Below, piece by piece: positions 1 through 64,000 of a stretch of 64,000 nucleotides of DNA. Position numbers and translations under genes: made by a program. The stretch's first letter is position 1. Each line of letters opens with the position of its first letter. The notes under the pieces are model-generated. The model did no database searches and had not been told where the DNA came from. It worked only from the letters and a program-made list of their open reading frames with translations. This stretch comes from Gemmataceae bacterium. GTDB lineage: Bacteria > Planctomycetota > Planctomycetia > Gemmatales > Gemmataceae. The stretch covers positions 1 through 64,000 of the forward strand of contig SHZY01000001.1 of assembly GCA_009692065.1 (NCBI GenBank), written 5' to 3'.

Positions 1-56
1 TCAGTGGTAGCGATCCACAGCCCTTGCTCTTCGCGTTTTCGTTTGCCCAGAGCCAT
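1..56 (-). CDS. Transposase, N-terminal 18 residues only (runs off the window)
   Basis: The minus-strand ATG at 56-54 opens a frame reading MALGKRKREEQGLWIATT and continues past base 1. A good ribosome binding site (AAGGAGT) lies seven bases upstream, which fixes the start. The short basic opening followed by LWIATT is typical of transposases of the IS1182/IS5 superfamily in planctomycetes. That family assignment rests on recall of a very short peptide. It is transcribed in the same direction as the truncated surface-protein gene beside it. Confidence 0.55.
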   Translation of the reverse strand, partial: MALGKRKREEQGLWIATT

Positions 57-150
57 CGTGACTCCTTGGTCTTCGGTACGTTGATATCCCCAACATCTGG
101 GCAACAGCATACCATGCCTGTCAAGAGGCGTTTTTCAACGGGCTGCTAAC
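1..150 (-). mobile_element. End of an insertion sequence, rest lies left of the window
   Basis: The stretch holds the start of a transposase gene reading out of the window (from base 56 leftwards) and, about 90 bases upstream of it, a probable element terminus near 146-150. On the minus strand the terminus reads GTTAGCAGCCCGTTGAAAAA. This resembles ends I associate with IS1182/IS5-like elements of planctomycetes, but I could not check it. The neighbouring surface-protein frame runs into this terminus and stops inside the element, which is what an insertion would do. The other terminus and any target duplication lie outside the window. Confidence 0.6.
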
Positions 151-747
151 CGACGGTGCCGTCACGACGACCGAAAGGTCAATTACCGGACCGGGAGAGT
201 CTGTATCTTGAGTGAATAGCCTTGCATCTGAATTGATGGCATCGATTGCGTACGATTGGAACTGAATGGTCGGCGTATTTTGGTTGTTGGTAGTGGAGGT
301 GAACGTCATCACTTTCGGGTTGGGGTCGATGCCCACGCCGCCGTTCTCCTGCACCTGGAAGGTCAGACTCGCGGAGCCGCTGCCCATCAAATCCGGCGAG
401 TACACCAGGTGGTTGGCGACGATGTCGGCAACGCTCACCGACGTCCCCGTGCCGACCGGCATGCCGTTGTTATCGAGATGGCCCGCGGTGGGAAACGTCG
501 TGATCGTGACCGCCGAGAAATTATTCGCCGGCGAGTCATTGGGATCGGTGAAACCGAAATCGCTTGTCGCGATGGTGTAAGCCTGGTTCTGCGGGATCGT
601 CAGCGTCGCGGCTGTTCCGATCGGCGCGTGATTGGCCGGTACGCAGCGGTCCTCCAAGCTCTCCACGAGCAGTCGAATCCGATTCGGTTTCCGGGTGACC
701 TGGCAACTGGTAAGAAGCCGCTCGCGAATCCATTTAGACAGCTTCAC
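121..747 (-). pseudogene. Surface protein with LEDR-type signal, truncated by the insertion sequence
   Basis: The start is GTG at 747, with AAGGGG six bases upstream. A TTG at 786 in the same frame is less likely. The N-terminus is basic and carries the motif RIRLLVESLEDRCVPA, a planctomycete N-terminal signal of very large exported or surface-anchored proteins. It is followed by one cadherin-like/Ig-like repeat (DFGFTDPNDSPANNF through LTFQVQENGG). Family members usually have many such repeats and run to hundreds or thousands of residues, whereas this frame gives about 208. Its last residues (SSPLKNAS and stop) are encoded by the insertion-sequence terminus, so the natural C-terminal part has been separated or lost. 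The remaining stub could still be exported. Cell-surface adhesion is the general family expectation, not shown here. Confidence 0.7.
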
Positions 748-1229
748 GGCAGCCCCTTCAAGGTGAGGACAATCGATACCTCCCAAAGAATTGAACCGCG
801 AGCAGTCTACTCACCCTCCCCTGCATTTCAATCGCGAAACAGCAACTCGCTTGAGATTTTGCCAAATAATCCTCCAGAATCGTCCGTGCCCTCAATTTTG
901 TGTGGGCATTAAAAAAAACGCGCAGCGATTGGAAATGCGAGCCGCTACCGGCAGTCGAATTTCGGTCAGATGCAATCGAGAGGAGAAGGTGCCGATCCGC
1001 GACCTGCACGCGACAATTTTCGCCGCCATGGTGGCGAAGCCGATAATTTTCGGCTCATCCGGTCGAAGCGTACTTTTTCAGTCCCGCGGCATGTTGGTAT
1101 TTTCGAATGTCATCGGAGTAATGGCGCCGTTTTTTCCTGTCGAATCCCGAGTCGTTCGCGGGATTCGCGAGATTCGCGGAATTCGCCGCGGAGGGGGTGT
1201 CGCTGAACGACTGAACGACATCACATCCC
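748..1229. other. Intergenic region without a recognisable gene
   Basis: No frame here has credible codon structure or a recognisable product. It is the upstream region of the truncated surface-protein gene and lies beyond the stop of the dehydrogenase gene. At 1141-1167 a palindrome (CGAATCCCG / CGGGATTCG) is followed by imperfect copies of GATTCGCG up to about 1190. The role is unknown. Confidence 0.5.
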
Positions 1230-2318
1230 TCAAAACGGCAATTTCTCGATTCGTGCCGTGATCGCCAAACCAACCGTCTGCGTGGTCGCCGCCCCCCCCT
1301 GATCCACGGGCATCGACTTGCCTTCCTCCAGCACCTCAGTCACCGCGCATTCGATGAGCCGCCCGCCCGCTACCAGGTCGGCATTCTGATGCCGACGGCC
1401 AAGCCAATCGAGCATCATGCCGGCCGAGAGAATCGCCGCGATCGGATTGGCGATGCCCTTGCCCGCGATGTCCGGCGCCGTGCCGTGGGCCGGCTGGAAG
1501 ACGGCGTGATGATCGCCGATGTCGCCCGACGGCGCCATGCCCATGCCGCCGATCAACCCCGCCGCCAGATCGGAAAGGATGTCGCCGAACATGTTCTCGG
1601 TGACGAGCACATCAAATTGCTGCGGTTTCTGCACCAGAAAGAGGGCCTGAGCATCAATGTAGGTGTGCTGTTTCGCGATCGTCGGATGCTTGGCCGCGAC
1701 CTCATCGAAGACTCTGCGAAAGAAGGCATAACTCTTGAAGATATTGGCTTTGTCCACGCAGGTGACTTTTTGTCGCCGCGACTGGGCAAGCTGGAAGGCG
1801 AATTCGCTAATGCGCTCGCTCCCCTTGCGCGTCATCACCAGCGTGTCGGTGGCGACCTGATCGCCGAGGACGATGCCGCCCATTTGCGACGCGAACAGCC
1901 CCTCGGTCTGCTCGCGCAGGATGACAAGATCGATGTCGCCGGGCTTGATGTTTGCTAGCGGCGAGCGCACGCCCGGATACAACTTGCAGGGCCGAACACC
2001 CGCGTACAGATCGAACACGACGCGCAAGGTCACCTGAGGCGTCAACTCGGTGCCATCGGGCTTGCGGATATCGGGATGGCCCATGGCGCCAAGCAGCACG
2101 GCGTCGGCCTGTCGGCAAGCGTTGAGCGTTTCGCGTGGCAGATCGTTGCCAGTGCGTTGATAGCAGATTGCGCCGCTCTCGTGGTTGGTCATCTTCAGCG
2201 TGAAGCTGCCGAGACGCTGCTCGACAGCACGCAGGACACGGACGGCTTCTTCGGTGACGTCGATGCCGATGCCGTCGCCGGGCAGGACGGCGATATGGAA
2301 GTTTGACTTATTTGGCAT
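1230..2318 (-). CDS. Isocitrate/isopropylmalate dehydrogenase family enzyme
   Basis: The 362-residue protein belongs to the NAD(P)-dependent beta-decarboxylating dehydrogenase family, which oxidatively decarboxylates a 2-hydroxy diacid such as 3-isopropylmalate (leucine synthesis), isocitrate or tartrate. Visible signatures, in order: [15 protein letters not shown] near the N-terminus, [10 protein letters not shown], the substrate arginines in [29 protein letters not shown], the catalytic Lys in CVDKANIF, the metal-binding aspartates in [14 protein letters not shown], and the nucleotide loop [17 protein letters not shown]. The start is the ATG at 2318 ([16 protein letters not shown]). The longer frame would translate the hairpin upstream. 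It is divergent from the PQQ gene. No other leucine genes are nearby, so the exact substrate is open. 3-isopropylmalate is the default guess. Confidence 0.85.
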
Positions 2319-2354
2319 AGTGTTAGATTTCCCGCGGACGGTGCGTACCGTTGG

Positions 2355-2412
2355 TGCCGCTTGCGGCTTAGCGCTCGCAGTGCGCCGCGCGATCGCTAAA
2401 CCGCAAGCGGCA
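2355..2412. repeat. Inverted repeat, TTTAGCG family, 24-nt arms
   Basis: Arms 2355-2378 and 2389-2412 match with two differences around a 10-nt loop. The left arm begins TGCCGCTTGCGGCTTAGCG. It lies between two divergent genes, so it cannot be a terminator for either of them. Confidence 0.85.
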
Positions 2413-2490
2413 GATTCCACAACTTTTTCCTATCGAAGCGTCGCCGTGCCGACTACAATGCCAACCAAAACCTTGAGGAGGTCGATTGCC

Positions 2491-3723
2491 ATGAAGAAGT
2501 CACTGTTCGCGTTGTTGATCACCGGCTCGATCGCGTTGCCGCTCCACGCCGGCGATTGGCCGCACTGGATGGGCCCCAATCGCAACGGCGCGTCACCCGA
2601 AACCGGGTTGCTGACGACGTGGCCCAAGGCTGGTCCCAAGCTACTCTGGAAAGTCCCCGGCGGCGAAGGCTACTCGACCGTGGCCATCGCCGCCGGCCGG
2701 GCCATCACGCAGGTACAGCACGATGGCGGCGAGTATGTCCTGGCACTCGATGCGGTCAAGGGAACAAAGCTCTGGGAGACCAAGGTTGCCGCTGCCTACA
2801 AAAACGGCTACGGCAACGGCCCACGCGGGACGCCCACGATTGACGGCAAGCATGTCTACGTTCATTCGCCCAGCGGACCGCTCTCCTGCCTGGAAGCGGA
2901 CGGCGGCAAGATCGTCTGGGCGATCGATCTGCTCAAAGACTTTACCGGCAAGAAGCTCTCGTGGGGCATGGCCGCCTCGCCGCTTATCGATGGCGATCTC
3001 GTCTACGCGCTGCCCGGCGGCAAAGGGGCCGCCGTTGCCGCGTTCAACAAGATGACCGGCAAGCTCGTCTGGAAGGCCGGCGGCGACGATCAGGCCGGCT
3101 ACTCCACGCCGATGCCCCTCACCGTCGGCGGGCAAAAGCAGATCGTCTTCTTCAACGCCGCCGGCGTCTTCGCCACCACGCCCGACGATGGCAAGGAACT
3201 CTGGCGCGTCGCCTGGACGACCGGCTACGATTGCAATATCTGCACGCCGCTCCTCATCGGCAAGGACCAGCTCTTCGTCTCCTCCGGCGAGGACGTCGGC
3301 TGCGCCATGTTCAAGCTCTCCGCCGCGGCCCCTGAAGTCCTCTGGGAAAGCAAGGGCAAGAAGAGCGTCATGGAAAACTACTGGGCCAACTCGGTCTACC
3401 ACGACGGCTACCTCTACGGCATCACCGGCCATTTCGACGTCAAGAAGATGCACCTCAACTGCGTGGAAGCCAAGTCCGGCAAGCAGATGTGGACGATCAA
3501 GAACTACGGCAAATGTGCCTTGACGCTGGCGGACGGGCATCTGTTCATCACCCATTTCTCGGGAGAAGTCGTGCTCGCCGCCTGCAATCCCCAGAAGTAT
3601 GAAGAGAAAGCCCGTGCCAAGGTACTCAATGAACGGCGGCCCACCAACGCGACCATCGCCAATCAACGCCTTTACGTGCGTGATCACGATAACATCTACT
3701 GCCTGGATATCGCCGGGAAATAA
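2491..3723 (+). CDS. Exported PQQ-like beta-propeller repeat protein
   Basis: The 410-residue protein has a clear signal peptide (MKKSLFALLITGSIALPLHAG) and then WPHWMGPNRNGASPETGL, the usual opening of planctomycete PQQ-propeller proteins. Further blades show the recurrent pattern of G-x-x-W with lysine or glutamate (TKLWETKVA, GKLVWKAGG, GKELWRVAW, PEVLWESKG, GKQMWTIKN). The fold is an eight-bladed propeller. In many planctomycete members no cofactor or reaction is proven, so enzyme activity is not claimed. The start is ATG 2491, preceded by GAGGAGG at about 2474-2480. It lies directly upstream of the TIM-barrel gene with a hairpin in the 69-nt gap. Location: periplasm or cell surface. Confidence 0.85.
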   Translation: MKKSLFALLITGSIALPLHAGDWPHWMGPNRNGASPETGLLTTWPKAGPKLLWKVPGGEGYSTVAIAAGRAITQVQHDGGEYVLALDAVKGTKLWETKVAAAYKNGYGNGPRGTPTIDGKHVYVHSPSGPLSCLEADGGKIVWAIDLLKDFTGKKLSWGMAASPLIDGDLVYALPGGKGAAVAAFNKMTGKLVWKAGGDDQAGYSTPMPLTVGGQKQIVFFNAAGVFATTPDDGKELWRVAWTTGYDCNICTPLLIGKDQLFVSSGEDVGCAMFKLSAAAPEVLWESKGKKSVMENYWANSVYHDGYLYGITGHFDVKKMHLNCVEAKSGKQMWTIKNYGKCALTLADGHLFITHFSGEVVLAACNPQKYEEKARAKVLNERRPTNATIANQRLYVRDHDNIYCLDIAGK

Positions 3724-3732
3724 CTGTGACCC

Positions 3733-3770
3733 CGTTTAGCGTTCGCGTGGCGCCATGCGAACGCTAAACG
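3733..3770. repeat. Inverted repeat, TTTAGCG family, near-complete 38-bp palindrome
   Basis: Arms 3733-3746 (CGTTTAGCGTTCGC) and 3757-3770 are perfect complements, and most of the 10-nt centre also pairs. It sits between two genes on the same strand. Confidence 0.9.
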
Positions 3771-3792
3771 AATAAATCGGAGACCTCCATTC

Positions 3793-4812
3793 ATGCCTGC
3801 CACGAAATATCGCTTCACCTTCGGCCCCTGGAACATCTCCACGGGCCGTGATCCGTTTGGCCCGGAGGTCCGCAGGGACGTGCAGTTCGCCGCCAAGATC
3901 AAAGAGTACAAGAAGCTCGGCTTCGACGGCGTGCAATTCCACGACGACGACGTCGTGCCGGCCGACCTGGACTACCAACAGACGATGAAGGGCGTCACCC
4001 GCGTCAAAAAGATGCTCGATGGCGAGGGCCTGTTCTGCGAATTCATCGCCCCGCGCCTTTGGGAGCATCCCAAAACGATGGACGGCGGCTACACCTCCAA
4101 CAGCGCCAGCGATCGCAATTACGCCCTCGAACGTTCCAAACGCGCCATCGACATCGCGAACGCCATCGGCTGCGGCGACATGGTCCTCTGGCTGGCGCGT
4201 GAAGGCTCGTACATCCGCGAGGCGAAATGCGCCATCACCGCGGTGGGCCGGATCGTCGATGCCGTCAATGTGATGCTGGAACACGACCCGAAAATCCGCA
4301 TCCTCGGCGAGATGAAGCCGAACGAGCCGATGGACCAGGCCTACTGCCCGACGGTTGGCCACTTCATGGGCCTGGTGTATCGCACCGCCGATCCGAGCAG
4401 GGTCGGCGTCCTGATCGAGTCGGCCCACTCGATCCTCGCGGGGCTCGATCCCTCCGACGACATGGCCTATGCCCTGTGGCACAAGAAGCTCTGGAGCGTC
4501 CATCTTAATGACCAGAATGGCCTCAAGTACGACCAGGACAAAACCTTCGGCAGCGTCGATCTCCGCCGCGCATTCAACACCGTATGGGTCCTCGAGCGCG
4601 CCGGCTACAACGGCTGCATCGGCCTCGATGTCAAGGCGATGCGCACCACGAAGCAAGCCGATCAGACACGCCACCTCGTCAACTCGAAGGCAATCTTCGA
4701 ACGCATGGTGCAGTTAGTGCGCCGGCTCGATGTCACGAAGGTTGAGGCGTACCGGGTGGAGCGCGACTATGAAGGGCTGGAGATGTATGTGATGGAGCAT
4801 TTGCTGGGGTGA
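3793..4812 (+). CDS. Xylose-isomerase-like TIM-barrel sugar isomerase/epimerase
   Basis: This is a 339-residue, single-domain TIM barrel of the AP-endonuclease-2/xylose-isomerase superfamily, with no signal peptide. Residues expected at the divalent-metal site are visible: acidic and His residues in GFDGVQFHDDD, the Glu in ILGEMKPNEP, the Glu and His in VLIESAHSI, His-Asn-Asp in WSVHLNDQN, and Asp in CIGLDVKAM. The N-terminus (MPATKYRFTFGPWNISTGRDPFG) is characteristic of the xylose isomerase-like branch found in actinobacteria and planctomycetes. It probably interconverts an aldose and ketose. The substrate cannot be read from the sequence. It may be co-transcribed with the upstream PQQ gene. 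Confidence 0.85.
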   Translation: MPATKYRFTFGPWNISTGRDPFGPEVRRDVQFAAKIKEYKKLGFDGVQFHDDDVVPADLDYQQTMKGVTRVKKMLDGEGLFCEFIAPRLWEHPKTMDGGYTSNSASDRNYALERSKRAIDIANAIGCGDMVLWLAREGSYIREAKCAITAVGRIVDAVNVMLEHDPKIRILGEMKPNEPMDQAYCPTVGHFMGLVYRTADPSRVGVLIESAHSILAGLDPSDDMAYALWHKKLWSVHLNDQNGLKYDQDKTFGSVDLRRAFNTVWVLERAGYNGCIGLDVKAMRTTKQADQTRHLVNSKAIFERMVQLVRRLDVTKVEAYRVERDYEGLEMYVMEHLLG

Positions 4813-4884
4813 GGGACGCATTGCGACCGGACCTGCCGTGTGGTAAATTATCTTGAATAGTGCAAGCTCCACGGTGAACCAAGC

Positions 4885-5094
4885 GTGAAAAAAACAACTC
4901 CTCGCCGGATTGGACTTCGCATTCGTCGTGACGCCTTGTCGACTTCCACATTTGCCGACATGGAAACGCTGGATCGAGTCTACTGGCTTCGACAAACCCC
5001 TCACGCTCGGCTTCGGGCGATGGAGCTGATGCGCCGGATCAACTATGGCCAAGCTGCTGCCGGACGACTTCAGAGACTTCTTGAAGTTGTGTAA
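4885..5094 (+). CDS. Small conserved partner of the downstream nucleotidyltransferase
   Basis: This is a frame of about 69 residues starting at GTG 4885. Its centre (DRVYWLRQTPHARLRAMELM) and end (RLQRLLEVV) match a small protein that, to my recollection, commonly precedes AbiEii-like nucleotidyltransferase genes and carries the pattern YWL-x-x-TPEERL. It overlaps the next gene by 50 bases in another frame, so the two are probably translationally coupled. It has no recognisable catalytic residues. It may be the small subunit or antitoxin-like half of a pair. The start is uncertain. Confidence 0.55.
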   Translation: MKKTTPRRIGLRIRRDALSTSTFADMETLDRVYWLRQTPHARLRAMELMRRINYGQAAAGRLQRLLEVV

Positions 5095-5491
5095 TCAGAA
5101 ACGCGTTAAGTACCTCCTGATCGGCGGGTACGCGGTGGAGTACTACGGTTACCCGCGTGCAACCGCCGACATGGATGTTTGGATTGAACGCTCGGCCGAG
5201 AATGCGGCTGGAGTAGTTGCGGTCCTCAAAGTGTTCGGATTCGACGTTTCTGAACTCTCCGCCGACTTGTTCCTTGAAAAGGGAAAGATCATCCGCATGG
5301 GTGTTCCGCCCATCCGCCTTGAGATTCTCAACGAAATCTCCGGTGTCACTTTCGCGGAATACTACTCTTCTCGAAAGCGAGTCACACTGGATGGCATCAA
5401 GATCGATGTCATCGGTCTTGAGGACCTGAAAACAAATAAGGCGGCTGCGGGACGACTCAAAGATCTGGATGATCTTGAGCACCTTGCGTAA
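5045..5491 (+). CDS. Nucleotidyltransferase-fold protein (AbiEii/MNT-like)
   Basis: The 148-residue protein shows the nucleotidyltransferase hallmark LLIGGYAVEYYGYPRATADMDVWIE: a Gly-Gly followed by D-x-D, here D40-M-D42. A third acidic position is likely in GIKIDVIGLEDL. The family transfers a nucleotide to RNA, protein or drug substrates, and AbiEii-type members act as toxins in some type IV toxin-antitoxin or abortive-infection systems. It overlaps the small gene upstream by 50 bases. No toxicity can be inferred from the sequence alone. The end KTNKAAAGRLKDLDDLEHL is typical of this subgroup. Confidence 0.75.
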   Translation: MAKLLPDDFRDFLKLCNQKRVKYLLIGGYAVEYYGYPRATADMDVWIERSAENAAGVVAVLKVFGFDVSELSADLFLEKGKIIRMGVPPIRLEILNEISGVTFAEYYSSRKRVTLDGIKIDVIGLEDLKTNKAAAGRLKDLDDLEHLA

Positions 5492-5647
5492 CCACGCCAT
5501 GACATCGCAAACTCTCTCGGCTAGCAAAAACCCGCATTGAGAAAAACTCAAGTCTGCCGTATAGATTGGCCGATAACTAGCGATTGACCCGCAGTGTGCG
5601 CCGAGGTTGATTCGCTCCCTTGCCTAGCTTGCCCCGAGGAGGCCTAC

Positions 5648-6838
5648 GTGTTCTGGGGTACCGTCCATCGCATGATCTTCATTGAGTTGGTCAAGGTCTT
5701 CAGCATCGCGCTCGTTGCCATCACGGGGTTGATTCTGCTGGCGGGCATCATTTCCGAGGCGATGAAAAACGGCTTCGGGCCGATGCAAATCATCGCCTGC
5801 ATCCCGCTGCTCTTGCCCAGCACGCTCCCCTATACCTTGCCGCCGACGACGCTGTTCGCCACCTGTATCGTCTACGGCCGGTTGTCGGCTGACAATGAAA
5901 TCACTGCGCTCAAGTCGGCCGGCGTGCATCTCCTCCAGGTGATCTGGCCCGCGCTGTTCCTGGGCACCATCGTCAGCGCCGTCACGATGTATTGTTTCCT
6001 GGACTTGATCCCCACTACCGGCTGCCTCTTGCGCTACCAGGTTGTCGGCGATGTCGAGGAACTCCTTTACAACATGCTGCGCCGCGACGGCTGCATCGAT
6101 CACCCGAACATCAACGTTCTTATTCACGTAAAGGCAGTCCACGGCCGCAAGCTGCAGGACGCTATTTTCAAACGGCGTTCCGCCAACGGCGACGGTTTCG
6201 ACGTCATCGCCTTTGCCAAGGAAGCGGAGTTGCGCGTCGATCTGGCGCATGAAAAAATCCTGGTAGATATGAGGCAATGCCAGGTCATGCATGGCAACGG
6301 CCACGGCCTCGTCGATTGCAAGATCTGGCCCATCGATATTCCCAATGGGCTGGTAGGCAACGCGGTCAAGCATCGTACCATCGACATGACCTGGAGCGAA
6401 CTGCGCGAGTACGAAGCGAAAGCACAAAAACTGAAACAGGAAATCAACCAACGGTTCGAATTGCTGCAAGTGCAGAATAACCTGACGCCGACCGCCGCCA
6501 CCAGCGAACTCGATGTCCTGGGCAAGGAGCTGATGATACAGGAGGAACTCATTTTCGCAGTCCATGCGGAATGGCTGATGCGCCCCGCCCTCGCCCTCGG
6601 CGCTCTGTGCTTCGCGCTGGTGGGCTGCCCCATCGGTATCTGGTTCAGCAAGAGCGACTACCTGAGCGCGTTCATCACCTGCTTCCTGCCCATCGTGGTG
6701 ATCTATTATCCGCTGATGTTCTGCATGTACAACTTGGCCCGCGCCGGCAAGATTCCCCCCACGTTGGCGATCTTCAACGCCGACGCGATCATGCTGGTGG
6801 CCGGCGCCGTGCTCTTCCGCCGCATGGCGCGGAATTAG
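5648..6838 (+). CDS. LptF/LptG (YjgP/YjgQ) family permease
   Basis: The 396-residue inner-membrane protein has the family layout: N-terminal helices (LVKVFSIALVAITGLILLAG and PYTLPPTTLFATCIVYG), the motif LSADNEITALKSAGV, a periplasmic beta-jellyroll region in the middle, and C-terminal helices from about residue 315. LptF and LptG form the transmembrane part of the ABC machine that extracts lipopolysaccharide-like lipids from the inner membrane. The start is GTG 5648, preceded by a strong GAGGAGG at 5636-5642. A longer frame from 5594 lacks support. No lptB is nearby. Whether this is the F or G subunit cannot be told. Confidence 0.85.
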   Translation: MFWGTVHRMIFIELVKVFSIALVAITGLILLAGIISEAMKNGFGPMQIIACIPLLLPSTLPYTLPPTTLFATCIVYGRLSADNEITALKSAGVHLLQVIWPALFLGTIVSAVTMYCFLDLIPTTGCLLRYQVVGDVEELLYNMLRRDGCIDHPNINVLIHVKAVHGRKLQDAIFKRRSANGDGFDVIAFAKEAELRVDLAHEKILVDMRQCQVMHGNGHGLVDCKIWPIDIPNGLVGNAVKHRTIDMTWSELREYEAKAQKLKQEINQRFELLQVQNNLTPTAATSELDVLGKELMIQEELIFAVHAEWLMRPALALGALCFALVGCPIGIWFSKSDYLSAFITCFLPIVVIYYPLMFCMYNLARAGKIPPTLAIFNADAIMLVAGAVLFRRMARN

Positions 6839-6850
6839 TTCGAGTGCCGA

Positions 6851-6906
6851 TTAGCGACGCTTCAACGAAGCATTGCCTATTCAACGCTTCTTCGACGCGT
6901 CGCTAG
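6851..6906. repeat. Imperfect inverted repeat, TTAGCGACGC type
   Basis: The left arm 6851-6870 (TTAGCGACGCTTCAACGAAG) and right arm 6886-6906 pair with a few mismatches. It lies directly after the permease gene and before the glycosyltransferase gene. Confidence 0.65.
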
Positions 6907-7077
6907 CTCACCGCCGACTTCCTATCCCGCCCGGCCGGCCCGATGGGAAAACTCGACCCAGCCGAAAAACAATGCCGAAGCTCGCGCCGGCGCGCCCTGC
7001 ACGCCTTCGGCGGAATAACCGATGGAGAAAGAGTCGCTCATTCTGCTCAGCCGAGCACGGCCAGATGGAGAGAGTTT

Positions 7078-8448
7078 GTGGAATACGCAACAGCGCCCTT
7101 GTCGCGCTGGGGACGTTTGCACCTGTGGGGTATGCTGGTGCTCATCGCTGCCTTCGGCGCCGTGGTGGAGATGCGTTCCGCGTTTCTCACACGCCGCATG
7201 TCGGATTTGACCGTCTTCATTCGAGCCGGCTGGGCCGTGCGCAGCGGCGAGAATATCTACCAGGTCTCCGATGAACGCAACGGCTGGTACTACGTCTACC
7301 CGCCCTTTTTCGCTATCCTCATGGCGCCGCTCGCGGAATCCCCGCCCGGACACGATCGAAGCTGGATGATCCCGTACCCGATCACGGTCGCGTTCTGGTA
7401 CGTCTTCAACATCGCGATGTTGGTTTGGAGCGTGAACAAGCTGGCCGGCGCCCTGGAGCAAGCGTCGCCGGATAGGGCGTTGCGCGCGCAGCCTGCCTTT
7501 TGCCGGCGCTGGTGGGCGTTGCGCGTGGTGCCGATCTATGCTTGCATGATTCCGATCGGCAGCACTCTCAGTCACGGGCAGACCAACCTGGTGATCCTGG
7601 CGATGCTTGCCGGCATGTTCGCAGCGATCCTCCAGAAGAAACCCTTCCAGGCCGGCCTATGGATGGCGGGCCCCGTCTGCATGAAAGTGTTCCCCGCGTT
7701 TCTGCTGATCTATCCACTGTGGCGACGTGACACTCGCTGCCTGACAGGTTGCGCGGCGGGCCTTCTCGTCGGATTGGGCCTCCTGCCTGCCGTGGTCTTT
7801 GGTCCTGAGCGAACCGTGGCTTACTACCAGGAATTTGCCGATCTGGTGCTGCTGCCCGGTCTCGGCAAAGGAGACAACCAGGCCCGCGCCGACACCTTGA
7901 CCGATCTGAAAGCCACCGACACGCAGTCGTTCATGGCCATGATCCACAATGCGATGCACCTCGACGTCTATACGCGGCCAGCCAATCCGTCGGCGGCGGT
8001 GCGCTCTATCCATTGGGGGCTCGGCGCTGGGCTGACGCTCCTCGTTTGCCTGACCGCAGGTTGGCGCCGGCCGAGTAATCCAATGGCCGAGGTGCTGTTC
8101 CTGGGTCTTCTGGTCATGGTAATGATGTTTACCTCGCCGGTGTGCCATTTGCCTTACTTCGCCTGGCTCCTCCCGATCGTCATGGTTTTGCTGATCCTGC
8201 GCTGGGAGAACCGCCGCACACTGGCCGTCGGGACCGGGATCGCGACGCTCATCGTCCTCCACATCGCCATCCACGTGCTGGCCCACATGGCCAACTACCC
8301 GCTCTTCGCCGCCTTTCGCGATCTTGGCCTGGCAACCTATGTGGGACTGGCGCTTGGCGCCGTCGCGTTACTCGACCTGCGCAAGCAAACGCAGCCTTCG
8401 CTGACGGAAACCCCAGAGGTGATTCTCGATCAGAGAGCCGCGGCTTGA
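7078..8448 (+). CDS. Glycosyltransferase family 87 (DUF2029) membrane protein
   Basis: This is a polytopic protein of about 456 residues. After the first helix comes RRMSDLTVFIRAGWAVRSG and then WYYVYPPFFAIL, the aspartate and YPP signatures of the GT-C family 87 (polyprenyl-phosphate-mannose-type) mannosyltransferases. At least nine further hydrophobic segments follow. It probably transfers a sugar from a lipid carrier on the outer face of the cytoplasmic membrane. I chose GTG 7078 because GGAGAGAG lies seven bases upstream. The frame is open back to ATG 6943, but those 45 residues look unlike coding sequence. It is convergent with the phosphatase gene, with a hairpin between them. Confidence 0.8.
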   Translation: MEYATAPLSRWGRLHLWGMLVLIAAFGAVVEMRSAFLTRRMSDLTVFIRAGWAVRSGENIYQVSDERNGWYYVYPPFFAILMAPLAESPPGHDRSWMIPYPITVAFWYVFNIAMLVWSVNKLAGALEQASPDRALRAQPAFCRRWWALRVVPIYACMIPIGSTLSHGQTNLVILAMLAGMFAAILQKKPFQAGLWMAGPVCMKVFPAFLLIYPLWRRDTRCLTGCAAGLLVGLGLLPAVVFGPERTVAYYQEFADLVLLPGLGKGDNQARADTLTDLKATDTQSFMAMIHNAMHLDVYTRPANPSAAVRSIHWGLGAGLTLLVCLTAGWRRPSNPMAEVLFLGLLVMVMMFTSPVCHLPYFAWLLPIVMVLLILRWENRRTLAVGTGIATLIVLHIAIHVLAHMANYPLFAAFRDLGLATYVGLALGAVALLDLRKQTQPSLTETPEVILDQRAAA

Positions 8449-8512
8449 TTGCGTCGCTTGCGGCTTCGCGCTCGTGTGCCGCCTGGCGAACGCCAAGCCG
8501 CAAGCGGCGCAA
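8449..8512. repeat. Inverted repeat, GCTTGCGGCTT type, 26-nt arms
   Basis: Arms 8449-8474 and 8487-8512 pair with about four differences. It starts at the base after a stop codon and ends just before the stop of the convergent gene. It could terminate both genes, although no T-run follows. Confidence 0.8.
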
Positions 8513-8520
8513 TCGGAAAC

Positions 8521-9183
8521 CTATTGTTCAATTTTTTCCGGTCGATAGACTTGCGTGCCCCAGTGAAATAATCGATCAGCATTGTGGCCCCAACTGTTCA
8601 CCTGCAGCCACGCCTCATAGCTATCGAGCGTGCGGCTCAAGCAGGACGCCTTGCTCCACGGGTTATGCCCATAACGCATGCTGAGCTGTCGGCGCGTCTC
8701 GGCAATCGAAGTGTTAGTGCGCATGAGGAGGTAGAACGCGGAGGCAAGCCCGCTGCGGTCGTTGCCGTTGGCGCAATGGATGAGGACTGGTTCCTGGGCT
8801 GCATTCATCGCCTGCACGAACTTGCTGAAATCCTCGGCCGGCGCCTGCTCGGATGTGCTCAACCCAGCGTTGACGAGGGTCACGCCAAGCCGCTTGGCGG
8901 CCTTTTCTTCTTCCTGATACCAGGCATCGTCCGGGTTTTCGTCACGCAGGTTGATAATCGTGCGAATACCGTAGGCGCGCTGGGCGCTCGCCAGCGATTT
9001 TGCGGTAGGTTGGGCGGAGCGATAGCACTTCCCCGGCACGACGGCAAAAAAGTTGCTGCCTACAAAGATGCGCAAGCACTCGGCGAGCAACATGACGAAC
9101 GCCGCGGTCGCCAGGATTCTCAGTAACGTGCGCGGCCGCAGCGTGACGGGCTGGCGCGGCGGAATTGCTTGAGATTCAGGCAC
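8521..9183 (-). CDS. Dual-specificity/tyrosine phosphatase-like protein, membrane-anchored
   Basis: The 220-residue protein has one hydrophobic segment near residues 21-36, then a compact cysteine-phosphatase domain. The catalytic P-loop C-x5-R is intact (HCANGNDRSG, Cys137 and Arg143), and the upstream FAVVPGKCYRSAQP and IRTIINLRDENP are typical of DSP-type phosphatases such as the plant and fungal PFA-DSP-like group. It hydrolyses phosphate monoesters on protein Tyr/Ser/Thr or on phospho-inositols. The substrate is not predictable. The start is GTG 9183 with AAGGAT upstream. It probably shares a transcript with the GT39 gene upstream. Confidence 0.8.
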   Translation of the reverse strand: MPESQAIPPRQPVTLRPRTLLRILATAAFVMLLAECLRIFVGSNFFAVVPGKCYRSAQPTAKSLASAQRAYGIRTIINLRDENPDDAWYQEEEKAAKRLGVTLVNAGLSTSEQAPAEDFSKFVQAMNAAQEPVLIHCANGNDRSGLASAFYLLMRTNTSIAETRRQLSMRYGHNPWSKASCLSRTLDSYEAWLQVNSWGHNADRLFHWGTQVYRPEKIEQ

Positions 9184-9222
9184 GAAGATCCTTGTTCGGA
9201 AAATGTGGGGTTGAGGTTTTTC

Positions 9223-10812
9223 TCAGTGCTTGCCTGTTATCTTATCGAAACGGTCGGTGCCGCGAAAGCCGTGGGCAATGGCGATTTCCCATTGCGCGAT
9301 CGGCTGGCCATTCTCGCGATACGTAATTGTGCGTATCGGCTCCAGGGTCGTGAATGCCGCACGCAGCAGTTCTACGTCGGTGCCGACGAGAATGAACGAC
9401 TGCCCGTGAAAGCTGGCTGAATCGGCGACGGGATTCGGCCGCCACACTTCGTACTGACTCGTGCGATCACCACACAAGACGCCGAGGCAATGCACCGTCG
9501 GATGGCCCTGGCAGTAGAAGCCGAGCTCACTGGCTTGCGTCCAGCGTTCCGTCGTCACCAGCGTGGGAGTGCCACGCGCGTCCATCTCGGCGCGAACGCG
9601 GTCCACTTCCTCGGCAAGATAGCGCCACCCGCGCAATCGGCTCGTCGGATCGACGCGGCGGAGCGGCAGCGGATGCTGCTCGGTCGCCGGGCCTGCAATC
9701 CGCAATAGTACCGGCTGAAGGTAAATCGGCTGATGGACGACCACGATGACGACGAGCCCCATGGCGGCGACAACGCCCGTGCTCGTTTTCAGCCAGCGGC
9801 GTTTCCAGATTTGTGGAGAGTCCAGCGTGCGCGTCATCCAACCCGCGGCAAGGACCATGCCCGCGAGGTAGCCTGCCAATGGCCAGTTCGCTCCGCCGCC
9901 GCCATTGGTAAAGGCGAACAGGCCGAAAAACACGGACGTCGGCGCCGACATCCACCACAGGTAGCCCAATTCTGGCCGTGTTTCACGCATCGGTCGATGT
10001 GCCCAGATTGCCGCGACCCAGAGGACAAACCAGAAGCCAAGCAACATCGCGAACTGCGCGCCGAGATACCGCAGTGGCCCTAGCCAGTGTACGCCGACAC
10101 CTTCCTCGAAGCCCGCGTGGCTCCGCGTGTGCGTCAGCGTCACCCAGCCGTTCAGTGCATTCCACGCGAGAATGGGCACGCCGCCCAGCGCGCCGATGCC
10201 GGTCGTTATCCAGAAGCCCCGCGTTCGCAAATAAATGCGAAATGCCGGCGTAGTCAGAAGAAAGAGCGTGAACGATGGAACCCACAGCAACATCGTGTGC
10301 TTCGCCAGAACACCGAGAGCGATGCAGACACCTGCCACCGGCCAGGCCCAACGGGCGCCGCCGAAGACAGCGTGATGCGCGAAAACCAGCGCCCACATCC
10401 AGGCGCAAGTGAACGGCGCGTCGATCGTCATCAATGACGAACCCGCGGCAACCATCGGCAGCGTCAACGCCAGCGCGACCACGCCAAACCCGAGCCGGTC
10501 GCTGCGATAGACTTGCACCGTCAACGTAAACAGGCCGATGAGCAACAGACTGCCGCACACGACCGCCGGCAAGCGCACGGCGAGCATGGAATCGCCGAAC
10601 ATCTCGCAACTCGCGCGGATGAGCCAGGCGACCAGCGGCCCTTTGCTGTAGTAGCACCAATCGAGCCGGCGCGACCATTCCCAGTAGTGGGCTTCATCGG
10701 GCGCAAGATCGAGCGGGCAACACCACGCGAGATAGATGAGCCGCAGCACGGCTACCGCCGCGATCAGCGTCAGAGCGGCCCAGCGGTAGCGCGGCGAGTG
10801 AGCGGAATCCAT
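9223..10812 (-). CDS. Glycosyltransferase family 39/ArnT-like membrane protein
   Basis: The 529-residue GT-C enzyme has about 11 hydrophobic helices. The first extracellular loop carries the diagnostic acidic motif (LDLAPDEAHYWEWS) and then YYSKGPLVAWLI, as in ArnT and PMT_2 family members that move a sugar from polyprenyl phosphate to lipid A, protein or other cell-surface acceptors. The C-terminal 150 residues form a soluble domain (LRGWRYLAEEVDRVRAEM onwards). The start is ATG 10812, with AAGGA six bases upstream. The longer frame to 10869 adds 19 residues with no support. The acceptor is unknown. Confidence 0.85.
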   Translation of the reverse strand: MDSAHSPRYRWAALTLIAAVAVLRLIYLAWCCPLDLAPDEAHYWEWSRRLDWCYYSKGPLVAWLIRASCEMFGDSMLAVRLPAVVCGSLLLIGLFTLTVQVYRSDRLGFGVVALALTLPMVAAGSSLMTIDAPFTCAWMWALVFAHHAVFGGARWAWPVAGVCIALGVLAKHTMLLWVPSFTLFLLTTPAFRIYLRTRGFWITTGIGALGGVPILAWNALNGWVTLTHTRSHAGFEEGVGVHWLGPLRYLGAQFAMLLGFWFVLWVAAIWAHRPMRETRPELGYLWWMSAPTSVFFGLFAFTNGGGGANWPLAGYLAGMVLAAGWMTRTLDSPQIWKRRWLKTSTGVVAAMGLVVIVVVHQPIYLQPVLLRIAGPATEQHPLPLRRVDPTSRLRGWRYLAEEVDRVRAEMDARGTPTLVTTERWTQASELGFYCQGHPTVHCLGVLCGDRTSQYEVWRPNPVADSASFHGQSFILVGTDVELLRAAFTTLEPIRTITYRENGQPIAQWEIAIAHGFRGTDRFDKITGKH

Positions 10813-10874
10813 GTCGCGTCCTTGGATATTCAAAGCCCCCAAGATATCCACAAGCGAGAAATGATACAATCTCG

Positions 10875-10903
10875 GTTAGCGACGATTCAGAAGCGTCGCT
10901 AAT
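10875..10903. repeat. Short inverted repeat, TTAGCGACG type
   Basis: Arms 10875-10884 (GTTAGCGACG) and 10894-10903 lie between the divergent GT39 and D-aminoacylase genes. They share the core TTAGCGACG with the repeat at 6851. Confidence 0.55.
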
Positions 10904-10916
10904 CAAGGGAGACATC

Positions 10917-12602
10917 ATGGGCCGCATACCATTCGTTACGATTCTGTCCCTGGCCGCCGCCCTCCTCGCCATACCCTCGGCAGGGCCCACATCGGCCGGC
11001 GATCCCAGCTACGATCTCGTCCTCCGCAATGGCCGCATCGTGGACGGCACCGGCAATCCCTGGTTCACCGGCGACGTCGCGATCAAGGGGGACAAGATAG
11101 TCGCCCTCGGCAAGATCGCCGCCAACACGGGCAAGCGCGAGATCGATGCCAAGGGCCTCACCGTTGCGCCCGGCTTCATCGACATGCACTCACACTCCGA
11201 CTTCACACTCCTCGAAGACGGACGAGCGATGAGCAAGATCCTTCAAGGCGTCACGACGGAGGTGCTGGGCGAGAGTAGCTCCGCCGGCCCCTACCAGGGC
11301 AAGCTCACGCCGCCGAAGTTCACGATCCACGGCAAACCTGTGCAATGGACCACGCTCGGCGGTTACTTCGACACGGTCGAGAAAGCCGGCGTCTCCACGA
11401 ATGTCGTCAGCTTCGTCGGCCTCGGCACCGTCTGGCGCTGCGTCATGGGCGAGTCGCATGCCCGGCCGACCAAGGAGCAGTTCGAGCAGATCAAGAAGCT
11501 GGTCGAGGAAGCGATGCAGAACGGCGCCCGCGGCCTATCCTGTATGCTCGCCAGCCCGCCCGATTCACTGGCCACCACTGACGAAGTGGTCGAGTTGTGC
11601 AAGATCGCCAAGCGTTACAACGGCATCTTCGCGACCCATATCCGCAACGAAGGGACCAGCGTCTTCGAGGCCATCCGCGAGGCGATTGAAATTGGCCGAC
11701 GCGCAGGCATCACCGTCGAGATCATCCACATCAAGATCGCCGACCAGATGTTCTGGGGCCGCATGAACGAAATCATCCGCCTCATCGACGACGCACGCAA
11801 GGCCGGCATCAATGTCGGCGCCAACGTCTACCCCTACACGCGAGGCAACAACAACCTCGCTACTATCATCCCGCCCTGGGCCCACGAAGGCGGCACGAAG
11901 CAGATGCTGGCCCGCCTCAAGGATCCAGTCGAGCGCGCCAAGATCAAGAAGGACGTCAAGGGAGGCATCCCCGGTTGGTACAACCACTACACGGCCATCG
12001 GCGGCGACTGGAACCGCATGCTGATCGCCGCCAATAGCAGCTACAAGGGCCTGACGATGGACCGCATTCTCGCCGAGCGCACGAAAGGCAAGAAGAATGC
12101 CGATCTGCTCGAGGAGTTTTTCGATCTGCTGATCGAAGAAGGCGGCTCCGTCTCGACCGTGTACGATCACCATACCGAAAAGGACATGACGCTCGCGATG
12201 CAGCAACCCTGGTGCTCGATCGGCTCCGACGGTCTGGCGTACGCCATCGAAGGCCCGCTACGGCGCGGCCATCCGCACCCGCGCAACTTCGGTACCTTCC
12301 CGCGCGTGCTCGGCGTCTACGTCCGCCAGAAGGGTCTGTTGCGACTGGAAGATGCCGTGCGCAAGATGACCTCGCAAAACGCCGCCAAGCTCGGCATGCA
12401 CGAGCGCGGCATCCTGCGTCCCGGCATGGTCGCCGACATCACCGTCTTCGATGCCGAACGCGTGATCGACCGCGCCACCTACACCGACCCGTTCCAGTAT
12501 TGCGAGGGAATCGAATACTTGATCGTGAACGGACAGCTCGTGCTGGACCGCGGCAAGCACACGGGAGCGAAATCGGGACGGGCGCTAAGAATGGGACCGT
12601 GA
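10917..12602 (+). CDS. Exported N-acyl-D-amino-acid deacylase (amidohydrolase)
   Basis: The 561-residue protein starts with a signal peptide (about 28 residues ending TSAG). The amidohydrolase fold follows: YDLVLRNGRIVDGTGNPWF, the metal ligands in PGFIDMHSHSDF, GVTTEVLGESS with the conserved metal-ligand region, HIRNEG, EIIHIKI, and the late Asp in SIGSDGLAY. Family members cleave the acyl group from N-acyl-D-amino acids, or act as related dihydroorotase-like hydrolases. Here it acts outside the cytoplasm, perhaps on peptidoglycan-derived or scavenged D-amino-acid derivatives. The length fits D-aminoacylases (480-560). The start ATG 10917 has AAGGGAG upstream. Confidence 0.85.
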   Translation: MGRIPFVTILSLAAALLAIPSAGPTSAGDPSYDLVLRNGRIVDGTGNPWFTGDVAIKGDKIVALGKIAANTGKREIDAKGLTVAPGFIDMHSHSDFTLLEDGRAMSKILQGVTTEVLGESSSAGPYQGKLTPPKFTIHGKPVQWTTLGGYFDTVEKAGVSTNVVSFVGLGTVWRCVMGESHARPTKEQFEQIKKLVEEAMQNGARGLSCMLASPPDSLATTDEVVELCKIAKRYNGIFATHIRNEGTSVFEAIREAIEIGRRAGITVEIIHIKIADQMFWGRMNEIIRLIDDARKAGINVGANVYPYTRGNNNLATIIPPWAHEGGTKQMLARLKDPVERAKIKKDVKGGIPGWYNHYTAIGGDWNRMLIAANSSYKGLTMDRILAERTKGKKNADLLEEFFDLLIEEGGSVSTVYDHHTEKDMTLAMQQPWCSIGSDGLAYAIEGPLRRGHPHPRNFGTFPRVLGVYVRQKGLLRLEDAVRKMTSQNAAKLGMHERGILRPGMVADITVFDAERVIDRATYTDPFQYCEGIEYLIVNGQLVLDRGKHTGAKSGRALRMGP

Positions 12603-12647
12603 GTTACGCATTTGCACCGGCCGAGACCAATTGGTAAACTGATCAAT

Positions 12648-12869
12648 ATGGATCTGTTGATCTTGGAGGCCCTCACGATGATCCGTGGCAGCAAAAAGAC
12701 CATCGTTACGCGCCGTGGGAAACTCGCAGCCACAGAAATCTGTGCTGCCGGCGAAAAGTCGAAGAACTTCAACCAGGTGATTGCGAGGATGAAAGCCCTG
12801 CGGAACGGTAATGTCTTGGGAAAAGGGCTGTCGATCCGCCGCCTAATTGAGGAAGGGCGTCGTTTCTAG
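12648..12869 (+). CDS. Phd-like antitoxin remnant
   Basis: This is a short frame (73 residues from ATG 12648, or 63 from 12678). The segment KKTIVTRRGKLAATEI resembles the beta-strand region of Phd/YefM antitoxins (G-x-x-V/I-V-T-R-x-G-K-P-x-A), and the C-terminus GLSIRRLIEEGRRF resembles the toxin-binding tail of such antitoxins. The usual N-terminal helix before the IVTRRGK strand is missing and I find no trace of it in other frames. It is probably a truncated or reassigned antitoxin. The VapBC-like pair just downstream makes a defence/TA context plausible. Confidence 0.4.
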   Translation: MDLLILEALTMIRGSKKTIVTRRGKLAATEICAAGEKSKNFNQVIARMKALRNGNVLGKGLSIRRLIEEGRRF

Positions 12870-12923
12870 TGCGACGACATGTCGGCCTAGGCCAGTCAGG
12901 TAGAATGAACAGTGAGGCAAACA

Positions 12924-13217
12924 ATGAGCCAAAGCTTGTCCCTCGAACTCTCCGACAAGGTGTACGCGACCATCCGCCAGCAAGCGGAGACCGCTGGCAC
13001 ATCGCCCGCGCAGGTCGTCGTTGCCGCGCTGGAGGAGCGATTCAATGGGAACACGACCAAGGCTGATCCGCGAACCGAAGCCGAGAAACAAGCGGCGCGC
13101 GACCGATTCGAATGTCATTTTGGAGCGGTAAACCTCGGCTACCCCACCGGGACTGACAACGAAGCCATCGACGCCGATCTGGCACGCGAATATGCGGATA
13201 ACCATGAGGAGGATTGA
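12924..13217 (+). CDS. VapB-like antitoxin of the adjacent PIN toxin
   Basis: The protein has 97 residues. Its N-terminal part (SLSLELSDKVYATIRQQAETAGTSPAQVVVAALEERF) has the pattern of a ribbon-helix-helix DNA-binding domain. The acidic C-terminus (IDADLAREYADNHEED) could wrap around the toxin. The start is ATG 12924 with GTGAGG upstream. The stop overlaps the toxin start (TGATG), the classic arrangement for coupled antitoxin-toxin translation. Such antitoxins normally repress their own operon. Assignment rests on the pattern and on the neighbour. Confidence 0.65.
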   Translation: MSQSLSLELSDKVYATIRQQAETAGTSPAQVVVAALEERFNGNTTKADPRTEAEKQAARDRFECHFGAVNLGYPTGTDNEAIDADLAREYADNHEED

Positions 13218-13615
13218 TGTTCCTCGACACGTCGGGGCTGTTTTGCGTGCTCCATCAAGCGGAGGCGTTCCACGAACAGGCCCGCGCGATGTATAAGGCG
13301 GCAACTTCGCGGATAACGCACAGCGGCATTCTTGCGGAATTTGTCGCGCTGGCACAAGCTCGACGTGTCGAACGCACAGAGGTGCTGTCATTTCTGGTCG
13401 ATCTGATAGACAACCCGGATATTCGGTTCGTTTGGGTCTATGAGTCGCTCTACCGCGAAGGATTGGCGTTGCTATCCGCGCGGCTGGACAAGACCTATTC
13501 GTTATGCGACGCTGTCAGCTTCATCCTGATGCGGCACCATAGACTTACCGAAGCACTCACAACAGATCGCCACTTTGCACAAGAAGGGTTCCGTCGCCTG
13601 CTCGTTCCAGCATGA
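13217..13615 (+). CDS. PIN-domain toxin (VapC-like)
   Basis: The 132-residue PIN domain keeps the acidic residues of the Mg2+ site: Asp in FLDTSGLF, Glu in GILAEFVAL, Asp in YSLCDAVSF and Asp in TTDRHF. PIN toxins are ribonucleases, often cutting tRNA or rRNA, and are held in check by the upstream antitoxin. The start is ATG 13217, overlapping the antitoxin stop. A TTG one codon earlier is unnecessary. The substrate RNA is unknown. Confidence 0.8.
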   Translation: MFLDTSGLFCVLHQAEAFHEQARAMYKAATSRITHSGILAEFVALAQARRVERTEVLSFLVDLIDNPDIRFVWVYESLYREGLALLSARLDKTYSLCDAVSFILMRHHRLTEALTTDRHFAQEGFRRLLVPA

Positions 13616-13657
13616 AACCAGGCGCCGATAGGCAACCGTTGAGCATCGAAACGAGCA

Positions 13658-13701
13658 AAATGACCTGGCCGCGAACACCACGTCCGCGGCCAGGTTCATT
13701 T
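13658..13701. terminator. Hairpin between convergent genes, possible bidirectional terminator
   Basis: Arms 13658-13673 (AAATGACCTGGCCGCG) and 13685-13701 pair with a single-base bulge. The stem is flanked by A-rich bases on the left and T-rich on the right, as expected of a two-way terminator between the toxin gene and the protease gene. Confidence 0.7.
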
Positions 13702-13712
13702 CCACAAGGGCA

Positions 13713-15203
13713 TTAGCGTGTGATGTTCCGATACGACCGATCCGCCACCTGGGCAACGCTCCCCTGGGACAGCGGCGTTGAGCGAGGTTCGTCCTGAGCA
13801 ACCGCCCGGTTCGGCAACACGGCCGGACCTTGCGCGTCGCGCGGCAAGTTCTTCTCGATCTCGGCGCGCAGGTATTCCAACGCCTTGTCCAGCACTTTAT
13901 CGCGGAAGTCCTTGTTCGCCTTTTTGCCGCCGTTGTCCGGCTTGGCTTCCTCGCCGGGGCGTCTGAGGATGTCGCGGTCCCGGCGCCAGCGGTAATACTG
14001 GTTGACTTCCTCAGCGGTCTGCTTGACCTCGTAGCCCTTGTCCGGTTGCACGCCCCAGTCGTCCTCCTCCTTGGCGTCGGGAAAGCGGTGGATGTTGCGT
14101 CCGCTGGGCCGCCAGTAGCTGGCGGTAGTGAGCTTGAGAGCAGAAGTCTCGTTCTCCATCGGGATGAGGTTCTGCACGCTGCCTTTGCCGAAGCTGCGCT
14201 CGCCGACGATGATGGCCCGCGCGTGATCTTGCAAGGCGGCCGCGACGATCTCGCTGGCGCTGGCGCTATGGCGGTTGATGAGGATCGCCAGCGGATAGTA
14301 GGTGCCGGGCTTCATGTTGCCGGTCTGCTTGGCGTTGTAGACCTCCTCGACGTTGCCGCCGCGTCCCTTGGTGGTGACGACGTTCTTCCCTTCGGGCAGA
14401 AACATGGAGGACACCTCAACCGACGCCCGCAAGAGCCCGCCGGGATTGCCGCGCAGATCGACGACCAGCCCCTTCATGCCGGTCTTTTGCAATCCGTCCA
14501 CGACACGAGTCAACTCGTCGACGGTGGTCTTGCTGAAGCTGTTGATGCGGACGTACGCGATTCGGCTATTCGGATCGATCCAGAAGTCCCACTTCTTGAG
14601 ATCGACCTTGTCGCGCCTGTCGCCCAGGATGCTTTCGATCTTGATCTCGGCCCGAGTCATCTTGATATCGACCGGCTTCTTCTCCCCCTCGTGGAGAATC
14701 GTCAGGGTGACCTCGGTGCCGGCTTCACCTTGGATCGTTTCCACGACCTTATCTTGGTTCCAGTTCTCGATCGATTTGCCGTCCACCTTGAGGATGAGGT
14801 CGCCGGCCATGACGCCGGCCTCGTAGGCGGGACTGCCGGCAATGGGGCTCTCGACCATGAATTGGCCAACACGTTGATCGAAGCTCAGGCGAATGCCGAC
14901 GCCGCGGAATTTGCTGTCGCTTTGCTGGTTGAACTGCTTGTAGTGCGGGGCATTCATGAAGTCGGAATGGGGATCAAGCTTGCGGAGTCCCTCGCTGATC
15001 ATGTTCTCGACGAGTTCGCGCATCTTGTCCTGATCGAGTTCGCGCACGTATTTCTTCTGCACCTCTTCGAGCACATCCACGATGAGCTTGGCGTTCTGGT
15101 GTTTCTTGCTGTTCGGCTGCGGCGGCGAGCTGTAGGTGATCGAGATGCCGAGCACGGCCGCCGTGGTGATGCCGATCAGCCAACAAAGGTTCCAGCGTGA
15201 CAT
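13713..15203 (-). CDS. Carboxyl-terminal processing protease (S41 family)
   Basis: The 496-residue protein has an N-terminal membrane anchor or signal (residues 6-25), a PDZ domain at about 95-175 (FRGVGIRLSF, IAGSPAYEAGVMAGDLILKVDG), and the S41 peptidase domain with VVDLRGNPGG. The Ser-Lys dyad is intact: Ser315 in HSASASEIV and Lys340 in ERSFGKGSV. Such enzymes trim the C-termini of periplasmic or cell-wall proteins. The C-terminal about 70 residues are charged and extend past the catalytic domain. It is a single gene with hairpins on both sides. Confidence 0.9.
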   Translation of the reverse strand: MSRWNLCWLIGITTAAVLGISITYSSPPQPNSKKHQNAKLIVDVLEEVQKKYVRELDQDKMRELVENMISEGLRKLDPHSDFMNAPHYKQFNQQSDSKFRGVGIRLSFDQRVGQFMVESPIAGSPAYEAGVMAGDLILKVDGKSIENWNQDKVVETIQGEAGTEVTLTILHEGEKKPVDIKMTRAEIKIESILGDRRDKVDLKKWDFWIDPNSRIAYVRINSFSKTTVDELTRVVDGLQKTGMKGLVVDLRGNPGGLLRASVEVSSMFLPEGKNVVTTKGRGGNVEEVYNAKQTGNMKPGTYYPLAILINRHSASASEIVAAALQDHARAIIVGERSFGKGSVQNLIPMENETSALKLTTASYWRPSGRNIHRFPDAKEEDDWGVQPDKGYEVKQTAEEVNQYYRWRRDRDILRRPGEEAKPDNGGKKANKDFRDKVLDKALEYLRAEIEKNLPRDAQGPAVLPNRAVAQDEPRSTPLSQGSVAQVADRSYRNITR

Positions 15204-15499
15204 GGGATGTCAGTCCTTTGGGTTGGAGAGGGCGATGATCAAGGGTGCATTATACGGCGCGCGGCGATTTCAATGCGAGAGCAGTTTTCGCCGCTTGCGG
15301 CGCGAGGGTGCACGACACACTTTGCAAAAAACCAAAAACAACCACGGATTTCACTGATAACACGGATGGGAAATACCACGCTGGCATTCTTCCCCATCCG
15401 TGTTATCAGTGAAATCCGTGGTTCTATTCTTGCAAACCGTGTCGTGCACCCGCGGCGAGGCCGCGCCCGCCGACATGAGATGGCATCTTCCCATTTGGG
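15204..15499. other. Intergenic region dominated by a nested inverted repeat
   Basis: No gene is seen. The region is the gap between two minus-strand genes. About half of it is the nested hairpin described separately. A small GC palindrome (CCGCTTGCGG) lies just before it at about 15290. Confidence 0.6.
15306..15451. repeat. Nested long inverted repeat (outer 22-nt, inner 31-nt arms)
   Basis: The inner arms 15340-15370 and 15393-15423 are perfect complements. The left reads AACCACGGATTTCACTGATA and on. The outer arms 15306-15327 (GGGTGCACGACACACTTTGC) and 15430-15451 pair with two differences. In between, short unpaired A-rich and CTATTC stretches separate the two stems. The inner sequence recurs at 21617-21694. 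Confidence 0.9.
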
Positions 15500-17473
15500 T
15501 CAACCGATAACGACGCGCGGCTGCCGCTCTGGATTCGGTTCCGCGTCGCGGATGAGCTCGCGCACCATCCAGGGCACATTTCCTTCGCCGAACAAGAGGA
15601 AGCCGATAGTGGCCGACAGCGGGTTTTGATCCGACCAGCCGAAATGGATCTCGGGCGGCGCCCCGGCTTTCGACAACTCCAGGGCAAGGGCCGCGATCGT
15701 GTGGGCGATGGAAGCACAGCGATTGATGCGTAGGATGAAGACCCCCTCCTCCTGGATGACCTCCATGAGCGGGGTTTGCAAGAAATCGCTGGCGTCGCCG
15801 AGATTCGCCTCGATGAAGACGACCGGCACGTCCGGACCAAGCCGGTGTTCCTTGCGAATGGATTCTTCCTTTTCGCGAATACTGCGGCTGCCCGGGCGAT
15901 GCGGGACCAGCACGGGAAATTCCAGCATCTTCATGCTGTCCCACAGGAAGCGCGATTGTGCGGCCACGAAATCCATGCCATGCGACCGCATTTCCTTGCT
16001 GCGCAGGAAGCGCGACACGATCGACGAAAGGACAATGGCCAGGATAAACCAGATCGCGATCAACAGGCCATCGGGCTTCTCGATCATATTCGCCAGCGTC
16101 GTGTACAGAAAGACCACAGTGATCAATGCGAACGGCCAGGACAGGCGGAAAAACCACACCCCGCTGCGGGCACGCCAGCGGTCGATCAGCGTGGCGATGC
16201 AAGCGCTCGACATCAGCACCAACACGCCGGTCGCGTAGGCCGACCCTTGAGCTTCGACCGAGGCGTTGAACTGCCAGGTGACGAACAGATTGATCACGGT
16301 GAACATGATGACCAGTGGCCGCAGCGCCCCCGCCCATCCGGGCGCCATGCCGTAGCGTGGCAGGTATTGGGGAACAAGATTGAGCAACCCGGCCATGGCG
16401 CTGGCGCCGGCGAACCAGAGGATCACCACGGTGCTCATGTCATAGATGGTCCCGAACACCCCGCCGAACAGCGAATTGATGGTCGAGGACGGTTGGTTAT
16501 GGATCAGGTTCTCGCCATGCGCCAGATACGCCAGCGCCCGGTCATGGGCGAGGCCATGCTTCGCCAGCGCTTCCGGAGCAATCAGCGTGCTGACCACGAG
16601 CGAGGAGCCCAAGAGGAACAACGACATGATGACGGCCGCCAGGATCAGGAGTCTGCGCGTGCTGCGGATCCGCCCGGCCGGGTTCTTTTCGCTGTCAGTC
16701 GAATCCCCCCTGATGAGCGGCATCACGGCGACCCCCGTTTCGAAACCACTCAAGCCCAGCGCAAGTTTCGGGAACAGGATCACGCAAATCAGGACGATGT
16801 GCAGCGGGGCAGCGCTCGTGCCGAAATCGTGCTCGAAATGCCACTTCCCCGCTTCGACCTGCGCGAGCCAGCGATCGACGTGCTCGATGTGGTCCCACAG
16901 GTAGGCGAGGCTGCTGCCGACCACGATCAAGTTCAAGACGAGGTACACGCCGACGATGCCGACGGCCATGCCGATCACTTCCTTGAGCCCGCGCATGAAG
17001 GTCGCGCCGAGGATGACCAGGAGAAACATCGTGATCATCATCTGCGTGTGATCCCACGTCAGATACTGTTTGCACAGGGGATTCTGAATGATGTGGGCGG
17101 CGGCGTCAGCGGCCGACAGCGTCTTGGTGATGACGAAGTCCGTGGCCGCAAAACCAAGCAACACCAGCACGAGCAATTTGCCGGTCCAGCCGTGCACCAG
17201 CTTTTCCAGCATCGCGATCGAGCCTTGCCCGTGCGGCGACTTGGCTGCAACGTGGGCGTACACCGGCAGGGCGCCGAACAACGTCACGAGGACAAGGATC
17301 ACCGTGGCGAACGGCGTCAACAGCCCCGTCGCCTCGAAGGCGATCGACGGCTGATAGCCCAGCGTGCTGAAATAATCGACGCCCGTCAGGCACATCACCC
17401 ACAGCCAAAAGCTCTGCGGATGGCCCGGACTGGCAGAGCCGGCGCCCTTCGGCGAATGTGTGTCCGTAGCCAT
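15500..17473 (-). CDS. APC-superfamily permease with C-terminal soluble domain (paralogue 2)
   Basis: The 657-residue protein has about 12 hydrophobic helices in residues 25-480, followed by a soluble C-terminal domain of about 170 residues. The first helix region (WLWVMCLTGVDYFSTLGYQPSIAFEAT) and GLSGFETGVAVMPLIRG are characteristic of a subgroup of amino-acid/polyamine/cation (APC) permeases. It shares this layout, plus the C-terminal motif FGEGNVPWMVRELI, with the next gene upstream, so the two arose by tandem duplication. The substrate is unknown. The C-terminal domain is cytosolic by topology and could regulate transport. Confidence 0.75.
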   Translation of the reverse strand: MATDTHSPKGAGSASPGHPQSFWLWVMCLTGVDYFSTLGYQPSIAFEATGLLTPFATVILVLVTLFGALPVYAHVAAKSPHGQGSIAMLEKLVHGWTGKLLVLVLLGFAATDFVITKTLSAADAAAHIIQNPLCKQYLTWDHTQMMITMFLLVILGATFMRGLKEVIGMAVGIVGVYLVLNLIVVGSSLAYLWDHIEHVDRWLAQVEAGKWHFEHDFGTSAAPLHIVLICVILFPKLALGLSGFETGVAVMPLIRGDSTDSEKNPAGRIRSTRRLLILAAVIMSLFLLGSSLVVSTLIAPEALAKHGLAHDRALAYLAHGENLIHNQPSSTINSLFGGVFGTIYDMSTVVILWFAGASAMAGLLNLVPQYLPRYGMAPGWAGALRPLVIMFTVINLFVTWQFNASVEAQGSAYATGVLVLMSSACIATLIDRWRARSGVWFFRLSWPFALITVVFLYTTLANMIEKPDGLLIAIWFILAIVLSSIVSRFLRSKEMRSHGMDFVAAQSRFLWDSMKMLEFPVLVPHRPGSRSIREKEESIRKEHRLGPDVPVVFIEANLGDASDFLQTPLMEVIQEEGVFILRINRCASIAHTIAALALELSKAGAPPEIHFGWSDQNPLSATIGFLLFGEGNVPWMVRELIRDAEPNPERQPRVVIG

Positions 17474-17546
17474 ACCTGAAGGATGCTCCCTTCGAGAGGA
17501 TAGCGCGACGCTGAAGACAAGCCAATATCTTACGGAATCGAGGGGA

Positions 17547-17594
17547 ATGACGTGGTTGTGGCACGGCCTCCTGACCGGGCCACAACCACGTCAT
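17547..17594. repeat. Perfect inverted repeat, 16-nt arms
   Basis: Arms 17547-17562 (ATGACGTGGTTGTGGC) and 17579-17594 are exact complements. The right arm ends on the first base of the stop codon of the upstream permease gene. It lies between two tandem minus-strand genes and has no T-run. Confidence 0.9.
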
Positions 17595-19666
17595 CAGCCG
17601 ACGATCACGCGTGGCCGCTTCGCTTTATCCTTTTCCGCACGATGAATCAGCTCGCGCACCTTCCACGGGATGTTGCCTTCGCCGAACGCCAGGTAGCTCC
17701 AGCTCGCGGATAGCATGTCCAGCTCCGGCCAGCCGAAGTGCAGCCCCGGCGGCCTACTGTGGCGAGACATTTCCAGGGCAATCGCCGCGATGGCCTGCGC
17801 CACCGACACGCCGTTGGTCACGCGGATCACGTACCGGCTATTCTCCCGGACGACCTCGATCGTCAGCGTCTGAAAGAAATCGCTCGGATCATCAACGCAC
17901 ACTTCCAGGCAGACGATGTCCGTCTCCGGCGCGAGGGAATGCTCGGCGCGGATGCGCATCTCCACCTCATCGTGACTGATGCGACCAGGCCGCACCGGCA
18001 CCAGCACCGGAAAGTCGGCGAGCCTCAAGCTGTCCCACATGAATTTGGACTGGTCGTCCTTGAATGCAAATCCGACCGTGCGCAGCTCGTCCGCCCGCCA
18101 GGCACGCGATAGGATCGACATCGCCAGGATCGCAGCAATAAAGCAGAGCGCGATGCCCAGCCCACCCCCCGAGTGCGCCGCCACGGTCAGCATCGTCGCG
18201 ACGAAGACTATCGCGATGAGGCCATAGAAGAGCAGCCTGAAGAAGTAGACGATCAACCATTCCTTGTCGGCCGACTGGGCGCGGGACCGCCGAATTTCAA
18301 ACACCGTCACGACGGCCGCACACGCCATCAGCACCAAGACGCCGGTGGCGTAGGCGTTTCGCTGGTCCTCGACGTCGGCCTTGAACCAGAGCGTCACCAG
18401 CGTGTTGACGACGGCGAACACCACCAGCAGAACGCCCCAGCGCTGCGTCCAGCGGAACTCCATGCCGAAGCGCAACAGAAATAATGGCATCAACATCGCC
18501 AGCGCCGTGATGACGCTCGTGCCCGCCATGCACAGGATCAGCACGGTCACCACGTCGTACACGGTGCCAAAGACGACGCCGCAGATGGGCAGCAGTGGCT
18601 CGTTGCCCATGTCCACCAGCTTGCCGCCGTGGGCAAGATAAGCCAGGGCTCGGTTGTTCGCGTGGCCTTCCGGGCCATACGCGGCCTCGGGGATCAAGAG
18701 CGTCGTCACCAGGACCGCACCGAGCAAATACACTGACATGATGACCGCCGCCAACACCAGCACCTTGCGCGTGTTGCCGATGCGCGTCTTCGGCGGGTGT
18801 TCGTCCGGTTTGCCCGCGACTTGCGGCATCAGAATCATGCTCAGCTCGAACCCGGATAAACCCAGTGCCAGCTTCGGCAATGCGATCACGCTCCAGAACA
18901 GGACCGCCCTCCAGCCCTCGACGTCATGCGTGAACCCGCGGGTAACGAACTCGCCATGCTCCACCTGATGAAGCCAATCCGAGACGATCTGCGGCTGCGC
19001 GAACAGACGCCAGAGGCCGGCGGCGATCAACACGCCGGTCATCAGCAAGTAGAGCCCCACGAGCGGCACGGCCAGGAATATCACGTTGCGGTTGAACCCC
19101 TTGCGCAAGAGGAACCAGAAGACGAACGCGATGATGCCGAGCAGTATCGTGACGACGAGTTGCTCGTTGACATGGTCGGCGGCGTTCTCGTGAACGTAGT
19201 CCCGTGCGCAGTCCTTGCACCAGCCGACAAGTTCCTTGACACTCGCCAGCCGATCGCCGTCATGCTGGTTGAGCACATGGACCGACGCATCGGCGAGCGA
19301 CAGCGACTTGAGCATCGTGAAGTCGGTCGCCGCGAAGCCGAGCAGGATGAGGACGAGCGTCTTGCCCCGCCAGCCGCGGATCAGCTTCTCGACGATGCCG
19401 AGCGACCCTTGTCCGCCCGGCGAACGGCCGGCGAGATAGCAATAAACGGGAAGGGCGCCGAGGAGCGTGACGAGCACCACGGCAGCGGTCGCCAGCGGAC
19501 CAAGCAGCTTCGTCTCGTGATAGGTGATCGACGGCTGGTACGCCAGCGTGCTGAAGTAATCCAGGCCCAACAGGCACATGACCCAGAGCCAATGGTATTC
19601 CGCGCCGCCGTTCTTCGCGACAGCGGCGCCATCGGGACGCACAGGAGTGGTTGGAGTGGTGGACAT
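17594..19666 (-). CDS. APC-superfamily permease with C-terminal soluble domain (paralogue 1)
   Basis: This 690-residue paralogue of the following gene has the same N-terminal signature (WLWVMCLLGLDYFSTLAYQPS), the same GQGSLGIVEKLIRGW loop, about 12 helices, and a C-terminal soluble domain with FGEGNIPWKVRELI. It has an insertion of about 30 residues after the third helix (NQHDGDRLASVKELVGWCKD onwards) that the other copy lacks. Both are full length without frameshifts, so both are probably used, perhaps as two transporters or a heteromer. The substrate cannot be read from the sequence. Confidence 0.75.
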   Translation of the reverse strand: MSTTPTTPVRPDGAAVAKNGGAEYHWLWVMCLLGLDYFSTLAYQPSITYHETKLLGPLATAAVVLVTLLGALPVYCYLAGRSPGGQGSLGIVEKLIRGWRGKTLVLILLGFAATDFTMLKSLSLADASVHVLNQHDGDRLASVKELVGWCKDCARDYVHENAADHVNEQLVVTILLGIIAFVFWFLLRKGFNRNVIFLAVPLVGLYLLMTGVLIAAGLWRLFAQPQIVSDWLHQVEHGEFVTRGFTHDVEGWRAVLFWSVIALPKLALGLSGFELSMILMPQVAGKPDEHPPKTRIGNTRKVLVLAAVIMSVYLLGAVLVTTLLIPEAAYGPEGHANNRALAYLAHGGKLVDMGNEPLLPICGVVFGTVYDVVTVLILCMAGTSVITALAMLMPLFLLRFGMEFRWTQRWGVLLVVFAVVNTLVTLWFKADVEDQRNAYATGVLVLMACAAVVTVFEIRRSRAQSADKEWLIVYFFRLLFYGLIAIVFVATMLTVAAHSGGGLGIALCFIAAILAMSILSRAWRADELRTVGFAFKDDQSKFMWDSLRLADFPVLVPVRPGRISHDEVEMRIRAEHSLAPETDIVCLEVCVDDPSDFFQTLTIEVVRENSRYVIRVTNGVSVAQAIAAIALEMSRHSRPPGLHFGWPELDMLSASWSYLAFGEGNIPWKVRELIHRAEKDKAKRPRVIVG

Positions 19667-19681
19667 GAGATTACCAGTTTC

Positions 19682-19757
19682 GCCGCTTGCCGTTTAGCGC
19701 CCGCAGTGAAGCGTCGAACGCCCGGCGCCGCTCTGCGGGCGCTAAACGGCAAGCGGC
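19682..19757. repeat. Perfect inverted repeat, TTTAGCG family, 25-nt arms
   Basis: Arms 19682-19706 (GCCGCTTGCCGTTTAGCGCC and on) and 19733-19757 are exact complements around a 26-nt loop. It is upstream of the permease start and upstream of the divergent tRNA promoter, so it is not in terminator position. Confidence 0.95.
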
Positions 19758-19843
19758 TCCGTGTGGTACTTCGTTATTTACGGACCGGCATTCGCGCCCA
19801 CCACTGGTTTTCATCAGGGCGGCGATTTTCTCCGGCACGCCTC

Positions 19844-19871
19844 TTGAATTAGGCCACACACGCTTTATAAT
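19844..19871 (+). promoter_or_regulatory. Sigma-70-type promoter of tRNA-Gly
   Basis: The -35 element is TTGAAT at 19844-19849 and the -10 element a perfect TATAAT at 19866-19871, 16 bases apart and 29 bases upstream of the tRNA. Confidence 0.75.
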
Positions 19872-19900
19872 CCATCAACAGGCTTGCTGCCGCCAGCTTT

Positions 19901-19972
19901 GCGGGTGTAGCTCAGTGGTAGAGCGTCACGTTGCCAACGTGAATGTCGTGGGTTCAAGCCCCATCACCCGCT
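19901..19972 (+). tRNA. tRNA-Gly (anticodon GCC)
   Basis: The 72-nt sequence folds as a cloverleaf: acceptor GCGGGTG/CACCCGC, D arm GCTC/GAGC, anticodon stem TCACG/CGTGA around TTGCCAA with anticodon GCC, T arm GTGGG-TTCAAGC-CCCAT. CCA is not encoded. It has its own promoter just upstream and a long hairpin just downstream. Confidence 0.97.
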
Positions 19973-19984
19973 TTTCGGACTACT

Positions 19985-20035
19985 AGCCCGCGGCGCAAGC
20001 AAGGGAAGGAATTACCCTTGCTCGCGCTGCGGGCT
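19985..20035. repeat. Inverted repeat, AGCCCGC family, 21-nt arms, after tRNA-Gly
   Basis: Arms 19985-20005 and 20015-20035 pair with two differences (AGCCCGCGGCGCAAGCAAGG on the left). It begins 12 bases after the tRNA and is followed by TTT, so it may end the tRNA transcript. The same family occurs at 45587. Confidence 0.85.
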
Positions 20036-20060
20036 TTCGACTTTCAGGGAGCCAACCATC

Positions 20061-21584
20061 ATGACCGACGGAACAGACACCACGCCGGAAGCCGCTGCCG
20101 AGCCCACACCCGAAACCACGGCCGTTGCCGAGAAGCCGGCCGAAGGTGAAGAAGGCGCGGAACCCAAGAAGAAGATCAAGCAGACCGTGGACATCAAGGA
20201 TGTCGGCCCCTGCAAGAAGCACATCACGGTCACCGTCGATCGCGCTGACGTCGATGAAAGCATCGAGAAAAAGTTCAAGGAACTCGTCGGCGAATCGTGG
20301 ATCCCCGGCTTCCGCCCAGGCAAAGCGCCGCGGCAGGTCGTGATTCGCAAATTCAAGAAAGACGTCAACGACCGCGTCAAGGGCGAGATCCTTCTTGCCA
20401 GTCTTGAGCAACTTGCCGACGAGTTCGACGTCGCCCCTTTGAGCCCGCCCGATCTCAAAACCGACAACCTCGAAATCCCCGACAAGGGCGATTTCGTTTA
20501 CGAGTTCAACGTCGAGGTCCGCCCGCATTTCGATCTGCCCGCGTACAAGGGACTCAACCTGAAAAAGCCGGTGCGTGATTTCACCGAGGCCGACGTCGAT
20601 GAGGAACAGACCCGCATCCTCTCCAACGAAGGCCAGCTTGTGCCCAAGGATGGCCCCGCAGAGAAGGGCGACTACCTCATCGTCGATATGACCACAAGCT
20701 TCGGCAACGACAAGGTCGGCGAGGCCAAGGAGATCACGCTCCGGGTCGATGATACTCTCTCCTTCAAGGACGGCGTCGCCGCCAAGTTTGCCGAGCAAAT
20801 GGTCGGCGTCAAGGCGGGCGAGAAACGCACCGTTGAGGTCTCGATGACCGACGCGGTTGCGGTCGATCGCCTCAAGGGGCAGTCCGTGCAGGCCAGCCTG
20901 GACGTCAAGGACGTCAAGAAGCTCCGCCTCCCCGAGATCGACGAGGGTTTCCTCGAACGCCATGAGTGCAAGACCGCCGATCAATTCCGCGAACGCCTGC
21001 GGCTCGTCTTGGATTACCGTTTGAAATACAGCCAGCGGCAATCCGCGCGCGAGCAGGTGCTGAGCCTGATCGCCTCCGCCGCGACCTGGGAGTTGCCACA
21101 GGATTTGCTGCAGCGCCAGGCCCGCAAGACGCTAGCGCGCAAGGTGATGGAAATGCGTGAGTCGGGCATTGGCGAAGACGAAATCCGAGCCCGCCAGCGC
21201 ATGCTGGAGCGCGACGTGTTGAGTAGCACGGCCATGGCGCTCAAGGAGCATTTCGTTCTGCAAAAGATCGCCGAGCAGGAGAAGCTGGAACTTGAGCCGA
21301 ACGAGATCGACGAGGAAATTGAGCGCATCGCCGCCCAGTACAACGAGACGCCGCGCCGCATCCGCGCCCAGATGGAGCGTGACGACCTGATGGAAACGCT
21401 GGCCGCCCAGCTCATCGAACGCAAGGCGCTCGACCTGATCCTGGAAAGCGCGATCTACGAAGAAATCCCCCTGGGCAAGGAAGGCGGCATGGCGACCTCC
21501 GAAGCGCAGGCCGTCCCCGGCGAGATGAAGGACCCGACTGCGGCGCCGCCGGAAGCGAAGCCGGCCGAGGAATCCGCTGGCTGA
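20061..21584 (+). CDS. tig: Trigger factor
   Basis: This 507-residue ribosome-associated chaperone has the N-terminal ribosome-binding signature intact (PGFRPGKAPRQVV, about residues 76-88). The FKBP-type prolyl isomerase domain follows near 205-290 (AEKGDYLIVDM, FAEQMVGVKAGE), then the long helical C-terminal arms (residues 300-470). It is longer than the usual 430-450 because of an acidic, Ala/Pro/Glu-rich N-terminal extension of about 45 residues and a similar C-terminal tail. The usual partners clpP and clpX do not follow. It folds nascent chains at the ribosome exit. Confidence 0.92.
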   Translation: MTDGTDTTPEAAAEPTPETTAVAEKPAEGEEGAEPKKKIKQTVDIKDVGPCKKHITVTVDRADVDESIEKKFKELVGESWIPGFRPGKAPRQVVIRKFKKDVNDRVKGEILLASLEQLADEFDVAPLSPPDLKTDNLEIPDKGDFVYEFNVEVRPHFDLPAYKGLNLKKPVRDFTEADVDEEQTRILSNEGQLVPKDGPAEKGDYLIVDMTTSFGNDKVGEAKEITLRVDDTLSFKDGVAAKFAEQMVGVKAGEKRTVEVSMTDAVAVDRLKGQSVQASLDVKDVKKLRLPEIDEGFLERHECKTADQFRERLRLVLDYRLKYSQRQSAREQVLSLIASAATWELPQDLLQRQARKTLARKVMEMRESGIGEDEIRARQRMLERDVLSSTAMALKEHFVLQKIAEQEKLELEPNEIDEEIERIAAQYNETPRRIRAQMERDDLMETLAAQLIERKALDLILESAIYEEIPLGKEGGMATSEAQAVPGEMKDPTAAPPEAKPAEESAG

Positions 21585-21616
21585 TAATTGGTAATCAAAC
21601 GCCAATGCGAAAAATC

Positions 21617-21694
21617 AACCACGGATTTCACCGATAACACGGATGCAAGGAAGCAGGCCTTTCCTCATCCGTGCTATCAGTGAAATCCGTGGTT
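21617..21694. repeat. Inverted repeat, ACCACGGATTTCAC family, 29-nt arms
   Basis: Arms 21617-21645 and 21666-21694 pair with two differences (left arm AACCACGGATTTCACCGATA and on). Six T's follow the right arm, so this copy could act as an intrinsic terminator for trigger factor. It is the same family as the inner stem at 15340-15423. Confidence 0.9.
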
Positions 21695-21720
21695 TTTTGT
21701 CCTCCCACGAGGCCCATCCC

Positions 21721-23340
21721 ATGGGCACACCGCCAGATCCTACGAACGAACCTTCGCTGCCCGCAGAAATCGACGAGGTCGTTGCCGAAGTCGTCAGCGA
21801 AGCGCACGTCCAGGCCGGCGCGCTCAAGCCCGAGGAACGCGCCTACCTCAAGGAACATGCCCTCAAGAAGCCGATGGGCGTCCTGCACATCTGGGCCCTC
21901 GGCGTCGGCGTCGTCATCACCGGCGAATACTTCGGCTGGAACCCCGGTCTGAAAGAAGGCGGCCCGCTCGGCATGTTGCTCGCCTCGCTGTTCGTGTGCG
22001 CCCTCTACATGATGTGGGTGCTGGCGTTGAGCGAATTGTCGGTCGCCCTGCCCTTCGCCGGCGGGCCGCTCGCCTATGGCCGACGCGCCGTTGGGCCCTG
22101 GCTCGGCTTCGTCATGGGCTGGTCGATGTTTCTCGAATCGCTCTTCGCGACCATCGGCACCGCCATCGCCACTGGCGGCGCCGTCTTTTTTTTGGCCAAC
22201 CTCCTCGCGCCCAAGTCTCTCCAGGCAATCAGCATCGATCTTCACCTCGTCGCCGCCACCGCCTCGCCCGAGGAAATCGCCGTCACCACGCGCCTGGCCA
22301 TGACCACCGCCTTCGGCCTGCTCACCGTCGGCGGCTTTGCCTTGGTCCAGTGGATCGGCGCCAAGGAGCAAGCCCGGCTCATGGAATGGATGACCTACGG
22401 CGCGATCGTCGGCCTCGTCTGGTTCTGGATCGCCGCCCTCCCCGACGTCGACCTCGACCGCGTCTTCACGACCCCGCGTCTCGTCAACGGCTGGGAAGGC
22501 GTCCTGAAAGCGATTCCCTACGCGATCTGGTTCCTGGTGATGATCGAGACCGTCGCCCTCGCCCCCGAGGAAGCCCACGAACCGCATCGCACCATTCCGC
22601 GCGGCCTTGCTCTCGCCCAGGTCACCCTCATCGTCCTGGTCCTGTTGACGTGGTTCTTCGTGTCCGCAGCCACGGTGGACTACACCAAGACCGCTGACGT
22701 GCTTTATCCGCTGCAACACGTCTATCAAGAGGTCTGGCCTGGCCAGCAAAACTTGTGGCACCTCGTCCCCTTCGCCCTGATTGCCCTGTTCGGCATGGTC
22801 ACCAGCTACAACGGCATGATCTACGCCGTGAGCCGCCAGTCGTTCGCCTTGGGCCGGGCAGGCTACTTGCCGCAGTTCCTTGGCCATGTGCATCCGACGC
22901 GCCGCACGCCGGACATTTCCATCGTCTTTTGGAGCCTGGTGGTGGTCGGCTTCGTGATTTGGGGTTACTTCAACGAGAACGCGGTGCTGGTCGCCGTGCT
23001 CACCTGCAACCTCACCGCGCTGATCTGGTACGTGCTGGCGATCATCTGCCTGTTCACGCTGCGGATCAAGGAGCCGAACATGGAGCGTCCCTACAAGGTC
23101 CCGCTCTACCCGGTGCTGCCGGCCCTGGTCGTCATCATGAGCATCTTCGCCGCCGGCGTGTACGCGATTTACGGTTCCCCCTCTGGAGCACCCACCGGCA
23201 GGCCCTGGTTCGACGACTACATCGTGCTCTGGCTGACGCTGTTCATGTATGCGGTCGGGCTCGCGTATTACTTCGGCTTCGCCCGCAACCGCCTGGTGTC
23301 GGCCGCCCCGGAGGAGTTGGCGGCCCGGGCCAGGCAATAA
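21721..23340 (+). CDS. Amino-acid permease, APC superfamily (ethanolamine/amino-acid type)
   Basis: The 539-residue protein has a soluble N-terminus of about 50 residues and 12 predicted helices. Signatures are GVGVVITGEYFGWN in the first helix, LPFAGGPLAYGRRAVG, and IETVALAPEEAHEPHRTIPRG in the helix 6-7 region, all typical of APC permeases related to ethanolamine and cationic or neutral amino-acid transporters. The start is ATG 21721. The open frame upstream merely translates the hairpin. It is unrelated in detail to the two larger permeases at 15.5-19.7 kb. Its substrate is not predictable beyond an amine or amino acid. Confidence 0.85.
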   Translation: MGTPPDPTNEPSLPAEIDEVVAEVVSEAHVQAGALKPEERAYLKEHALKKPMGVLHIWALGVGVVITGEYFGWNPGLKEGGPLGMLLASLFVCALYMMWVLALSELSVALPFAGGPLAYGRRAVGPWLGFVMGWSMFLESLFATIGTAIATGGAVFFLANLLAPKSLQAISIDLHLVAATASPEEIAVTTRLAMTTAFGLLTVGGFALVQWIGAKEQARLMEWMTYGAIVGLVWFWIAALPDVDLDRVFTTPRLVNGWEGVLKAIPYAIWFLVMIETVALAPEEAHEPHRTIPRGLALAQVTLIVLVLLTWFFVSAATVDYTKTADVLYPLQHVYQEVWPGQQNLWHLVPFALIALFGMVTSYNGMIYAVSRQSFALGRAGYLPQFLGHVHPTRRTPDISIVFWSLVVVGFVIWGYFNENAVLVAVLTCNLTALIWYVLAIICLFTLRIKEPNMERPYKVPLYPVLPALVVIMSIFAAGVYAIYGSPSGAPTGRPWFDDYIVLWLTLFMYAVGLAYYFGFARNRLVSAAPEELAARARQ

Positions 23341-23369
23341 ATCGGCAGCATATCGGCTATAACAACATC

Positions 23370-23434
23370 GTAGCCATTCACGGCCGAATTCCGCCGATGG
23401 CGAGCATCAGCAGAATTCGGCCGTGAATGGCTAC
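23370..23434. repeat. Perfect inverted repeat, 22-nt arms
   Basis: Arms 23370-23391 (GTAGCCATTCACGGCCGAAT and on) and 23413-23434 are exact complements. It lies between convergent genes and is followed by TATTCTTGCA and a stretch resembling the outer right arm at 15430-15451. Confidence 0.93.
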
Positions 23435-23482
23435 TATTCTTGCAGGCTGTGTCATGTACCTCTGTGTGCAAGGCAAGTCATC

Positions 23483-24811
23483 CTACAGCCCGTTGACTTC
23501 CCACCGCTTGCGGTAACGCCACCGTACATGAGCGTTCGCGTCCTTGTTGTTCGTGACCTGCAACTTCGCGGCATCCCATTCCAGCGTCGTCTTCGTGAAG
23601 CGCGTCGCCAGGCAGCCGAGCAGCACCGATTCGGTCAGGTTGCCGGAGAAGTCGAACGGCGTCGAGGTGCGGCCGTTGCCGCGGCAGGCTTCCACCCATT
23701 GCAGGTAGTGGTTCTCATGGCCCGGCGTCGGCATCTTGTAGTCGCGGAACTTTTCCTCGGGCAATAGGAGCGGCGCATCGATGTAGCGCGAGTAGAGAAT
23801 GCCGTCGCTGCCAATGTAGAGCGAGCCTTGGCCCGAGAGCTGGCGATTGCCGATCAGGTCGCGCACGGCGGCCGGCGGACGGGCGGCGCCATCATACCAC
23901 GTCAACGTCACGCGATCGGTCGTCACCTTGGTGCCAGGGAAGGTGTAGCGGACGATGCAATCGAGCCCCCAGTTATGCGAGTTGGGGGCGCCCTGCTCCG
24001 CACGCACCGAAATCGGCGCGGCAAGCGAAAGGGCCGTGAAGACCGGATCGAGGATATGGCAACCCATGTCGCCGAAGGTGCCGGTGCCGAAGTCGAGACG
24101 TTTGCGCCAGTTGCCCGGATGGTAGTAGCCGCCGCCGATGAAGTTGCGTTCGTCGGCAACGCCGAGCCAATGATCCCAGTTGAGGTTGGCGGGGATGGCG
24201 TCCTTGCGATCTGGCCGAGCGGCGCGGTCGCCCCAGGTCTTGTCGCTCCAGCTATGCACTTCGCGCACCTTGCCGATGGCCCCGCCCTGAATGGCAGCGA
24301 CCACCGTGCGATGCACCGCGTGCGAGTGGATCTGGATGCCCATCTGCGAGACGATACGCCGCTCGCGCGCCACGCGGGTGAGCTGGCGGGCTTCAAAGAT
24401 TGTCTGCGTCAACGGCTTTTGCGTATAGACATGGAGCCCTTGCTGCATCGCGCGCATGGTGATCGGCGCGTGCATGTGATCGGGCGTCGAGACGTTGCAG
24501 GAGTTCAGGCCCTTTTCCTTGTCGAGCAGCTCGCGCCAGTCCTGATACACGCGGACATTCGGGAATTGCTTGCGCACCTCGGCAGTGCGGCCCAGATCGA
24601 CGTCGGCGACCGCGACGAGCCGCAAGTTTTTGCTGGTCGCGAGCGAGCGGATGTCGGAAAGGGCCATGCCGTTGGCGCCGAAGCTGGCGTGATTGAGCGT
24701 CTCGTTGGGCCCTGCCTTGGCCATGTCGCTGTAGACAAACGGCAAGCCGATGCCGGCGGCAGCGAGGCCCTTGAGAACGCTGCGGCGAGTGAGACGGGAG
24801 TTGATCGTCAT
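23483..24811 (-). CDS. Tat-exported Gfo/Idh/MocA family oxidoreductase
   Basis: The 442-residue protein begins with a twin-arginine signal (LTRRSVLKGLAAAGIGLPFV). A Rossmann NAD(P) domain follows (LRLVAVADVDLGRTAEV, then HVYTQKPLTQTIFEAR, where the usual EKP is QKP), then the substrate-binding domain with KTWGDRAARPDRKD and YHPGNWRKRLDFGTGTFGDMGCHILDP. Family members oxidise or epimerise sugars, inositols or glycosides. Planctomycetes carry many exported copies. The start is ATG 24811 with GGAG upstream. The longer frame is an artefact of the inverted repeat. Confidence 0.88.
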   Translation of the reverse strand: MTINSRLTRRSVLKGLAAAGIGLPFVYSDMAKAGPNETLNHASFGANGMALSDIRSLATSKNLRLVAVADVDLGRTAEVRKQFPNVRVYQDWRELLDKEKGLNSCNVSTPDHMHAPITMRAMQQGLHVYTQKPLTQTIFEARQLTRVARERRIVSQMGIQIHSHAVHRTVVAAIQGGAIGKVREVHSWSDKTWGDRAARPDRKDAIPANLNWDHWLGVADERNFIGGGYYHPGNWRKRLDFGTGTFGDMGCHILDPVFTALSLAAPISVRAEQGAPNSHNWGLDCIVRYTFPGTKVTTDRVTLTWYDGAARPPAAVRDLIGNRQLSGQGSLYIGSDGILYSRYIDAPLLLPEEKFRDYKMPTPGHENHYLQWVEACRGNGRTSTPFDFSGNLTESVLLGCLATRFTKTTLEWDAAKLQVTNNKDANAHVRWRYRKRWEVNGL

Positions 24812-24829
24812 GGAATGAATCTCCGTTTG

Positions 24830-24861
24830 GTTTAGCCAGCGAGCTTGCCCGCCGGCTAAAC
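24830..24861. repeat. Short inverted repeat, GTTTAGCC type
   Basis: Arms 24830-24840 (GTTTAGCCAGC) and 24851-24861 pair with one mismatch. It sits between the helicase stop and the oxidoreductase start on the minus strand. Confidence 0.6.
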
Positions 24862-24863
24862 AG

Positions 24864-27845
24864 TTAGTTTTTGCCGTTTGCATGCGCCGGCGCGTGCCTC
24901 AACGATTGAAGATACGCCAGCAGCCGCGACACGCCCAGGAGATCTTGCTGGGCGGCCTGGGCGTCGAGAGCTTCGAGCGGCCCATGCCAGCCGGCGAGAT
25001 TGAACAACGAACCGGGATCGCCGAAGATCAGCAGGCGTGATCGCGCACGCGTTAAAGCGAGCGGCAGTTCCTTCACATCCTCACCGTAGGCGACCGCGCG
25101 ATACGCATGGCTGCGCGTCAGGCTCAGGAAAACGATGTCGCATTCACGCTGGTGCAATCGGCTCGGCAAGGCGACCTCCAGCGGGAAGTTGCGTGCACGC
25201 AGGATTTCCGATTGCTCAACGAGCCGGCGCAGCAGCTCTACTTGCCCTTCGTAGAGCGCCAGCACCGCAACCCGGCACGTCGGAGCAGCCGAGGCTTCAC
25301 GCGTCCACCCTTCAAGGGCCCGTATCAGTGCCTGGGCTTCGGCATAGTTGACGTACCCCCGCACCGGTAAACCATTGCGCAGGCCGACCGGCAGTCGTTC
25401 GCCGCTGCGGGGCGTGGTCAAGTCCAGCTCCTGGCCGGCGCCATCGCGAGGCCAATCGGTCTTGGCAAGCGGCGGCACGGCCACGAATTCGAATGAACTT
25501 CCATTGCCAACGCGCTGTCTTGTGGCAGGGTCTTCCGGTCTTGCCACAACTTGAATGAGCCAATCATTAGCGCGCACAACGCTTTGGACAATCTTGGCCA
25601 ACGAAGGCGCATAGCGATGAGGCATTTGCAAGAAAGCGGTGCGCTCGTGATCCGCGAGCGCGCGATGGCGGTGGAGCCACTCTTCGGCTTTTGGACGATC
25701 CCAGCCGGCTGCTTTGTCGAATTCGAGGCACGCGGCACAAGTCGCTTCGCCGTCCTTATTGGCAACCACTCCGAGCCGAAGACCAGGCTCGATCTCGACC
25801 CAGGTGTGGATGCGACCCGGTTGGGGGCCGAGATGCCTCGTGTGGCGCTGTGCGTCCTCGCTCCACCAGGCCGTGCAGCCAAGCGGTTGCAGTGGGAATT
25901 CCTGGACCTCGCGGACCATGAAGGTGAAGGCGTCTGCAAAGGAGCAATTTGGTCCGAAGACGACCTGAGCCAAGCAGGGACGAGCTTGCGGACGTTGCAG
26001 AATGCCGAGCTCGATATCGGGGGCATCGGCAAGGCCTTCACAATCGAGATGCCGACGGTCCTCGGCGGTCAGGGGGATGAGCTGGCAGACGAGGCGGCCT
26101 TCAACGCGCTGCCAGGTGCTGGGCCAGCGCCCGGACTCTCCGCCCGCTGCGTTCCAGAGCCGATGCCAGCACCCGGGCGGCATCGATACCGTTTCGGTGA
26201 TCGACTGGCCAACCAGCACGCACCGCGGCGCGAGGCGCGCCAGTTTGAGCAGCTCTACTTCCGACAACGCGTTGGTATCTTCCACAATCAGCAGATCAAT
26301 CGTGGCGCCGGCGGCATCGCGGAATTTCGCGTCCGCGTTCCAGCGACTGATGGTCCCCGCCAGCACGTTGGCGAAACTCGGCAGCCGGGCCGCCAACTGC
26401 GCGCCGGTCTCCTCGACGAACTTCTTCCACTCCTGAGCGAACTGGCACTGCTGCTCGTCGTATTTTTTCTGGGCCAGCCAGGCTGTGCGAGCCAGTTCCA
26501 GACTGGCTCGCGTTTTCTCGATGGCCGGGACGCCCAGGCGACCGCACAGGGCATTCCACTCGTCGTCGAGCCGGCGATCCTCGCTCTCAATCGCCTGGCG
26601 CTGGCTCAGGAAGGCGGCCTGGCACAATGCCAATTCGCCGCCGATGAGGGCGGCCCGCTCCTGCGTGAATCGTTCGCGAAGTTGGCCTTGTTCGTTGGCA
26701 ACCTGGTCGATCTGCTGAACGACAGTCTGCCGGCGAGCCTGCAAACCTGCGTGGTGCTCCAGCAGCGTTTCCATTTCCTGGATGATCGCGCCGTTGAACA
26801 GGTTGGTCCAGTAGGCCAAGGTCCAGAAGCGGCCGTGTTTCTTGGCGTCGTAAGCGGGCTGATTTTGGGCAATCGTCGCCTTGAGCTGGGCGATTTCCTG
26901 ATCACACTGGGCCACGCCTTCCGCGTCCGTCCGTAGTTTCTCGGCCAGCGTTTGAGTCGCCTCAGTGCCGGACTTCCGGAGTGCCGAAATTCCGGCCGCG
27001 AACGGCGTGTCGGAGCCGTCGGCATCGCGTTCCACGACCTCGCTCAGAGTCGCAACCTGGCCATCCAGCGTTTGCAAGCGCTGGCGGCAAGCGTCGCAAC
27101 GCTCCTGATACGCTCCTAGCTCACTCCAAACCGGCTCCAGGTCGCGGCGCTGCCGGCATGCGGAGTCCGCTTCGCCATGCTTGCTGCGCACGCCGAGGAG
27201 GGTGCGTTCGAGAAATGCCTTCTGCTGCTGTTCCAAGGTGAAGCTGCGCACTCCGGCTGCAAGCGTCTCGGCTTTCTCGTGAGTATCGAGAAAGCGGAGG
27301 GCCAGGATTTCGGGGCGGCCGATCAGCCGCTGGAGAACGACGTCGAGCGACGCGGTGTGCCCTGCCAGGAGCAATACCCGCCGGCCGTGTGAAGCCGCTT
27401 GCCGCAGAAGCTCAGCAAGCGTGCGCGATTTGCCTGTGCCGGGCAACCCCTGCAAGAGAAACAAGTCCGGCGTGCTCAGCGCCCTTGCGACGGCCTGACG
27501 CTGCAATTCATCGAGGTCGGTATCGAATACAGACAGCGTTTCAATCGAAAGATAGGGCAGCGATTCCGGTTTGCCCGCCAGAATTCGGGCGATGGCTGAC
27601 GATGCTTCGGAATCGCGCGCCGGGGCGGCGACGGGCTTGACGCCGTTGGTGGCTGCGGGAAGCTGATGCGGGTAGAGAACGCCTTGCTGCTGGGCCAGGC
27701 CGAGCGCTTCGGCGCGTTGTTGCGAATTGGCGTGGCGGAACCAGGTCTCCCACGAGAATTGGGCCGACCGCTCCATGCCGGCATCGCTGCCGTTGGCGAC
27801 GAGCGCCGGCGTTTTCCCAGTTCCTTGCAGCTGTCGAACCGTCAT
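24864..27845 (-). CDS. Stand-alone superfamily 1 helicase/ATPase (AAA_11/AAA_12 type)
   Basis: The 993-residue protein has Walker A at about 133-140 (GLPGTGKS), a coiled-coil-rich insertion of about 300 residues (rich in Gln/Glu/Ala, e.g. EEQQQKAFLERTL region and AQCDQEIAQLKATIAQNQ), a motif II region (IDLLIVEDTNALSEVELLKL) where the usual Asp-Glu is Glu-Asp, and a C-terminal UvrD/AAA_12-like half ending with RECDIVFLSLTRSH and LPLALTRARSRLLIFGD. This is the Upf1/Dna2/SMUBP-like layout, for ATP-driven action on nucleic acid. I see no nuclease domain. The start is ATG 27845 with GAGGAAG upstream. No partner gene is nearby. Confidence 0.75.
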   Translation of the reverse strand: MTVRQLQGTGKTPALVANGSDAGMERSAQFSWETWFRHANSQQRAEALGLAQQQGVLYPHQLPAATNGVKPVAAPARDSEASSAIARILAGKPESLPYLSIETLSVFDTDLDELQRQAVARALSTPDLFLLQGLPGTGKSRTLAELLRQAASHGRRVLLLAGHTASLDVVLQRLIGRPEILALRFLDTHEKAETLAAGVRSFTLEQQQKAFLERTLLGVRSKHGEADSACRQRRDLEPVWSELGAYQERCDACRQRLQTLDGQVATLSEVVERDADGSDTPFAAGISALRKSGTEATQTLAEKLRTDAEGVAQCDQEIAQLKATIAQNQPAYDAKKHGRFWTLAYWTNLFNGAIIQEMETLLEHHAGLQARRQTVVQQIDQVANEQGQLRERFTQERAALIGGELALCQAAFLSQRQAIESEDRRLDDEWNALCGRLGVPAIEKTRASLELARTAWLAQKKYDEQQCQFAQEWKKFVEETGAQLAARLPSFANVLAGTISRWNADAKFRDAAGATIDLLIVEDTNALSEVELLKLARLAPRCVLVGQSITETVSMPPGCWHRLWNAAGGESGRWPSTWQRVEGRLVCQLIPLTAEDRRHLDCEGLADAPDIELGILQRPQARPCLAQVVFGPNCSFADAFTFMVREVQEFPLQPLGCTAWWSEDAQRHTRHLGPQPGRIHTWVEIEPGLRLGVVANKDGEATCAACLEFDKAAGWDRPKAEEWLHRHRALADHERTAFLQMPHRYAPSLAKIVQSVVRANDWLIQVVARPEDPATRQRVGNGSSFEFVAVPPLAKTDWPRDGAGQELDLTTPRSGERLPVGLRNGLPVRGYVNYAEAQALIRALEGWTREASAAPTCRVAVLALYEGQVELLRRLVEQSEILRARNFPLEVALPSRLHQRECDIVFLSLTRSHAYRAVAYGEDVKELPLALTRARSRLLIFGDPGSLFNLAGWHGPLEALDAQAAQQDLLGVSRLLAYLQSLRHAPAHANGKN

Positions 27846-28266
27846 TGCGCTTCCTCGGTCCGCCCCGAATGGGCCTGGCGGCAAAGATGTTGACCCGTGC
27901 TCGGCATGAAACCCCCTGTGATGATGCACCCCCGGCTTGTTTGCCGTGGTTTGTCTATGTCGATGTGCGTTGGCAACTTTGCTGTCCTGATTCGTAGCCT
28001 CGATGAGAGTGATTCACTCTGGGATAATCTGATCCGTCAAGATTTGTCCTTCGTTGGAGGGAGAGCGTCCATCGATCCTGTGGACGAAAAAAATCCGATC
28101 GTCTTGGACCCCTGAGGGCCAAGAGGTCACCTCGCCGAAACGGTTCGACTGAGTAATAGACGCTCTACCTGCTACAAAGTATCGGAGAGTTTTGGGTTTC
28201 TCAAGAAAAAATCCCATGAAATTCGGCTTTCTCAAAGTCCAGGGATGGCCGTCCCTGGGCTTTCGT
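27846..28266. other. Intergenic region, no gene recognised
   Basis: This is the upstream region of the helicase gene. Short frames on both strands have no recognisable product or ribosome binding site. It contains a small hairpin (GAGTGATTCACTC near 28006-28019) and the repeat listed at 28234-28263. Confidence 0.5.
28234..28263. repeat. Inverted repeat, CCAGGGA-nnnnnn-TCCCTGG family
   Basis: Arms 28234-28245 (AAAGTCCAGGGA) and 28252-28263 pair with one G-T difference. A second, perfect member lies at 56121-56154. Confidence 0.8.
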
Positions 28267-29790
28267 TTAGCGGTTTTCCGCGCTCAGCACCTCGATGCTC
28301 ACGCGGCCAACGACGCGTATCACCGGAAAAATCGGCGTCATAGTCCGCTCGTCATACCAGCTATGGTCGGTGATCTTCAGGTGCGTCGCCCCGACATAGC
28401 CCTTGCCCAGGGTCGCATCGATCGGAATCCAGCGCCCCTTGATCCACACCTCTGTCCACATATGGAACGCAAAGCAAGGCGCCCCTTTGACATCGGCATA
28501 AATCAATCCGATGGCGGTACGGCTTGGCACCCCGGCGGCCCGGCACATCGCAGCAGTCAGCATCGCATATTCGGTGCAATCGCCTTCGAGCGTCCGAGCC
28601 ACGTGGTCGGCAGGAGCCAAGGCCTCGTCGCTAGTAAATCGCATGTTGTCGCGCACCCAGCGCTCAATCCATAATGTCTTTTTCCACGCATCGCTCTCGT
28701 CGCCGATGGCTTTGCGGGCGTGCTTTTTCACCTCGGCGTCGTCACTATTGATAAAGTAAGAGCTTTGGGTAAACTCGGCATCTGGTGCCTTGCCTTCGTC
28801 GTCGCCTGCTGGCGCCGCCTTCACCCGAAGGTCGAAGCTATTGCCCCGCACGTTCTCTACACTTTGGCGATCGTCCCGTGAAAAGGTGGTGGCCACGTTC
28901 TCGTCATTGCGGACCGTGATGCGATACGTGGCCGCGGTCGTCTCATACGGCTTCAAGATCCGATTCTTCAAACGCACGAGCTGGTTGTAACCCAGATCGA
29001 CCTGTGGCACCGGGCTGAGAGCGAGGGCCAGCGCCTTGGTCGCCCGGCGGATCGTCATGGGCCCGAGCGGCGGCACGTCGACCTCCGTCTTTACTGCTTC
29101 CAGGTTCTCGTCGTACCACGTCAGCGTCGCCGGTAGCTGGATTTTCTCGACCTTGTCCGGGCCGCTCTTGTATTCGATCCGTTCCGGAATCGTTTCCACA
29201 AGCAACAGCTTGCGTTTCTCTTTTTCTCCCTTCAAAGTCACTTCGCGATAACCCTTGACGTGGACCTCGGTCTTGAGGACCAGGTTGATGCTCGGCTCAA
29301 AGCTGAGATAAGTGAACTTGTCCCCAGGCTTGACGTCGCGGTCCTTGATGAGCGTTTGCTGCTTGAATAGGCCCAGGACCTCGGGATTCCAGGGGGCGGG
29401 CTTGAGGGCTTGCTTGCTGTTGAGCGTGAGGTGGAGCCGCTTGCCGACGACGGCGCCGTCGATCTGGAGTTGCTGCTTCTTGCCTGGATTCTGCCTCATG
29501 AAAACTCCGGTAACCGTTCCGTCGGCGGTCTCGATCGAGCCGATGTCCATCGCCATTTCGATGACATCGCTGAAGCGTTTGACGGTGAGGCGCAGCTTCA
29601 TCGTGGTGTGAATGACCTTCTTGCCGTCGATTTCAACTTCCTTGGCGAGAGTGTGAACATAGCCGGCCCGGGCGTCGCCGATGTAGGCGAGGTCCCAGGT
29701 GTCCAAGAGGAATTTGTCGGCCTTTCCGCTGGCGAAGGTCGAGGTTGCACACAAACAAAGCGCGAGAATCGACATAAGCCAAGAACGCAT
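28267..29790 (-). CDS. Exported transglutaminase-like protein
   Basis: The 507-residue protein has a signal peptide (MRSWLMSILALCLCATSTFASG). The N-terminal two thirds is beta-rich and of unknown function. The C-terminal transglutaminase-like core has the full triad: Cys in LEGDCTEYAML, His in CFAFHMWTEVW and Asp in IPIDATLGKG. Such bacterial proteins are cysteine peptidases or amidases, or amide-crosslinking enzymes outside the cytoplasm. Planctomycetes often hold several. No operon partner is obvious. The downstream repeat begins three bases past the stop. Confidence 0.85.
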   Translation of the reverse strand: MRSWLMSILALCLCATSTFASGKADKFLLDTWDLAYIGDARAGYVHTLAKEVEIDGKKVIHTTMKLRLTVKRFSDVIEMAMDIGSIETADGTVTGVFMRQNPGKKQQLQIDGAVVGKRLHLTLNSKQALKPAPWNPEVLGLFKQQTLIKDRDVKPGDKFTYLSFEPSINLVLKTEVHVKGYREVTLKGEKEKRKLLLVETIPERIEYKSGPDKVEKIQLPATLTWYDENLEAVKTEVDVPPLGPMTIRRATKALALALSPVPQVDLGYNQLVRLKNRILKPYETTAATYRITVRNDENVATTFSRDDRQSVENVRGNSFDLRVKAAPAGDDEGKAPDAEFTQSSYFINSDDAEVKKHARKAIGDESDAWKKTLWIERWVRDNMRFTSDEALAPADHVARTLEGDCTEYAMLTAAMCRAAGVPSRTAIGLIYADVKGAPCFAFHMWTEVWIKGRWIPIDATLGKGYVGATHLKITDHSWYDERTMTPIFPVIRVVGRVSIEVLSAENR

Positions 29791-30157
29791 GAAAGGACAC
29801 TCCGTTGCAAGCGACGTCCGAACCTGAAGCGTAAGCGAAGGTTGTCATTCCTTCCCGGATTGATACCCTCCCCACCGCCCTAGTTTACGCGAAGGGTTCC
29901 ATTTTTTGCAACCGGAAGAACCGCGTTAATCCTTGATCTTTGCGAAATTTACCGTTGAAGCTGCCACGGCCGTAAGTGTCGGCACGGCAGGAATTACCGG
30001 TTCGGAAAGGTTTCACCGGCGCAATCACCAATTTCCCGACGATGTTGATTTTTGCTTCAAGTTCCTGCGTAAAATTCATCGCGGTTCGTTGGCCGTCGGT
30101 CGAAATGCGAACTATAGTTGTTTAGCCGCATCAGCCTCGGCGGTCGGAATCAAATAC
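29791..30157. other. Divergent intergenic region
   Basis: Nothing with coding character is seen. It separates the divergent transglutaminase and hypothetical genes and should hold both promoters. A candidate for the rightward gene is listed separately. Confidence 0.5.
30089..30118 (+). promoter_or_regulatory. Candidate promoter of the hypothetical gene at 30158
   Basis: TTGGCC at 30089-30094 and TATAGT at 30113-30118 are 18 bases apart and end 40 bases before the first ATG. This is a consensus match only. Confidence 0.4.
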
Positions 30158-30838
30158 ATGTCGATCCCCGAAAATCGAACCCAGGGTACGCACGTGAGCG
30201 AAAAAACCATGGCCGACCATCTGCAGGTGATTCGCTACGGTGACTTTGAGTTGACCGACGCCGTGCGCCCCGCCCAATCGGTGCCGATCGTGCCGCGCCA
30301 AGGCTACCGGATCGATACCTACCGCGACGCGCAGGCCAACTTCTCGGTCCCCGTTCTCGCCGCCTCGATCTCGCGCGAGAAGCTCTTCGATGTCTTCCTC
30401 GACCTGCTCGAACCGCTCGGCGAAGTCGTCGATGTCGTTCTTGAGACCAGCCATGAAAGCACCGGCAGCGCCCATCAGGACCTCTTCCGCGCGGCGATGG
30501 ACCTGCCCGTCCTCAAGAGCCATTGCTGCGATTACGAAGAGTTGCTCCTCAACGACGGCTGCACCGGCATCGCCGTCATGTCCACCGAAGGCCCCATGGA
30601 AGTGCAATTCGACGAGCACAAGCTCCTCGTCATCTACGCCCCCAATCTCAAGCCCTTCGAAGCCGTCATGTACGAGCATGGCATTCGCCGCAACGACAAG
30701 ATGAAGCTAATCACCGAAGGCGAACACCTCCACAGCACCGATCAATCGCACCGCGAGAACTTCGAGCAGATGTGCTGCCGCATGGGCGTCGGCAAATCGT
30801 TCGAGCGCGTCGGCTCGGGCGATTGGTCCGAAAGCTAA
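30158..30838 (+). CDS. Conserved planctomycete hypothetical protein
   Basis: I do not recognise this protein. From ATG 30158 it has 226 residues. GTG 30194, with AGGG seven bases upstream, or ATG 30209 are also possible starts. It is soluble, acidic and has no signal peptide. Notable stretches are ISREKLFDVFLDLLEPLGEVVDVVLETSH, a Cys pair in SHCCDYEELLLNDGCTGIAVM, and a well-ordered C-terminus with EQMCCRMGVGKSFERVGSGDW. The even codon use and smooth alpha/beta pattern say it is real. The reading frame further upstream (to 29933) translates the promoter region and is not included. The function is unknown. Confidence 0.7.
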   Translation: MSIPENRTQGTHVSEKTMADHLQVIRYGDFELTDAVRPAQSVPIVPRQGYRIDTYRDAQANFSVPVLAASISREKLFDVFLDLLEPLGEVVDVVLETSHESTGSAHQDLFRAAMDLPVLKSHCCDYEELLLNDGCTGIAVMSTEGPMEVQFDEHKLLVIYAPNLKPFEAVMYEHGIRRNDKMKLITEGEHLHSTDQSHRENFEQMCCRMGVGKSFERVGSGDWSES

Positions 30839-30839
30839 A

Positions 30840-30893
30840 GCCGTTTACGTTTAGCGTTCGCACGGCGCCCCGCAAACGCTAAACGCAAGCGGC
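30840..30893. repeat. Inverted repeat, TTTAGCG family, 22-nt arms
   Basis: Arms 30840-30861 and 30872-30893 pair with three differences. It begins one base after the stop codon of the hypothetical gene. The right arm carries the GCAAGCGGC extension seen in other family members. Confidence 0.85.
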
Positions 30894-30986
30894 ACTTGAA
30901 TCCTGCCTATCCCTCGCGATAAAACAATCCAACCTCCATCGCCCACCCCGCTTCCGCACGCTTCTTCGACCGAAGGACTTACGAAC

Positions 30987-33900
30987 ATGATGCGATCTCT
31001 ATACGCTGCCTTGGCCGTCCTGTTGGCCAACTGCCTGCCGCTCTGCGCCCAACCCAAGATCGAATACAACCGCGACGTGCGTCCCATCCTCGCGGAGAAC
31101 TGCTTCGCGTGCCACGGTCCTGACAGCGCATCACGCAAGGCCAGCCTGCGGCTCGACGAGCGCGACGCCGCGATCAAGATGGGCGCGCTCAAGCCGGGCA
31201 ACGTCAAAGAGAGTGCACTGCTCGACCGAATCCATGCGAGCGATCCCAAGGAAATCATGCCGCCGCCGAAAACGCTCAAGAAGTTGACTGCCGTACAGAA
31301 AGACATCCTGAAACGCTGGATCAGCGAGGGGGCCGAGTATCAACTGCACTGGTCGCTGCTCGCGCCTAAGCGTCCACCGCTGCCGGAGGTCAAGAACAAG
31401 GAGTGGGTTCGCAACCCAGTCGACCGCTTCATCCTCGCCGAGCTTGAAAAACGCGGCATGACGCCGAACCCCGAGGCGGATCGCCGCACGCTGGCCCGCC
31501 GGCTTAGCCTCGATCTGATCGGGCTGCCGCCATCCCCTGCCGAGGTCGAAGCGTTCCTCAACGACAAATCGCCGGACGCCTACGAGAAGTACGTCGATAA
31601 CTTGATGAAATCGCTGCACTGGGGCGAGCACCGCGGCCGCTATTGGCTTGACGCCGCCCGCTATGCCGACACGCACGGCATCCACTTCGACAACTTCCGC
31701 GAGATCCACGCCTACCGCGACTGGGTCATCAGCGCGTTCAACAAGAACCAGCGCTTCGACCAGTTCACTATCGACCAGCTCGCCGGCGACTTGTTGCCGA
31801 ACCCGACTATGGATCAGCTCATTGCGACGGGTTTCAATCGCTGTAACATTTCGTCCAACGAAGGGGGCTTGATTCCGGAAGAGTATCTCGTGATGTACAC
31901 GCGCGATCGCACCGAGACCGCCGCCGCCGTCTGGCTCGGCGCCACCATGAACTGCTGTACCTGCCATAGCCACAAGTTCGATCCGTTCTCGCAAGAGGAC
32001 TTTTACGCCCTGTCGGCATTCTTCAACAACACGACGATCGGCGCAATGGATGGCAACATCCCCAACACGCCCCCCACCATCTTCGTGCCGTGCATCGAGG
32101 ACCGCCCGCGCTGGGACGTCCTGGCCAAGGAGATCGGCGGCCTGCGTGCGCAGATCGAAGCCCGCAAGAAAGCTGCCCAAAAGGACTTCGACACCTGGCT
32201 CGCCCAGGCCAAGGCCGAGCAGATTGTTGCCCTCATCCCGACCGACGGTCTCACGCTGCACGCCAAGCTCAATGAAGCGCAAGGCAATTCGGCTAGCTTC
32301 GTCGTCGACGGTGAGCTGACCAAGATGCTATTCGGCGATGGCTACGACTGGGTTGCCAGCAAGGGAACGCCGAAATCTTTCACTATCAAACCGACCGGCT
32401 CGGCAATTCAGTTCAAAGGCGTCGGCGATTTCGAGAAGAACCAGGGCTTCTCCGTCGGCGCCTGGGTCAAGACCTCGAAGCGCAACACCATTGGCGCCAT
32501 AGCCTCGCGCATGGACAACACCAACTTCTATCGCGGCTGGGACCTCTGGATGGAAAACGACAAGGTCGGCATGCACCTCGTCAACAAGTGGGACGAAAAC
32601 GCCCTTAAAGTGACCTCGAAGATGCTGCTCCAGCCCAACCAGTGGTATCACGTCTTCGTCACCTACGATGGCTCCAGCAAAGCTGCCGGCGTCAAGCTCT
32701 ATGTCAACGGCGCCTTGCAGCCTCTCGAGGTCTTCACCGACAAGCTGTCGGCCACCATCAAAACCACCGTCCCGTTCAAGGTCGGCCAGCGTTATCAGAC
32801 GGAACGCGCGAGCGGCGTGTCACTCCAGGATCTGCGGCTTTACGGCAAGACCCTCACCGGCCCGCAAGCCGAGCAGCTTGCAAGATCGTCCAAGGCGGCG
32901 GAGTTCCTCGCCAAACCCGCCGACAAGCGCACCCCGCAAGAGCGCAACGAGCTTTTTGATTGGTGGCTTGTCGCATTGGATGGTGCTTACCGGCCGCTAA
33001 ACGACAAGCTGGCGGCGATCCAGCAAGAGGAGGTCACCCTGAAATCACGCGGCACCATCGCCCACGTGATGAATGAACGCAAGGACGAGCCGACGGCTTA
33101 CGTCCTGTTCCGCGGCGAATACGACAAACGCCGCGATCAAGTGAAAGCCGCCACGCCGGGTGTCCTGCCGCCGATGCCTGCCGATTTGCCGAGGAACCGC
33201 CTTGGCTTCGCCCAATGGCTCCTGCGCCCGGAGAACCCTCTGCCGGCGCGCGTCACCGTCAATCGCTTCTGGCAAGAGATCTTCGGCACCGGCCTCGTCC
33301 GCACCAGCGGCGACTTCGGCGTCGCCGGCGAGTTGCCCAGCCATCCCGAGCTTCTTGATTGGATGGCCGTCGAGTTCATGTCTCCCGCAGCGAGCCTCCC
33401 GCGTGAGCGGGGGGAGACGCGTGCCTGGGACGTGCAGAAGTTCTTCAAGCTGATGGTGACCTCGGCGACCTATCGTCAAGCCGCAACTGTCACCAAGGAC
33501 ACGCTCGAAAAGGACCGCGACAATCGCTGGTTGGCGCGTGCCCCGCGCCATCGCATGGACGCCGAAATGATCCGCGACTACGCCTTGGCATCGAGCGGCC
33601 TACTTGTCCGCAAGATCGGCGGCCCGAGCGTGAAACCGTACATGCCGGATGGCGTTTGGGAGGCGGTCGCCATGATCGGCAGCAACACGCGCGACTATCG
33701 CCGCGACACCGGCGAGAAGCTGTATCGCCGCAGCATGTACACCTTTTGGAAACGCGCCGCCCCGCCGGCTTCGATGGACATCCTCAATGCCCCAAATCGC
33801 GAAACCTGCACAACGCGCCGCGAACGCACCAACACGCCCTTGCAAGCCCTGGTGACGTTGAACGACGTGCAGTTCATCGAAGCGGCCCGGCACCTTGCCC

Positions 33901-34178
33901 AAACGGCGATTAAAGAGGGCGGCGCCACGGACGTGAGCAAGATCGACTTCATCGCCCAGCGACTGCTGGCACGTTCGTTCCGCGCTGCCGAGATGAAGGT
34001 CGTGCAGGAATCGCTCGGCGACCTGCTGACGAACTACAAGACGCGCCCCGATGAGGCCCGCAAGCTGATCACCGTAGGCGAATCGCGGCCCGATGCGTCG
34101 TTGGACGCGGGCACGCTGGCGGCATGGACGATGCTGGTGAATGAACTGATGAATCTGGATGAGGCGTTGAACAAGTAA
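30987..34178 (+). CDS. Planctomycete cytochrome/DUF1549/LamG/DUF1553 protein
   Basis: This is a 1063-residue exported protein. In order it has a signal peptide ([22 protein letters not shown]), a c-type haem-binding domain with CFACHGPDS (residues about 40-44, PSCyt1 type), the DUF1549 (PSCyt2) domain from about 135 to 345 ([44 protein letters not shown], which contains a second CxxCH), a LamG/concanavalin-like domain at about 420-600, and DUF1553 (PSD1) from about 740 ([32 protein letters not shown]). These proteins occur in many copies in planctomycetes, nearly always next to a DUF1501 gene as here. Their biochemical role is unproven. Polysaccharide or sulfated-glycan processing is often proposed. 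Confidence 0.92.
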   Translation: [1063 protein letters not shown]

Positions 34179-34183
34179 TGCAT

Positions 34184-34212
34184 CGTGGTGCAGGCGGCTC
34201 GCCTGCACCACG
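34184..34212. repeat. Hairpin after the DUF1553 gene, 12-nt perfect arms
   Basis: Arms 34184-34195 (CGTGGTGCAGGC) and 34201-34212 are exact complements around a 5-nt loop. The same arm sequence recurs once more at 34309-34320. Confidence 0.85.
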
Positions 34213-34308
34213 GCTTTGCTACGTAATTGCGAAAATCCTCACATTGGGCAACATGGATAGCTACCTAATTTCGCTCGCCTAACGTTTTCGGCAATTACGT
34301 AGCAAAGC
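34213..34308. repeat. Inverted repeat with 18-nt perfect arms in the gap before the DUF1501 gene
   Basis: Arms 34213-34230 (GCTTTGCTACGTAATTGC) and 34291-34308 are exact complements. Pairing extends inward through GAAAA/TTTTC. The 60-nt interior is otherwise unpaired. The right arm ends 20 bases before the DUF1501 start. Confidence 0.9.
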
Positions 34309-34328
34309 CCTGCACCACGGAGAATATC

Positions 34329-35792
34329 ATGACTCCCCTCCACTCCTGGCTCCAATCCGAATCGCGCCGCCAGTTCCTTGGCCGCGGCGTCAACGCTGTC
34401 GGCTTCGCGGCCCTCGCCTCGCTGCTCGGCGAACAAAAGGTGACCGCTGATAGCGATCCGACCGGGCTCGCCGCCGCGTTGCCACGCACGCACTTCCCGG
34501 CGAAGGCGCGCAACATCATCTATCTGCACATGGTCGGCGGGCCGCCGCAGATGGATCTGTACGACTACAAGCCGCAGATGCGCCGATATTTTGACGTCGA
34601 TCTGCCGGAGTCTGTGCGCATGGGCCAGCGTCTCACCACGATGACCTCCGGCCAGGCGCGTTTCCCGATCGCGCCTTCGAAGTTCCGCTTCGACCGCCAC
34701 GGCAAGTGCGGCATGACCGTCTCCGAGCTGTTGCCCTACACTTCGCGCATGGTCGATGACATGTGCTTCATCCGCACCATGCACACCGAGGCGATCAACC
34801 ACGAGCCCGCCATTACCAACATGCAGACCGGCAACCAAGTCACCGGCCGGCCCTGCCTCGGCGCCTGGGCGTCCTATGGCCTCGGCTCGCTCAATCAGAA
34901 CTTGCCGACGTTCGTCGTCCTCGTCGCTCGCCCGACCAATCAAGAGCAGGTGCAAGCGATCTCGGCCCGCCTTTGGCAATCCGGCTACCTGCCCGGCGAG
35001 CACGCGGGCTGCTCCTTCCGATCCTCAGGCGATCCGATCCTGTACATCAACAACCCGCCCGGCGTCTCCACGGAAGTTCGCCGCCGCACACTCGACGGCC
35101 TGCGCCGGCTCAACGAGATGAACCACGAGCTCGTCGGCGATCCCGAAACGCACACGCGCATCCAGCAGTACGAGATGGCCTTCCGCATGCAGCAAAGCGT
35201 CCCCGAGCTGACCGACATCGCCAGCGAGCCCGCGTCCACTTTTCGCCTCTACGGTGACCAGGCCCGCAACCCCGGCACCTTTGCAAACACAGTCCTGCAA
35301 GCTCGCCGCATGGTCGAGCGCGGCGTCCGTTTCGTGCAGATCTACCACAACAACTGGGACACGCACGCCAACGTCGCCGGCCGGCTGCCCGATCAGTGCC
35401 GTGACGTCGATCAAGCCTGCTGGGGCCTGGTGCAAGATTTGAAGGCGAAGGGCCTATTCGATTCAACGCTCATCATCTGGGGCGGCGAGTTTGGCCGAAC
35501 CATCTACTCGCAGGGCGGTCTGACCGCGCAGAACTATGGCCGCGATCACCATCCGCGCTGCTTCACGATGTGGATGGCCGGCGGCGGCACACGCGGCGGG
35601 CAAATTTACGGCGTGACCGACGACTTCTCGTACAACATCGTCGAGAACCCGGTCCACATTCGCGACTTCCATGCGACGGTGCTGCATTTGCTCGGCATCG
35701 ATCACACGCGGTTTTCGTATCGCTTCCAGGGCTTGGACCAGCGACTGACGGGCGTCGAGCAGGCGCATGTCATCAATGAACTGCTCGCCTGA
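34329..35792 (+). CDS. DUF1501 family exported protein
   Basis: The 487-residue protein has a twin-arginine signal (SRRQFLGRGVNAVGFAALASLLG) and then the DUF1501 domain, a sulfatase/alkaline-phosphatase-like fold. Typical segments are IYLHMVGGPPQMDLYDYKP, MCFIRTMHTEAINHEPAI, FVQIYHNNWDTH and LIIWGGEFGRTI. It pairs with the DUF1549/DUF1553 gene upstream, the standard planctomycete couple, and is probably exported folded through Tat while its partner goes through Sec. Enzymatic activity in this family is undetermined. The start is ATG 34329. Confidence 0.92.
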   Translation: MTPLHSWLQSESRRQFLGRGVNAVGFAALASLLGEQKVTADSDPTGLAAALPRTHFPAKARNIIYLHMVGGPPQMDLYDYKPQMRRYFDVDLPESVRMGQRLTTMTSGQARFPIAPSKFRFDRHGKCGMTVSELLPYTSRMVDDMCFIRTMHTEAINHEPAITNMQTGNQVTGRPCLGAWASYGLGSLNQNLPTFVVLVARPTNQEQVQAISARLWQSGYLPGEHAGCSFRSSGDPILYINNPPGVSTEVRRRTLDGLRRLNEMNHELVGDPETHTRIQQYEMAFRMQQSVPELTDIASEPASTFRLYGDQARNPGTFANTVLQARRMVERGVRFVQIYHNNWDTHANVAGRLPDQCRDVDQACWGLVQDLKAKGLFDSTLIIWGGEFGRTIYSQGGLTAQNYGRDHHPRCFTMWMAGGGTRGGQIYGVTDDFSYNIVENPVHIRDFHATVLHLLGIDHTRFSYRFQGLDQRLTGVEQAHVINELLA

Positions 35793-35814
35793 CGTCTGGC
35801 CTCGTATAAAGACC

Positions 35815-35985
35815 TAACCACAGAGACACAGAGACCCAGAGACCCAGAGAAGAGAAATATCGAAAGCGAATGAGGAAAGAAGAACGAGGAAGTAGGAAAC
35901 GACTTTCGAACTTCTCAATTCCTAATTCCTCGGTCTTCATTCCTCATTGCCTTTCTTCTCTGTGCCCTCTGTGTCTCTGTGGTTA
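35815..35985. repeat. Doubly nested inverted repeat of purine-rich quasi-repeats
   Basis: The outer arms are 35815-35857 and 35951-35985 (TAACCACAGAGACACAGAGA and on). The left arm has one extra 8-nt unit (GACCCAGA). The inner arms are 35866-35898 and 35919-35950 (GCGAATGAGGAAAGAAGAAC and on) and pair with several differences. The arms are built of short units such as ACACAGAG and GAGGAA. It fills the gap before mutS. Confidence 0.9.
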
Positions 35986-36004
35986 GTCCATGCGAGGCAC
36001 GACC

Positions 36005-38530
36005 ATGACCACCCCAATGATGCAGCAATACCGCGATGCGAAAGCGAAGCATCCCGACATGCTGCTCCTTTTCCGCATGGGGGACTTCTACGAACTCTTC
36101 GAAACCGATGCAGAGACAGCCCACAAGGTGCTCGGGCTGACGTTGACGAGCCGCGACAAGGAAATGCCGATGGCCGGCTTTCCGCATCATCAGCTCGAAA
36201 GCTATTTGCATAAACTCTTGCGCCAGGGCTTTCGCGTCGCGGTGTGCGATCAGGTCGAGGACGCCTCGCAAGCCAAAGGCCTGGTCAAGCGTGAGGTGAC
36301 GCGCGTCGTCACGCCCGGGACGATCACCGAGGACGATCTGCTCGATCCGAAGGCGAACAATCACCTCGTCGCTATTCTGCCGACGACGGCTGCCGCGCCG
36401 ACCGGCCTGGCGTGGCTCGATGTTTCCACCGGCCAGTTTTACGCGATGGATGTGATGCCGGATCGGCTGCGCGAGGAGCTGGCGCGGCTCGCGCCTGCCG
36501 AATGCATCGGCCCGGAAACGCAAGCGAACGCTCTGAGCGGAATTTTACAGCGGCTCGCAACGGTCCCCGCCCTGTCAGCGCGGCCGGACTGGACGTTTGA
36601 TCCCAAAACCGCGAAAGAGGCACTCGGCAAGCATTTCGCGGTTTCCACGTTTGCTGGGTTCGGATTCGACGATGCGCAAGCCTGCCTGGCCGCCGCCGGG
36701 GCGCTCTTGCTGTATGTCCAAGAGATGCTGAAGACCGACGTGCGGCACATTCGCCGCCTGGTCCCGTATTTCAGCAACCAGGTGCTGCAACTCGACGACG
36801 TGACGCGCCGCAGCCTCGAATTGACGCGCACGCTGCGCGAAGGCGAACGCCACGGCTCTCTGCTCGCCGCCATCGATCGCACCGTGACGACGATGGGCGC
36901 AAGGCTTTTGCAGCAATGGCTACTCGCTCCGCTGGCGCAGCGAGAGCAAATTGAAGCGCGGCTCGATGGCGTCACCGAATTACTGGAACAGGCCCCTCTG
37001 CGCGATGACTTGCGGCAAGCGCTGAACGAAGTGAACGACCTGCAACGACTCACCTCGCGCGCCAGCACCGGCCGCGCGCTGCCGCGCGATCTTGCCGCCA
37101 TCGGGCGCACCCTGCGTTTTCTGCCGACGATCAAGGCGAAGATCGCCGCGCGCAAGTCGGCCATGCTGCGCGATCTCGAAGCGAATCTCGAGTTATGCCA
37201 GGATTTGCGGGCCACGCTCGATGCGGCGATTGTCGATGATCCGCCGCTCTCGGCCAAGGAAGGCGGCCTGATCAAGCCCGGCTATGCCCGCGACCTCGAC
37301 GAACTGCGTGACATCGCCAAAGGGGGCAAGGAGTGGATCACACGCTTCCAGGCCTCCGAGATCACACGCACCGGCATCAATTCGCTCAAAGTCGGCTTCA
37401 ACCAGGTCTTCGGCTACTACATCGAAATCACTCACGTTCACACCGCCAAGGTGCCGGCTGATTACCAGCGCAAGCAGACCTTGAAGAATGCCGAGCGCTA
37501 CATCACGCCGGAGTTGAAGGAGTACGAGGAGAAAGTCCTCTCCGCGGAGGAGAAAAGCCAGGCACGCGAATACGAGATCTTTCTCGGCCTGCGCGATCAG
37601 GTCGCGGCGCAGACCCATCGGCTTCTGCAAACCGGCGAGGTTCTCGCGCAACTCGATGTGCTGGCGGCGCTCGCCGATCTCGCCGTCTCGCGCCAATACG
37701 TGCGGCCAAGCTTGAGCGATGAGCCGATCCTTTTGATCAAGGAAGGCCGGCATCCGGTGCTCGATCAGACGTTGCCGCCCGGCACGTTTGTGCCCAACGA
37801 TGCGCTCCTCGGTAACGACGACGGCATGTTCCTTCTGATCACGGGGCCGAACATGTCAGGCAAAAGCACCTACATCCGGCAGGTCGCTCTCTTGGTGCTG
37901 CTGGCCCAGATCGGCAGCTATGTGCCTGCCAAGAGCGCCGCGATCGGCATCGTCGATCGCATCTTCACCCGCGTCGGCGCCAGCGATGAACTGAGCCGCG
38001 GGCAGAGCACCTTCATGGTCGAGATGACCGAGGCGGCCAACATCCTCAACAACGCCTCGCGCATGAGCCTGGTGATTCTCGACGAGATCGGCCGCGGCAC
38101 CTCCACTTATGATGGCGTGTCGCTGGCGTGGGCGATCACCGAGTATCTGCACAATCAGATCGGTTGCCGATCGCTGTTCGCGACCCACTATCACGAGCTG
38201 GCCCAGCTCGCCGAGACGTTGCCAAACTTGCGCAACTGCAACGTGCTGGTGCGCGAATGGCAGGAGGACATCGTCTTTCTGCACAAGATCGCGCCGGGCA
38301 GCGCCGACAAAAGCTACGGCATCCACGTCGCCCGGCTCGCAGGCATTCCAGGCGAGGTGCTCGATCGCGCAAGCCAGGTGTTGCAACAATTGGAATCGCA
38401 CCATCTCGATGAGGAGTTGCCGAAGCCGCGACTAAAGCGAACGAAGAAGGTGATCCGCGAGGTGATGCCGATGTTGTTTGAAATGGAGGAAAATGCGTCC
38501 ACGAAGGACACGAAGAGCACAAAGGGCTAA
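36005..38530 (+). CDS. mutS: DNA mismatch repair protein MutS
   Basis: The 841-residue protein (from ATG 36005, with GAGG eight bases upstream; ATG 35990 is also possible) is full length. The mismatch-reading Phe-x-Glu motif is intact (MGDFYELFETDAE). The connector, lever and clamp domains follow, then the ATPase with Walker A GPNMSGKST, SRGQSTFMVEM, Walker B VILDEIGRGTST and the His switch ATHYHELAQL. It recognises base mismatches and small loops with MutL. No mutL is in the window. The last ten residues (ENASTKDTKSTKG) are not typical of MutS and are encoded by the left arm of an inverted repeat. Confidence 0.97.
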   Translation: MTTPMMQQYRDAKAKHPDMLLLFRMGDFYELFETDAETAHKVLGLTLTSRDKEMPMAGFPHHQLESYLHKLLRQGFRVAVCDQVEDASQAKGLVKREVTRVVTPGTITEDDLLDPKANNHLVAILPTTAAAPTGLAWLDVSTGQFYAMDVMPDRLREELARLAPAECIGPETQANALSGILQRLATVPALSARPDWTFDPKTAKEALGKHFAVSTFAGFGFDDAQACLAAAGALLLYVQEMLKTDVRHIRRLVPYFSNQVLQLDDVTRRSLELTRTLREGERHGSLLAAIDRTVTTMGARLLQQWLLAPLAQREQIEARLDGVTELLEQAPLRDDLRQALNEVNDLQRLTSRASTGRALPRDLAAIGRTLRFLPTIKAKIAARKSAMLRDLEANLELCQDLRATLDAAIVDDPPLSAKEGGLIKPGYARDLDELRDIAKGGKEWITRFQASEITRTGINSLKVGFNQVFGYYIEITHVHTAKVPADYQRKQTLKNAERYITPELKEYEEKVLSAEEKSQAREYEIFLGLRDQVAAQTHRLLQTGEVLAQLDVLAALADLAVSRQYVRPSLSDEPILLIKEGRHPVLDQTLPPGTFVPNDALLGNDDGMFLLITGPNMSGKSTYIRQVALLVLLAQIGSYVPAKSAAIGIVDRIFTRVGASDELSRGQSTFMVEMTEAANILNNASRMSLVILDEIGRGTSTYDGVSLAWAITEYLHNQIGCRSLFATHYHELAQLAETLPNLRNCNVLVREWQEDIVFLHKIAPGSADKSYGIHVARLAGIPGEVLDRASQVLQQLESHHLDEELPKPRLKRTKKVIREVMPMLFEMEENASTKDTKSTKG

Positions 38531-38600
38531 ACGGACGGAATGTCCGTTAGAGTTTTTTTTTCATTCCGATCCTTCGTGTTCCTTGGTGGCCCTTCGTGGA
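38498..38600. repeat. Imperfect inverted repeat, TCCACGAAGGACACGAAG family, overlaps mutS end
   Basis: The left arm 38498-38526 is inside the mutS frame. The right arm 38571-38600 ends one base before the stop of the convergent gene. The first ten bases match exactly and the rest is an imperfect run of CACGAAGG-like units. Confidence 0.85.
38528..38561 (+). terminator. Intrinsic terminator of mutS
   Basis: A stem of AACGGAC/GTCCGTT with a 5-nt loop (38530-38548) is followed after two bases by nine T's. It lies within the loop of the larger inverted repeat and overlaps the stop codon. Confidence 0.8.
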
Positions 38601-40997
38601 TCAATCGACTTTCTTCTCTTTTTCCTTGGGCGCCGGCGGATCATCGGGCCGGAACTTGATCAGGTCGGCGCCGGTCTTGGCGGCGGTGGTCCGGCTGAAC
38701 ATGCCGATCGCGATTACGAGTTGGTTGTGAAAGGGCTGCCCCGGGGCGGCGATCTGGTGGGCCTGGCGCAAATCGTCCTGCAGCTTCTTGCCGACGGTGA
38801 CGCCGTTCTTCTGCATGTGCCGATTGAGTTCCTGCAAGGCCGGCTCGCGCAGCTTGATGTCGCGTGCGGGGTCGCCGGCGATGCCCGCCAGTTTGTTTTG
38901 AATCGTATTGACGGAGAGTCTGCTGCTGCCAGGCAGTCGGCCGAGGATCTTGATCGCCGTCGTCGCATTCTTCTCGTTGGATTTCAGTTGTTCGAGAATC
39001 ACATCAAAAGCCGGCGCGATGTCGTAGCCCTGGAGATCGCCCTGGCTGATGCTCCAGAAGGTGTCCAGCGCGGTCTTGGCAAAGAGCATTCGCTCGTCCG
39101 GCGTCAATTTCGCCAGCTGAACGTTCTTGACGTGCGTTGCCGCCAAACTTTTGAATTCGTCATCGGCCTTGAATTTGTCCTCGGTGATAACGATGGCATT
39201 CGGGTTGGACGCAATCATCTGCTTGACGACTTTCTCGCGGGCCTTATCAACTACCACGATCATCGGCAAACCACCGAGATCAAAGTGCTGCCGAAGCTGG
39301 CCGTACACGTGCGGGAAGTCGGCATTGGCCATGCCCTTGTGCAGGATGATCAGATCGAAATCAGCGCTGGCCGTGCCCTTCTTGACGGCCTCTTGCACCT
39401 TGCTGGCGAGAACAGGTTCGAAGCCGAGGGCGCCGACCGTTTTCCGTATCGCCTGCTCGTCGCCGAGTGGGGCGTGGACGACGAGCGATTTTGACGTTGC
39501 CTCGCTCGCCAGGAATCGGCGGGACAGTTCGACGATGCGTTCCGCCTCCACCGCGGGCCTCGTGGTCGGGGGCATTCTTAGCATCGCCTTCATGGCCGCG
39601 AACTGCACGCGGCGATCTGGATAGTAGAGCGCCTTGACGATGCCACGCGGCTGACCGCTCGGATTGAGCCGAGCGGCGCGGAATTCAGCGCGCTCCCCCA
39701 GTGCCATAATCAACGGCAGAATGACCGGAAGCTGCCGGTCTTCCATGCCGCGCTCCAGGACACGAAGGGCGAGGTCGGCGTCGAGCGAGGTCAGGAGCTG
39801 GTGCATCCTGGGAGAAATCGCTTCGGTCAGAATTTGATCGACCTTGGGCCGATAGTGCCGATCCAGCATCAAGCTCAAGAATACGACCTGAGCGGGTTGA
39901 TAGGCTGGATCGAGATCGAGCGCCTCGCGCGCGTAGCGCATGCCGAAGAACTCCTCGGCACGTGAAGGCGAAAGGCCGGTTGGGGCGAGCGCCAGGGCTT
40001 CGCCGTTCCACTCCCAGACCAGCACGTCCTTGTCCTCCTTGAACTTCACATTGTGCTGGTAATAGCGCTCAGCCTCGTAGGTAAGCGTCTCCTTGGACGG
40101 CGGCAACTCGTCAATCGGAAGGCGCAGGAGCGACGCCAGCACTTCCTTGGCACGGTCGCGCACGCCGGCAGGATATTGCTTGGCCGCCGACATGTGCCAC
40201 AGGTACGGGATCACCCGCTTGTCGTCCCGCTGGCGGAAGATCTCCAGAAGCGTTAAACGCAATTCGATGTCGCGATAGTCCTTCTCGTTGACGGCCTTGA
40301 AGACTTCCAGGTAAACCGACACCGTCTCCGGACCCATGCGCAGCAAGGTCTCACGCACGCGCCCATGGAGCGGCTTGCCGAAACTCTTCCGCAGCTCCTC
40401 GATCAGATAAGGAACCGCCCGTTCGCGCGAACGCGCAATTTGGACATAGGCATAACCGCGCTCTTCCGGCGTCGGGGCGTCGAGCCGGGCGATGTATTTC
40501 TTGATCCGGTCGGGGTCGCTGAGGTGCTTTTCGACGGCCTTGGTGACGCGGTCGATCAGTCCTTCGACGTTCGCCAACGCTTCGGTTCGAAACGGCGGAT
40601 GATCCGACCAATCGATCGGCTTCACGAGCCTGAGCCGCAGAAACGCCGACATGCCCTCGGCCTGTTCGAACTTGACGAGGTCCTTGTCGATCTCGTCGGC
40701 CGCATCGGTCTTGATGGCGGGGTCGTTGCCCAGCATGCGTTTGAGGTGCAGAGCTGCCAGATCGAATTTTCCGAGTTCCATTTCGAACTTGATGGCGGAC
40801 CAGTACTCGATGGTCTTCTCCGGCCTCTTGAAGAAGACGCGGTATTCCTCGTTGGCCTTGTCGAGCAGTTCGATGGTTTTCTTTTTGGTGAGGATGGCCT
40901 GCTTGTCTTTTTCGTCGTCCTGGCCGCGCGCGGGGGCTTGGGCGCGGAACGCGATGACGATCGAGACGAACGCGAAAAACCAGCGAGAAGAATTCAT
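38601..40997 (-). CDS. Large exported repeat protein with a C-terminal receiver-like domain
   Basis: I do not recognise a named family. The 798-residue protein has a signal peptide (MNSSRWFFAFVSIVIAFRAQAPARG) and a long alpha-helical middle resembling HEAT/TPR-type solenoid repeats (VPYLIEELRKSFGKPLHGRV, VIPYLWHMSAAKQYPAG, VQFAAMKAMLRMP). At about residues 520-650 an alpha/beta domain (SADFDLIILHKGMANADFPHVY and LPMIVVVDKARE) follows the pattern of a response-regulator receiver, but the usual phospho-Asp context is replaced by LIILHKG. Such receiver-like domains inside exported HEAT proteins occur in planctomycetes. Role unknown, probably scaffolding in the periplasm. The start is ATG 40997. 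Confidence 0.7.
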   Translation of the reverse strand: MNSSRWFFAFVSIVIAFRAQAPARGQDDEKDKQAILTKKKTIELLDKANEEYRVFFKRPEKTIEYWSAIKFEMELGKFDLAALHLKRMLGNDPAIKTDAADEIDKDLVKFEQAEGMSAFLRLRLVKPIDWSDHPPFRTEALANVEGLIDRVTKAVEKHLSDPDRIKKYIARLDAPTPEERGYAYVQIARSRERAVPYLIEELRKSFGKPLHGRVRETLLRMGPETVSVYLEVFKAVNEKDYRDIELRLTLLEIFRQRDDKRVIPYLWHMSAAKQYPAGVRDRAKEVLASLLRLPIDELPPSKETLTYEAERYYQHNVKFKEDKDVLVWEWNGEALALAPTGLSPSRAEEFFGMRYAREALDLDPAYQPAQVVFLSLMLDRHYRPKVDQILTEAISPRMHQLLTSLDADLALRVLERGMEDRQLPVILPLIMALGERAEFRAARLNPSGQPRGIVKALYYPDRRVQFAAMKAMLRMPPTTRPAVEAERIVELSRRFLASEATSKSLVVHAPLGDEQAIRKTVGALGFEPVLASKVQEAVKKGTASADFDLIILHKGMANADFPHVYGQLRQHFDLGGLPMIVVVDKAREKVVKQMIASNPNAIVITEDKFKADDEFKSLAATHVKNVQLAKLTPDERMLFAKTALDTFWSISQGDLQGYDIAPAFDVILEQLKSNEKNATTAIKILGRLPGSSRLSVNTIQNKLAGIAGDPARDIKLREPALQELNRHMQKNGVTVGKKLQDDLRQAHQIAAPGQPFHNQLVIAIGMFSRTTAAKTGADLIKFRPDDPPAPKEKEKKVD

Positions 40998-41029
40998 CGG
41001 TGTTGTCACCTCGGCGAACGGCCAAACGA

Positions 41030-42310
41030 TCAACATTCCAACTCCGGCCGAATCAAATCGTCAAACGTTTCGCGGCGGCGGATCAGGTGATGTTCGCCGC
41101 CATCGACCAGCACCTCGGCGGCGCGGGGCCGGCCGTTGTAGTTCGATGCCATCGCCATGCCGTAGGCGCCGGCGCTGAAGGTCGCCAGTAACTCGCCGCG
41201 TGTCATCGGCGGCAGGTAGCGGTCCTTCGCCAGGAAATCGCCCGATTCACACACCGGGCCGACGACATCGCACTTCTTTGTCCCCGGATTTTCGATCTGA
41301 AAATCCTCCGGCGGCGCAAAGTTCTGTGCAGGCGCGACCGGCCAGATGCGGTGGAACGAATCGTACAAGGTCGGGCGGATCAGATCGTTCATCGCCGCAT
41401 CCTGGATGACGAAATGCTTGCCGCCGGAGTCCTTGGTGTAGATCACGCGACTGACGAGGAGCCCCGCATTGCCGACGATGAAACGGCCCGGTTCCAGAAC
41501 GATCCGACAGCCCGATTCCTGGATGGCCGGCACGATCACCTCGGCAAAGGCGCTGGCCGGCAAGGCTTCATTCTTCTTGTAATGGATGCCGAACCCGCCG
41601 CCCATATTCCAGACGGTGATCTGGTGCCCCTGCCGCCGCAACTTGTCGATCAGCACCAGCCCCTTCACCATGCCCTGGCGATACGGCTCGACCGTGATGA
41701 TCGGCGACCCCAGGTGCATATGCAATCCTACCACCTTGATGTGCGGATTCTTGAGCACATTTTGGGCGAATTCGAGGACCGTATCGATATCGAGCCCGAA
41801 CTTGACGCCTTTGACGCTGGTATCGGTCTTGGCGTGCGTCTTGGGGGGCAAATCGGGGTTCACCCGCAGGGCGACGTTCGCTACCCGGCCCATCGATTTC
41901 GCAATCTCGGCGATGGCCGACAGCTCGCCTTCGCTTTCGACGTTGAAGAGAAAAACGTTGTGCTCAAGGGCGGTGCGAATCTCGGCGTCGGTCTTGCCGG
42001 CGCCGGCAAAAACGATCTTGTCGGCCGAGCAACCTGCCTTGAGCGCGCGAAACAGTTCGCCGCCGCTGGTCACGTCGCAACCCGCGCCCCCCTCGACCAT
42101 GAGGCGGGCGATGTGCAAGTTGCCGTTCGTCTTGATGCTGTAGCAGACGAGCGGGTCGACGGCCTTGAACGCCGTCTGAATCGCCTTGAGGTGATGAACG
42201 AGCGTCTTGCGGCTATAGACGTAGAGCGGCGTGCCGTATTTCTCGGCGAGCACCGGCACGGGGACCTCGTCGCAGTGGAGGACGCGGTTGCGGTAGGTGA
42301 AGTGGTCCAT
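41030..42310 (-). CDS. lysA: Diaminopimelate decarboxylase
   Basis: The 426-residue PLP enzyme carries out the last step of lysine synthesis, meso-diaminopimelate to L-lysine. The PLP-binding lysine is in LVCYSIKTNGN. The glycine-rich phosphate site is in NMGGGFGIHY, followed by ILEPGRFIVGNAGLL, and the active-site Cys is in GPVCESGDFLAKD. The C-terminal beta-barrel is complete. The context is not a lysine operon: the neighbours are an exported protein and the xis pair. It starts at ATG 42310. Length and motifs match bacterial LysA. Confidence 0.92.
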   Translation of the reverse strand: MDHFTYRNRVLHCDEVPVPVLAEKYGTPLYVYSRKTLVHHLKAIQTAFKAVDPLVCYSIKTNGNLHIARLMVEGGAGCDVTSGGELFRALKAGCSADKIVFAGAGKTDAEIRTALEHNVFLFNVESEGELSAIAEIAKSMGRVANVALRVNPDLPPKTHAKTDTSVKGVKFGLDIDTVLEFAQNVLKNPHIKVVGLHMHLGSPIITVEPYRQGMVKGLVLIDKLRRQGHQITVWNMGGGFGIHYKKNEALPASAFAEVIVPAIQESGCRIVLEPGRFIVGNAGLLVSRVIYTKDSGGKHFVIQDAAMNDLIRPTLYDSFHRIWPVAPAQNFAPPEDFQIENPGTKKCDVVGPVCESGDFLAKDRYLPPMTRGELLATFSAGAYGMAMASNYNGRPRAAEVLVDGGEHHLIRRRETFDDLIRPELEC

Positions 42311-42385
42311 GGAAAAACACCAATGAGAAAAACAGGCTCATTCAAGATATCAACACAAGCGAAATGACAGATGAAGACGTTTGCC

Positions 42386-42484
42386 TCACCAGTTGAAATA
42401 CGCGATCCAGTAATACCGCGCTACGAACGCGATCAGCATCAGAAGCACGGGGGTTGCCAACAAATAAAGCCAGAGTCTATTCAT
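42386..42484 (-). CDS. Candidate 32-residue single-helix membrane peptide
   Basis: The frame encodes MNRLWLYLLATPVLLMLIAF followed by VARYYWIAYFNW and a stop. A strongly hydrophobic helix is flanked by basic and aromatic residues, a convincing transmembrane pattern for so short a frame. It begins nine bases after the XisI stop, so it could be translated with it. It lacks a clear ribosome binding site. It may be chance in a GC-rich genome, but the region is otherwise empty. Confidence 0.4.
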   Translation of the reverse strand: MNRLWLYLLATPVLLMLIAFVARYYWIAYFNW

Positions 42485-42493
42485 GAGGCGGTT

Positions 42494-42829
42494 CTATGCC
42501 ACCGCGTAATCCGTGAGCGGCCGCACTTCCGGCGGCTGGAAGCCGAGGACGATATCCTTCTTCGGCACGCCCGCCCACTCCAGGTCGTGAGCGACGACGG
42601 CATCGGTGTTGTCGCATTGAAGCCAAATCTTGCCGTCGATAATGTCGAGATGGATAACGACGCCGTACGCGCTGTGCGGACCATCCCAGCCCATTCGGAG
42701 CAGAAGGTAGCGATCATTTGTCTCATCGAAGACGTTCTCGCTGCGCATGTCGCCACGCGAATAACCAATGCTCGCGTATTCGGTCAAGACTTGTCGAATG
42801 ATGCTGCGATAGTTTTTCAGGGAATCCAT
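42494..42829 (-). CDS. xisI: XisI-like protein
   Basis: The 111-residue protein matches the XisI family (fdxN-element excision controlling factor): MDSLKNYRSIIRQVLTEYA, FDETNDRYLLLRMGW, HLDIIDGKIWLQCDNTDA and the C-terminal VPKKDIVLGFQPPEVRPLTDYAVA. In heterocystous cyanobacteria XisH and XisI assist a recombinase in excising a nif element. Elsewhere the pair is found without the recombinase and its role is unknown. It lies 11 bases downstream of a damaged xisH, and there is no recombinase here. The scattered distribution suggests horizontal transfer. Confidence 0.85.
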   Translation of the reverse strand: MDSLKNYRSIIRQVLTEYASIGYSRGDMRSENVFDETNDRYLLLRMGWDGPHSAYGVVIHLDIIDGKIWLQCDNTDAVVAHDLEWAGVPKKDIVLGFQPPEVRPLTDYAVA

Positions 42830-42840
42830 TTTTTGATCTC

Positions 42841-43235
42841 CTAGGTCTGCGGATCGAAGACGATGATTCGCAGGCGCTCGCTTCCGATCAAGGCACGGCC
42901 TTCAACCGTTGAGAAAAGCTTGAAGTAGACTCTCTCGGCAACGGCCATGAGCAGTTCTCGCTCTGGCTGGTCCGACGCTTCGAGCGCGGCACGGTAAATA
43001 ACGAATTGCCCAAGGGCCTGCTGCAAATCTTGCATTTCCGAGGGCCCGATGAAACTCTTGATCTCAACTGCAATCTTGCGTCCCAGTTTCTCCGCGGCGA
43101 GAACCTCTTCGGCCCTAGATCGATGTGTACGTCCTTCTTCGCCCATTTGAGGGAGAGCGGATCGTCGGTTATTTTCCAGCCATCCTTAATCGACGCCGTC
43201 TTGCATTGATCGTGGTAGACATCTCTTGCTGGCAT
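42841..43235 (-). pseudogene. xisH: XisH-like protein, interrupted by a one-base frameshift
   Basis: The N-terminal part is read from ATG 43235: MPARDVYHDQCKTASIKDGW through KWAKKDVHIDLG. Then the frame drifts into nonsense. The C-terminal part (AEEVLAAEKLGRKIAVEIKSF to RIIVFDPQT) lies in another frame and ends at 42841. One missing G in the G-run on the minus strand at about 43113-43115 restores a complete XisH of about 132 residues. XisH proteins have a nuclease-like core (here DLG, then VEIKSF), so loss of frame probably inactivates it. A sequencing error or ribosomal slippage cannot be excluded. Confidence 0.8.
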
Positions 43236-43333
43236 GGGCCACCATTTGCCGTATCAACAGAAGCGAATCGTCTCAGAAATCATTGTAATGGATGACGGAT
43301 TCGATTTGCAAACGAAAATGCCGCGCGAGTGGG

Positions 43334-44467
43334 TCAATTCAACTCTTCAAGCCACAACCGCAGATCATGCTCATACTCGCTCGCCAAATCCCCCTTGATG
43401 AGCTGGCGATGGAAGTCGGCGGCGCCTTTGCGATCCAGATCCGCGGCCTGTGCGTCGCGGAAACGCTTGGCCGGGTCCGGTGCGATCAGCTTTTGGCACA
43501 GGTTGAGGAGCATGTCGTTGCAGCTCACGTCGACGGGGAGCAATTCCTTCAAACGCTTGTCGAGATCCTGTTTGGCGGCCAAGAGCGAGGGATAATCGTT
43601 CAACCCGTCGAAGGGGCTTTGGCCGGCGAGCATTTCGATCAGGACGTAGCCAAGACTTGCCAGGTCGGATTGCGGCGTGTTCTTGCCGCCTTTGAGAACT
43701 TCGGGGGCGGTGTAGGCGGGCGACCACATGCGGCGCGCGGAGGCCTGGTCGAGGTCCATGGCGGAGCCGATGTCGATGATCTTGGCGGCGCCGGTGCGCT
43801 TGACCATGATGTTGGCCGGCTTGATGTCGCCGTGGACAATGCCATCGCGATGGAGCGCCGCCAGGCCAGCCAGGCATTCGCGCAAGATCTGGATCGCCAC
43901 GCCAGGCTTGTAGCGCGTTTGTTTCGGTCCCTCTGCCAGAATCACCCGTTGTACGGCTGCCCAGCGCTCCGGACGGAGTCGGTCGCGTGACTTCTCGAAC
44001 GTGTGCGCAGACATCAATTCGCGCAGGTCATACCCATCCACCCACTCCATCACCATGATGCGGATGCCGGACAGGGCGATGAAATTGTGCAGGTCGACCA
44101 GGTTGTCGTGCTGGATAAGGGCAACTCGCGAGGAGATGTCGGCAATGCGGGCCATGTCGGCGACATAGCTCGGCACGTCGCGATAGCTCTCAGGAGAGAA
44201 GATTTTCAGCGCGACCGGCAGCCGAAAAAGATCGATCCCCTGGCGCTCGCTGAGATAAACCACCCCCTGGCCGCCTTTGCCGAGGATGCGTATCTTGCGG
44301 TACTCCGCCGCCCAGTGCACCACATTGTTGCGGAGCAGCGTTTCGTACTGGGTAAGCAGTTCGGCGCCGCCCGTGTCGAAGCGGTTGGCAGAGAGTGGAA
44401 AAGGATCGCCGTGCGAGACGGTCGTGGAAATCATCTGCAATTGTCCTCGTTCATCTGTTCCCATCAT
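43334..44467 (-). CDS. Serine/threonine protein kinase
   Basis: This 377-residue Hanks-type kinase has no transmembrane segment or sensor domain. The glycine loop is GKGGQG (63-68), the ATP-binding lysine is Lys88 in VALKIF, and the catalytic loop is VHGDIKPANIM with Asp214, where HRD is replaced by HGD as in several bacterial kinases. The metal-binding motif is DIG (232-234) instead of DFG. The substrate-lobe motifs APEVLKGG and SDLASLGYVLIEML are present. The N-terminal 55 residues are not part of the domain. It is divergent from hemF with a perfect 27-bp hairpin between them. Targets are unknown. Confidence 0.9.
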   Translation of the reverse strand: MMGTDERGQLQMISTTVSHGDPFPLSANRFDTGGAELLTQYETLLRNNVVHWAAEYRKIRILGKGGQGVVYLSERQGIDLFRLPVALKIFSPESYRDVPSYVADMARIADISSRVALIQHDNLVDLHNFIALSGIRIMVMEWVDGYDLRELMSAHTFEKSRDRLRPERWAAVQRVILAEGPKQTRYKPGVAIQILRECLAGLAALHRDGIVHGDIKPANIMVKRTGAAKIIDIGSAMDLDQASARRMWSPAYTAPEVLKGGKNTPQSDLASLGYVLIEMLAGQSPFDGLNDYPSLLAAKQDLDKRLKELLPVDVSCNDMLLNLCQKLIAPDPAKRFRDAQAADLDRKGAADFHRQLIKGDLASEYEHDLRLWLEELN

Positions 44468-44520
44468 GACATTTTACCAGAGGACACGATTTACACCAAG
44501 GCGGCTTCGGTGAAGTTTGC

Positions 44521-44581
44521 GTTAGCCGGACTCGCAAGCGACGGATTCATGGGGAATCCGTCGCTTGCGAGTCCGGCTAAC
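44521..44581. repeat. Perfect inverted repeat, TTAGCCGGAC family, 27-nt arms
   Basis: Arms 44521-44547 (GTTAGCCGGACTCGCAAGCG and on) and 44555-44581 are exact complements around a 7-nt loop. It lies between divergent genes. The second member at 49350 differs at two sites in both arms. Confidence 0.95.
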
Positions 44582-44684
44582 GGCAATTTTCGTTTGACGA
44601 TGCCCCCGTGGTTTGCGAGAACAACCCTACCCTGCCGGCTTTCGTGCTTGCCACTTTGGGCGTCACTCTTCCATGGTTGCCCCT

Positions 44685-45584
44685 ATGTCCCAGCTTGAAA
44701 TACAACATCAACAGGCCGTACAAATCTTCCGCACGATGCAGGATCGTATCTGCGCAGGCCTGGCCGCAACGGACGGCAAGAGCACTTTCCGCGAAGACTC
44801 GTGGCAGCGCCCGGGCGGCGGTGGGGGACGGAGCCGCGTTCTGACCAATGGCGGCGCCTTCGAGAAAGCGGGCGTCAACTTCTCCGAAGTCTTCGGGCAG
44901 ATGTCACCCGAGTTCGCGGCGCAACTCCCCGGCCAAGGCCTCGACTTCACCGCAACTGGCGTTTCGCTCGTTTTGCATCCCCTCAATCCGAAGGTGCCGA
45001 CGGTACACGCCAATTTCCGTTATCTAACCAAAGGGGACAAATCCTGGTTCGGCGGCGGCGCCGATTTGACGCCGTACTATCCTTATCGCGAGGATGTGAT
45101 CCACTTCCACAAAACCTGGAAGGCGGTTTGCGCTCGTCATCCTGCCCCGGTCGATTACGCAAAATTCAAGAAATGGTGCGACGAGTACTTCTTCCTGGCC
45201 CATCGCCAAGAGCCACGCGGCGTCGGCGGTATCTTCTTCGATTATCTCGAAGGCGATTTCGCGGCACTCTGCAAATTCGTGAACGACTGCGGCAATTCGT
45301 TCCTGGATGCCTATGTGCCCATCGTGCGCCGGCGCAACGATGAACCGTACACCGAGGCGGAGCGATTCTTCCAGGAGTTCCGCCGCGGCCGCTATGTCGA
45401 GTTCAACCTGATCTACGATCGTGGCACGATCTTCGGCCTGAAAACGGGTGGGCGAACCGAATCGATCCTGATGTCGCTGCCGCCGGTGGTGCGCTGGCTG
45501 TACGATTACCAGCCGACGCCCGGATCGCGCGAGGCGGAGTTGTATGACGTGTATTTGAAGCCTCGCGATTGGGCAGACGAGTAA
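44685..45584 (+). CDS. hemF: Oxygen-dependent coproporphyrinogen III oxidase
   Basis: The 299-residue protein is the aerobic enzyme that oxidatively decarboxylates two propionates of coproporphyrinogen III in haem synthesis. Signatures: [22 protein letters not shown] (glycine-rich start), [31 protein letters not shown], the conserved His in [15 protein letters not shown], and [16 protein letters not shown] with [12 protein letters not shown]. Start ATG 44685 is the usual position. ATG 44673 is also possible. No other hem gene is near. It implies life in oxygen. Confidence 0.93.
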
Positions 45585-45586
45585 AC

Positions 45587-45638
45587 GAGCCCGCAGCGCG
45601 AGCAAGGATTGCTCATCCGTTGCTAGCGCTGCGGGCTC
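45587..45638. repeat. Inverted repeat, AGCCCGC family, about 22-nt arms
   Basis: Arms 45587-45608 (GAGCCCGCAGCGCGAGCAAG and on) and 45616-45638 pair with two to three differences. It lies two bases past the hemF stop codon. It is related to the repeat after tRNA-Gly at 19985. Confidence 0.85.
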
Positions 45639-45656
45639 CTTAAATAAAGGAGACCT

Positions 45657-46397
45657 ATGTCTACGCCACGCAAAGTCGCTCTTGTCACGGGATCCGCCAC
45701 CGGCATCGGCCGCGCCGCCGCCATTCGCTTCGCAAAAGAAGGCTTGGCGGTGGCCGTCAATTTTTCGCGATCGGAGAAGGAAGCCCGCGAAACGCTCGCT
45801 GCGGTGCAGAAACTTGGAGTTCCGGCTATACTGTCCAAGGCGAACGTCGCTGACGAAGCCGCCGTCAACGCCATGGTGGCAACGTGCGTCAAGGAACTGG
45901 GCGGGTTGGACGTGCTGGTCAACAACGCCGGCACGACGCGGTTCATCGAGCACACCAATCTCGATGCGCTGACCAGCGAGGTCTGGGATGAGATCTTTGG
46001 CGTCAACCTCAAGGGAACGTTCTTTTGCAGCCGGGCGGCGCTGCCTCACCTGAAAAAGTCGGGCGGCTCGATCGTCAATGTGACTTCGGTGGCCGGTTTG
46101 CAAGGCATCGGCAGCTCGATCCCGTATGCGGCCAGCAAAGCGGCGATCAACTGCATGACGAAATCGCTGGCCCGCGCCTTCGGCCCATCGGTGCGTGTGA
46201 ACGCTGTCGCCCCAGGCCCGGTGCTGACTCGCTGGCTGGCGGATCACATGGAACGCGTCACGGAGTCGTTGTCAGGCACGCCGATGGGACGGGCGGCCAC
46301 TCCAGAAGATATCGCGGACGCCGTGCTTTTCCTGGCGCTCGGAACGAATCTGATGACCGGGCAGATCGTGGTGGTGGATGGCGGGCGGACGATGTGA
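45657..46397 (+). CDS. Short-chain dehydrogenase, 3-ketoacyl-ACP-reductase-like
   Basis: This is a 246-residue classical SDR. The NAD(P) loop is TGSATGIGRAAA, VNNAG follows, and the Ser-Tyr-Lys catalytic set is intact (NVTSVAG, then PYAASKAAINC), ending with GQIVVVDGGRTM. It probably reduces a 3-keto group on an acyl thioester, as FabG does. It precedes the acyl-chain cluster but is separated by a 581-nt gap, so it may have its own transcript. Other SDR substrates are possible. Confidence 0.85.
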   Translation: MSTPRKVALVTGSATGIGRAAAIRFAKEGLAVAVNFSRSEKEARETLAAVQKLGVPAILSKANVADEAAVNAMVATCVKELGGLDVLVNNAGTTRFIEHTNLDALTSEVWDEIFGVNLKGTFFCSRAALPHLKKSGGSIVNVTSVAGLQGIGSSIPYAASKAAINCMTKSLARAFGPSVRVNAVAPGPVLTRWLADHMERVTESLSGTPMGRAATPEDIADAVLFLALGTNLMTGQIVVVDGGRTM

Positions 46398-46978
46398 CCC
46401 TGGTTCACGTTTAGCACCTGCCACACGCCGGCGGGCGCTAGACGTAAGCAGCCAGGTTACTTCCGATGCCGAATCTTCGCCCTCATCCGGCGTTTCTTCC
46501 GTCCTACCTTACGTCGTCCGCTACCTCGGCGTCGGCTGCCCATTCGATGTCTCCCAAGAAAGTCTTATCAATAATGCCCTTGTTTCAGCTGTGAAAGGAT
46601 ATCCTACCGAGTCCAAGCACATTGGCCAGAGTGCAGCTCTACCGGCTGCTGCTTGATCGAACTTGAATGCATTTTCCGAATAATCCGTTTTTTGTGAAAA
46701 ACGGTAACTCCTTTCCCAATATCTCCGCCTTTCTCAGTTGTGCCGGATTGCGAAAAGATGGGCAATCGGTAACTATAAAGCGGCCGAAAGGTGCCGGCGC
46801 GGGGACTCGGAGTGCGGCGTTTGGCCGCCAACAGCCAAAAGGAGCGTTAACTTACTTCCTGGATAACGCTTGGGCTTTCGGGGTTGCCGAGCGCCCTTGG
46901 CACCGATATACTTCCCCCTTTGGCTAGGTCCAGCGAAAGTCGTATGTTGTACTCGCTATAGGCATTAGGTTCGCGGTC
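46398..46978. other. Long intergenic gap inside the acyl-chain region
   Basis: No convincing gene is seen. It holds an imperfect inverted repeat right after the SDR stop (arms 46407-46422 ACGTTTAGCACCTGCC and 46430-46445). At 46687-46706 there is a small hairpin (CCGTTTTTTG/TGAAAAACGG). The AT-richer middle is a reasonable place for the promoter of the dehydratase-led operon. Confidence 0.5.
46407..46445. repeat. Imperfect inverted repeat, TTTAGCG family
   Basis: Arms 46407-46422 and 46430-46445 pair with about three differences around a 7-nt loop, starting ten bases after a stop codon. It looks like a decayed family member. Confidence 0.65.
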
Positions 46979-47464
46979 ATGCGTTTTCACCTGATTGATC
47001 GAATCCTGGAACTGGACCCAGGCAAACGGATTCGGATGGTGAAAAACCTGACCCTCGCTGAAGAGTATCTGGCGGACCACTTTCCGACGTTCCCGGTCAT
47101 GCCGGGCGTCTTGATGCTGCAAACCCTTGTCGAAGGATCGGCGTGGTTGTTACGCGCCACTGAGGACTTTCAGCACAGCGTCATTGTGCTGCGCGACGCG
47201 CGTAACGTGAAGTACGGCAACTTCATGCAGCCGGGCCATAGTATGACCATCACGGTGGAAACGGCCGATTATTCGCCGTCGAATCCCGCCGCGGTGTTCA
47301 AAGGCAAGGCGGAAATGGCGGGAAGCTCCACCGTTTCGGCCAAATTCACGGTGACTCGCTATAATCTCCGTGACCGCAATCCCGCCCTGCGGGAGATCGA
47401 CGAAAGAATTATCGCCCAGCAACGCAGCCATTACCGGATTCTGCGCGGCGAATTGGATCAGTAA
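46979..47464 (+). CDS. FabZ-like hotdog protein lacking the catalytic Glu
   Basis: This is a 161-residue single hotdog domain of the FabZ/FabA class. The catalytic His is present (His34 in DHFPTFPVMPG), but the catalytic acid, normally 14 residues later in a motif like LILEAMAQ, is Gln48 here (LMLQTLVEG). The paralogue in the same cluster keeps Glu at the same number. It is therefore probably a non-catalytic or altered partner in a heteromeric dehydratase. Gln could also support a different reaction. It begins the acyl-chain operon and is followed by a hairpin and the ketoreductase gene. Confidence 0.82.
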   Translation: MRFHLIDRILELDPGKRIRMVKNLTLAEEYLADHFPTFPVMPGVLMLQTLVEGSAWLLRATEDFQHSVIVLRDARNVKYGNFMQPGHSMTITVETADYSPSNPAAVFKGKAEMAGSSTVSAKFTVTRYNLRDRNPALREIDERIIAQQRSHYRILRGELDQ

Positions 47465-47470
47465 TGACCT

Positions 47471-47520
47471 GCTTGCGGCTTAGCGCTCACGCAATGCCTT
47501 GCGAGCGCTAAGCCGCAAGC
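47471..47520. repeat. Inverted repeat, TTTAGCG family, 18-nt perfect core
   Basis: Arms 47471-47488 (GCTTGCGGCTTAGCGCTC) and 47503-47520 are exact complements. It lies in the 77-nt gap between two cluster genes. Confidence 0.9.
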
Positions 47521-47541
47521 GGCAAACCAGGACCACCCGAT

Positions 47542-48300
47542 ATGCGGCTGAAGGACCAAGTGGCACTCGTAACGGGCGGCAGCCGAGGGATCGGCCGCGG
47601 CATCGTCAAGGCGTTTGCCGCCGAAGGGGCCAAGGTCGCGTTCATCTACAAAGGCAGCCAGCAGGCAGCTGAAAGCCTCGCGGTGGAAATTTCCGCAGCT
47701 GGCGGCCTCGCCAAAGCCTGGCAAGGCGATGTGGCCAACCACGATGAGGCGATGAAAATCGTCGAATTGGTCGAAGCGGAGTGGGGTTCGATCCAGATTC
47801 TGGTGAATAACGCCGGCGTCATCCGCGACGGACTCTTCGTCGCCATGAAGCCAGAAGAGTGGAACGTCGTGCTCCAGACCAATCTGGGCGGCACGTTTAA
47901 CTTCTGCCACGCACTGGCGATGAAGCTGGCCCGGCAGCGCAAGGGACGGATCATTAATATTTCGAGCGTGGCCGCAGAGCACACGAACCCTGGTCAAACG
48001 AATTACGCCGCCAGCAAAGGGGCCATCAATTCGTTCACGCGAGCCTTGGCTGTCGAATTGGCAGGCCGCGGTGTGACGGTGAACGCCATCGCTCCCGGCT
48101 TCATTGAGACAGACATGAGCGAGAACGTCCGCAACAAGGCGGGAGACCTGATCAAGAAGATGATCCCGCTCAAACGGCTGGGCCAACCGAACGACATCGC
48201 CAAAGCTGCGGTGTTTCTGGCTAGTGCTGACGCGGCGTACATCACCGGCCAGGTCATCACGGTGGACGGCGGCCTGAGTCTCGGCGCGGTGGCGGTGTAG
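47542..48300 (+). CDS. fabG: 3-ketoacyl-ACP reductase
   Basis: The 252-residue FabG-type SDR opens MRLKDQVALVTGGSRGIGRG, keeps LVNNAGVIRDGLF, Ser in INISSVAAEH and Tyr-x3-Lys in TNYAASKGAINSF, and has VNAIAPGFIETDM followed by ITGQVITVDGG. It uses NADPH to reduce 3-ketoacyl-ACP to 3-hydroxyacyl-ACP. It lies between a dehydratase-like gene and the ACP gene, which ties it to this cluster's chain-building rather than to housekeeping fatty-acid synthesis. Confidence 0.92.
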   Translation: MRLKDQVALVTGGSRGIGRGIVKAFAAEGAKVAFIYKGSQQAAESLAVEISAAGGLAKAWQGDVANHDEAMKIVELVEAEWGSIQILVNNAGVIRDGLFVAMKPEEWNVVLQTNLGGTFNFCHALAMKLARQRKGRIINISSVAAEHTNPGQTNYAASKGAINSFTRALAVELAGRGVTVNAIAPGFIETDMSENVRNKAGDLIKKMIPLKRLGQPNDIAKAAVFLASADAAYITGQVITVDGGLSLGAVAV

Positions 48301-48385
48301 TGCATTAGGTAAAACCTGCGGCAATGCCCGCTGTTATTCGATAACCCAATGATGTAACCTTTTTCTTAATGTGGAGGTCGTGACC

Positions 48386-48775
48386 ATGCCTAGCCAGGAA
48401 GAAATCTACCAAAAGGTGTCCGCCACCCTTGTCGAAGCGCTGAACGTCGAACAGGAAGAAATCAGCCCCACCGCGACGCTGCAAGGCGATCTCGGCGCGG
48501 AGTCGATCGACTTCCTCGATATCGTCTTCCGCCTCGAACGCGAGTTCGCCATCAAGATTCCACGCAACGAGCTATTCCCGGAATCGATCTTCCAGGGCGA
48601 CCCGGATTTTGTTCTGAACGGCAAAGTCACCCAGAAGGGCCTCGATGAACTGCGTGAAAAGATGCCGTTCGCCGATCTCAGCAAGTTCGAGCAAAACCCT
48701 GAACTGACGGCCTTGAGCGATTTGTTCACGGTGCAGATGATCGCGAAGTACATCCAGCGCAAGTTGAGCGCGTAG
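48386..48775 (+). CDS. Acyl carrier protein with C-terminal extension
   Basis: The 129-residue protein carries the phosphopantetheine site at Ser40 in LGAESIDFLDIVFRLERE, where DSL is ESI. A typical ACP is about 80 residues. Here a conserved-looking extension of about 50 (ELFPESIFQGDPDFVLNGKV to MIAKYIQRKLSA) keeps helices beyond the usual fold, so it is a specialised carrier. The start is ATG 48386, with GGAGGT at 48373-48378. It presumably carries the growing chain between the ketosynthase pair, reductase and dehydratases encoded around it. Confidence 0.9.
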   Translation: MPSQEEIYQKVSATLVEALNVEQEEISPTATLQGDLGAESIDFLDIVFRLEREFAIKIPRNELFPESIFQGDPDFVLNGKVTQKGLDELREKMPFADLSKFEQNPELTALSDLFTVQMIAKYIQRKLSA

Positions 48776-48785
48776 TAACGACACG

Positions 48786-48814
48786 CCCCGAGGCGAGCAT
48801 AGCGAGCCTCGGGG
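48786..48814. repeat. Short inverted repeat after the ACP gene
   Basis: Arms 48786-48794 (CCCCGAGGC) and 48806-48814 are exact complements in the gap between the ACP and dehydratase genes. Confidence 0.7.
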
Positions 48815-48830
48815 ATCCCAGGACCTCGAC

Positions 48831-49346
48831 ATGCGTTGGATCTGGATCGACCGGTTCGTGAAGTTCGAGCGCCAAAAGTCGGCGCGAGCGGTCAAGAACC
48901 TCAGCCTGGCCGAAGACTACTTCGAGCAGCATCTGCCTGGCTATCCGATCATGCCGGCCTGCTTCATCCTCGAAGGGCTCGCGCAGACCGGCGGCATCCT
49001 TGTCGGCGAAGCGAACGACTTCAAGGAAAAGGTGGTCCTCGCCAAGATCACGTCCGCACGTTTCGCGCGCGAGGCGGTAGCAGGCGAAACGCTGATCTAC
49101 GATGTCGAGATGGTGACCTATCGTCCCGAAGGGGCCTCAATCGTCGGCAAAGTGTTCGCCCTGCCCTCTGGGACCGTTGCCATGGAGCCCGTAGGGGCGC
49201 CGATCGCGGAGGCGGAAATCTTCTTCGCTCATTTGGATCAAGCGCGATCTCAGCAACTCTTCGGCGACCATAACTTCGTCTTCTCGGGCGAACTGAAGCA
49301 CTTGCTGGGGCTGGCCAAGGTTGTGGCCCAAAGCACGGATCGCTAG
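48831..49346 (+). CDS. FabZ-like 3-hydroxyacyl-ACP dehydratase (catalytic)
   Basis: The 171-residue hotdog protein has both catalytic residues at FabZ spacing: His34 in EQHLPGYPIMPA and Glu48 in CFILEGLAQTGG. It removes water from 3-hydroxyacyl-ACP to give the trans-2-enoyl product. The N-terminal half aligns closely with the other hotdog protein of the cluster (VKNLSLAEDY against VKNLTLAEEY), so the two are paralogues and likely form a heteromer. The start ATG 48831 is 55 bases after the ACP stop. Confidence 0.88.
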   Translation: MRWIWIDRFVKFERQKSARAVKNLSLAEDYFEQHLPGYPIMPACFILEGLAQTGGILVGEANDFKEKVVLAKITSARFAREAVAGETLIYDVEMVTYRPEGASIVGKVFALPSGTVAMEPVGAPIAEAEIFFAHLDQARSQQLFGDHNFVFSGELKHLLGLAKVVAQSTDR

Positions 49347-49349
49347 CAA

Positions 49350-49408
49350 TTAGCCGGACGCGCCAGCGACGGATCCCGCAAGAGACCGTCGCTGGCGCGT
49401 CCGGCTAA
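49350..49408. repeat. Perfect inverted repeat, TTAGCCGGAC family, 23-nt arms
   Basis: Arms 49350-49372 (TTAGCCGGACGCGCCAGCGA and on) and 49386-49408 are exact complements. It starts three bases after a stop codon inside the cluster. Confidence 0.95.
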
Positions 49409-49441
49409 CCTGCAATCTCGAAACTTGTTGTCGGGTGCGCC

Positions 49442-50713
49442 ATGCCTCTCGCCAATCGTCGCGTCGTATTCACAGGTATCGGCGTCGTCACCTCTATCGG
49501 CATGGATGCGGCGGCGTTCTGGGACGGCCTGGCGCGCGAACAATGCGGCATCAAGACCATTCAAGCCTTCGACCCCGCTCCTCTCAAGACTCGCTTCGCC
49601 GGCGAAATCGTCGGTTTTGATGCCAAGGGTTACCTCTCGAAAGAAGGCCGAAAAAGCCTGCGCGTGATGGCGCGCTCGGTGCAGATGGCCGTGGCCGCCG
49701 CTCAGCTGGCGCTCGATGATGGCAAGGTCGATAAAGCCAAGCTTGACCCGACGCGATTTGGGGTCGAGTTCGGAGCGGGGCTGATCCCGTCGGAGCTCAC
49801 CGAACTTGGCCTGGCGTCACACATCTGCACCGAGGAAAACGCCCACGCTGAGGACCTGAAAATCTGGGGCGCAAAGGGTATTCCCAACATCCCCCCGCTG
49901 TGGATGCTCAAGTACCTGCCCAACATGCTCGCCTGCCACGTCTCGATCTTGCACAATGCTCAAGGGCCGAATAACAGCATCACCCAGAGCGAAGTCGGCA
50001 GCTTGCTGGCGCTTGCCGAGGCCAACCGCATCCTCCGCCGCGATCAAAGCGACTTCTTCCTCGTCGGCGGCGCCGACAGCAAGCTCAACCCTCTAAGCAT
50101 GACACGCCAGGAGATCTTCGGCCAGCTGTCGAAGGAAAACGACACGCCCTCGCAAGCCCTCAAGCCCTTCGACCTGCGCCGCAACGGGACGGCGATCGGC
50201 GAAGGCGGAGCTGTGCTGGTCGTTGAAGACCTGACGCATGCTCAGAACCGCAGGGCGACGATCTACGGCGAAATGGTCGGGTTCGGCTCGACCTTCGATC
50301 GCGGCACGACCGGGCGAGGTTTGGCCCGCGCCATCCGTGTCGCCCTGGACCAGGCGCAAATCAAACCGAGCGAGGTGGACCACGTCAATGCTCACGGCCT
50401 GAGCTCCGTAAAGCTCGACGCCTTCGAGGCACGTGGCATCAACGAAGTCTTCGGCACGTCCGTCCCAGTGTGGGCGCTCAAACCGAATATCGGCACGCTC
50501 GGCGCCGGCAGCGGCACCACAGAACTGGCCGCCAGCCTGCTCGCCATGAAGCACGGCGTTTTGCCGCCCACCCTGAACTTCGCCACGCCCGATCCGGCCT
50601 GCCCGGTGCAGATCCTTACCAAGGCGAGCCCGATTACCAAGCCGTACTTCGTGAAGATCGGCTACACCGACATGGGGCAGTGCGCGGCGGTTGTGTGTCG
50701 CAAGTGGGAATAG
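49442..50713 (+). CDS. Ketosynthase-like chain-length-factor type protein (catalytic Cys lost)
   Basis: This 423-residue FabF-fold protein is colinear with the next gene. In an ungapped alignment, the active-site Cys is Glu184 (NNSITQSEVGSLL against NYNCLTACAASSQ), the first catalytic His is kept (His318 in HVNAHGLSS), and the second is Thr352 (LKPNIGTLGAG against TKSMLGHLIAA). It cannot condense in the normal way. In type II polyketide and aryl-polyene systems a KS-beta or chain-length factor with a lost Cys (often Gln) pairs with an active KS-alpha, and that is my inference here. The codon for residue 184 is at 49991-49993. Confidence 0.9.
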   Translation: MPLANRRVVFTGIGVVTSIGMDAAAFWDGLAREQCGIKTIQAFDPAPLKTRFAGEIVGFDAKGYLSKEGRKSLRVMARSVQMAVAAAQLALDDGKVDKAKLDPTRFGVEFGAGLIPSELTELGLASHICTEENAHAEDLKIWGAKGIPNIPPLWMLKYLPNMLACHVSILHNAQGPNNSITQSEVGSLLALAEANRILRRDQSDFFLVGGADSKLNPLSMTRQEIFGQLSKENDTPSQALKPFDLRRNGTAIGEGGAVLVVEDLTHAQNRRATIYGEMVGFGSTFDRGTTGRGLARAIRVALDQAQIKPSEVDHVNAHGLSSVKLDAFEARGINEVFGTSVPVWALKPNIGTLGAGSGTTELAASLLAMKHGVLPPTLNFATPDPACPVQILTKASPITKPYFVKIGYTDMGQCAAVVCRKWE

Positions 50714-50755
50714 TTCGTTTAGCGCCCGCGCGACACCGGGCGAGCGCTAAACGAA
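50714..50755. repeat. Inverted repeat, TTTAGCG family, 16-nt arms
   Basis: Arms 50714-50729 (TTCGTTTAGCGCCCGC) and 50740-50755 pair with one difference. It begins at the first base after the stop codon of the chain-length-factor gene and separates it from its partner ketosynthase. Confidence 0.88.
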
Positions 50756-50783
50756 GAGAAGATTATCCTCGGGGATTCGCGTC

Positions 50784-52076
50784 ATGAGAAGACGTGTCGT
50801 CATCACCGGAATGGGCGCTGTCACGCCACTGGGGCACAGCGTCAAGGAGCTGTACGAGAATCAACTCGCGGGCAAGAGCGGCGTCGATTTCATCAAGAAC
50901 TTTGATGCCAGCACGTTCCCAACGAAGTTCGCAGCGGAGCTGAAAGATTTTGACCTGGCCCGTTTTGTGACCGACCCGAGCCGCTGGAAGTATGCCGGCC
51001 CGAACGCACGCTTCGCCGCCGCGGCCGCCGTCCAGGCACTGCGCGACGGCAACCTGCTCGACGGCGCGAAAGTCGATCGGACACGGTTTGGCGTCTACCT
51101 CGGTTCAGGCGAAGGGGTGCAGGACTTTCCCGGTATGACGCGGCACATCTCCGCCGCCTTCAAAAAAGAAAACTACTCCGTTAACAGCGAGATCTTCATC
51201 AAGCTCGGCACCGCGCATTATGATCCACTTACCGAATACGAACAAGAGATGCATACCACGCCGGGTCATCTGGCCGAGCATTTCGATCTGGAAGGTCCCA
51301 ACTACAACTGCCTGACCGCGTGCGCCGCCAGCAGCCAGGCGATCGGCGAGGCGCTCGAATTGATCCGCGTCGGCGACGCCGATCTCATGGTCTCCGGCGG
51401 GTCCCACAGCATGATCCACCCGTTCGGCGTTACTGGGTTCAACCTGTTGACCGCGCTCTCGACGAATAATTCAGATCCCAAAAAGGCATCGCGGCCGTTC
51501 GACGCCACGCGCGAGGGCTTCGTCATCGGCGAAGGCGCGGGCATGCTGATTCTCGAAGAACTCGAGCACGCCAAGAATCGCGGCGCCCGCATCTACGCGG
51601 AGCTGACCGGCTACGGCTCCACCGCCGACGCGTTCCGCCTGACCGACAGCCACCCCGAAGGCCGCGGCGCCATCGCCTGCATCCAAGGCGCCCTCAAGGA
51701 CTCCGGATTGCCGGGCGACGCCATCGGCTACATCAACGCCCACGGCACCAGCACCCAGGTCAACGACCGTGTGGAATCGCTCGCCATTAAGCAGGTGTTT
51801 GGCCCACAGGCTTACAAGATTCCCGTTTCCAGTACAAAAAGCATGCTTGGGCATCTGATCGCCGCCGCCGGAGCCGTGGAGCTGATCACGTCGATCATGA
51901 CGATTCAGCGCGGCGTCATCCCGCCCACGATCAACTACGAAAACGCAGACCCCGATTGCGATCTCGATTACGTGCCCAACGTGGCCCGCGAGAAGAAAGT
52001 AGATAACGTCATCAGCAACAGCTTCGGCTTCGGCGGGCAGAACGTTTCGCTGATTGTAAGCCGATATCGCGGGTAA
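50784..52076 (+). CDS. 3-ketoacyl-ACP synthase (active KS partner)
   Basis: This is a 430-residue FabF-type condensing enzyme with the complete Cys-His-His set: Cys180 in CLTACAASS, His320 in YINAHGTST and His357 in KSMLGHLIAAAG. It extends an acyl chain on the carrier protein with malonyl-ACP. It lies 70 bases downstream of its catalytically dead paralogue, as in KS/CLF pairs. FabF-type housekeeping function is possible, but the neighbours argue for a dedicated pathway. The start ATG 50784 is followed by RRRVVITGMGAVTPLG. Confidence 0.92.
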   Translation: MRRRVVITGMGAVTPLGHSVKELYENQLAGKSGVDFIKNFDASTFPTKFAAELKDFDLARFVTDPSRWKYAGPNARFAAAAAVQALRDGNLLDGAKVDRTRFGVYLGSGEGVQDFPGMTRHISAAFKKENYSVNSEIFIKLGTAHYDPLTEYEQEMHTTPGHLAEHFDLEGPNYNCLTACAASSQAIGEALELIRVGDADLMVSGGSHSMIHPFGVTGFNLLTALSTNNSDPKKASRPFDATREGFVIGEGAGMLILEELEHAKNRGARIYAELTGYGSTADAFRLTDSHPEGRGAIACIQGALKDSGLPGDAIGYINAHGTSTQVNDRVESLAIKQVFGPQAYKIPVSSTKSMLGHLIAAAGAVELITSIMTIQRGVIPPTINYENADPDCDLDYVPNVAREKKVDNVISNSFGFGGQNVSLIVSRYRG

Positions 52077-52078
52077 GG

Positions 52079-52131
52079 GCTTGCCGTTTAGCGTTCGCAT
52101 GGCGCAACTCGAGCGCGAAGCCGCAAGCGGC
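52079..52131. repeat. Mismatched inverted repeat with arms from two families
   Basis: The left arm 52079-52098 (GCTTGCCGTTTAGCGTTCGC) is typical of the TTTAGCG family. The right arm 52113-52131 corresponds to the GCTTGCGGCTTCGCGCTC variant found at 8449. They pair only at GCTTGC and a few other positions. Confidence 0.6.
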
Positions 52132-52158
52132 GTAACCGACTAGACATGGAGCATCCGA

Positions 52159-53181
52159 GTGGAGTGGTACTGGATCTGCCTGGGCATTCTGATCGCGATT
52201 GCGGTAATCCCGCCGCTCGTGATGCATCTCTACATCAGGCGCACCTACGTGCCGGTCGTGGTGCGTATCTTCCAGGAAAAGCCGCTCTTCATCATGCCGT
52301 TTGGGCAGCCAGTAGCCGATGCGGAAGAAGTCGCCTTGATGACGCCGGACGGGCTGACTCTGCACGGCTGCTATCTGCGAGCGACCCAGCCGCGCAAGGG
52401 GGTGCTTCTCTTCGGCCTGGAGTTCGGCTCCAATCGCTGGGCATGCTTGCCGTATTGCGAATTCTTGCGGGCAGTCGGGTACGACATCTTCACGTTCGAG
52501 ATGCGTGGCCAGGGAGAAAGCCCAGCGCAGACGGGCTATGAACCGTTGCAGTGGGTCACCGATTTCGAGGTGATCGATTTTCAGACGGCGGTCGCCTATT
52601 TGAAAACGCGGGCGGATCGCGATCCGCGCGGCATCGGCTTCTTCGGGCTCAGCAAAGGGGGCAGCGCCGGACTGATGGTCGCGGCCCAGGATCCGTATAT
52701 CCGCTGCTGCGTTGTCGATGGCATTTTTGCCTCGCTGACGACGACGGTCCCGTACATGCGCAGATTTGTGCAGATCTACTCGCGAGTCCCCTGGCTGGCG
52801 AAACATTTCCCGTACTGGTACCTGCGCATCGTCGGCAACATGGGCCTGCGCAAGATCGAAAAGCTCCGGGATTGCCATTACCCGCTCCTTGAGCGATCCA
52901 TGCCCAAGCTGTCGCCCAGGCCACTACTCATGATTCACGGCGGCGGGGATATCTACATCACGCCGGAGATGGCCAAGTCGCTCTTCGCGCTCGCGCAGCA
53001 GCCGAAGGAGCTTTGGCTTGTCGAGAAAGCCAAGCACAATCAGTCGCTTCACCTCGCCGGCGACGAGTACAAGAAACGCGTGCAGGAGTTTTTCGACAAG
53101 AATCTTGCGGGCCTCCCCAGCCCGGCCTCGAATGGCGCGCCGCAGCCTGGAGCAACTCAGACGGAACCGTCCTCGAGGTGA
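52159..53181 (+). CDS. Membrane-anchored alpha/beta hydrolase
   Basis: The 340-residue protein has one N-terminal helix (WICLGILIAIAVIPPLVMHLYI) and an alpha/beta hydrolase domain. The nucleophile elbow is GFFGLSKGGSAG (G-x-S-x-G). A late Asp lies in MIHGGGDIYI and the catalytic His in AKHNQSLHL. As part of the acyl-chain cluster it could act as thioesterase or esterase to release or remodel the product at the membrane. That role is inferred from position only. The start is GTG 52159 with GGAG upstream. It ends six bases before the GH3-like gene. Confidence 0.85.
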   Translation: MEWYWICLGILIAIAVIPPLVMHLYIRRTYVPVVVRIFQEKPLFIMPFGQPVADAEEVALMTPDGLTLHGCYLRATQPRKGVLLFGLEFGSNRWACLPYCEFLRAVGYDIFTFEMRGQGESPAQTGYEPLQWVTDFEVIDFQTAVAYLKTRADRDPRGIGFFGLSKGGSAGLMVAAQDPYIRCCVVDGIFASLTTTVPYMRRFVQIYSRVPWLAKHFPYWYLRIVGNMGLRKIEKLRDCHYPLLERSMPKLSPRPLLMIHGGGDIYITPEMAKSLFALAQQPKELWLVEKAKHNQSLHLAGDEYKKRVQEFFDKNLAGLPSPASNGAPQPGATQTEPSSR

Positions 53182-53187
53182 CGTCTC

Positions 53188-54879
53188 ATGCTCCAATGGC
53201 TATTGCGCAACGTCGTCCTGAAGCTGGTCGCCATTCCCATCCGGCGCCGGCTGCTGGCCTTCGAGGAGGCCACCAAGAACCCGCAGAAATTCCAAGAGGA
53301 ATTGCTGCGCCGCATTCTCACTCACCAGGCCCCAACCGCCTTCGGCATCGACCATCACTTCGCGAAGTCGCCAACCCTTGAGGAATTCCGCAAGATCGTT
53401 CCCGTGGGCGGCTACGACTACATCGAGCCCTATATTCAGCGCGTGCTCAAGGGCGAGACCCTCGCGCTCCTGGCCGACCCGAAGATCCACATGTTCGCCA
53501 TGACCAGCGGCACCACGGCGACGCGCAAGTACATCCCCGTCACCGACCACTATCTGGCCGACTACAAACGAGGCTGGAACATCTGGGGCCTCAAGGTCTA
53601 TCGGGATCATCCCGGTGTGCGCATGCGGCCGATCTTGCAGATGTCGGGCGACTGGCAAGAATTTCAGACCGAAGCGGGCATCCCGTGCGGCGCCGTCACC
53701 GGTTTGACAGCCCAGATGCAGATGCGCATCGTCCGCTGGCTGTACTGCGTGCCGGCGATCGTCGGCAAGGTCAAGGATCCCGCCGCCAAGTACTATCTCG
53801 CGCTCAGGCTGAGTGTGCCACGCAAAGTGGGGATGATCATTGCCGCCAATCCGAGCACGCTTGTGAACCTGGCCCGCGCGGGCGATCAGGAAAAGGAATC
53901 GCTGATCCGCGACATTCACGATGGGACGCTGTCGAGCCGCTTCGAGTTGCCCGCCGAGGTGCGCGCCGCCGTAGCCGGACGCATCGCCAAGCGCCGCCCC
54001 GACCGGGCCCGCGACCTCGAGAACATCGTCAGCCGGACGGGCACGCTCTACCCCAAGGACTACTGGCCGTCGGAATGCGTCATCGGCAACTGGATGGGGG
54101 GCTCGGTCGGCGCGTATCTCCGCCATTTCCCGAAATACTACGGCGCGACGCCGGTGCGCGACGTCGGCCTGATCGCCAGCGAAGGACGCATGACCATCCC
54201 ACGCGAAGATGGCACCCCCAGCGGTGTGCTTGACATCACCACGCACGTCTTCGAATTTATCCCCGAGGAAGAAGGCGACAGCAAGAACCCGACAGTGCTG
54301 GCCGCGCATGAATTGAAGGAAGGCCGCACGTATTACATCCTCCTGACGACTTCCTACGGCCTTTACCGCTACAACATTTTCGACGTGGTGCGCTGCACCG
54401 GCTTTTTCAACAACACGCCGCTCGTGGAGTTCCTGAGCAAGGGTGCCCACTTCGCCAACATCACGGGCGAAAAAGTGTCGGAGCATCAGATCAACGCCGC
54501 GATGGCCAGCGTATTGCGCGATCTCAACCTCAACCTGACAGCGTATAGCGTCGCCCCGGTCTGGGACGACGAGATGCCCTACTATGGCCTGTTCGTCGAA
54601 CGCACCGACCTGGCGAGCCGGGAGCAAGGCGTCCAGCTTGTGCGCCTGCTCGAAGACCGGCTCGGCGGCATCAACATCGAATACGCCGCCAAGCGCGAGA
54701 GCCGCCGGCTTGGCCCGATGCGTTTATGCCTGCTGGCGGCCCATAGCTGGCAGGCATGGGATCGCCAGCGCCTGGCACGCACCGGCGGCACCCTGGAGCA
54801 ATACAAGCACCCGTGCCTGATCGCCGACCCGAAGTTCCGCGACAGCATCACGGTCGAGGAGGAAATCACCCCGATCTAG
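53188..54879 (+). CDS. GH3 family acyl-adenylate/amido-synthetase-like protein
   Basis: The 563-residue protein belongs to the GH3 superfamily. The ATP-binding P-loop-like motif is MTSGTTATRKYIPVT (105-119), followed by EGRMTIPREDGTPSG, VLAAHELKEGRTYYILLTTSYGLYRYNIFDVVRC, FLSKGAHFANITGEKVSEHQI and the C-terminal HPCLIADPKFRD. Plant GH3 enzymes adenylate a carboxylic acid such as auxin or jasmonate and couple it to an amino acid. Bacterial members are little studied. Directly after the hydrolase and in line with the KS/ACP genes, it probably activates the free acyl product and conjugates it to an amine or amino acid. Confidence 0.88.
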   Translation: MLQWLLRNVVLKLVAIPIRRRLLAFEEATKNPQKFQEELLRRILTHQAPTAFGIDHHFAKSPTLEEFRKIVPVGGYDYIEPYIQRVLKGETLALLADPKIHMFAMTSGTTATRKYIPVTDHYLADYKRGWNIWGLKVYRDHPGVRMRPILQMSGDWQEFQTEAGIPCGAVTGLTAQMQMRIVRWLYCVPAIVGKVKDPAAKYYLALRLSVPRKVGMIIAANPSTLVNLARAGDQEKESLIRDIHDGTLSSRFELPAEVRAAVAGRIAKRRPDRARDLENIVSRTGTLYPKDYWPSECVIGNWMGGSVGAYLRHFPKYYGATPVRDVGLIASEGRMTIPREDGTPSGVLDITTHVFEFIPEEEGDSKNPTVLAAHELKEGRTYYILLTTSYGLYRYNIFDVVRCTGFFNNTPLVEFLSKGAHFANITGEKVSEHQINAAMASVLRDLNLNLTAYSVAPVWDDEMPYYGLFVERTDLASREQGVQLVRLLEDRLGGINIEYAAKRESRRLGPMRLCLLAAHSWQAWDRQRLARTGGTLEQYKHPCLIADPKFRDSITVEEEITPI

Positions 54880-55179
54880 CCGCTCGCATGTGGCGAGCGA
54901 CAATGACTTGCCTTGCGCCTGCGAGTTTCACACACAATAACCCCCCGTGCCAAGTTAATTGGAGCGCGCCGAGCAACCCGCGGAAACCTCCTACAACCCG
55001 CATTTCCCCAACATTCCACTCCTCATCATCGCAAAAACCCTAATTATTCTTGCAAATTGCGTATAATTCCCAGTGTTCGCAGATAGAATTCTCTCGAATT
55101 GCCCATCTTTTCTATTTTTGAGCACTCAAACCGGTTTTGAGTGGGTGGGACCAACCTTAACAGACTGAGGAGAAGAGAG
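54880..55179. other. Intergenic region upstream of the YTV gene
   Basis: It begins with a small hairpin (CGCTCGC 54881-54887 / GCGAGCG 54893-54899) that may end the acyl-cluster transcript. The rest is AT-richer than the surroundings and holds the candidate promoter listed next. No coding frame is seen. Confidence 0.55.
55045..55067 (+). promoter_or_regulatory. Candidate -10 element for the YTV cell-wall protein gene
   Basis: A perfect TATAAT lies at 55062-55067, about 110 bases before the gene. No -35 match at normal spacing is obvious. The preceding TATTCTTGCA (55045-55054) also occurs beside two of the inverted repeats. Confidence 0.4.
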
Positions 55180-56022
55180 ATGACGAAGTTCTTGGCGACT
55201 GCTTGCTTGACCGCCGCGGCTGTGTTCGGCCTGGCCCAAGTCAGCGAGGCGAATGGCTTGTTCCGCCGCTGCCGTGGCTGCGACGCCCCGTGCGCGACGG
55301 TCCCCGCAGCCGCACCGAAGTTCGAGGAACGCAAGGTTACTCGCTACAAGCGGGTCATGGTCGAGAAGGAAATCGACGTGGTCGAGTGCAAGCGCGTCAG
55401 CCGCGAAGAGAAGTACACCTACACGGTGTGCGTGCCGGTGACCAAGGAAGAGAAGCGCAAGATGACCGTGTGTACGCCGACGACGAAGGAAATCGAGTAC
55501 ACCTACATCGTCATGGTCCCGAAGTGCGTCGAGAAGAAGGTCCAGTGCACGACCTACAAGCTTGAACGCGTGACCATCACCGAGAAGGTCCCGGTTTGCA
55601 AGGTCGTCTGCGTCACCTGCGTCGACGAGTGCGACCGCTGCTTCACGAAGCGTGAACGCGTCACCGTGATCGAAGAGCAGACCCGCTGCTGCCTGAAGCG
55701 AGTCCCGGTCGTCACCGAAAAAACCGTCAAGGTCACGGTGTGCGAACGCGAAGAGCGCAAGGGCAAGAAGACCATCTGCGAGATCGTCAAGACCGAAAAG
55801 GAAGTCACGGTCAAGGTCTGCACCATGGAACAGCAGAAACGCGAAGGCGTCCGCACCGTTTTCGAAATCAAGACCGAGAAGGTCAAGCGCAAAGTCCAGG
55901 TGTGCGAGATGCAGAAGTACGAAGAGACCATCAAGGTTGCGGTCGGCACGAGCTGCGACAGCGATTGCGGCCGTGGCCATCGCGTCAGCTTCCTCCGCCG
56001 TAACAGCGATTGCTGCAAGTAA
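55180..56022 (+). CDS. YTV-repeat, cysteine-rich cell-wall protein
   Basis: The 280-residue protein has a signal peptide (MTKFLATACLTAAAVFGLAQVSEANG) and about ten imperfect repeats rich in Lys, Glu, Val and Thr, many with a single Cys. Typical units are KYTYTVCVPVTKEEKRK, MTVCTPTTKEIEYTYIV and VTVKVCTMEQQKREGV. This is the YTV domain known from planctomycete cell-wall proteins, thought to be cross-linked through cysteines. A ribosome binding site (GAGGAGAAGAGAG) precedes ATG 55180, the codons are biased to one choice per residue (AAG, GTC), and a textbook terminator follows, so high expression is likely. It is a stand-alone transcription unit. Confidence 0.9.
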   Translation: MTKFLATACLTAAAVFGLAQVSEANGLFRRCRGCDAPCATVPAAAPKFEERKVTRYKRVMVEKEIDVVECKRVSREEKYTYTVCVPVTKEEKRKMTVCTPTTKEIEYTYIVMVPKCVEKKVQCTTYKLERVTITEKVPVCKVVCVTCVDECDRCFTKRERVTVIEEQTRCCLKRVPVVTEKTVKVTVCEREERKGKKTICEIVKTEKEVTVKVCTMEQQKREGVRTVFEIKTEKVKRKVQVCEMQKYEETIKVAVGTSCDSDCGRGHRVSFLRRNSDCCK

Positions 56023-56060
56023 CCAATAGCCACGGCGCCTTCACGCAGGCGCCGTGACGA

Positions 56061-56115
56061 ACGCTCGGCGGTTTCGCGCACGGAGAAGTGCCTGACCGCC
56101 GAGCGTTTTTTTTTT
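56061..56115 (+). terminator. Strong intrinsic terminator of the YTV gene
   Basis: The 12-bp stem ACGCTCGGCGGT (56061-56072) / ACCGCCGAGCGT (56095-56106) runs straight into ten T's. A second short GC hairpin (GGCGCC-containing, about 56033-56056) precedes it. Confidence 0.95.
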
Positions 56116-56120
56116 GTACG

Positions 56121-56154
56121 CGAAAGCCCAGGGACAGCCGTCCCTGGGCTTTCG
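56121..56154. repeat. Perfect inverted repeat, CCAGGGA family, 14-nt arms
   Basis: Arms 56121-56134 (CGAAAGCCCAGGGA) and 56141-56154 are exact complements. It is a second copy of the repeat at 28234 and lies between convergent genes. Confidence 0.9.
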
Positions 56155-56163
56155 GATTAGAAC

Positions 56164-56799
56164 TTAATCCAACGACTTGATCATCACTTTGCGGAACTCG
56201 ACGGCGCTCGAGTGGTTTTGCAAGCCGATGAAGCCCTTCTTGGGGCGTTTTGCGAGCACCGGGTCCTTGCTTGCGTCGGCGTCGATGACTTTTTCGCCGT
56301 TGAAGACGATGACGATGGAATCGCCCTTGCAGGTGATTTCATAGGCGTTCCACTCCCCTGCCCCCTTGAACATCGCTTTGCTGGGCCCCTGGAAGTGATA
56401 GAGGCCGCCGCAATATTGGTAGGGCTTGAGCTTGCCCTTGTACTGCGGGGCGTTGTCGTCGAGGATCTGGATCTCCATGCCGAGCGCAGACGGTGATTCC
56501 TTGCTCTTGACGTCGGGCACGCGCAAGAAGACGCCGCTGTTGCCGCCGGCGAAGATGCGCCATTCCAGTTTCAGGATGAAGTCGCCGTACATTTTCTTGG
56601 TGCCGATCCAGCCGCCGCCGGGCTTGGTGACGACGAGCTCGCCCTTGACGGACCACTTGTCCTTGTCGCCGGCGCGCGACTCGCGCACTTCCCAGCCTTC
56701 GAGGTCCTTGCCGTTGAAGAGGGGGACGAAGCCGTCGCGCGTTTGCGCGGAGAGAGCGACGGGAAGAAGCAGAATCAAGGATATCGCGACACGCCGCAT
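56164..56799 (-). CDS. DUF1080 exported protein (3-keto-disaccharide hydrolase-like)
   Basis: The 211-residue protein has a signal peptide (MRRVAISLILLLPVALSAQ) and a single DUF1080 concanavalin-like domain: FVPLFNGKDLEGWEVRESR at the start, WRIFAGGNSGVFLRVPD, ALGMEIQILDDNAPQYK, and FIGLQNHSSAVEFRKVMIKSLD at the end. Members hydrolyse 3-keto-glycosides in some bacteria and accompany Gfo/Idh/MocA oxidoreductases that make the keto sugars. Such an oxidoreductase lies about 1 kb away (57580). The start is ATG 56799 with GGAGG upstream. Confidence 0.88.
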   Translation of the reverse strand: MRRVAISLILLLPVALSAQTRDGFVPLFNGKDLEGWEVRESRAGDKDKWSVKGELVVTKPGGGWIGTKKMYGDFILKLEWRIFAGGNSGVFLRVPDVKSKESPSALGMEIQILDDNAPQYKGKLKPYQYCGGLYHFQGPSKAMFKGAGEWNAYEITCKGDSIVIVFNGEKVIDADASKDPVLAKRPKKGFIGLQNHSSAVEFRKVMIKSLD

Positions 56800-56920
56800 G
56801 GGGGCCTCCAAAAATGGGGTTTATGCTTGTCGGTTCCTGAGTAGATTGACATACTGATCGAACTGTATCCGATGCATGGAGCGGATGCGAGAAGATTCCA
56901 CTTTTTGAAGGCCACCGGTC

Positions 56921-57469
56921 ATGTACAACGGCTGGGTCGCCGTCGCTACGTTTCAGGATCCGATTGCCGCGGCAGTCGTCAAGAATTTTCTCGACGCCCA
57001 GGGCATCCCCTCGGAGCTCATCGATGAGGCGACGATCGCCACCGACTGGATGCTCTCGGGCGCCATCGGCGGCATCAAGCTGCAAGTGGCGCCGCTGCAC
57101 TTGGAGCGAGCCGAGATGCTGCTCGCGCAAGTCGAGGAAGAGAAAGCCGCTACCGATGACGAGCCGCCTCCGCCGCAAACGGGAATCGCCGCCAGGGAAG
57201 TCGCCGAGGAATTACAGGCCGAGCGTGAGGACAGGGCGCCGATCAACAAGCTGGTCGATCGGATATTTCGCGCCACCGTGTTCGGCCTGATCTTGTGGCC
57301 GCTGCAGGCCTACGCGTTCTGCCTGTTGGTGCAATTGACGAGCGAGGAGGGAGAAGTCAGCCCGAATCGGCGCTGGAAGGTATGGGCGTCGCTGCTCTTG
57401 AGCTTGCCGATCCTGGGGGTGGCGTTTTGCGTTATCAGCTGGGTCGTCGGCGTGCTATTTCCGAGTTAA
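56921..57469 (+). CDS. DUF2007-type protein with C-terminal membrane segments
   Basis: The 182-residue protein has a DUF2007-like N-terminal domain (VAVATFQDPIAAAVVKNFLDAQGIPSELIDE, then GGIKLQVAPLHLERAEMLLAQ), proposed elsewhere to act in signalling or PII-like binding. An acidic linker (EEEKAATDDEPPPP) follows, and two hydrophobic helices near the C-terminus (FGLILWPLQAYAFCLLVQL and LLLSLPILGVAFCVISWVVGVL). It is a cytoplasmic domain tethered to the membrane. The function is unknown. It is convergent with the oxidoreductase gene, with a hairpin between. Confidence 0.7.
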   Translation: MYNGWVAVATFQDPIAAAVVKNFLDAQGIPSELIDEATIATDWMLSGAIGGIKLQVAPLHLERAEMLLAQVEEEKAATDDEPPPPQTGIAAREVAEELQAEREDRAPINKLVDRIFRATVFGLILWPLQAYAFCLLVQLTSEEGEVSPNRRWKVWASLLLSLPILGVAFCVISWVVGVLFPS

Positions 57470-57481
57470 GTTTCACTCGTG

Positions 57482-57548
57482 ACGAGCCGCGACCGTGAGG
57501 GAGCGGGGAACCCGCTTAGGTCAACGCTCCCTGACGGTCGCGGCTCGT
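57482..57548. repeat. Inverted repeat, ACGAGCCGCGACCGT family, 24-nt arms
   Basis: Arms 57482-57505 and 57525-57548 pair with one mismatch. The left arm reads ACGAGCCGCGACCGTGAGGG and on. A sister copy lies at 60652. Confidence 0.93.
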
Positions 57549-57579
57549 TTACGATACCGATCGATGCTGGACATGATCG

Positions 57580-59229
57580 TTAGCTCACCGCCTCCTCGCG
57601 CATGTCCGCATCCGGCACTTCCTGTGCATCCCGCGTCGGATCGGCATTCACCTCGAACCACTCACGGCGGAAGTCGATGCGGGCGCGATTCTTCATTGCC
57701 TGGTTGGCGGTCAACGCGATGATCGCATCGGCCATGGCAGCCCGGCCGTCGCAGCGCGGCTTGAGTTGGTCGCGGTCCGCCTCCATGCCTTCTTCACGCA
57801 TGCGGATGCAGTAGGCGAGATGTTCCATTTCCTCGCGGTAGCCCCGGCTCGGCGCATTGTGACCCACGGCATTCTGGCCCGTCAATGCGGCAGCCGACTG
57901 GCCGGCGGCGCTGGCGCGGGCATCCGCCGGCGCAGTCGAAGACGCGTCCACGATGGTCCCGCCGCTGGCCGCCGTCGCCGTCACCTGCGTTGAGCGCCCG
58001 GCGAGGCCATACAGATAGGCATTCTGCTCGGTTTCGACGATCAAGGTCCCCTTCGAGCCCATGATGCATTCGCCGTACGGCTCGAAGCCATTGGTGCTGA
58101 TCGAGGAATAGGTGACGGTGATGATGTCGTTCTTGCGCGAGCGGGGATCGCGATCATTGTAGTTGAGGCCGGGGAACTCGTAGATGCAGTAGACGTGGTC
58201 CTCGACCTCGCGGTTGTCCTGGTAGAAGTGCGTGCCGCCGACTGCGGTGACGGAGAGCGGCTTCTTCTTGCCGAGGAAGATGCTGCACGCGTCGAGTTGA
58301 TGGCTGCCGAGCTCCGCCATGAGCCCGCCGCCGGTGCGCGTGTAGAGTCGCCAGCGCACGAGTTCGTTCAGGTCCTTGAAGCCGGCCGCGCGAATCGTCT
58401 CGAGCGAGAGGTTGCGATCGTCGGCGGGAATGTTCGGCCACCAGCTGTCGAGCATCGGCCGATCGCGATTGGATGCCGTGTCCGGGTTGGGCCGCACGTT
58501 GTTGCGATGCCACAGGGCGCGAATGTGCTTGATGTCGCCGAGCACGCCGGTGTTGACGACCTCGTTGGCGTGGGCGTAGAGCATGCTGTAATGGCGTTGA
58601 TGGCCAATCGAGAGCAGCCGGTTGGCGCGGTCGGCAGCGCGGATCATCTGCTTGCACTGCGTGATGTTCCAGGCCATCAGCTTTTCGCACAGCACATGCT
58701 TGCCAGCTTCGAGCGCCTCGATGGTCACTTTCGCGTGCAGATTGAGTGGCAACGCGATGACGACCATCTCGATCTCGGGATCGCGGAGAATCGCGTGGTA
58801 GTCTTCTTCGAGCCGGATGGTCCGTTTGGCGTCGGCGCCGTAGTGGTGGTTGAAGCCGAGGCGCGGCCCGGTCGGTTCACCGGCAAAGATGCGTTTTTGG
58901 TTGTAAGGGCGGATGTCGCTGTAGGCGACGAACTTGACGAAGTTCGGATTGTGCGCGCCGACGAGCACGCCGCCTTCATCACCGCAGCCGATGATGGCCG
59001 CCTTGACCGGGCGCGTCGTCCCGGGAAAGCCGTGCGAGCGGTAACCGAAGTAGGCCGCCGCGGAGACAGGCACGGTGGCGCCGGCGGCGACGAGCCCCTG
59101 CATGAAGCGCCGGCGCGTGATGCCCTGCGGAGCGTGCGCCTGCTGGTCAGCCTCGGCCAGCTTGCCGACTACGCGGGCGAAGTTGCCCTTGCCGGTTTCC
59201 TTTTGTTCGGGGGTCATGTCGAGAGCCAT
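57580..59229 (-). CDS. Tat-exported Gfo/Idh/MocA family oxidoreductase
   Basis: The 549-residue protein has an unusually long N-terminus before the twin-arginine signal (ITRRRFMQGLVAAGATVPVSAAAYFG, residues 37-62). Then come the NAD(P) Rossmann domain (VKAAIIGCGDEGGVLVGAH), the EKP-like motif HVLCEKLMAWNITQC with the expected Lys, and the substrate domain with MAELGSHQLDACSIF. A Ser/Ala-rich insertion (about 440-480) interrupts the C-terminal half. It probably oxidises a sugar or glycoside outside the cytoplasm, perhaps with the DUF1080 hydrolase nearby. The DoxX-like gene lies upstream on the same strand. Confidence 0.88.
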   Translation of the reverse strand: MALDMTPEQKETGKGNFARVVGKLAEADQQAHAPQGITRRRFMQGLVAAGATVPVSAAAYFGYRSHGFPGTTRPVKAAIIGCGDEGGVLVGAHNPNFVKFVAYSDIRPYNQKRIFAGEPTGPRLGFNHHYGADAKRTIRLEEDYHAILRDPEIEMVVIALPLNLHAKVTIEALEAGKHVLCEKLMAWNITQCKQMIRAADRANRLLSIGHQRHYSMLYAHANEVVNTGVLGDIKHIRALWHRNNVRPNPDTASNRDRPMLDSWWPNIPADDRNLSLETIRAAGFKDLNELVRWRLYTRTGGGLMAELGSHQLDACSIFLGKKKPLSVTAVGGTHFYQDNREVEDHVYCIYEFPGLNYNDRDPRSRKNDIITVTYSSISTNGFEPYGECIMGSKGTLIVETEQNAYLYGLAGRSTQVTATAASGGTIVDASSTAPADARASAAGQSAAALTGQNAVGHNAPSRGYREEMEHLAYCIRMREEGMEADRDQLKPRCDGRAAMADAIIALTANQAMKNRARIDFRREWFEVNADPTRDAQEVPDADMREEAVS

Positions 59230-59249
59230 GGGATGCTCCTTGTAAATAT

Positions 59250-59316
59250 CAGGGGTCAGGGGTCAGGAATGCGGAACGGCCTTTGGTGATTCCTGACCCC
59301 TGGCTCCTGACTCCTG
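59250..59316. repeat. Inverted repeat of AGGGGTC quasi-repeats, overlaps a gene end
   Basis: The left arm 59250-59270 (CAGGGGTCAGGGGTCAGGAA) and the right arm 59289-59316 pair, with the right arm carrying one extra partly matching unit. The right arm and loop lie inside the 3' end of the DoxX-like gene. Confidence 0.85.
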
Positions 59317-60531
59317 GTTCTTGCCGCCACAACAGAACAAACAAATCAACCCGTCCACACCCGCCCAGCGGCCTGTGGGAATGAACGTCAATGCCAACAG
59401 GGCGATTGCCTCGATCAGCGTCTTGTTAACGATCAGGTAGTGGCCTTCGAGCCGCGGGATTTCGGGCCAACCGGGCAGCGGCGGCATGGCGAGGTAGAAC
59501 GACAGGATCAGCAGCGCCGTCGCCAGACTGGTCACGCGCGAGAACAGGCCAAGCATCAGGCACGCGCCGAAGATCACCAGGCTGTATTTTACCAGAAAAT
59601 CGCAGAACTCAAGCAGACGCCACGAGGTGATCGGCATCCCCTTCGGCTCCGGCATCGGGCCTTTGAGTTTTTGCTCCGACGTAAGCACATCGCTGAGCGG
59701 CTCGCGCAGCTTGGCGGTATTCTCGTCGATAGTCTCCTTCAGCTTGGCGACGGCTACTGCGTCCTTGGTCGTCTTCCACTTGGCGGTGTCGGCTTCGATA
59801 GATTTCTTGAGTTTGGCCCGCTCGGTCTCGTCAATCTTCTTCAGCTTGTCCGTTTCCGCGTCGAGGGTCCGCTTGATGTCGGCCCTAAATTTAGCCAGGT
59901 CGGCCTTCGTGCTCCTCCATTCGGCGTGCGCTTCCTTGTCCATGGTCGGGAACTTGGCCTCGGCGGCACGCACGCGGCTCAGTAGCCGTTCATGCTCTTC
60001 GAGCCGTTGCTTCATGTTCATGTCCAGCTTCAACTCGGGCGGGTACGCCGAAGCCTTCGTGACCGTTTCCGACTTGGAGACAAGATAGGTGAGCGTATCC
60101 GACTTGCGTTGATCGAAGATGCCGCGGGCGCGTTCGAGCTGGTCGGTGGACAGATCATGATGAGCCGCGAAGGCGTTGAGGTAATCGCGCCACTCGCGTT
60201 CCAGTTCGGCCGGGAACGAGCCGTCAGCGCCGACGGTGGCCCTGGCGATCAGACGATCCCCCGGGACCCAACGGTAGACGCCGGCGACAGGGCCCGACGC
60301 TTCCCGCAGGTAGGCCTCGCCGGACCAGGTTGGCGAGGTGATTTTCTCCATGCCCTCGACGAAGCAATGCCAGCCAATCGCGACGCGCAGTCCGATCAGG
60401 AAGAACCGCGTTGCCGAGCAGGAGGTATCCCCCGCCAGCGCCGTGCCGCGCAGCAAGCGCAGCGACAGCATGATCAGGAGCAAGCTGAGGCCGAACAGGG
60501 CCAGCAAGAAACCAGTGAAGATCCAGGTCAT
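59263..60531 (-). CDS. DoxX-like membrane protein with a large periplasmic insert
   Basis: The 422-residue protein has an N-terminal helix, a second helix with the DoxX-type FFLIGLRVAIGWHCFVEGMEKI, a charged, coiled-coil-like soluble insert of about 220 residues (RLEEHERLLSRVRAAEAKFP, KKSIEADTAKWKTTKDAVAV), and a C-terminal block of three to four helices (SLVIFGACLMLGLFSRVTSLATALLIL to LIEAIALLALTFIPTGRWAG). DoxX-like proteins are linked to quinone or thiosulfate oxidation and to detoxification; function here is open. The last 16 residues (NQESGARGQESPKAVP and on) are encoded by an inverted-repeat arm and are likely not native. It is upstream of the oxidoreductase on the same strand. Confidence 0.75.
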   Translation of the reverse strand: MTWIFTGFLLALFGLSLLLIMLSLRLLRGTALAGDTSCSATRFFLIGLRVAIGWHCFVEGMEKITSPTWSGEAYLREASGPVAGVYRWVPGDRLIARATVGADGSFPAELEREWRDYLNAFAAHHDLSTDQLERARGIFDQRKSDTLTYLVSKSETVTKASAYPPELKLDMNMKQRLEEHERLLSRVRAAEAKFPTMDKEAHAEWRSTKADLAKFRADIKRTLDAETDKLKKIDETERAKLKKSIEADTAKWKTTKDAVAVAKLKETIDENTAKLREPLSDVLTSEQKLKGPMPEPKGMPITSWRLLEFCDFLVKYSLVIFGACLMLGLFSRVTSLATALLILSFYLAMPPLPGWPEIPRLEGHYLIVNKTLIEAIALLALTFIPTGRWAGVDGLICLFCCGGKNQESGARGQESPKAVPHS

Positions 60532-61028
60532 GAGAGGTCACTTTGAGGAGAATCGGGCGGGCAGTGCAAGCCTTGAGGTTCATCCTTGAGGTTCATCATA
60601 AACGGCGGGGCGAGCTCGGCCAACGAAAAATCGGGTAAAATGCTATTGTCAACGAGCCGCGACCGTAAGGGAGCGGGACGTGCGGCCCCGCTCCCTTACG
60701 GTCGCACCTCGTCCGGCACAAACGCTACCGCCGGTATTTTCTACCCAATCCGTAATATTTCCCCCATGCGTACCGTTACGGCGAATTTTATACCAAAAAC
60801 TCTCAAGTAGCCTATTGCTGGAACCGGGCAGGTATGCTAAAACTCGAGTTACCGGAATGAGGTCGTGCGCATATCTCAGGACGAGACCCGGATTTCCCCT
60901 ACGACGTTTCCATGGATGGCCCGATCGCACTAGCTGAAAGTACCAAGCGCTGGGCTGCGCGGGCGGCTCCGAAAAATCTCTTACCTGGTCCATCCGTACC
61001 GTTTCCAAACACCCGAGGTTGTGCAACA
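60532..61028. other. Divergent intergenic region
   Basis: No gene is recognised. The frame of the VWA gene is open back to 60912, but those codons read as low-quality sequence. The region contains the repeat at 60652 and should hold the promoters of the DoxX-like and VWA genes. Confidence 0.5.
60652..60712. repeat. Inverted repeat, ACGAGCCGCGACCGT family, 26-nt arms
   Basis: Arms 60652-60677 and 60687-60712 pair with two to three differences near the outer end. At the site where the sister copy at 57482 has a G-G mismatch this one has a matched A-T pair. It lies between divergent genes. Confidence 0.93.
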
Positions 61029-62315
61029 ATGGCGGCAAAGATTCACGTCGAACGCATGATGCACCGCAGCAGCATTGCCGTGGCCGGGGAGTCGGCTGCA
61101 AGCTATGCGCTCATCAAACTCATCCCGTCCGGGCTCGGAGGCGCCTCCAAGTCCATGGGATTGAATCTCGCGCTGGTGCTGGACATGTCCGGTTCCATGT
61201 ACGAGGAAGACGGGACCAGCATCTCACGCCTCAAGCGCGTGCAGGACGCGGCCCTCGCGGCCATCCAAAAACTGAAACCCGATGACACACTGACCATCGT
61301 CGCCTTCGCTCACAACGCGCTGATCGTCCTGCCGCTGACACCGCTTTCCGAAAAAGAAAAAATCGAAGACGCCATTCGCAATATCGAAATGTCCGACGTC
61401 GATCCAGGCGGCACCGCCATGAACGACGGCATGAAGCTGGCGCTCGACGAAATCGAAAAGTCGGCCGGCCCCGGCAAGTTGTCGCAGATCGTCGTCCTCA
61501 CCGACGGCGAAACCTCCGGCGAGCAGGATTGCCGCGTGCTTGCCGAACGCGCCCACAAGAGCAAAATCCATCTCACGTTGATGGGCGTCGGCATCGACTG
61601 GAAGGCAAACCTCATCAAGGACCTCGCCAAGATCAGCGAAGGCAAGTGGTACTACATCGACGTCAACCAGGCCGCCGAGGCCGAACGCATTTTCGTCGAG
61701 GAATTCGAGTCTTTGGCCGCCACCGGCTTCATGAACGTCGAGATGCACATCAAGCCGATGAAGGACATCAAGATCAAACGCATTCGCCAGGTGGTTCCGG
61801 AAATCAAGGAGTTGACGACGACGGAACCCGAGGAACGCCACATCGTCGGGCCGCTCGGAACGCTGCAAAAGGATCAGACCGCCCGCTACGTGCTCGATCT
61901 GAGCTTGCCCAAACGGCCCGACGGCAAGTACGTCATCGCGCAGATGGAAATCACCTACGAAGTCGAGGCCGGCACCCGCGAAAGCACCGGGCCAATCCCG
62001 ATCGAGATGACTTATACCGCCGCGGGCCATGGTTATGTCAACGCCGAGGTTATGAAACACATCGACGAGGTGCAGATCTTCGAGTTGAACAAGAATCTGC
62101 AAGTCGCCATCGCTTCGGAAAACAAAGAAGAAGTGCAGAGGGTGGCTGAGCAGATCGAGGCCAAGGGCCAGCTGATGGGCCCGCGTGCCGCCAAGAAGAC
62201 GATGCTTGCGAGGCAAGTGTTGCAAGAGCTAAACGCCGGCGGCCGCGTGTCGAAGAAGACGCAACTCGCGATGGAAGATTCTGCCCGCATGGCGGAAGAG
62301 ATGCCGTCGGGCTGA
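61029..62315 (+). CDS. VWA domain protein
   Basis: The 428-residue protein has a complete von Willebrand A domain with its metal-ion site: DMSGSM (Asp52, Ser54, Ser56), Thr in DPGGTAMNDG and Asp in VVLTDGETSG. A beta-rich segment follows (about 230-340) and a helical C-terminus. There is no signal peptide from ATG 61029, so it is cytosolic. VWA proteins of this type assemble complexes or bind metal-dependent ligands. It is followed by FHA and zinc-ribbon genes, which suggests a shared phospho-signalling or assembly role. Confidence 0.87.
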   Translation: MAAKIHVERMMHRSSIAVAGESAASYALIKLIPSGLGGASKSMGLNLALVLDMSGSMYEEDGTSISRLKRVQDAALAAIQKLKPDDTLTIVAFAHNALIVLPLTPLSEKEKIEDAIRNIEMSDVDPGGTAMNDGMKLALDEIEKSAGPGKLSQIVVLTDGETSGEQDCRVLAERAHKSKIHLTLMGVGIDWKANLIKDLAKISEGKWYYIDVNQAAEAERIFVEEFESLAATGFMNVEMHIKPMKDIKIKRIRQVVPEIKELTTTEPEERHIVGPLGTLQKDQTARYVLDLSLPKRPDGKYVIAQMEITYEVEAGTRESTGPIPIEMTYTAAGHGYVNAEVMKHIDEVQIFELNKNLQVAIASENKEEVQRVAEQIEAKGQLMGPRAAKKTMLARQVLQELNAGGRVSKKTQLAMEDSARMAEEMPSG

Positions 62316-62326
62316 TAATCAGTCCT

Positions 62327-62386
62327 CGTTTAGCGCCCGCCGATTGGCCGACGTGAACGTAAGCCAATGGGCGGGCGCTAAACGAA
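62327..62386. repeat. Inverted repeat, TTTAGCG family, 22-nt arms
   Basis: Arms 62327-62348 (TCGTTTAGCGCCCGCCGATT and on) and 62365-62386 pair with one difference. It lies between the tandem VWA and FHA genes. Confidence 0.92.
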
Positions 62387-62500
62387 GACAAGAATCATAC
62401 GGGGAACTCAATAACGGCGATGCGCGTCGCCTGGGAAACTGACGCTTTGACGGCCAACCTGGCGCCGCCATAGCTCAATGATGCGGAGGTTACTGTAGCC

Positions 62501-63220
62501 ATGGTGAAATGTTTGTTTTGTGGTTTTTCCAACGAAGACGGCGCATTGTTTTGCGAACAGTGCAAGTCGGATATCAGCAACGTGCAGCCGGCGCCAGCGC
62601 CGCCGCCCTTGCCGCCCCCGATGCCGGAATCCATCCCGCCCGCGCCGATGATGGCAGAGGAAGCGCCGGTCATGGCAGCAATCGTGGAGGAAGCGCCGGC
62701 AGCCGTAGTGGTAGTGGCCGGGGCGCCTGCCGCCGAGGTCGTGGCCGAAGCGCCGCCAGCCGAGGTCGTTCCCGAAGCGCCAGCTGCCGAGGTCGTTGTT
62801 GAAACGCCGCCGGCTCCGCCTGCACCGGCCGCTTCGGAAGCCGAAGCCCCCGCCAAACCTGCCGCCGCAACCGGGACTCCGATTCCCGCCGGCGCAACTG
62901 TCAAGCTCGTCGTGCAGCGCGGCCTCAAGATCGGCGAAGAGTACACCCTCTTCGCGGGTGAAAACTTTGTCGGCCGAGCCGACGAAAAACCGGTTGACGT
63001 CGATCTGACCTTCCAGGAACCCGAGGACCGCGTGTGGTGCTCCCGCCAGCACGCCCTCCTGGTGTACGATGACGCCGCCGGCACGCTCACGGTCGAAGAT
63101 CTCAACAGCTCCAACGGGACCTTCGTCAACCGTGAACGCGTTTACCCCGGTCAGCCGCGTCAATTGTTCGTCGGCAACACCGTCCAGATCGGCACCGTGC
63201 ATATGCGTGTCAAGGTGTAA
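62501..63220 (+). CDS. Zinc-ribbon and FHA domain protein
   Basis: The 239-residue protein has an N-terminal zinc ribbon (Cys4, Cys7, Cys18, Cys21 in CLFCGFSNEDGALFCEQC), a long Pro/Ala/Glu/Val-rich linker of about 85 residues (repeats of EAPAAEVV), and a C-terminal FHA domain with the phosphothreonine-binding core (GRADEKPVDVDL, CSRQHALLV, LNSSNGTFVN). FHA domains bind phospho-Thr peptides, so it is a probable reader of Ser/Thr kinase output. It follows the VWA gene and precedes another zinc-ribbon gene. The start is ATG 62501. Confidence 0.9.
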   Translation: MVKCLFCGFSNEDGALFCEQCKSDISNVQPAPAPPPLPPPMPESIPPAPMMAEEAPVMAAIVEEAPAAVVVVAGAPAAEVVAEAPPAEVVPEAPAAEVVVETPPAPPAPAASEAEAPAKPAAATGTPIPAGATVKLVVQRGLKIGEEYTLFAGENFVGRADEKPVDVDLTFQEPEDRVWCSRQHALLVYDDAAGTLTVEDLNSSNGTFVNRERVYPGQPRQLFVGNTVQIGTVHMRVKV

Positions 63221-63231
63221 CCGCTCAAGAT

Positions 63232-63322
63232 AGTGCGCAGTGGGCAGTAGCCAGTGGGCTGTACCGAATCGGCAGAACTCTGCCACCCATTCGGGAGACT
63301 GTCCACTGCACACTGCCCACTT
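63232..63322. repeat. Inverted repeat of AGTGGGCAGT quasi-repeats
   Basis: The left arm 63232-63263 and right arm 63297-63322 pair with several differences (core AGTGGGCAGTAGCCAGTGGG). A second, inner stem (CCGAAT/ATTCGG, GGCAGA/TCTGCC) occupies the loop. It lies between tandem genes. Confidence 0.85.
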
Positions 63323-63347
63323 TCGCTTTATGGCAAGGATCATGCCT

Positions 63348-64000
63348 ATGAGCTTGGTGTGTGGGCAATGTTCACGCGTCAATCCGCCCGAGGCGGCGTA
63401 TTGCTACCATGACGGCGCCGCGCTGGCGGGCCGGGCCGGCGGGCCGATCAACGCGGGCGCCGCCCCGTTCCCCAATCAGTTCGTCTTCCCCAATGGCCAG
63501 GCGTGCCGAAACTTCGACCAGCTCGCCATGGCCTGCCAGCAAAACTGGCCCGCCGCCATTGACCTGTTGCAAAAGGGCTTTCTCGGCTCGTTCTTCGGCG
63601 GCATGGGGCGCGTCGATCTCGCCTCGGCTGCCCAGGACGCCGCCAAGTTCCCCGACATCGATCGCGGTCTCGATCAACTGCTCGCCAAGCTCCCCAGCCA
63701 GGTCGTCCAGGAGCCTAAGCTGCAGGCCGAGCCCAGCACGATCAACCTTGGCCAAATCAAGATCAACGAAAACCGCGCGACCGAGCTGCACTTGAGCAAC
63801 CTCGGCATGCGGCTCCTCTACGGCACCGTCACCTCCGACTGCAAATGGCTCACGCTAGGCGACGCGCCGGGACACCCGGAGAAGCTGTTCCAGTTCGGCG
63901 CCGATTCGGTCATTCCGGTGCAAGTGCGCGGCCAGCATCTCCGCGCTGGCACGAAGCCGGTCGAAGGGCAATTGATCGTCGATTCCAACGGCGGCACCGT
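63348..64000 (+). CDS. Zinc-ribbon protein, partial (runs off the window)
   Basis: The frame from ATG 63348 (AAGGA eight bases upstream; ATGs at 63342 and 63330 are in frame too) is open to the end of the window, giving at least 217 residues. The N-terminus MSLVCGQCSRVNPPEAAYCYHDG is a zinc ribbon with Cys5, Cys8 and Cys19. The fourth ligand may be His21 rather than Cys. The middle is helical (NWPAAIDLLQKGFLGSFF). From about residue 130 a beta-sandwich-like domain begins (EPSTINLGQIKINENRATELHLSNLG), of the kind seen in Hydin/ASPM-type repeats. It belongs with the VWA and FHA genes upstream. Confidence 0.75.
   Translation, partial: MSLVCGQCSRVNPPEAAYCYHDGAALAGRAGGPINAGAAPFPNQFVFPNGQACRNFDQLAMACQQNWPAAIDLLQKGFLGSFFGGMGRVDLASAAQDAAKFPDIDRGLDQLLAKLPSQVVQEPKLQAEPSTINLGQIKINENRATELHLSNLGMRLLYGTVTSDCKWLTLGDAPGHPEKLFQFGADSVIPVQVRGQHLRAGTKPVEGQLIVDSNGGT

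Follow-up and report, generated by a model that had tools for sequence, protein, structure and literature searches.

Strong intergenic hairpins in a Gemmataceae contig as likely gene-less copies of small elements with gene-bracketing repeats

In the window analyzed here (64,000 nucleotides of a Gemmataceae bacterium, contig SHZY01000001.1, positions 1 to 64,000), the majority of strong hairpins match repeats found on both sides of one of three kinds of genes, either in this genome or in relatives from the same family. Judging from these sequence matches, we consider it likely, with a probability of roughly three in four, that they are gene-less copies of the bracketed units, i.e. of small mobile elements.

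Hairpins of the window and their classes

Hairpins were scored with +1 for a match and -2 for a mismatch, and with a loop of at most 40. The window contains 19 hairpins with a score of at least 14 (called strong below), as compared to none in each of 20 dinucleotide shuffles, 24 with a score of at least 12 (0.6 in shuffles), and 31 with a score of at least 10 (shuffle mean 5.45, largest 8), so that about five of the weakest ones may be due to chance. The first-pass annotation, which had counted about 30 inverted repeats and called for a control with shuffled sequences, is borne out in this respect, and the motifs it named are present in the window. Its author knew of no one system that would fit so many families; indeed, three classes (A, B1 and B2) are found instead. 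A sample of 1.14 Mb of the genome contains 283 hairpins with a score of at least 14, all classes together.

For 13 of the 19 strong hairpins there is a carrier locus whose flanks each have at least five 10-mers in common with the hairpin; for three others (3733, 15340 and 21617) the link depends on the motif more than on k-mers, and the remaining three (17547, 23370 and 56121) have no carrier match. As a control, 36 of 300 hairpin-free intergenic stretches share at least ten 10-mers in total with some carrier. For several families of the window the carrier was found in relatives only; it may have been lost from this genome or may be unassembled. The elements are listed below with no strand assigned; 10-mers are those shared with the locus named.

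2355..2412, class A, REPIN-type, CCGCTTGCGGCTTAGCG family, between divergent genes; score 18, 26 10-mers with both flanks of the RAYT-type gene G005:C363 (L171)
3733..3770, class A by motif, CGTTTAGCGTTCGC; score 16, weak k-mer link (6 10-mers, one flank of L245)
8447..8514, class A, CGCTTGCGGCTTCGCG family; score 19, 23 10-mers with both flanks of the RAYT-type gene L205 from another genus
10876..10902, weak class A-like, TTAGCGACG, between divergent genes; score 10, chance possible by score alone, 3 10-mers with one flank of L212
15335..15428, class B1, AACCACGGAT units as around the GxxExxY gene G004:C69 (L302); 39-nt arms, 92% complementary, weak k-mer link (8 10-mers)
17547..17594, strong hairpin ATGACGTGGTTGTGGCACGG, no class; score 17, carrier not found
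19682..19757, class A, TTTAGCGCCCGC, between divergent genes; score 25, 33 10-mers with both flanks of the RAYT-type C79 of this genome (L181)
19985..20035, class A, AGCCCGC..GCGCAAGCAAGG; score 15, 25 10-mers with both flanks of G004:C77 (L225)
21617..21694, class B1, AACCACGGAT units as in L302; score 23, weak k-mer link (3 10-mers)
23370..23434, strong hairpin GTAGCCATTCACGGCCGAATTC, no class; score 24, at most 5 10-mers, one flank only
30840..30893, class A, CGTTTACGTTTAGCG; score 13, 20 10-mers with both flanks of G002:C70 (L245)
35815..35985, nested composite by sequence and fold, B1 outer arms (TAACCACAGAGACACAGAG) enclosing a B2 hairpin; outer units of the kind around the GxxExxY gene C68 of this genome (L289)
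35862..35955, class B2, the inner hairpin in the B1 loop, GAATGAGGAA heptad-like units; score 22, 27 10-mers with both flanks of the S23p gene G004:C134 (L326)
38491..38606, class B1, TCCACGAAGG arms (+38498, -38591), the left copy lying within the called 3' end of gene 36005-38530; 16 10-mers with both flanks of the GxxExxY gene L295
44520..44582, class A, TTAGCCGGACTCGCAAGCGACGG, between divergent genes; score 29, 24 10-mers with both flanks of G003:C190 (L231)
45587..45638, class A, GAGCCCGCAGCGCGAGCAA; score 16, 16 10-mers with L225
47471..47520, class A, GCTTGCGGCTTAGCGCTC; score 18, 17 10-mers with L171
49350..49408, class A, TTAGCCGGACGCGCCAGCGACGG; score 23, 16 10-mers with L231
50714..50755, class A, TTCGTTTAGCGCCCGC; score 13, 32 10-mers with C79 of this genome
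56060..56107, hairpin of the GCTCGGCGGTTTCGCGCAC family; score 13, 22 10-mers with one flank only of the RAYT-type C37 of this genome (L180)
56121..56154, palindrome CGAAAGCCCAGGGAC, 11 family hairpins in 1.14 Mb; score 15, carrier gene not found (at most 4 10-mers)
57482..57548, class A, ACGAGCCGCGACCGTGAGGGAGCG; score 21, 22 10-mers with both flanks of G004:C109 (L217)
59249..59310, class B2, TCAGGGG heptads, a type that also flanks the S23p gene C108 of this genome (L316); score 16, 15 10-mers with both flanks of the S23p gene G002:C108 (L338)
60652..60712, class A, ACGAGCCGCGACCGTAAGGGAGCGGG, between divergent genes; score 20, 38 10-mers with both flanks of G004:C109
62322..62389, class A, CTCGTTTAGCGCCCGC; score 21, 34 10-mers with C79 of this genome
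63239..63321, weak inverted pair AGTGGGCAGT, heptad-like, B2 by look only; unit as in hairpin L107 4682 of this genome, no k-mer link to a carrier

Genes bracketed by the same repeats

Most hairpins of the window are palindromes of the REP/REPIN type (class A), a kind already known. In seven genomes of the same genus, 38 of the 48 testable Y1/RAYT-type transposase loci (50 were entered and two were dropped for short flanks) are bracketed on both sides by the same repeat, defined as at least 14 nt common to the left and right flank, as compared to 9 of 400 random positions. Six families of the window, TTTAGCG among them, match both flanks of a RAYT-type gene, and in this genome the RAYT-type gene C79 has a TTTAGCGCCCGC hairpin on either side. 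An NCBIfam search with eight proteins matched six transposases to NF047646 (RAYT), none of them reaching the curated cut-off of 80 bits (the highest score was 70.3); the two proteins lacking this match are the S23p and GxxExxY proteins. The contig that carries the RAYT-type gene G005:C363 ends in a repeat of the CCGCTTGCGGCTTAGCG family.

The dominant family is TTTAGCG, with 68 hairpins (score of at least 13) and 170 sites in 1.14 Mb; its transposase gene is present in this genome, apparently frameshifted. Its sites form inverted pairs at a fixed distance, as expected of a REPIN: the inner gap of the inward pairs is exactly 20 nt in 45 of 63 and 38–43 nt in 13, and 60 more sites are unpaired. 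The suggestion that the arms are rewritten by templated repair found no support in this family, the one in which it was tested, as rare letters recur in both arms of one copy in only 5 of 30 cases for the inner arm and 3 of 19 for the outer arm (63 pairs); the higher similarity of arms within a copy (0.752) than between copies (0.638) can be explained by subfamilies. In class A, different transposases pair with different palindromes, which would move by single-strand excision and insertion, like other REP/REPIN systems. A Y1/HUH transposase, which the first-pass annotation had urged to look for, explains most families and leaves aside the periodic ones (ACCACGGAT, ACCACAGAG, TCCACGAAGG and AGGGGTC), whose units are those found around GxxExxY and S23p genes.

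Class B1 hairpins have AACCAC-like tips and units of 8–11 nt, with arms similar to the inverted ones on either side of GxxExxY (PF13366) genes; class B2 hairpins consist of 7-nt units and match the inverted arms that flank S23p (PF05635) genes. The latter family bears the annotation "four helix bundle / 23S rRNA intervening sequence protein". Among 149 sampled Planctomycetota, this genome included, 77 possess S23p and 70 possess GxxExxY. In the genus, inverted arms with a score of at least 16 were found at 20 of 23 PF13366 loci and 22 of 30 PF05635 loci (absent from three and eight, respectively), as compared to 9 of 236 control genes, six of which are S23p or Y1-type themselves. Of the other three controls, two have TTTAGCG repeats on either side, and TCAGG heptads flank the third, a lipoprotein-like gene (L107 13370-13972); thus, bracketing alone is no proof of a carrier. 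In the phylum sample, composed of the best loci of 30 genomes per family, arms are present at 26 of 30 loci and absent from four in either family; their period is 7 in 18 of the 26 arm-bearing S23p loci and 8–11 in 25 of the 26 GxxExxY loci.

The genes between these arms are mostly co-directional with both neighbours (27 of 30 for S23p and 19 of 23 for GxxExxY, against 121 of 238 in the background), and in 16 of 20 S23p and 10 of 17 GxxExxY units a stop codon is no more than 12 nt away from the outer edge of an arm (20 of 22 and 17 of 20 arm-bearing genus loci, respectively, were examined). The D and E-x-K active-site residues of GxxExxY were found by a strict regular expression in 16 of 21 proteins, L302 being among them owing to a chance stretch, and by eye in the alignment in 19 of 21, the exceptions being L302 and the truncated L292. 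The S23p unit of this genome folds modestly better than its shuffled versions (-179.0 vs -166.0, sd 6.8, 30 shuffles). The possibility that the heptads serve as a source of stops in all three frames was considered and found unsupported.

The candidate carriers would accordingly be, for B1, GxxExxY of the PD-(D/E)XK nuclease superfamily and, for B2, S23p, a family that also occurs in 23S rRNA intervening sequences (IVS). The gene-bearing units, placed mostly at stop codons between co-directional genes, would be maintained and spread in the form of hairpins within host transcripts, where they would be processed or copied, with the carrier protein putatively binding its own stem. Alternatively, S23p and GxxExxY could be cargo, with the arms moved by an unrelated enzyme. 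S23p has no known function, which leaves open a dependence of B2 elements on some other enzyme, and the gene-less hairpins in the same genomes indicate that the carrier gene is not needed in cis. Nevertheless, throughout the phylum samples the arm period is specific to the protein family, and in 21 of 22 S23p and 18 of 20 GxxExxY units of the genus neither arm is more than 150 nt away from the protein match, which leaves no space for a further gene; we regard the cargo explanation as rather unlikely. As to units carried by S23p and GxxExxY themselves, a broader scheme is conceivable, if on the doubtful side: Planctomycetota may harbor many transcript-borne mobile hairpins built on these families, whose insertion sites would be stop codons within co-transcribed gene series, and the classical IVS of 23S rRNA may be the one branch that landed in rRNA. 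S23p, as kin of Avd, might then attach to the heptad stem and recruit a reverse transcriptase for copying the RNA back into DNA, which would provide this family with a function.

Placement and turnover of the hairpins

Placement was studied in 458.6 kb of the same genome, where 89% of the DNA was called coding (by a custom script, not a standard gene caller) and 130 hairpins were found. Although so much of the sequence is coding, 111 hairpins lie in gene junctions, 10 within genes and 9 elsewhere, and the distance from hairpin to stop codon has a median of 6 nt (n=94), as compared to 13 for uniform placement; the repeats had indeed been described as mostly outside coding sequence and starting near stop codons. 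Their claimed presence at over half of the junctions is an overestimate for this sample: hairpins with a score of at least 14 were found at 108 of 296 junctions of at least 20 nt (36%), namely 28 of 46 convergent, 65 of 200 tandem and 15 of 50 divergent ones. The divergent setting noted earlier for several hairpins is recovered in the gene calls at 2355, 19682, 44520 and 60652, as well as at 10876, which sits between genes 9223-10869 (-) and 10917-12602 (+).

The proximity to stop codons and the enrichment at convergent junctions would suit host-made 3'-end signals, i.e. terminators or RNase-blocking stems that are under selection and whose mobility is incidental, and so would the occurrence of at least 5 T among 8 nt beside an arm in 15 of 130 hairpins (11.5%, against 6.1% of control positions). 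On the other hand, only 3 of 130 hairpins (2.3%) have at least 6 T of 8 beside either arm, against 1.5% of control positions, so that at most a small fraction of the sample has the T-run that follows the stem of an intrinsic terminator; divergent junctions carry hairpins too, and terminator-like sites in 44000-63999 number 22, as compared to 20.7 in shuffles. Moreover, at the six hairpin junctions of the window with syntenic relatives, the same family occurs in no relative and 18 of 20 relative junctions have no hairpin with a score of at least 11, with the caveat that these relatives are distant (a window protein is ~70% identical) and decayed hairpins could be missed. No such hairpin was found at the junction of 47471 in five of five relatives or at that of 50714 in six of six, and at the junction of 49350 the family is missing in six of six, one of which has another hairpin. 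The comparison of orthologous junctions proposed in the first-pass annotation thus reveals turnover, which counts against conserved terminators, and its view that the hairpins are not simply terminators agrees with this and with the rarity of T-runs. We consider the explanation by 3'-end signals improbable. Still less probable is that class B arms are microsatellites grown by slippage and inverted by fold-back template switching, with S23p and GxxExxY between them by chance: the arms are short-period arrays with an order of units that differs among copies, and an unrelated control gene also lies between heptads, but neither the excess of arms over control genes, repeated in the phylum, nor the different periods of the two families would be expected.

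The reading as gene-less copies of mobile units gains from the junction between the DUF58 and VWA genes, which contains an S23p unit in two genomes, while in a third genome this stop codon is followed by a heptad hairpin lacking the gene. Visual inspection shows a TTAGCG-type repeat in a fourth genome and a short remnant in a fifth; a sixth has nothing at this junction. The earlier idea of mobile hairpins is supported indirectly, by the match to gene-bracketing repeats and by turnover at junctions; no movement was seen and no target-site duplication was resolved for the hairpin elements.

These results turn nine unexplained hairpin families into a testable rule, to seek the gene bracketed by the same repeat, and provide a genomic setting for two widespread families of unclear role, S23p and GxxExxY. 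The old question of rRNA intervening sequences as mobile elements can now be addressed in multi-copy genomes, in which a single site (DUF58|VWA) is known in an occupied, a gene-less and an empty state.

Relation to known systems

MITEs are short, gene-less elements with terminal inverted repeats and many copies. The hairpins described here are likewise short, gene-less and numerous and have terminal inverted repeats, but no target duplication was shown for them, and class B arms are periodic and variable between copies. Our searches found no earlier report of mobile hairpins built on the GxxExxY or S23p families.

In REP/REPIN systems with RAYT (and TIRYT/TIRtron), palindromes bracket Y1/HUH transposase genes and scatter between genes, as in class A; PMC3733652 describes tagged REPs for Planctomycetes and, for R. 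baltica, speaks of a "plethora" of genes for tyrosine transposases and of repeats flanking them. Here, however, many RAYT-type genes with different palindromes occur inside one genus, the tips are often TTTAG/TTAG (by eye) rather than the GTAG given in that paper, and for several families no matching transposase was found in the same genome. The TAACTGA heptamer arrays of Beggiatoaceae resemble B2 in being intergenic 7-nt arrays, some of which overlap stop codons; according to PMC4679880, they differ in consisting of direct repeats, most of them situated upstream of a start codon, with one inverted set reported.

According to PMC10053308, which refers to a structural alignment of 4DWL and 2GSC, PF05635 resembles Avd, a protein of diversity-generating retroelements, and the S23p protein of this genome matches 2gsc by sequence. 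The 23S rRNA IVS of Coxiella burnetii, as described in PMC4990558, has a 28 bp inverted-repeat stem enclosing an S23p ORF, next to which there are direct repeats of a heptamer. In B2, an S23p ORF is likewise enclosed by terminal inverted repeats, at the 22 of 30 genus and 26 of 30 phylum loci given above. Unlike the IVS, B2 units occupy stop-codon sites between protein-coding genes, a genome having several copies as well as gene-less forms, and the heptads form the stem itself; the 20 genus B2 units examined all have a called protein gene on either flank, and none is located inside a 23S rRNA gene. B1 and B2 look like intergenic counterparts of the 23S rRNA intervening sequences.

Abundance, placement and turnover of the hairpins

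Hairpins were called with an ungapped stem finder and compared with dinucleotide shuffles. At a score of at least 14 the window contains 19 hairpins versus none in 20 shuffles, and at the loosest score level 31 versus 5.45; thus the inverted repeats listed in the first-pass annotation are mostly genuine and are not matched in number by shuffled sequence, although the loosest level indicates that a few weak members may be due to chance. In 458.6 kb of the window's own genome, window included, a total of 130 hairpins score at least 14, and the count rises to 283 over 1.14 Mb; the 20 stretches added to the window, when shuffled once, gave no such hairpins. The genome is that of a Gemmatales-like planctomycete: for one window protein, the closest relatives with a name belong to MAGs of Gemmataceae, Planctomycetia and Planctomycetota. 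According to our own gene calls (the genomes are MAGs, and the hairpin families were named by eye), gene junctions hold 111 of the 130 hairpins, near stop codons, and a hairpin is present at 28/46 convergent, 65/200 tandem and 15/50 divergent junctions of the 458.6-kb sample. A tRNA gene (19901-19972), the only hit over threshold in an Rfam scan of the window, is flanked by the 19682 and 19985 hairpins. A repeat of ~150 nt at window positions 1-148 recurs with 98-100% identity on 22 other contigs, in each case at a contig end or close to one, and probably caused the assembly break.

Comparison of orthologous junctions reveals that hairpin presence differs between relatives. Six window hairpin junctions were traceable, and the family found in the window was kept in 0/1, 0/1, 0/5, 0/6, 0/6 and 0/1 relatives, i.e. 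in none of the 20 relative junctions, 18 of which have no hairpin of score at least 11; given how distant the relatives are (one protein shares about 70% identity), decayed copies could escape detection. The junction 48775|48831 is empty in the window, but four of six relatives carry other families there. This turnover, together with the scarcity of T-runs, disfavours the reading that the hairpins are terminators only, in agreement with the original remark that they are "not simply terminators".

Class A: repeats around Y1/RAYT-type transposase genes

Class A groups together REP/REPIN-type hairpins with palindromes matching those that flank RAYT-type (Y1) transposase genes. From Y1-type loci of seven genomes of the genus, 50 were chosen for a bracketing test rather than every match, and 48 were testable. 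An identical stretch of at least 14 nt was found on both flanks of 38 of them, versus 9 of 400 random positions, the latter all from the window's own genome while most carriers (gene loci bracketed by the repeat of a hairpin family) come from relatives. The Y1/HUH transposase search proposed in the first-pass annotation was therefore productive. All six transposase proteins tested match the NCBIfam model of REP-associated tyrosine transposases, each below the curated cut-off. Brackets were found for the following families:

Class A brackets (repeat, location of the carrier)
CCGCTTGCGGCTTAGCG, genus genome G005, contig C363
TTAGCCGGACGCGCAAGCGACGG, genus genome G003, contig C190
AGCCCGCAGCGCAAGCAAGG, genus genome G004, contig C77
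ACGAGCCGCGACCGTAAGGGAGCGG, genus genome G004, contig C109
CGCTTGCGGCTTCGCG, locus L205, from another genus

In the window's own genome, a transposase gene on contig C79 is flanked by two TTTAGCGCCCGC hairpins; at this locus (L181, C79:23109-23682) the gene is bracketed by the dominant TTTAGCG family and is matched in two frames. It may be broken or frameshifted, or the assembly may be in error; unless the assembly is wrong, this genome may no longer encode a working transposase for the TTTAGCG family. The hairpin family of 56060 is linked to the RAYT-type gene on contig C37 of the same genome on one side only. Pfam Y1_Tnp detects three genes in the own genome, profiles built from relatives find more, and an additional divergent RAYT-like gene with the motif MPDHIHFF, below the Pfam Y1 cut-off, surfaced in the control set on contig C238 (L098 13407-13889), bracketed by the GGCTCGGCAGGAGCC family. 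On these grounds we reject a single transposase common to all hairpin families. Two loci of genome G001 (L162 and L163) contain Y1-type transposases of a separate kind (VYHVLNR) between inverted AAAAGGGGTCGGG-like repeats, which share k-mers with the own-genome hairpin L093 13968.

Exactly 20 nt separate the cores in 45 of 63 inward-facing TTTAGCG pairs (60 further sites are unpaired), and by this geometry the family is a REPIN. Class A as a whole is the known REP/RAYT kind, whose tagged form is already described from planctomycetes in a passage of PMC3733652. In the 63 pairs the inner 10 nt of the arms are more alike within a copy (0.752) than between copies (0.638; largest permutation value 0.684), but rare letters are common to both arms of a copy in just 5/30 inner and 3/19 outer cases. 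Subfamilies combined with independent decay fit this pattern, and frequent arm-to-arm correction does not; the earlier suggestion of arms rewritten by templated repair is therefore rejected for TTTAGCG, to which the verdict is confined, as two related families have just 16 and 10 pairs.

Class B: inverted arms around S23p and GxxExxY genes

Short-period repeats occur near GxxExxY (PF13366) and four-helix-bundle genes, and we therefore tested loci of GxxExxY and S23p (PF05635) for bracketing. Some hairpin families have arms built of such repeats, with units of 8-11 nt and an AACCAC-like tip (class B1, as around GxxExxY genes: CACGGAT, CACAGAG, CACGAAG, GCAAAG) or with 7-nt units (class B2, as around S23p genes: TCAGGGG, GTAGTCC, AGTGGGC, AATGAGG and others). 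The left flank was locally aligned to the right flank in reverse complement. The 23 GxxExxY loci examined stand for 25 match rows, as two PF13366 genes each appeared twice, and the 30 S23p loci come from 32 PF05635 rows, two of which lacked a locus. Inverted arms scoring at least 16 were found at 20/23 GxxExxY and 22/30 S23p loci versus 9/236 control genes of similar size, which come from the own genome only whereas most carriers come from relatives. Of the nine scoring controls, six turned out to be S23p or Y1-type genes and two are bracketed by TTTAGCG repeats; the remaining one, a lipoprotein-like, non-S23p gene on contig C72 (L107 13370-13972), is flanked by inverted TCAGG heptad arrays.

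Across the phylum, 30 genomes per family were each represented by their best-scoring locus rather than by a random draw, and inverted arms are present at 26/30 S23p and 26/30 GxxExxY loci. The S23p arms have a period of 7 in 18 loci, 8 in four, 9 in two and 6 in two, with units that vary among genomes although the period is mostly 7. The GxxExxY arms have a period of 8-11 in 25/26 loci and a CAC/CGC-type motif, a loose one with no control of its own, in 22/26. The idea that the heptads serve as three-frame stop signals was dropped: all-frame stops occur in 3/21 and 6/25 upstream arms, unconvincing against shuffles (mean 0.8, max 4, and mean 2.8, max 8, respectively). Within limited search terms and library, titles and abstract openings yielded no report of S23p or GxxExxY genes in periodic inverted arms outside rRNA, and a literature text search with five of the repeat strings returned a single paper, an unrelated one.

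With these carriers, 13 of the 19 strong window hairpins (11 class A and two class B2) share at least five 10-mers with each flank of one carrier; by comparison, 36 of 300 hairpin-free intergenic stretches have at least ten 10-mers in total in common with some carrier. Three more were placed by motif (3733 in A, 15340 and 21617 in B1), and for 17547, 23370 and 56121 the shared-10-mer comparison with carrier loci identified no carrier.

Genomic setting of class B and comparison with known systems

Class B genes usually have the same direction as both neighbours (S23p 27/30, GxxExxY 19/23, background genes 121/238), and no more than 12 nt separate the outer arm edge from a stop codon in 16/20 S23p and 10/17 GxxExxY units, two of the 17 having no stop side. 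Because of this orientation and stop-codon placement, we suggest that class B units are selected or move at the RNA level. The DUF58|VWA junction carries an S23p unit in G000 and G004, with the DUF58 stop codon inside the first TAGTCCG unit, and in G006 a gene-less TAGTTGTCAG hairpin at that stop codon. The stem finder calls no hairpin there in G001, G002 and G003; visual inspection shows a TTAGCG-type repeat in G002 and a short remnant of a repeat in G003. The G005 contig ends at the junction. Among close relatives, a single site thus exists in occupied, gene-less and empty states. Elements can also be nested: the B1 element at window 35815-35985 encloses a B2 hairpin in the loop, and in L280 2113-2292 (contig C183) CACAGAG/CACCGAG arms surround CACGAAG arms. 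The called 3' end of the window gene 36005-38530 extends into a TCCACGAAGG arm at 38498, so that the final codons of the gene may come from a B1 element.

The own S23p protein matches the solved structure 2gsc, and S23p is said in a passage of PMC10053308 to resemble the retroelement protein Avd. The intervening sequence (IVS) of 23S rRNA, as outlined in part of PMC4990558, has a stem of terminal inverted repeats with an S23p gene within and heptamers beside the gene. Unlike the IVS, class B2 units sit between protein genes, and we therefore do not claim them as members of that family; in the terminal inverted repeats that form a stem enclosing the S23p gene, and in the heptamers, class B2 resembles the 23S rRNA IVS.
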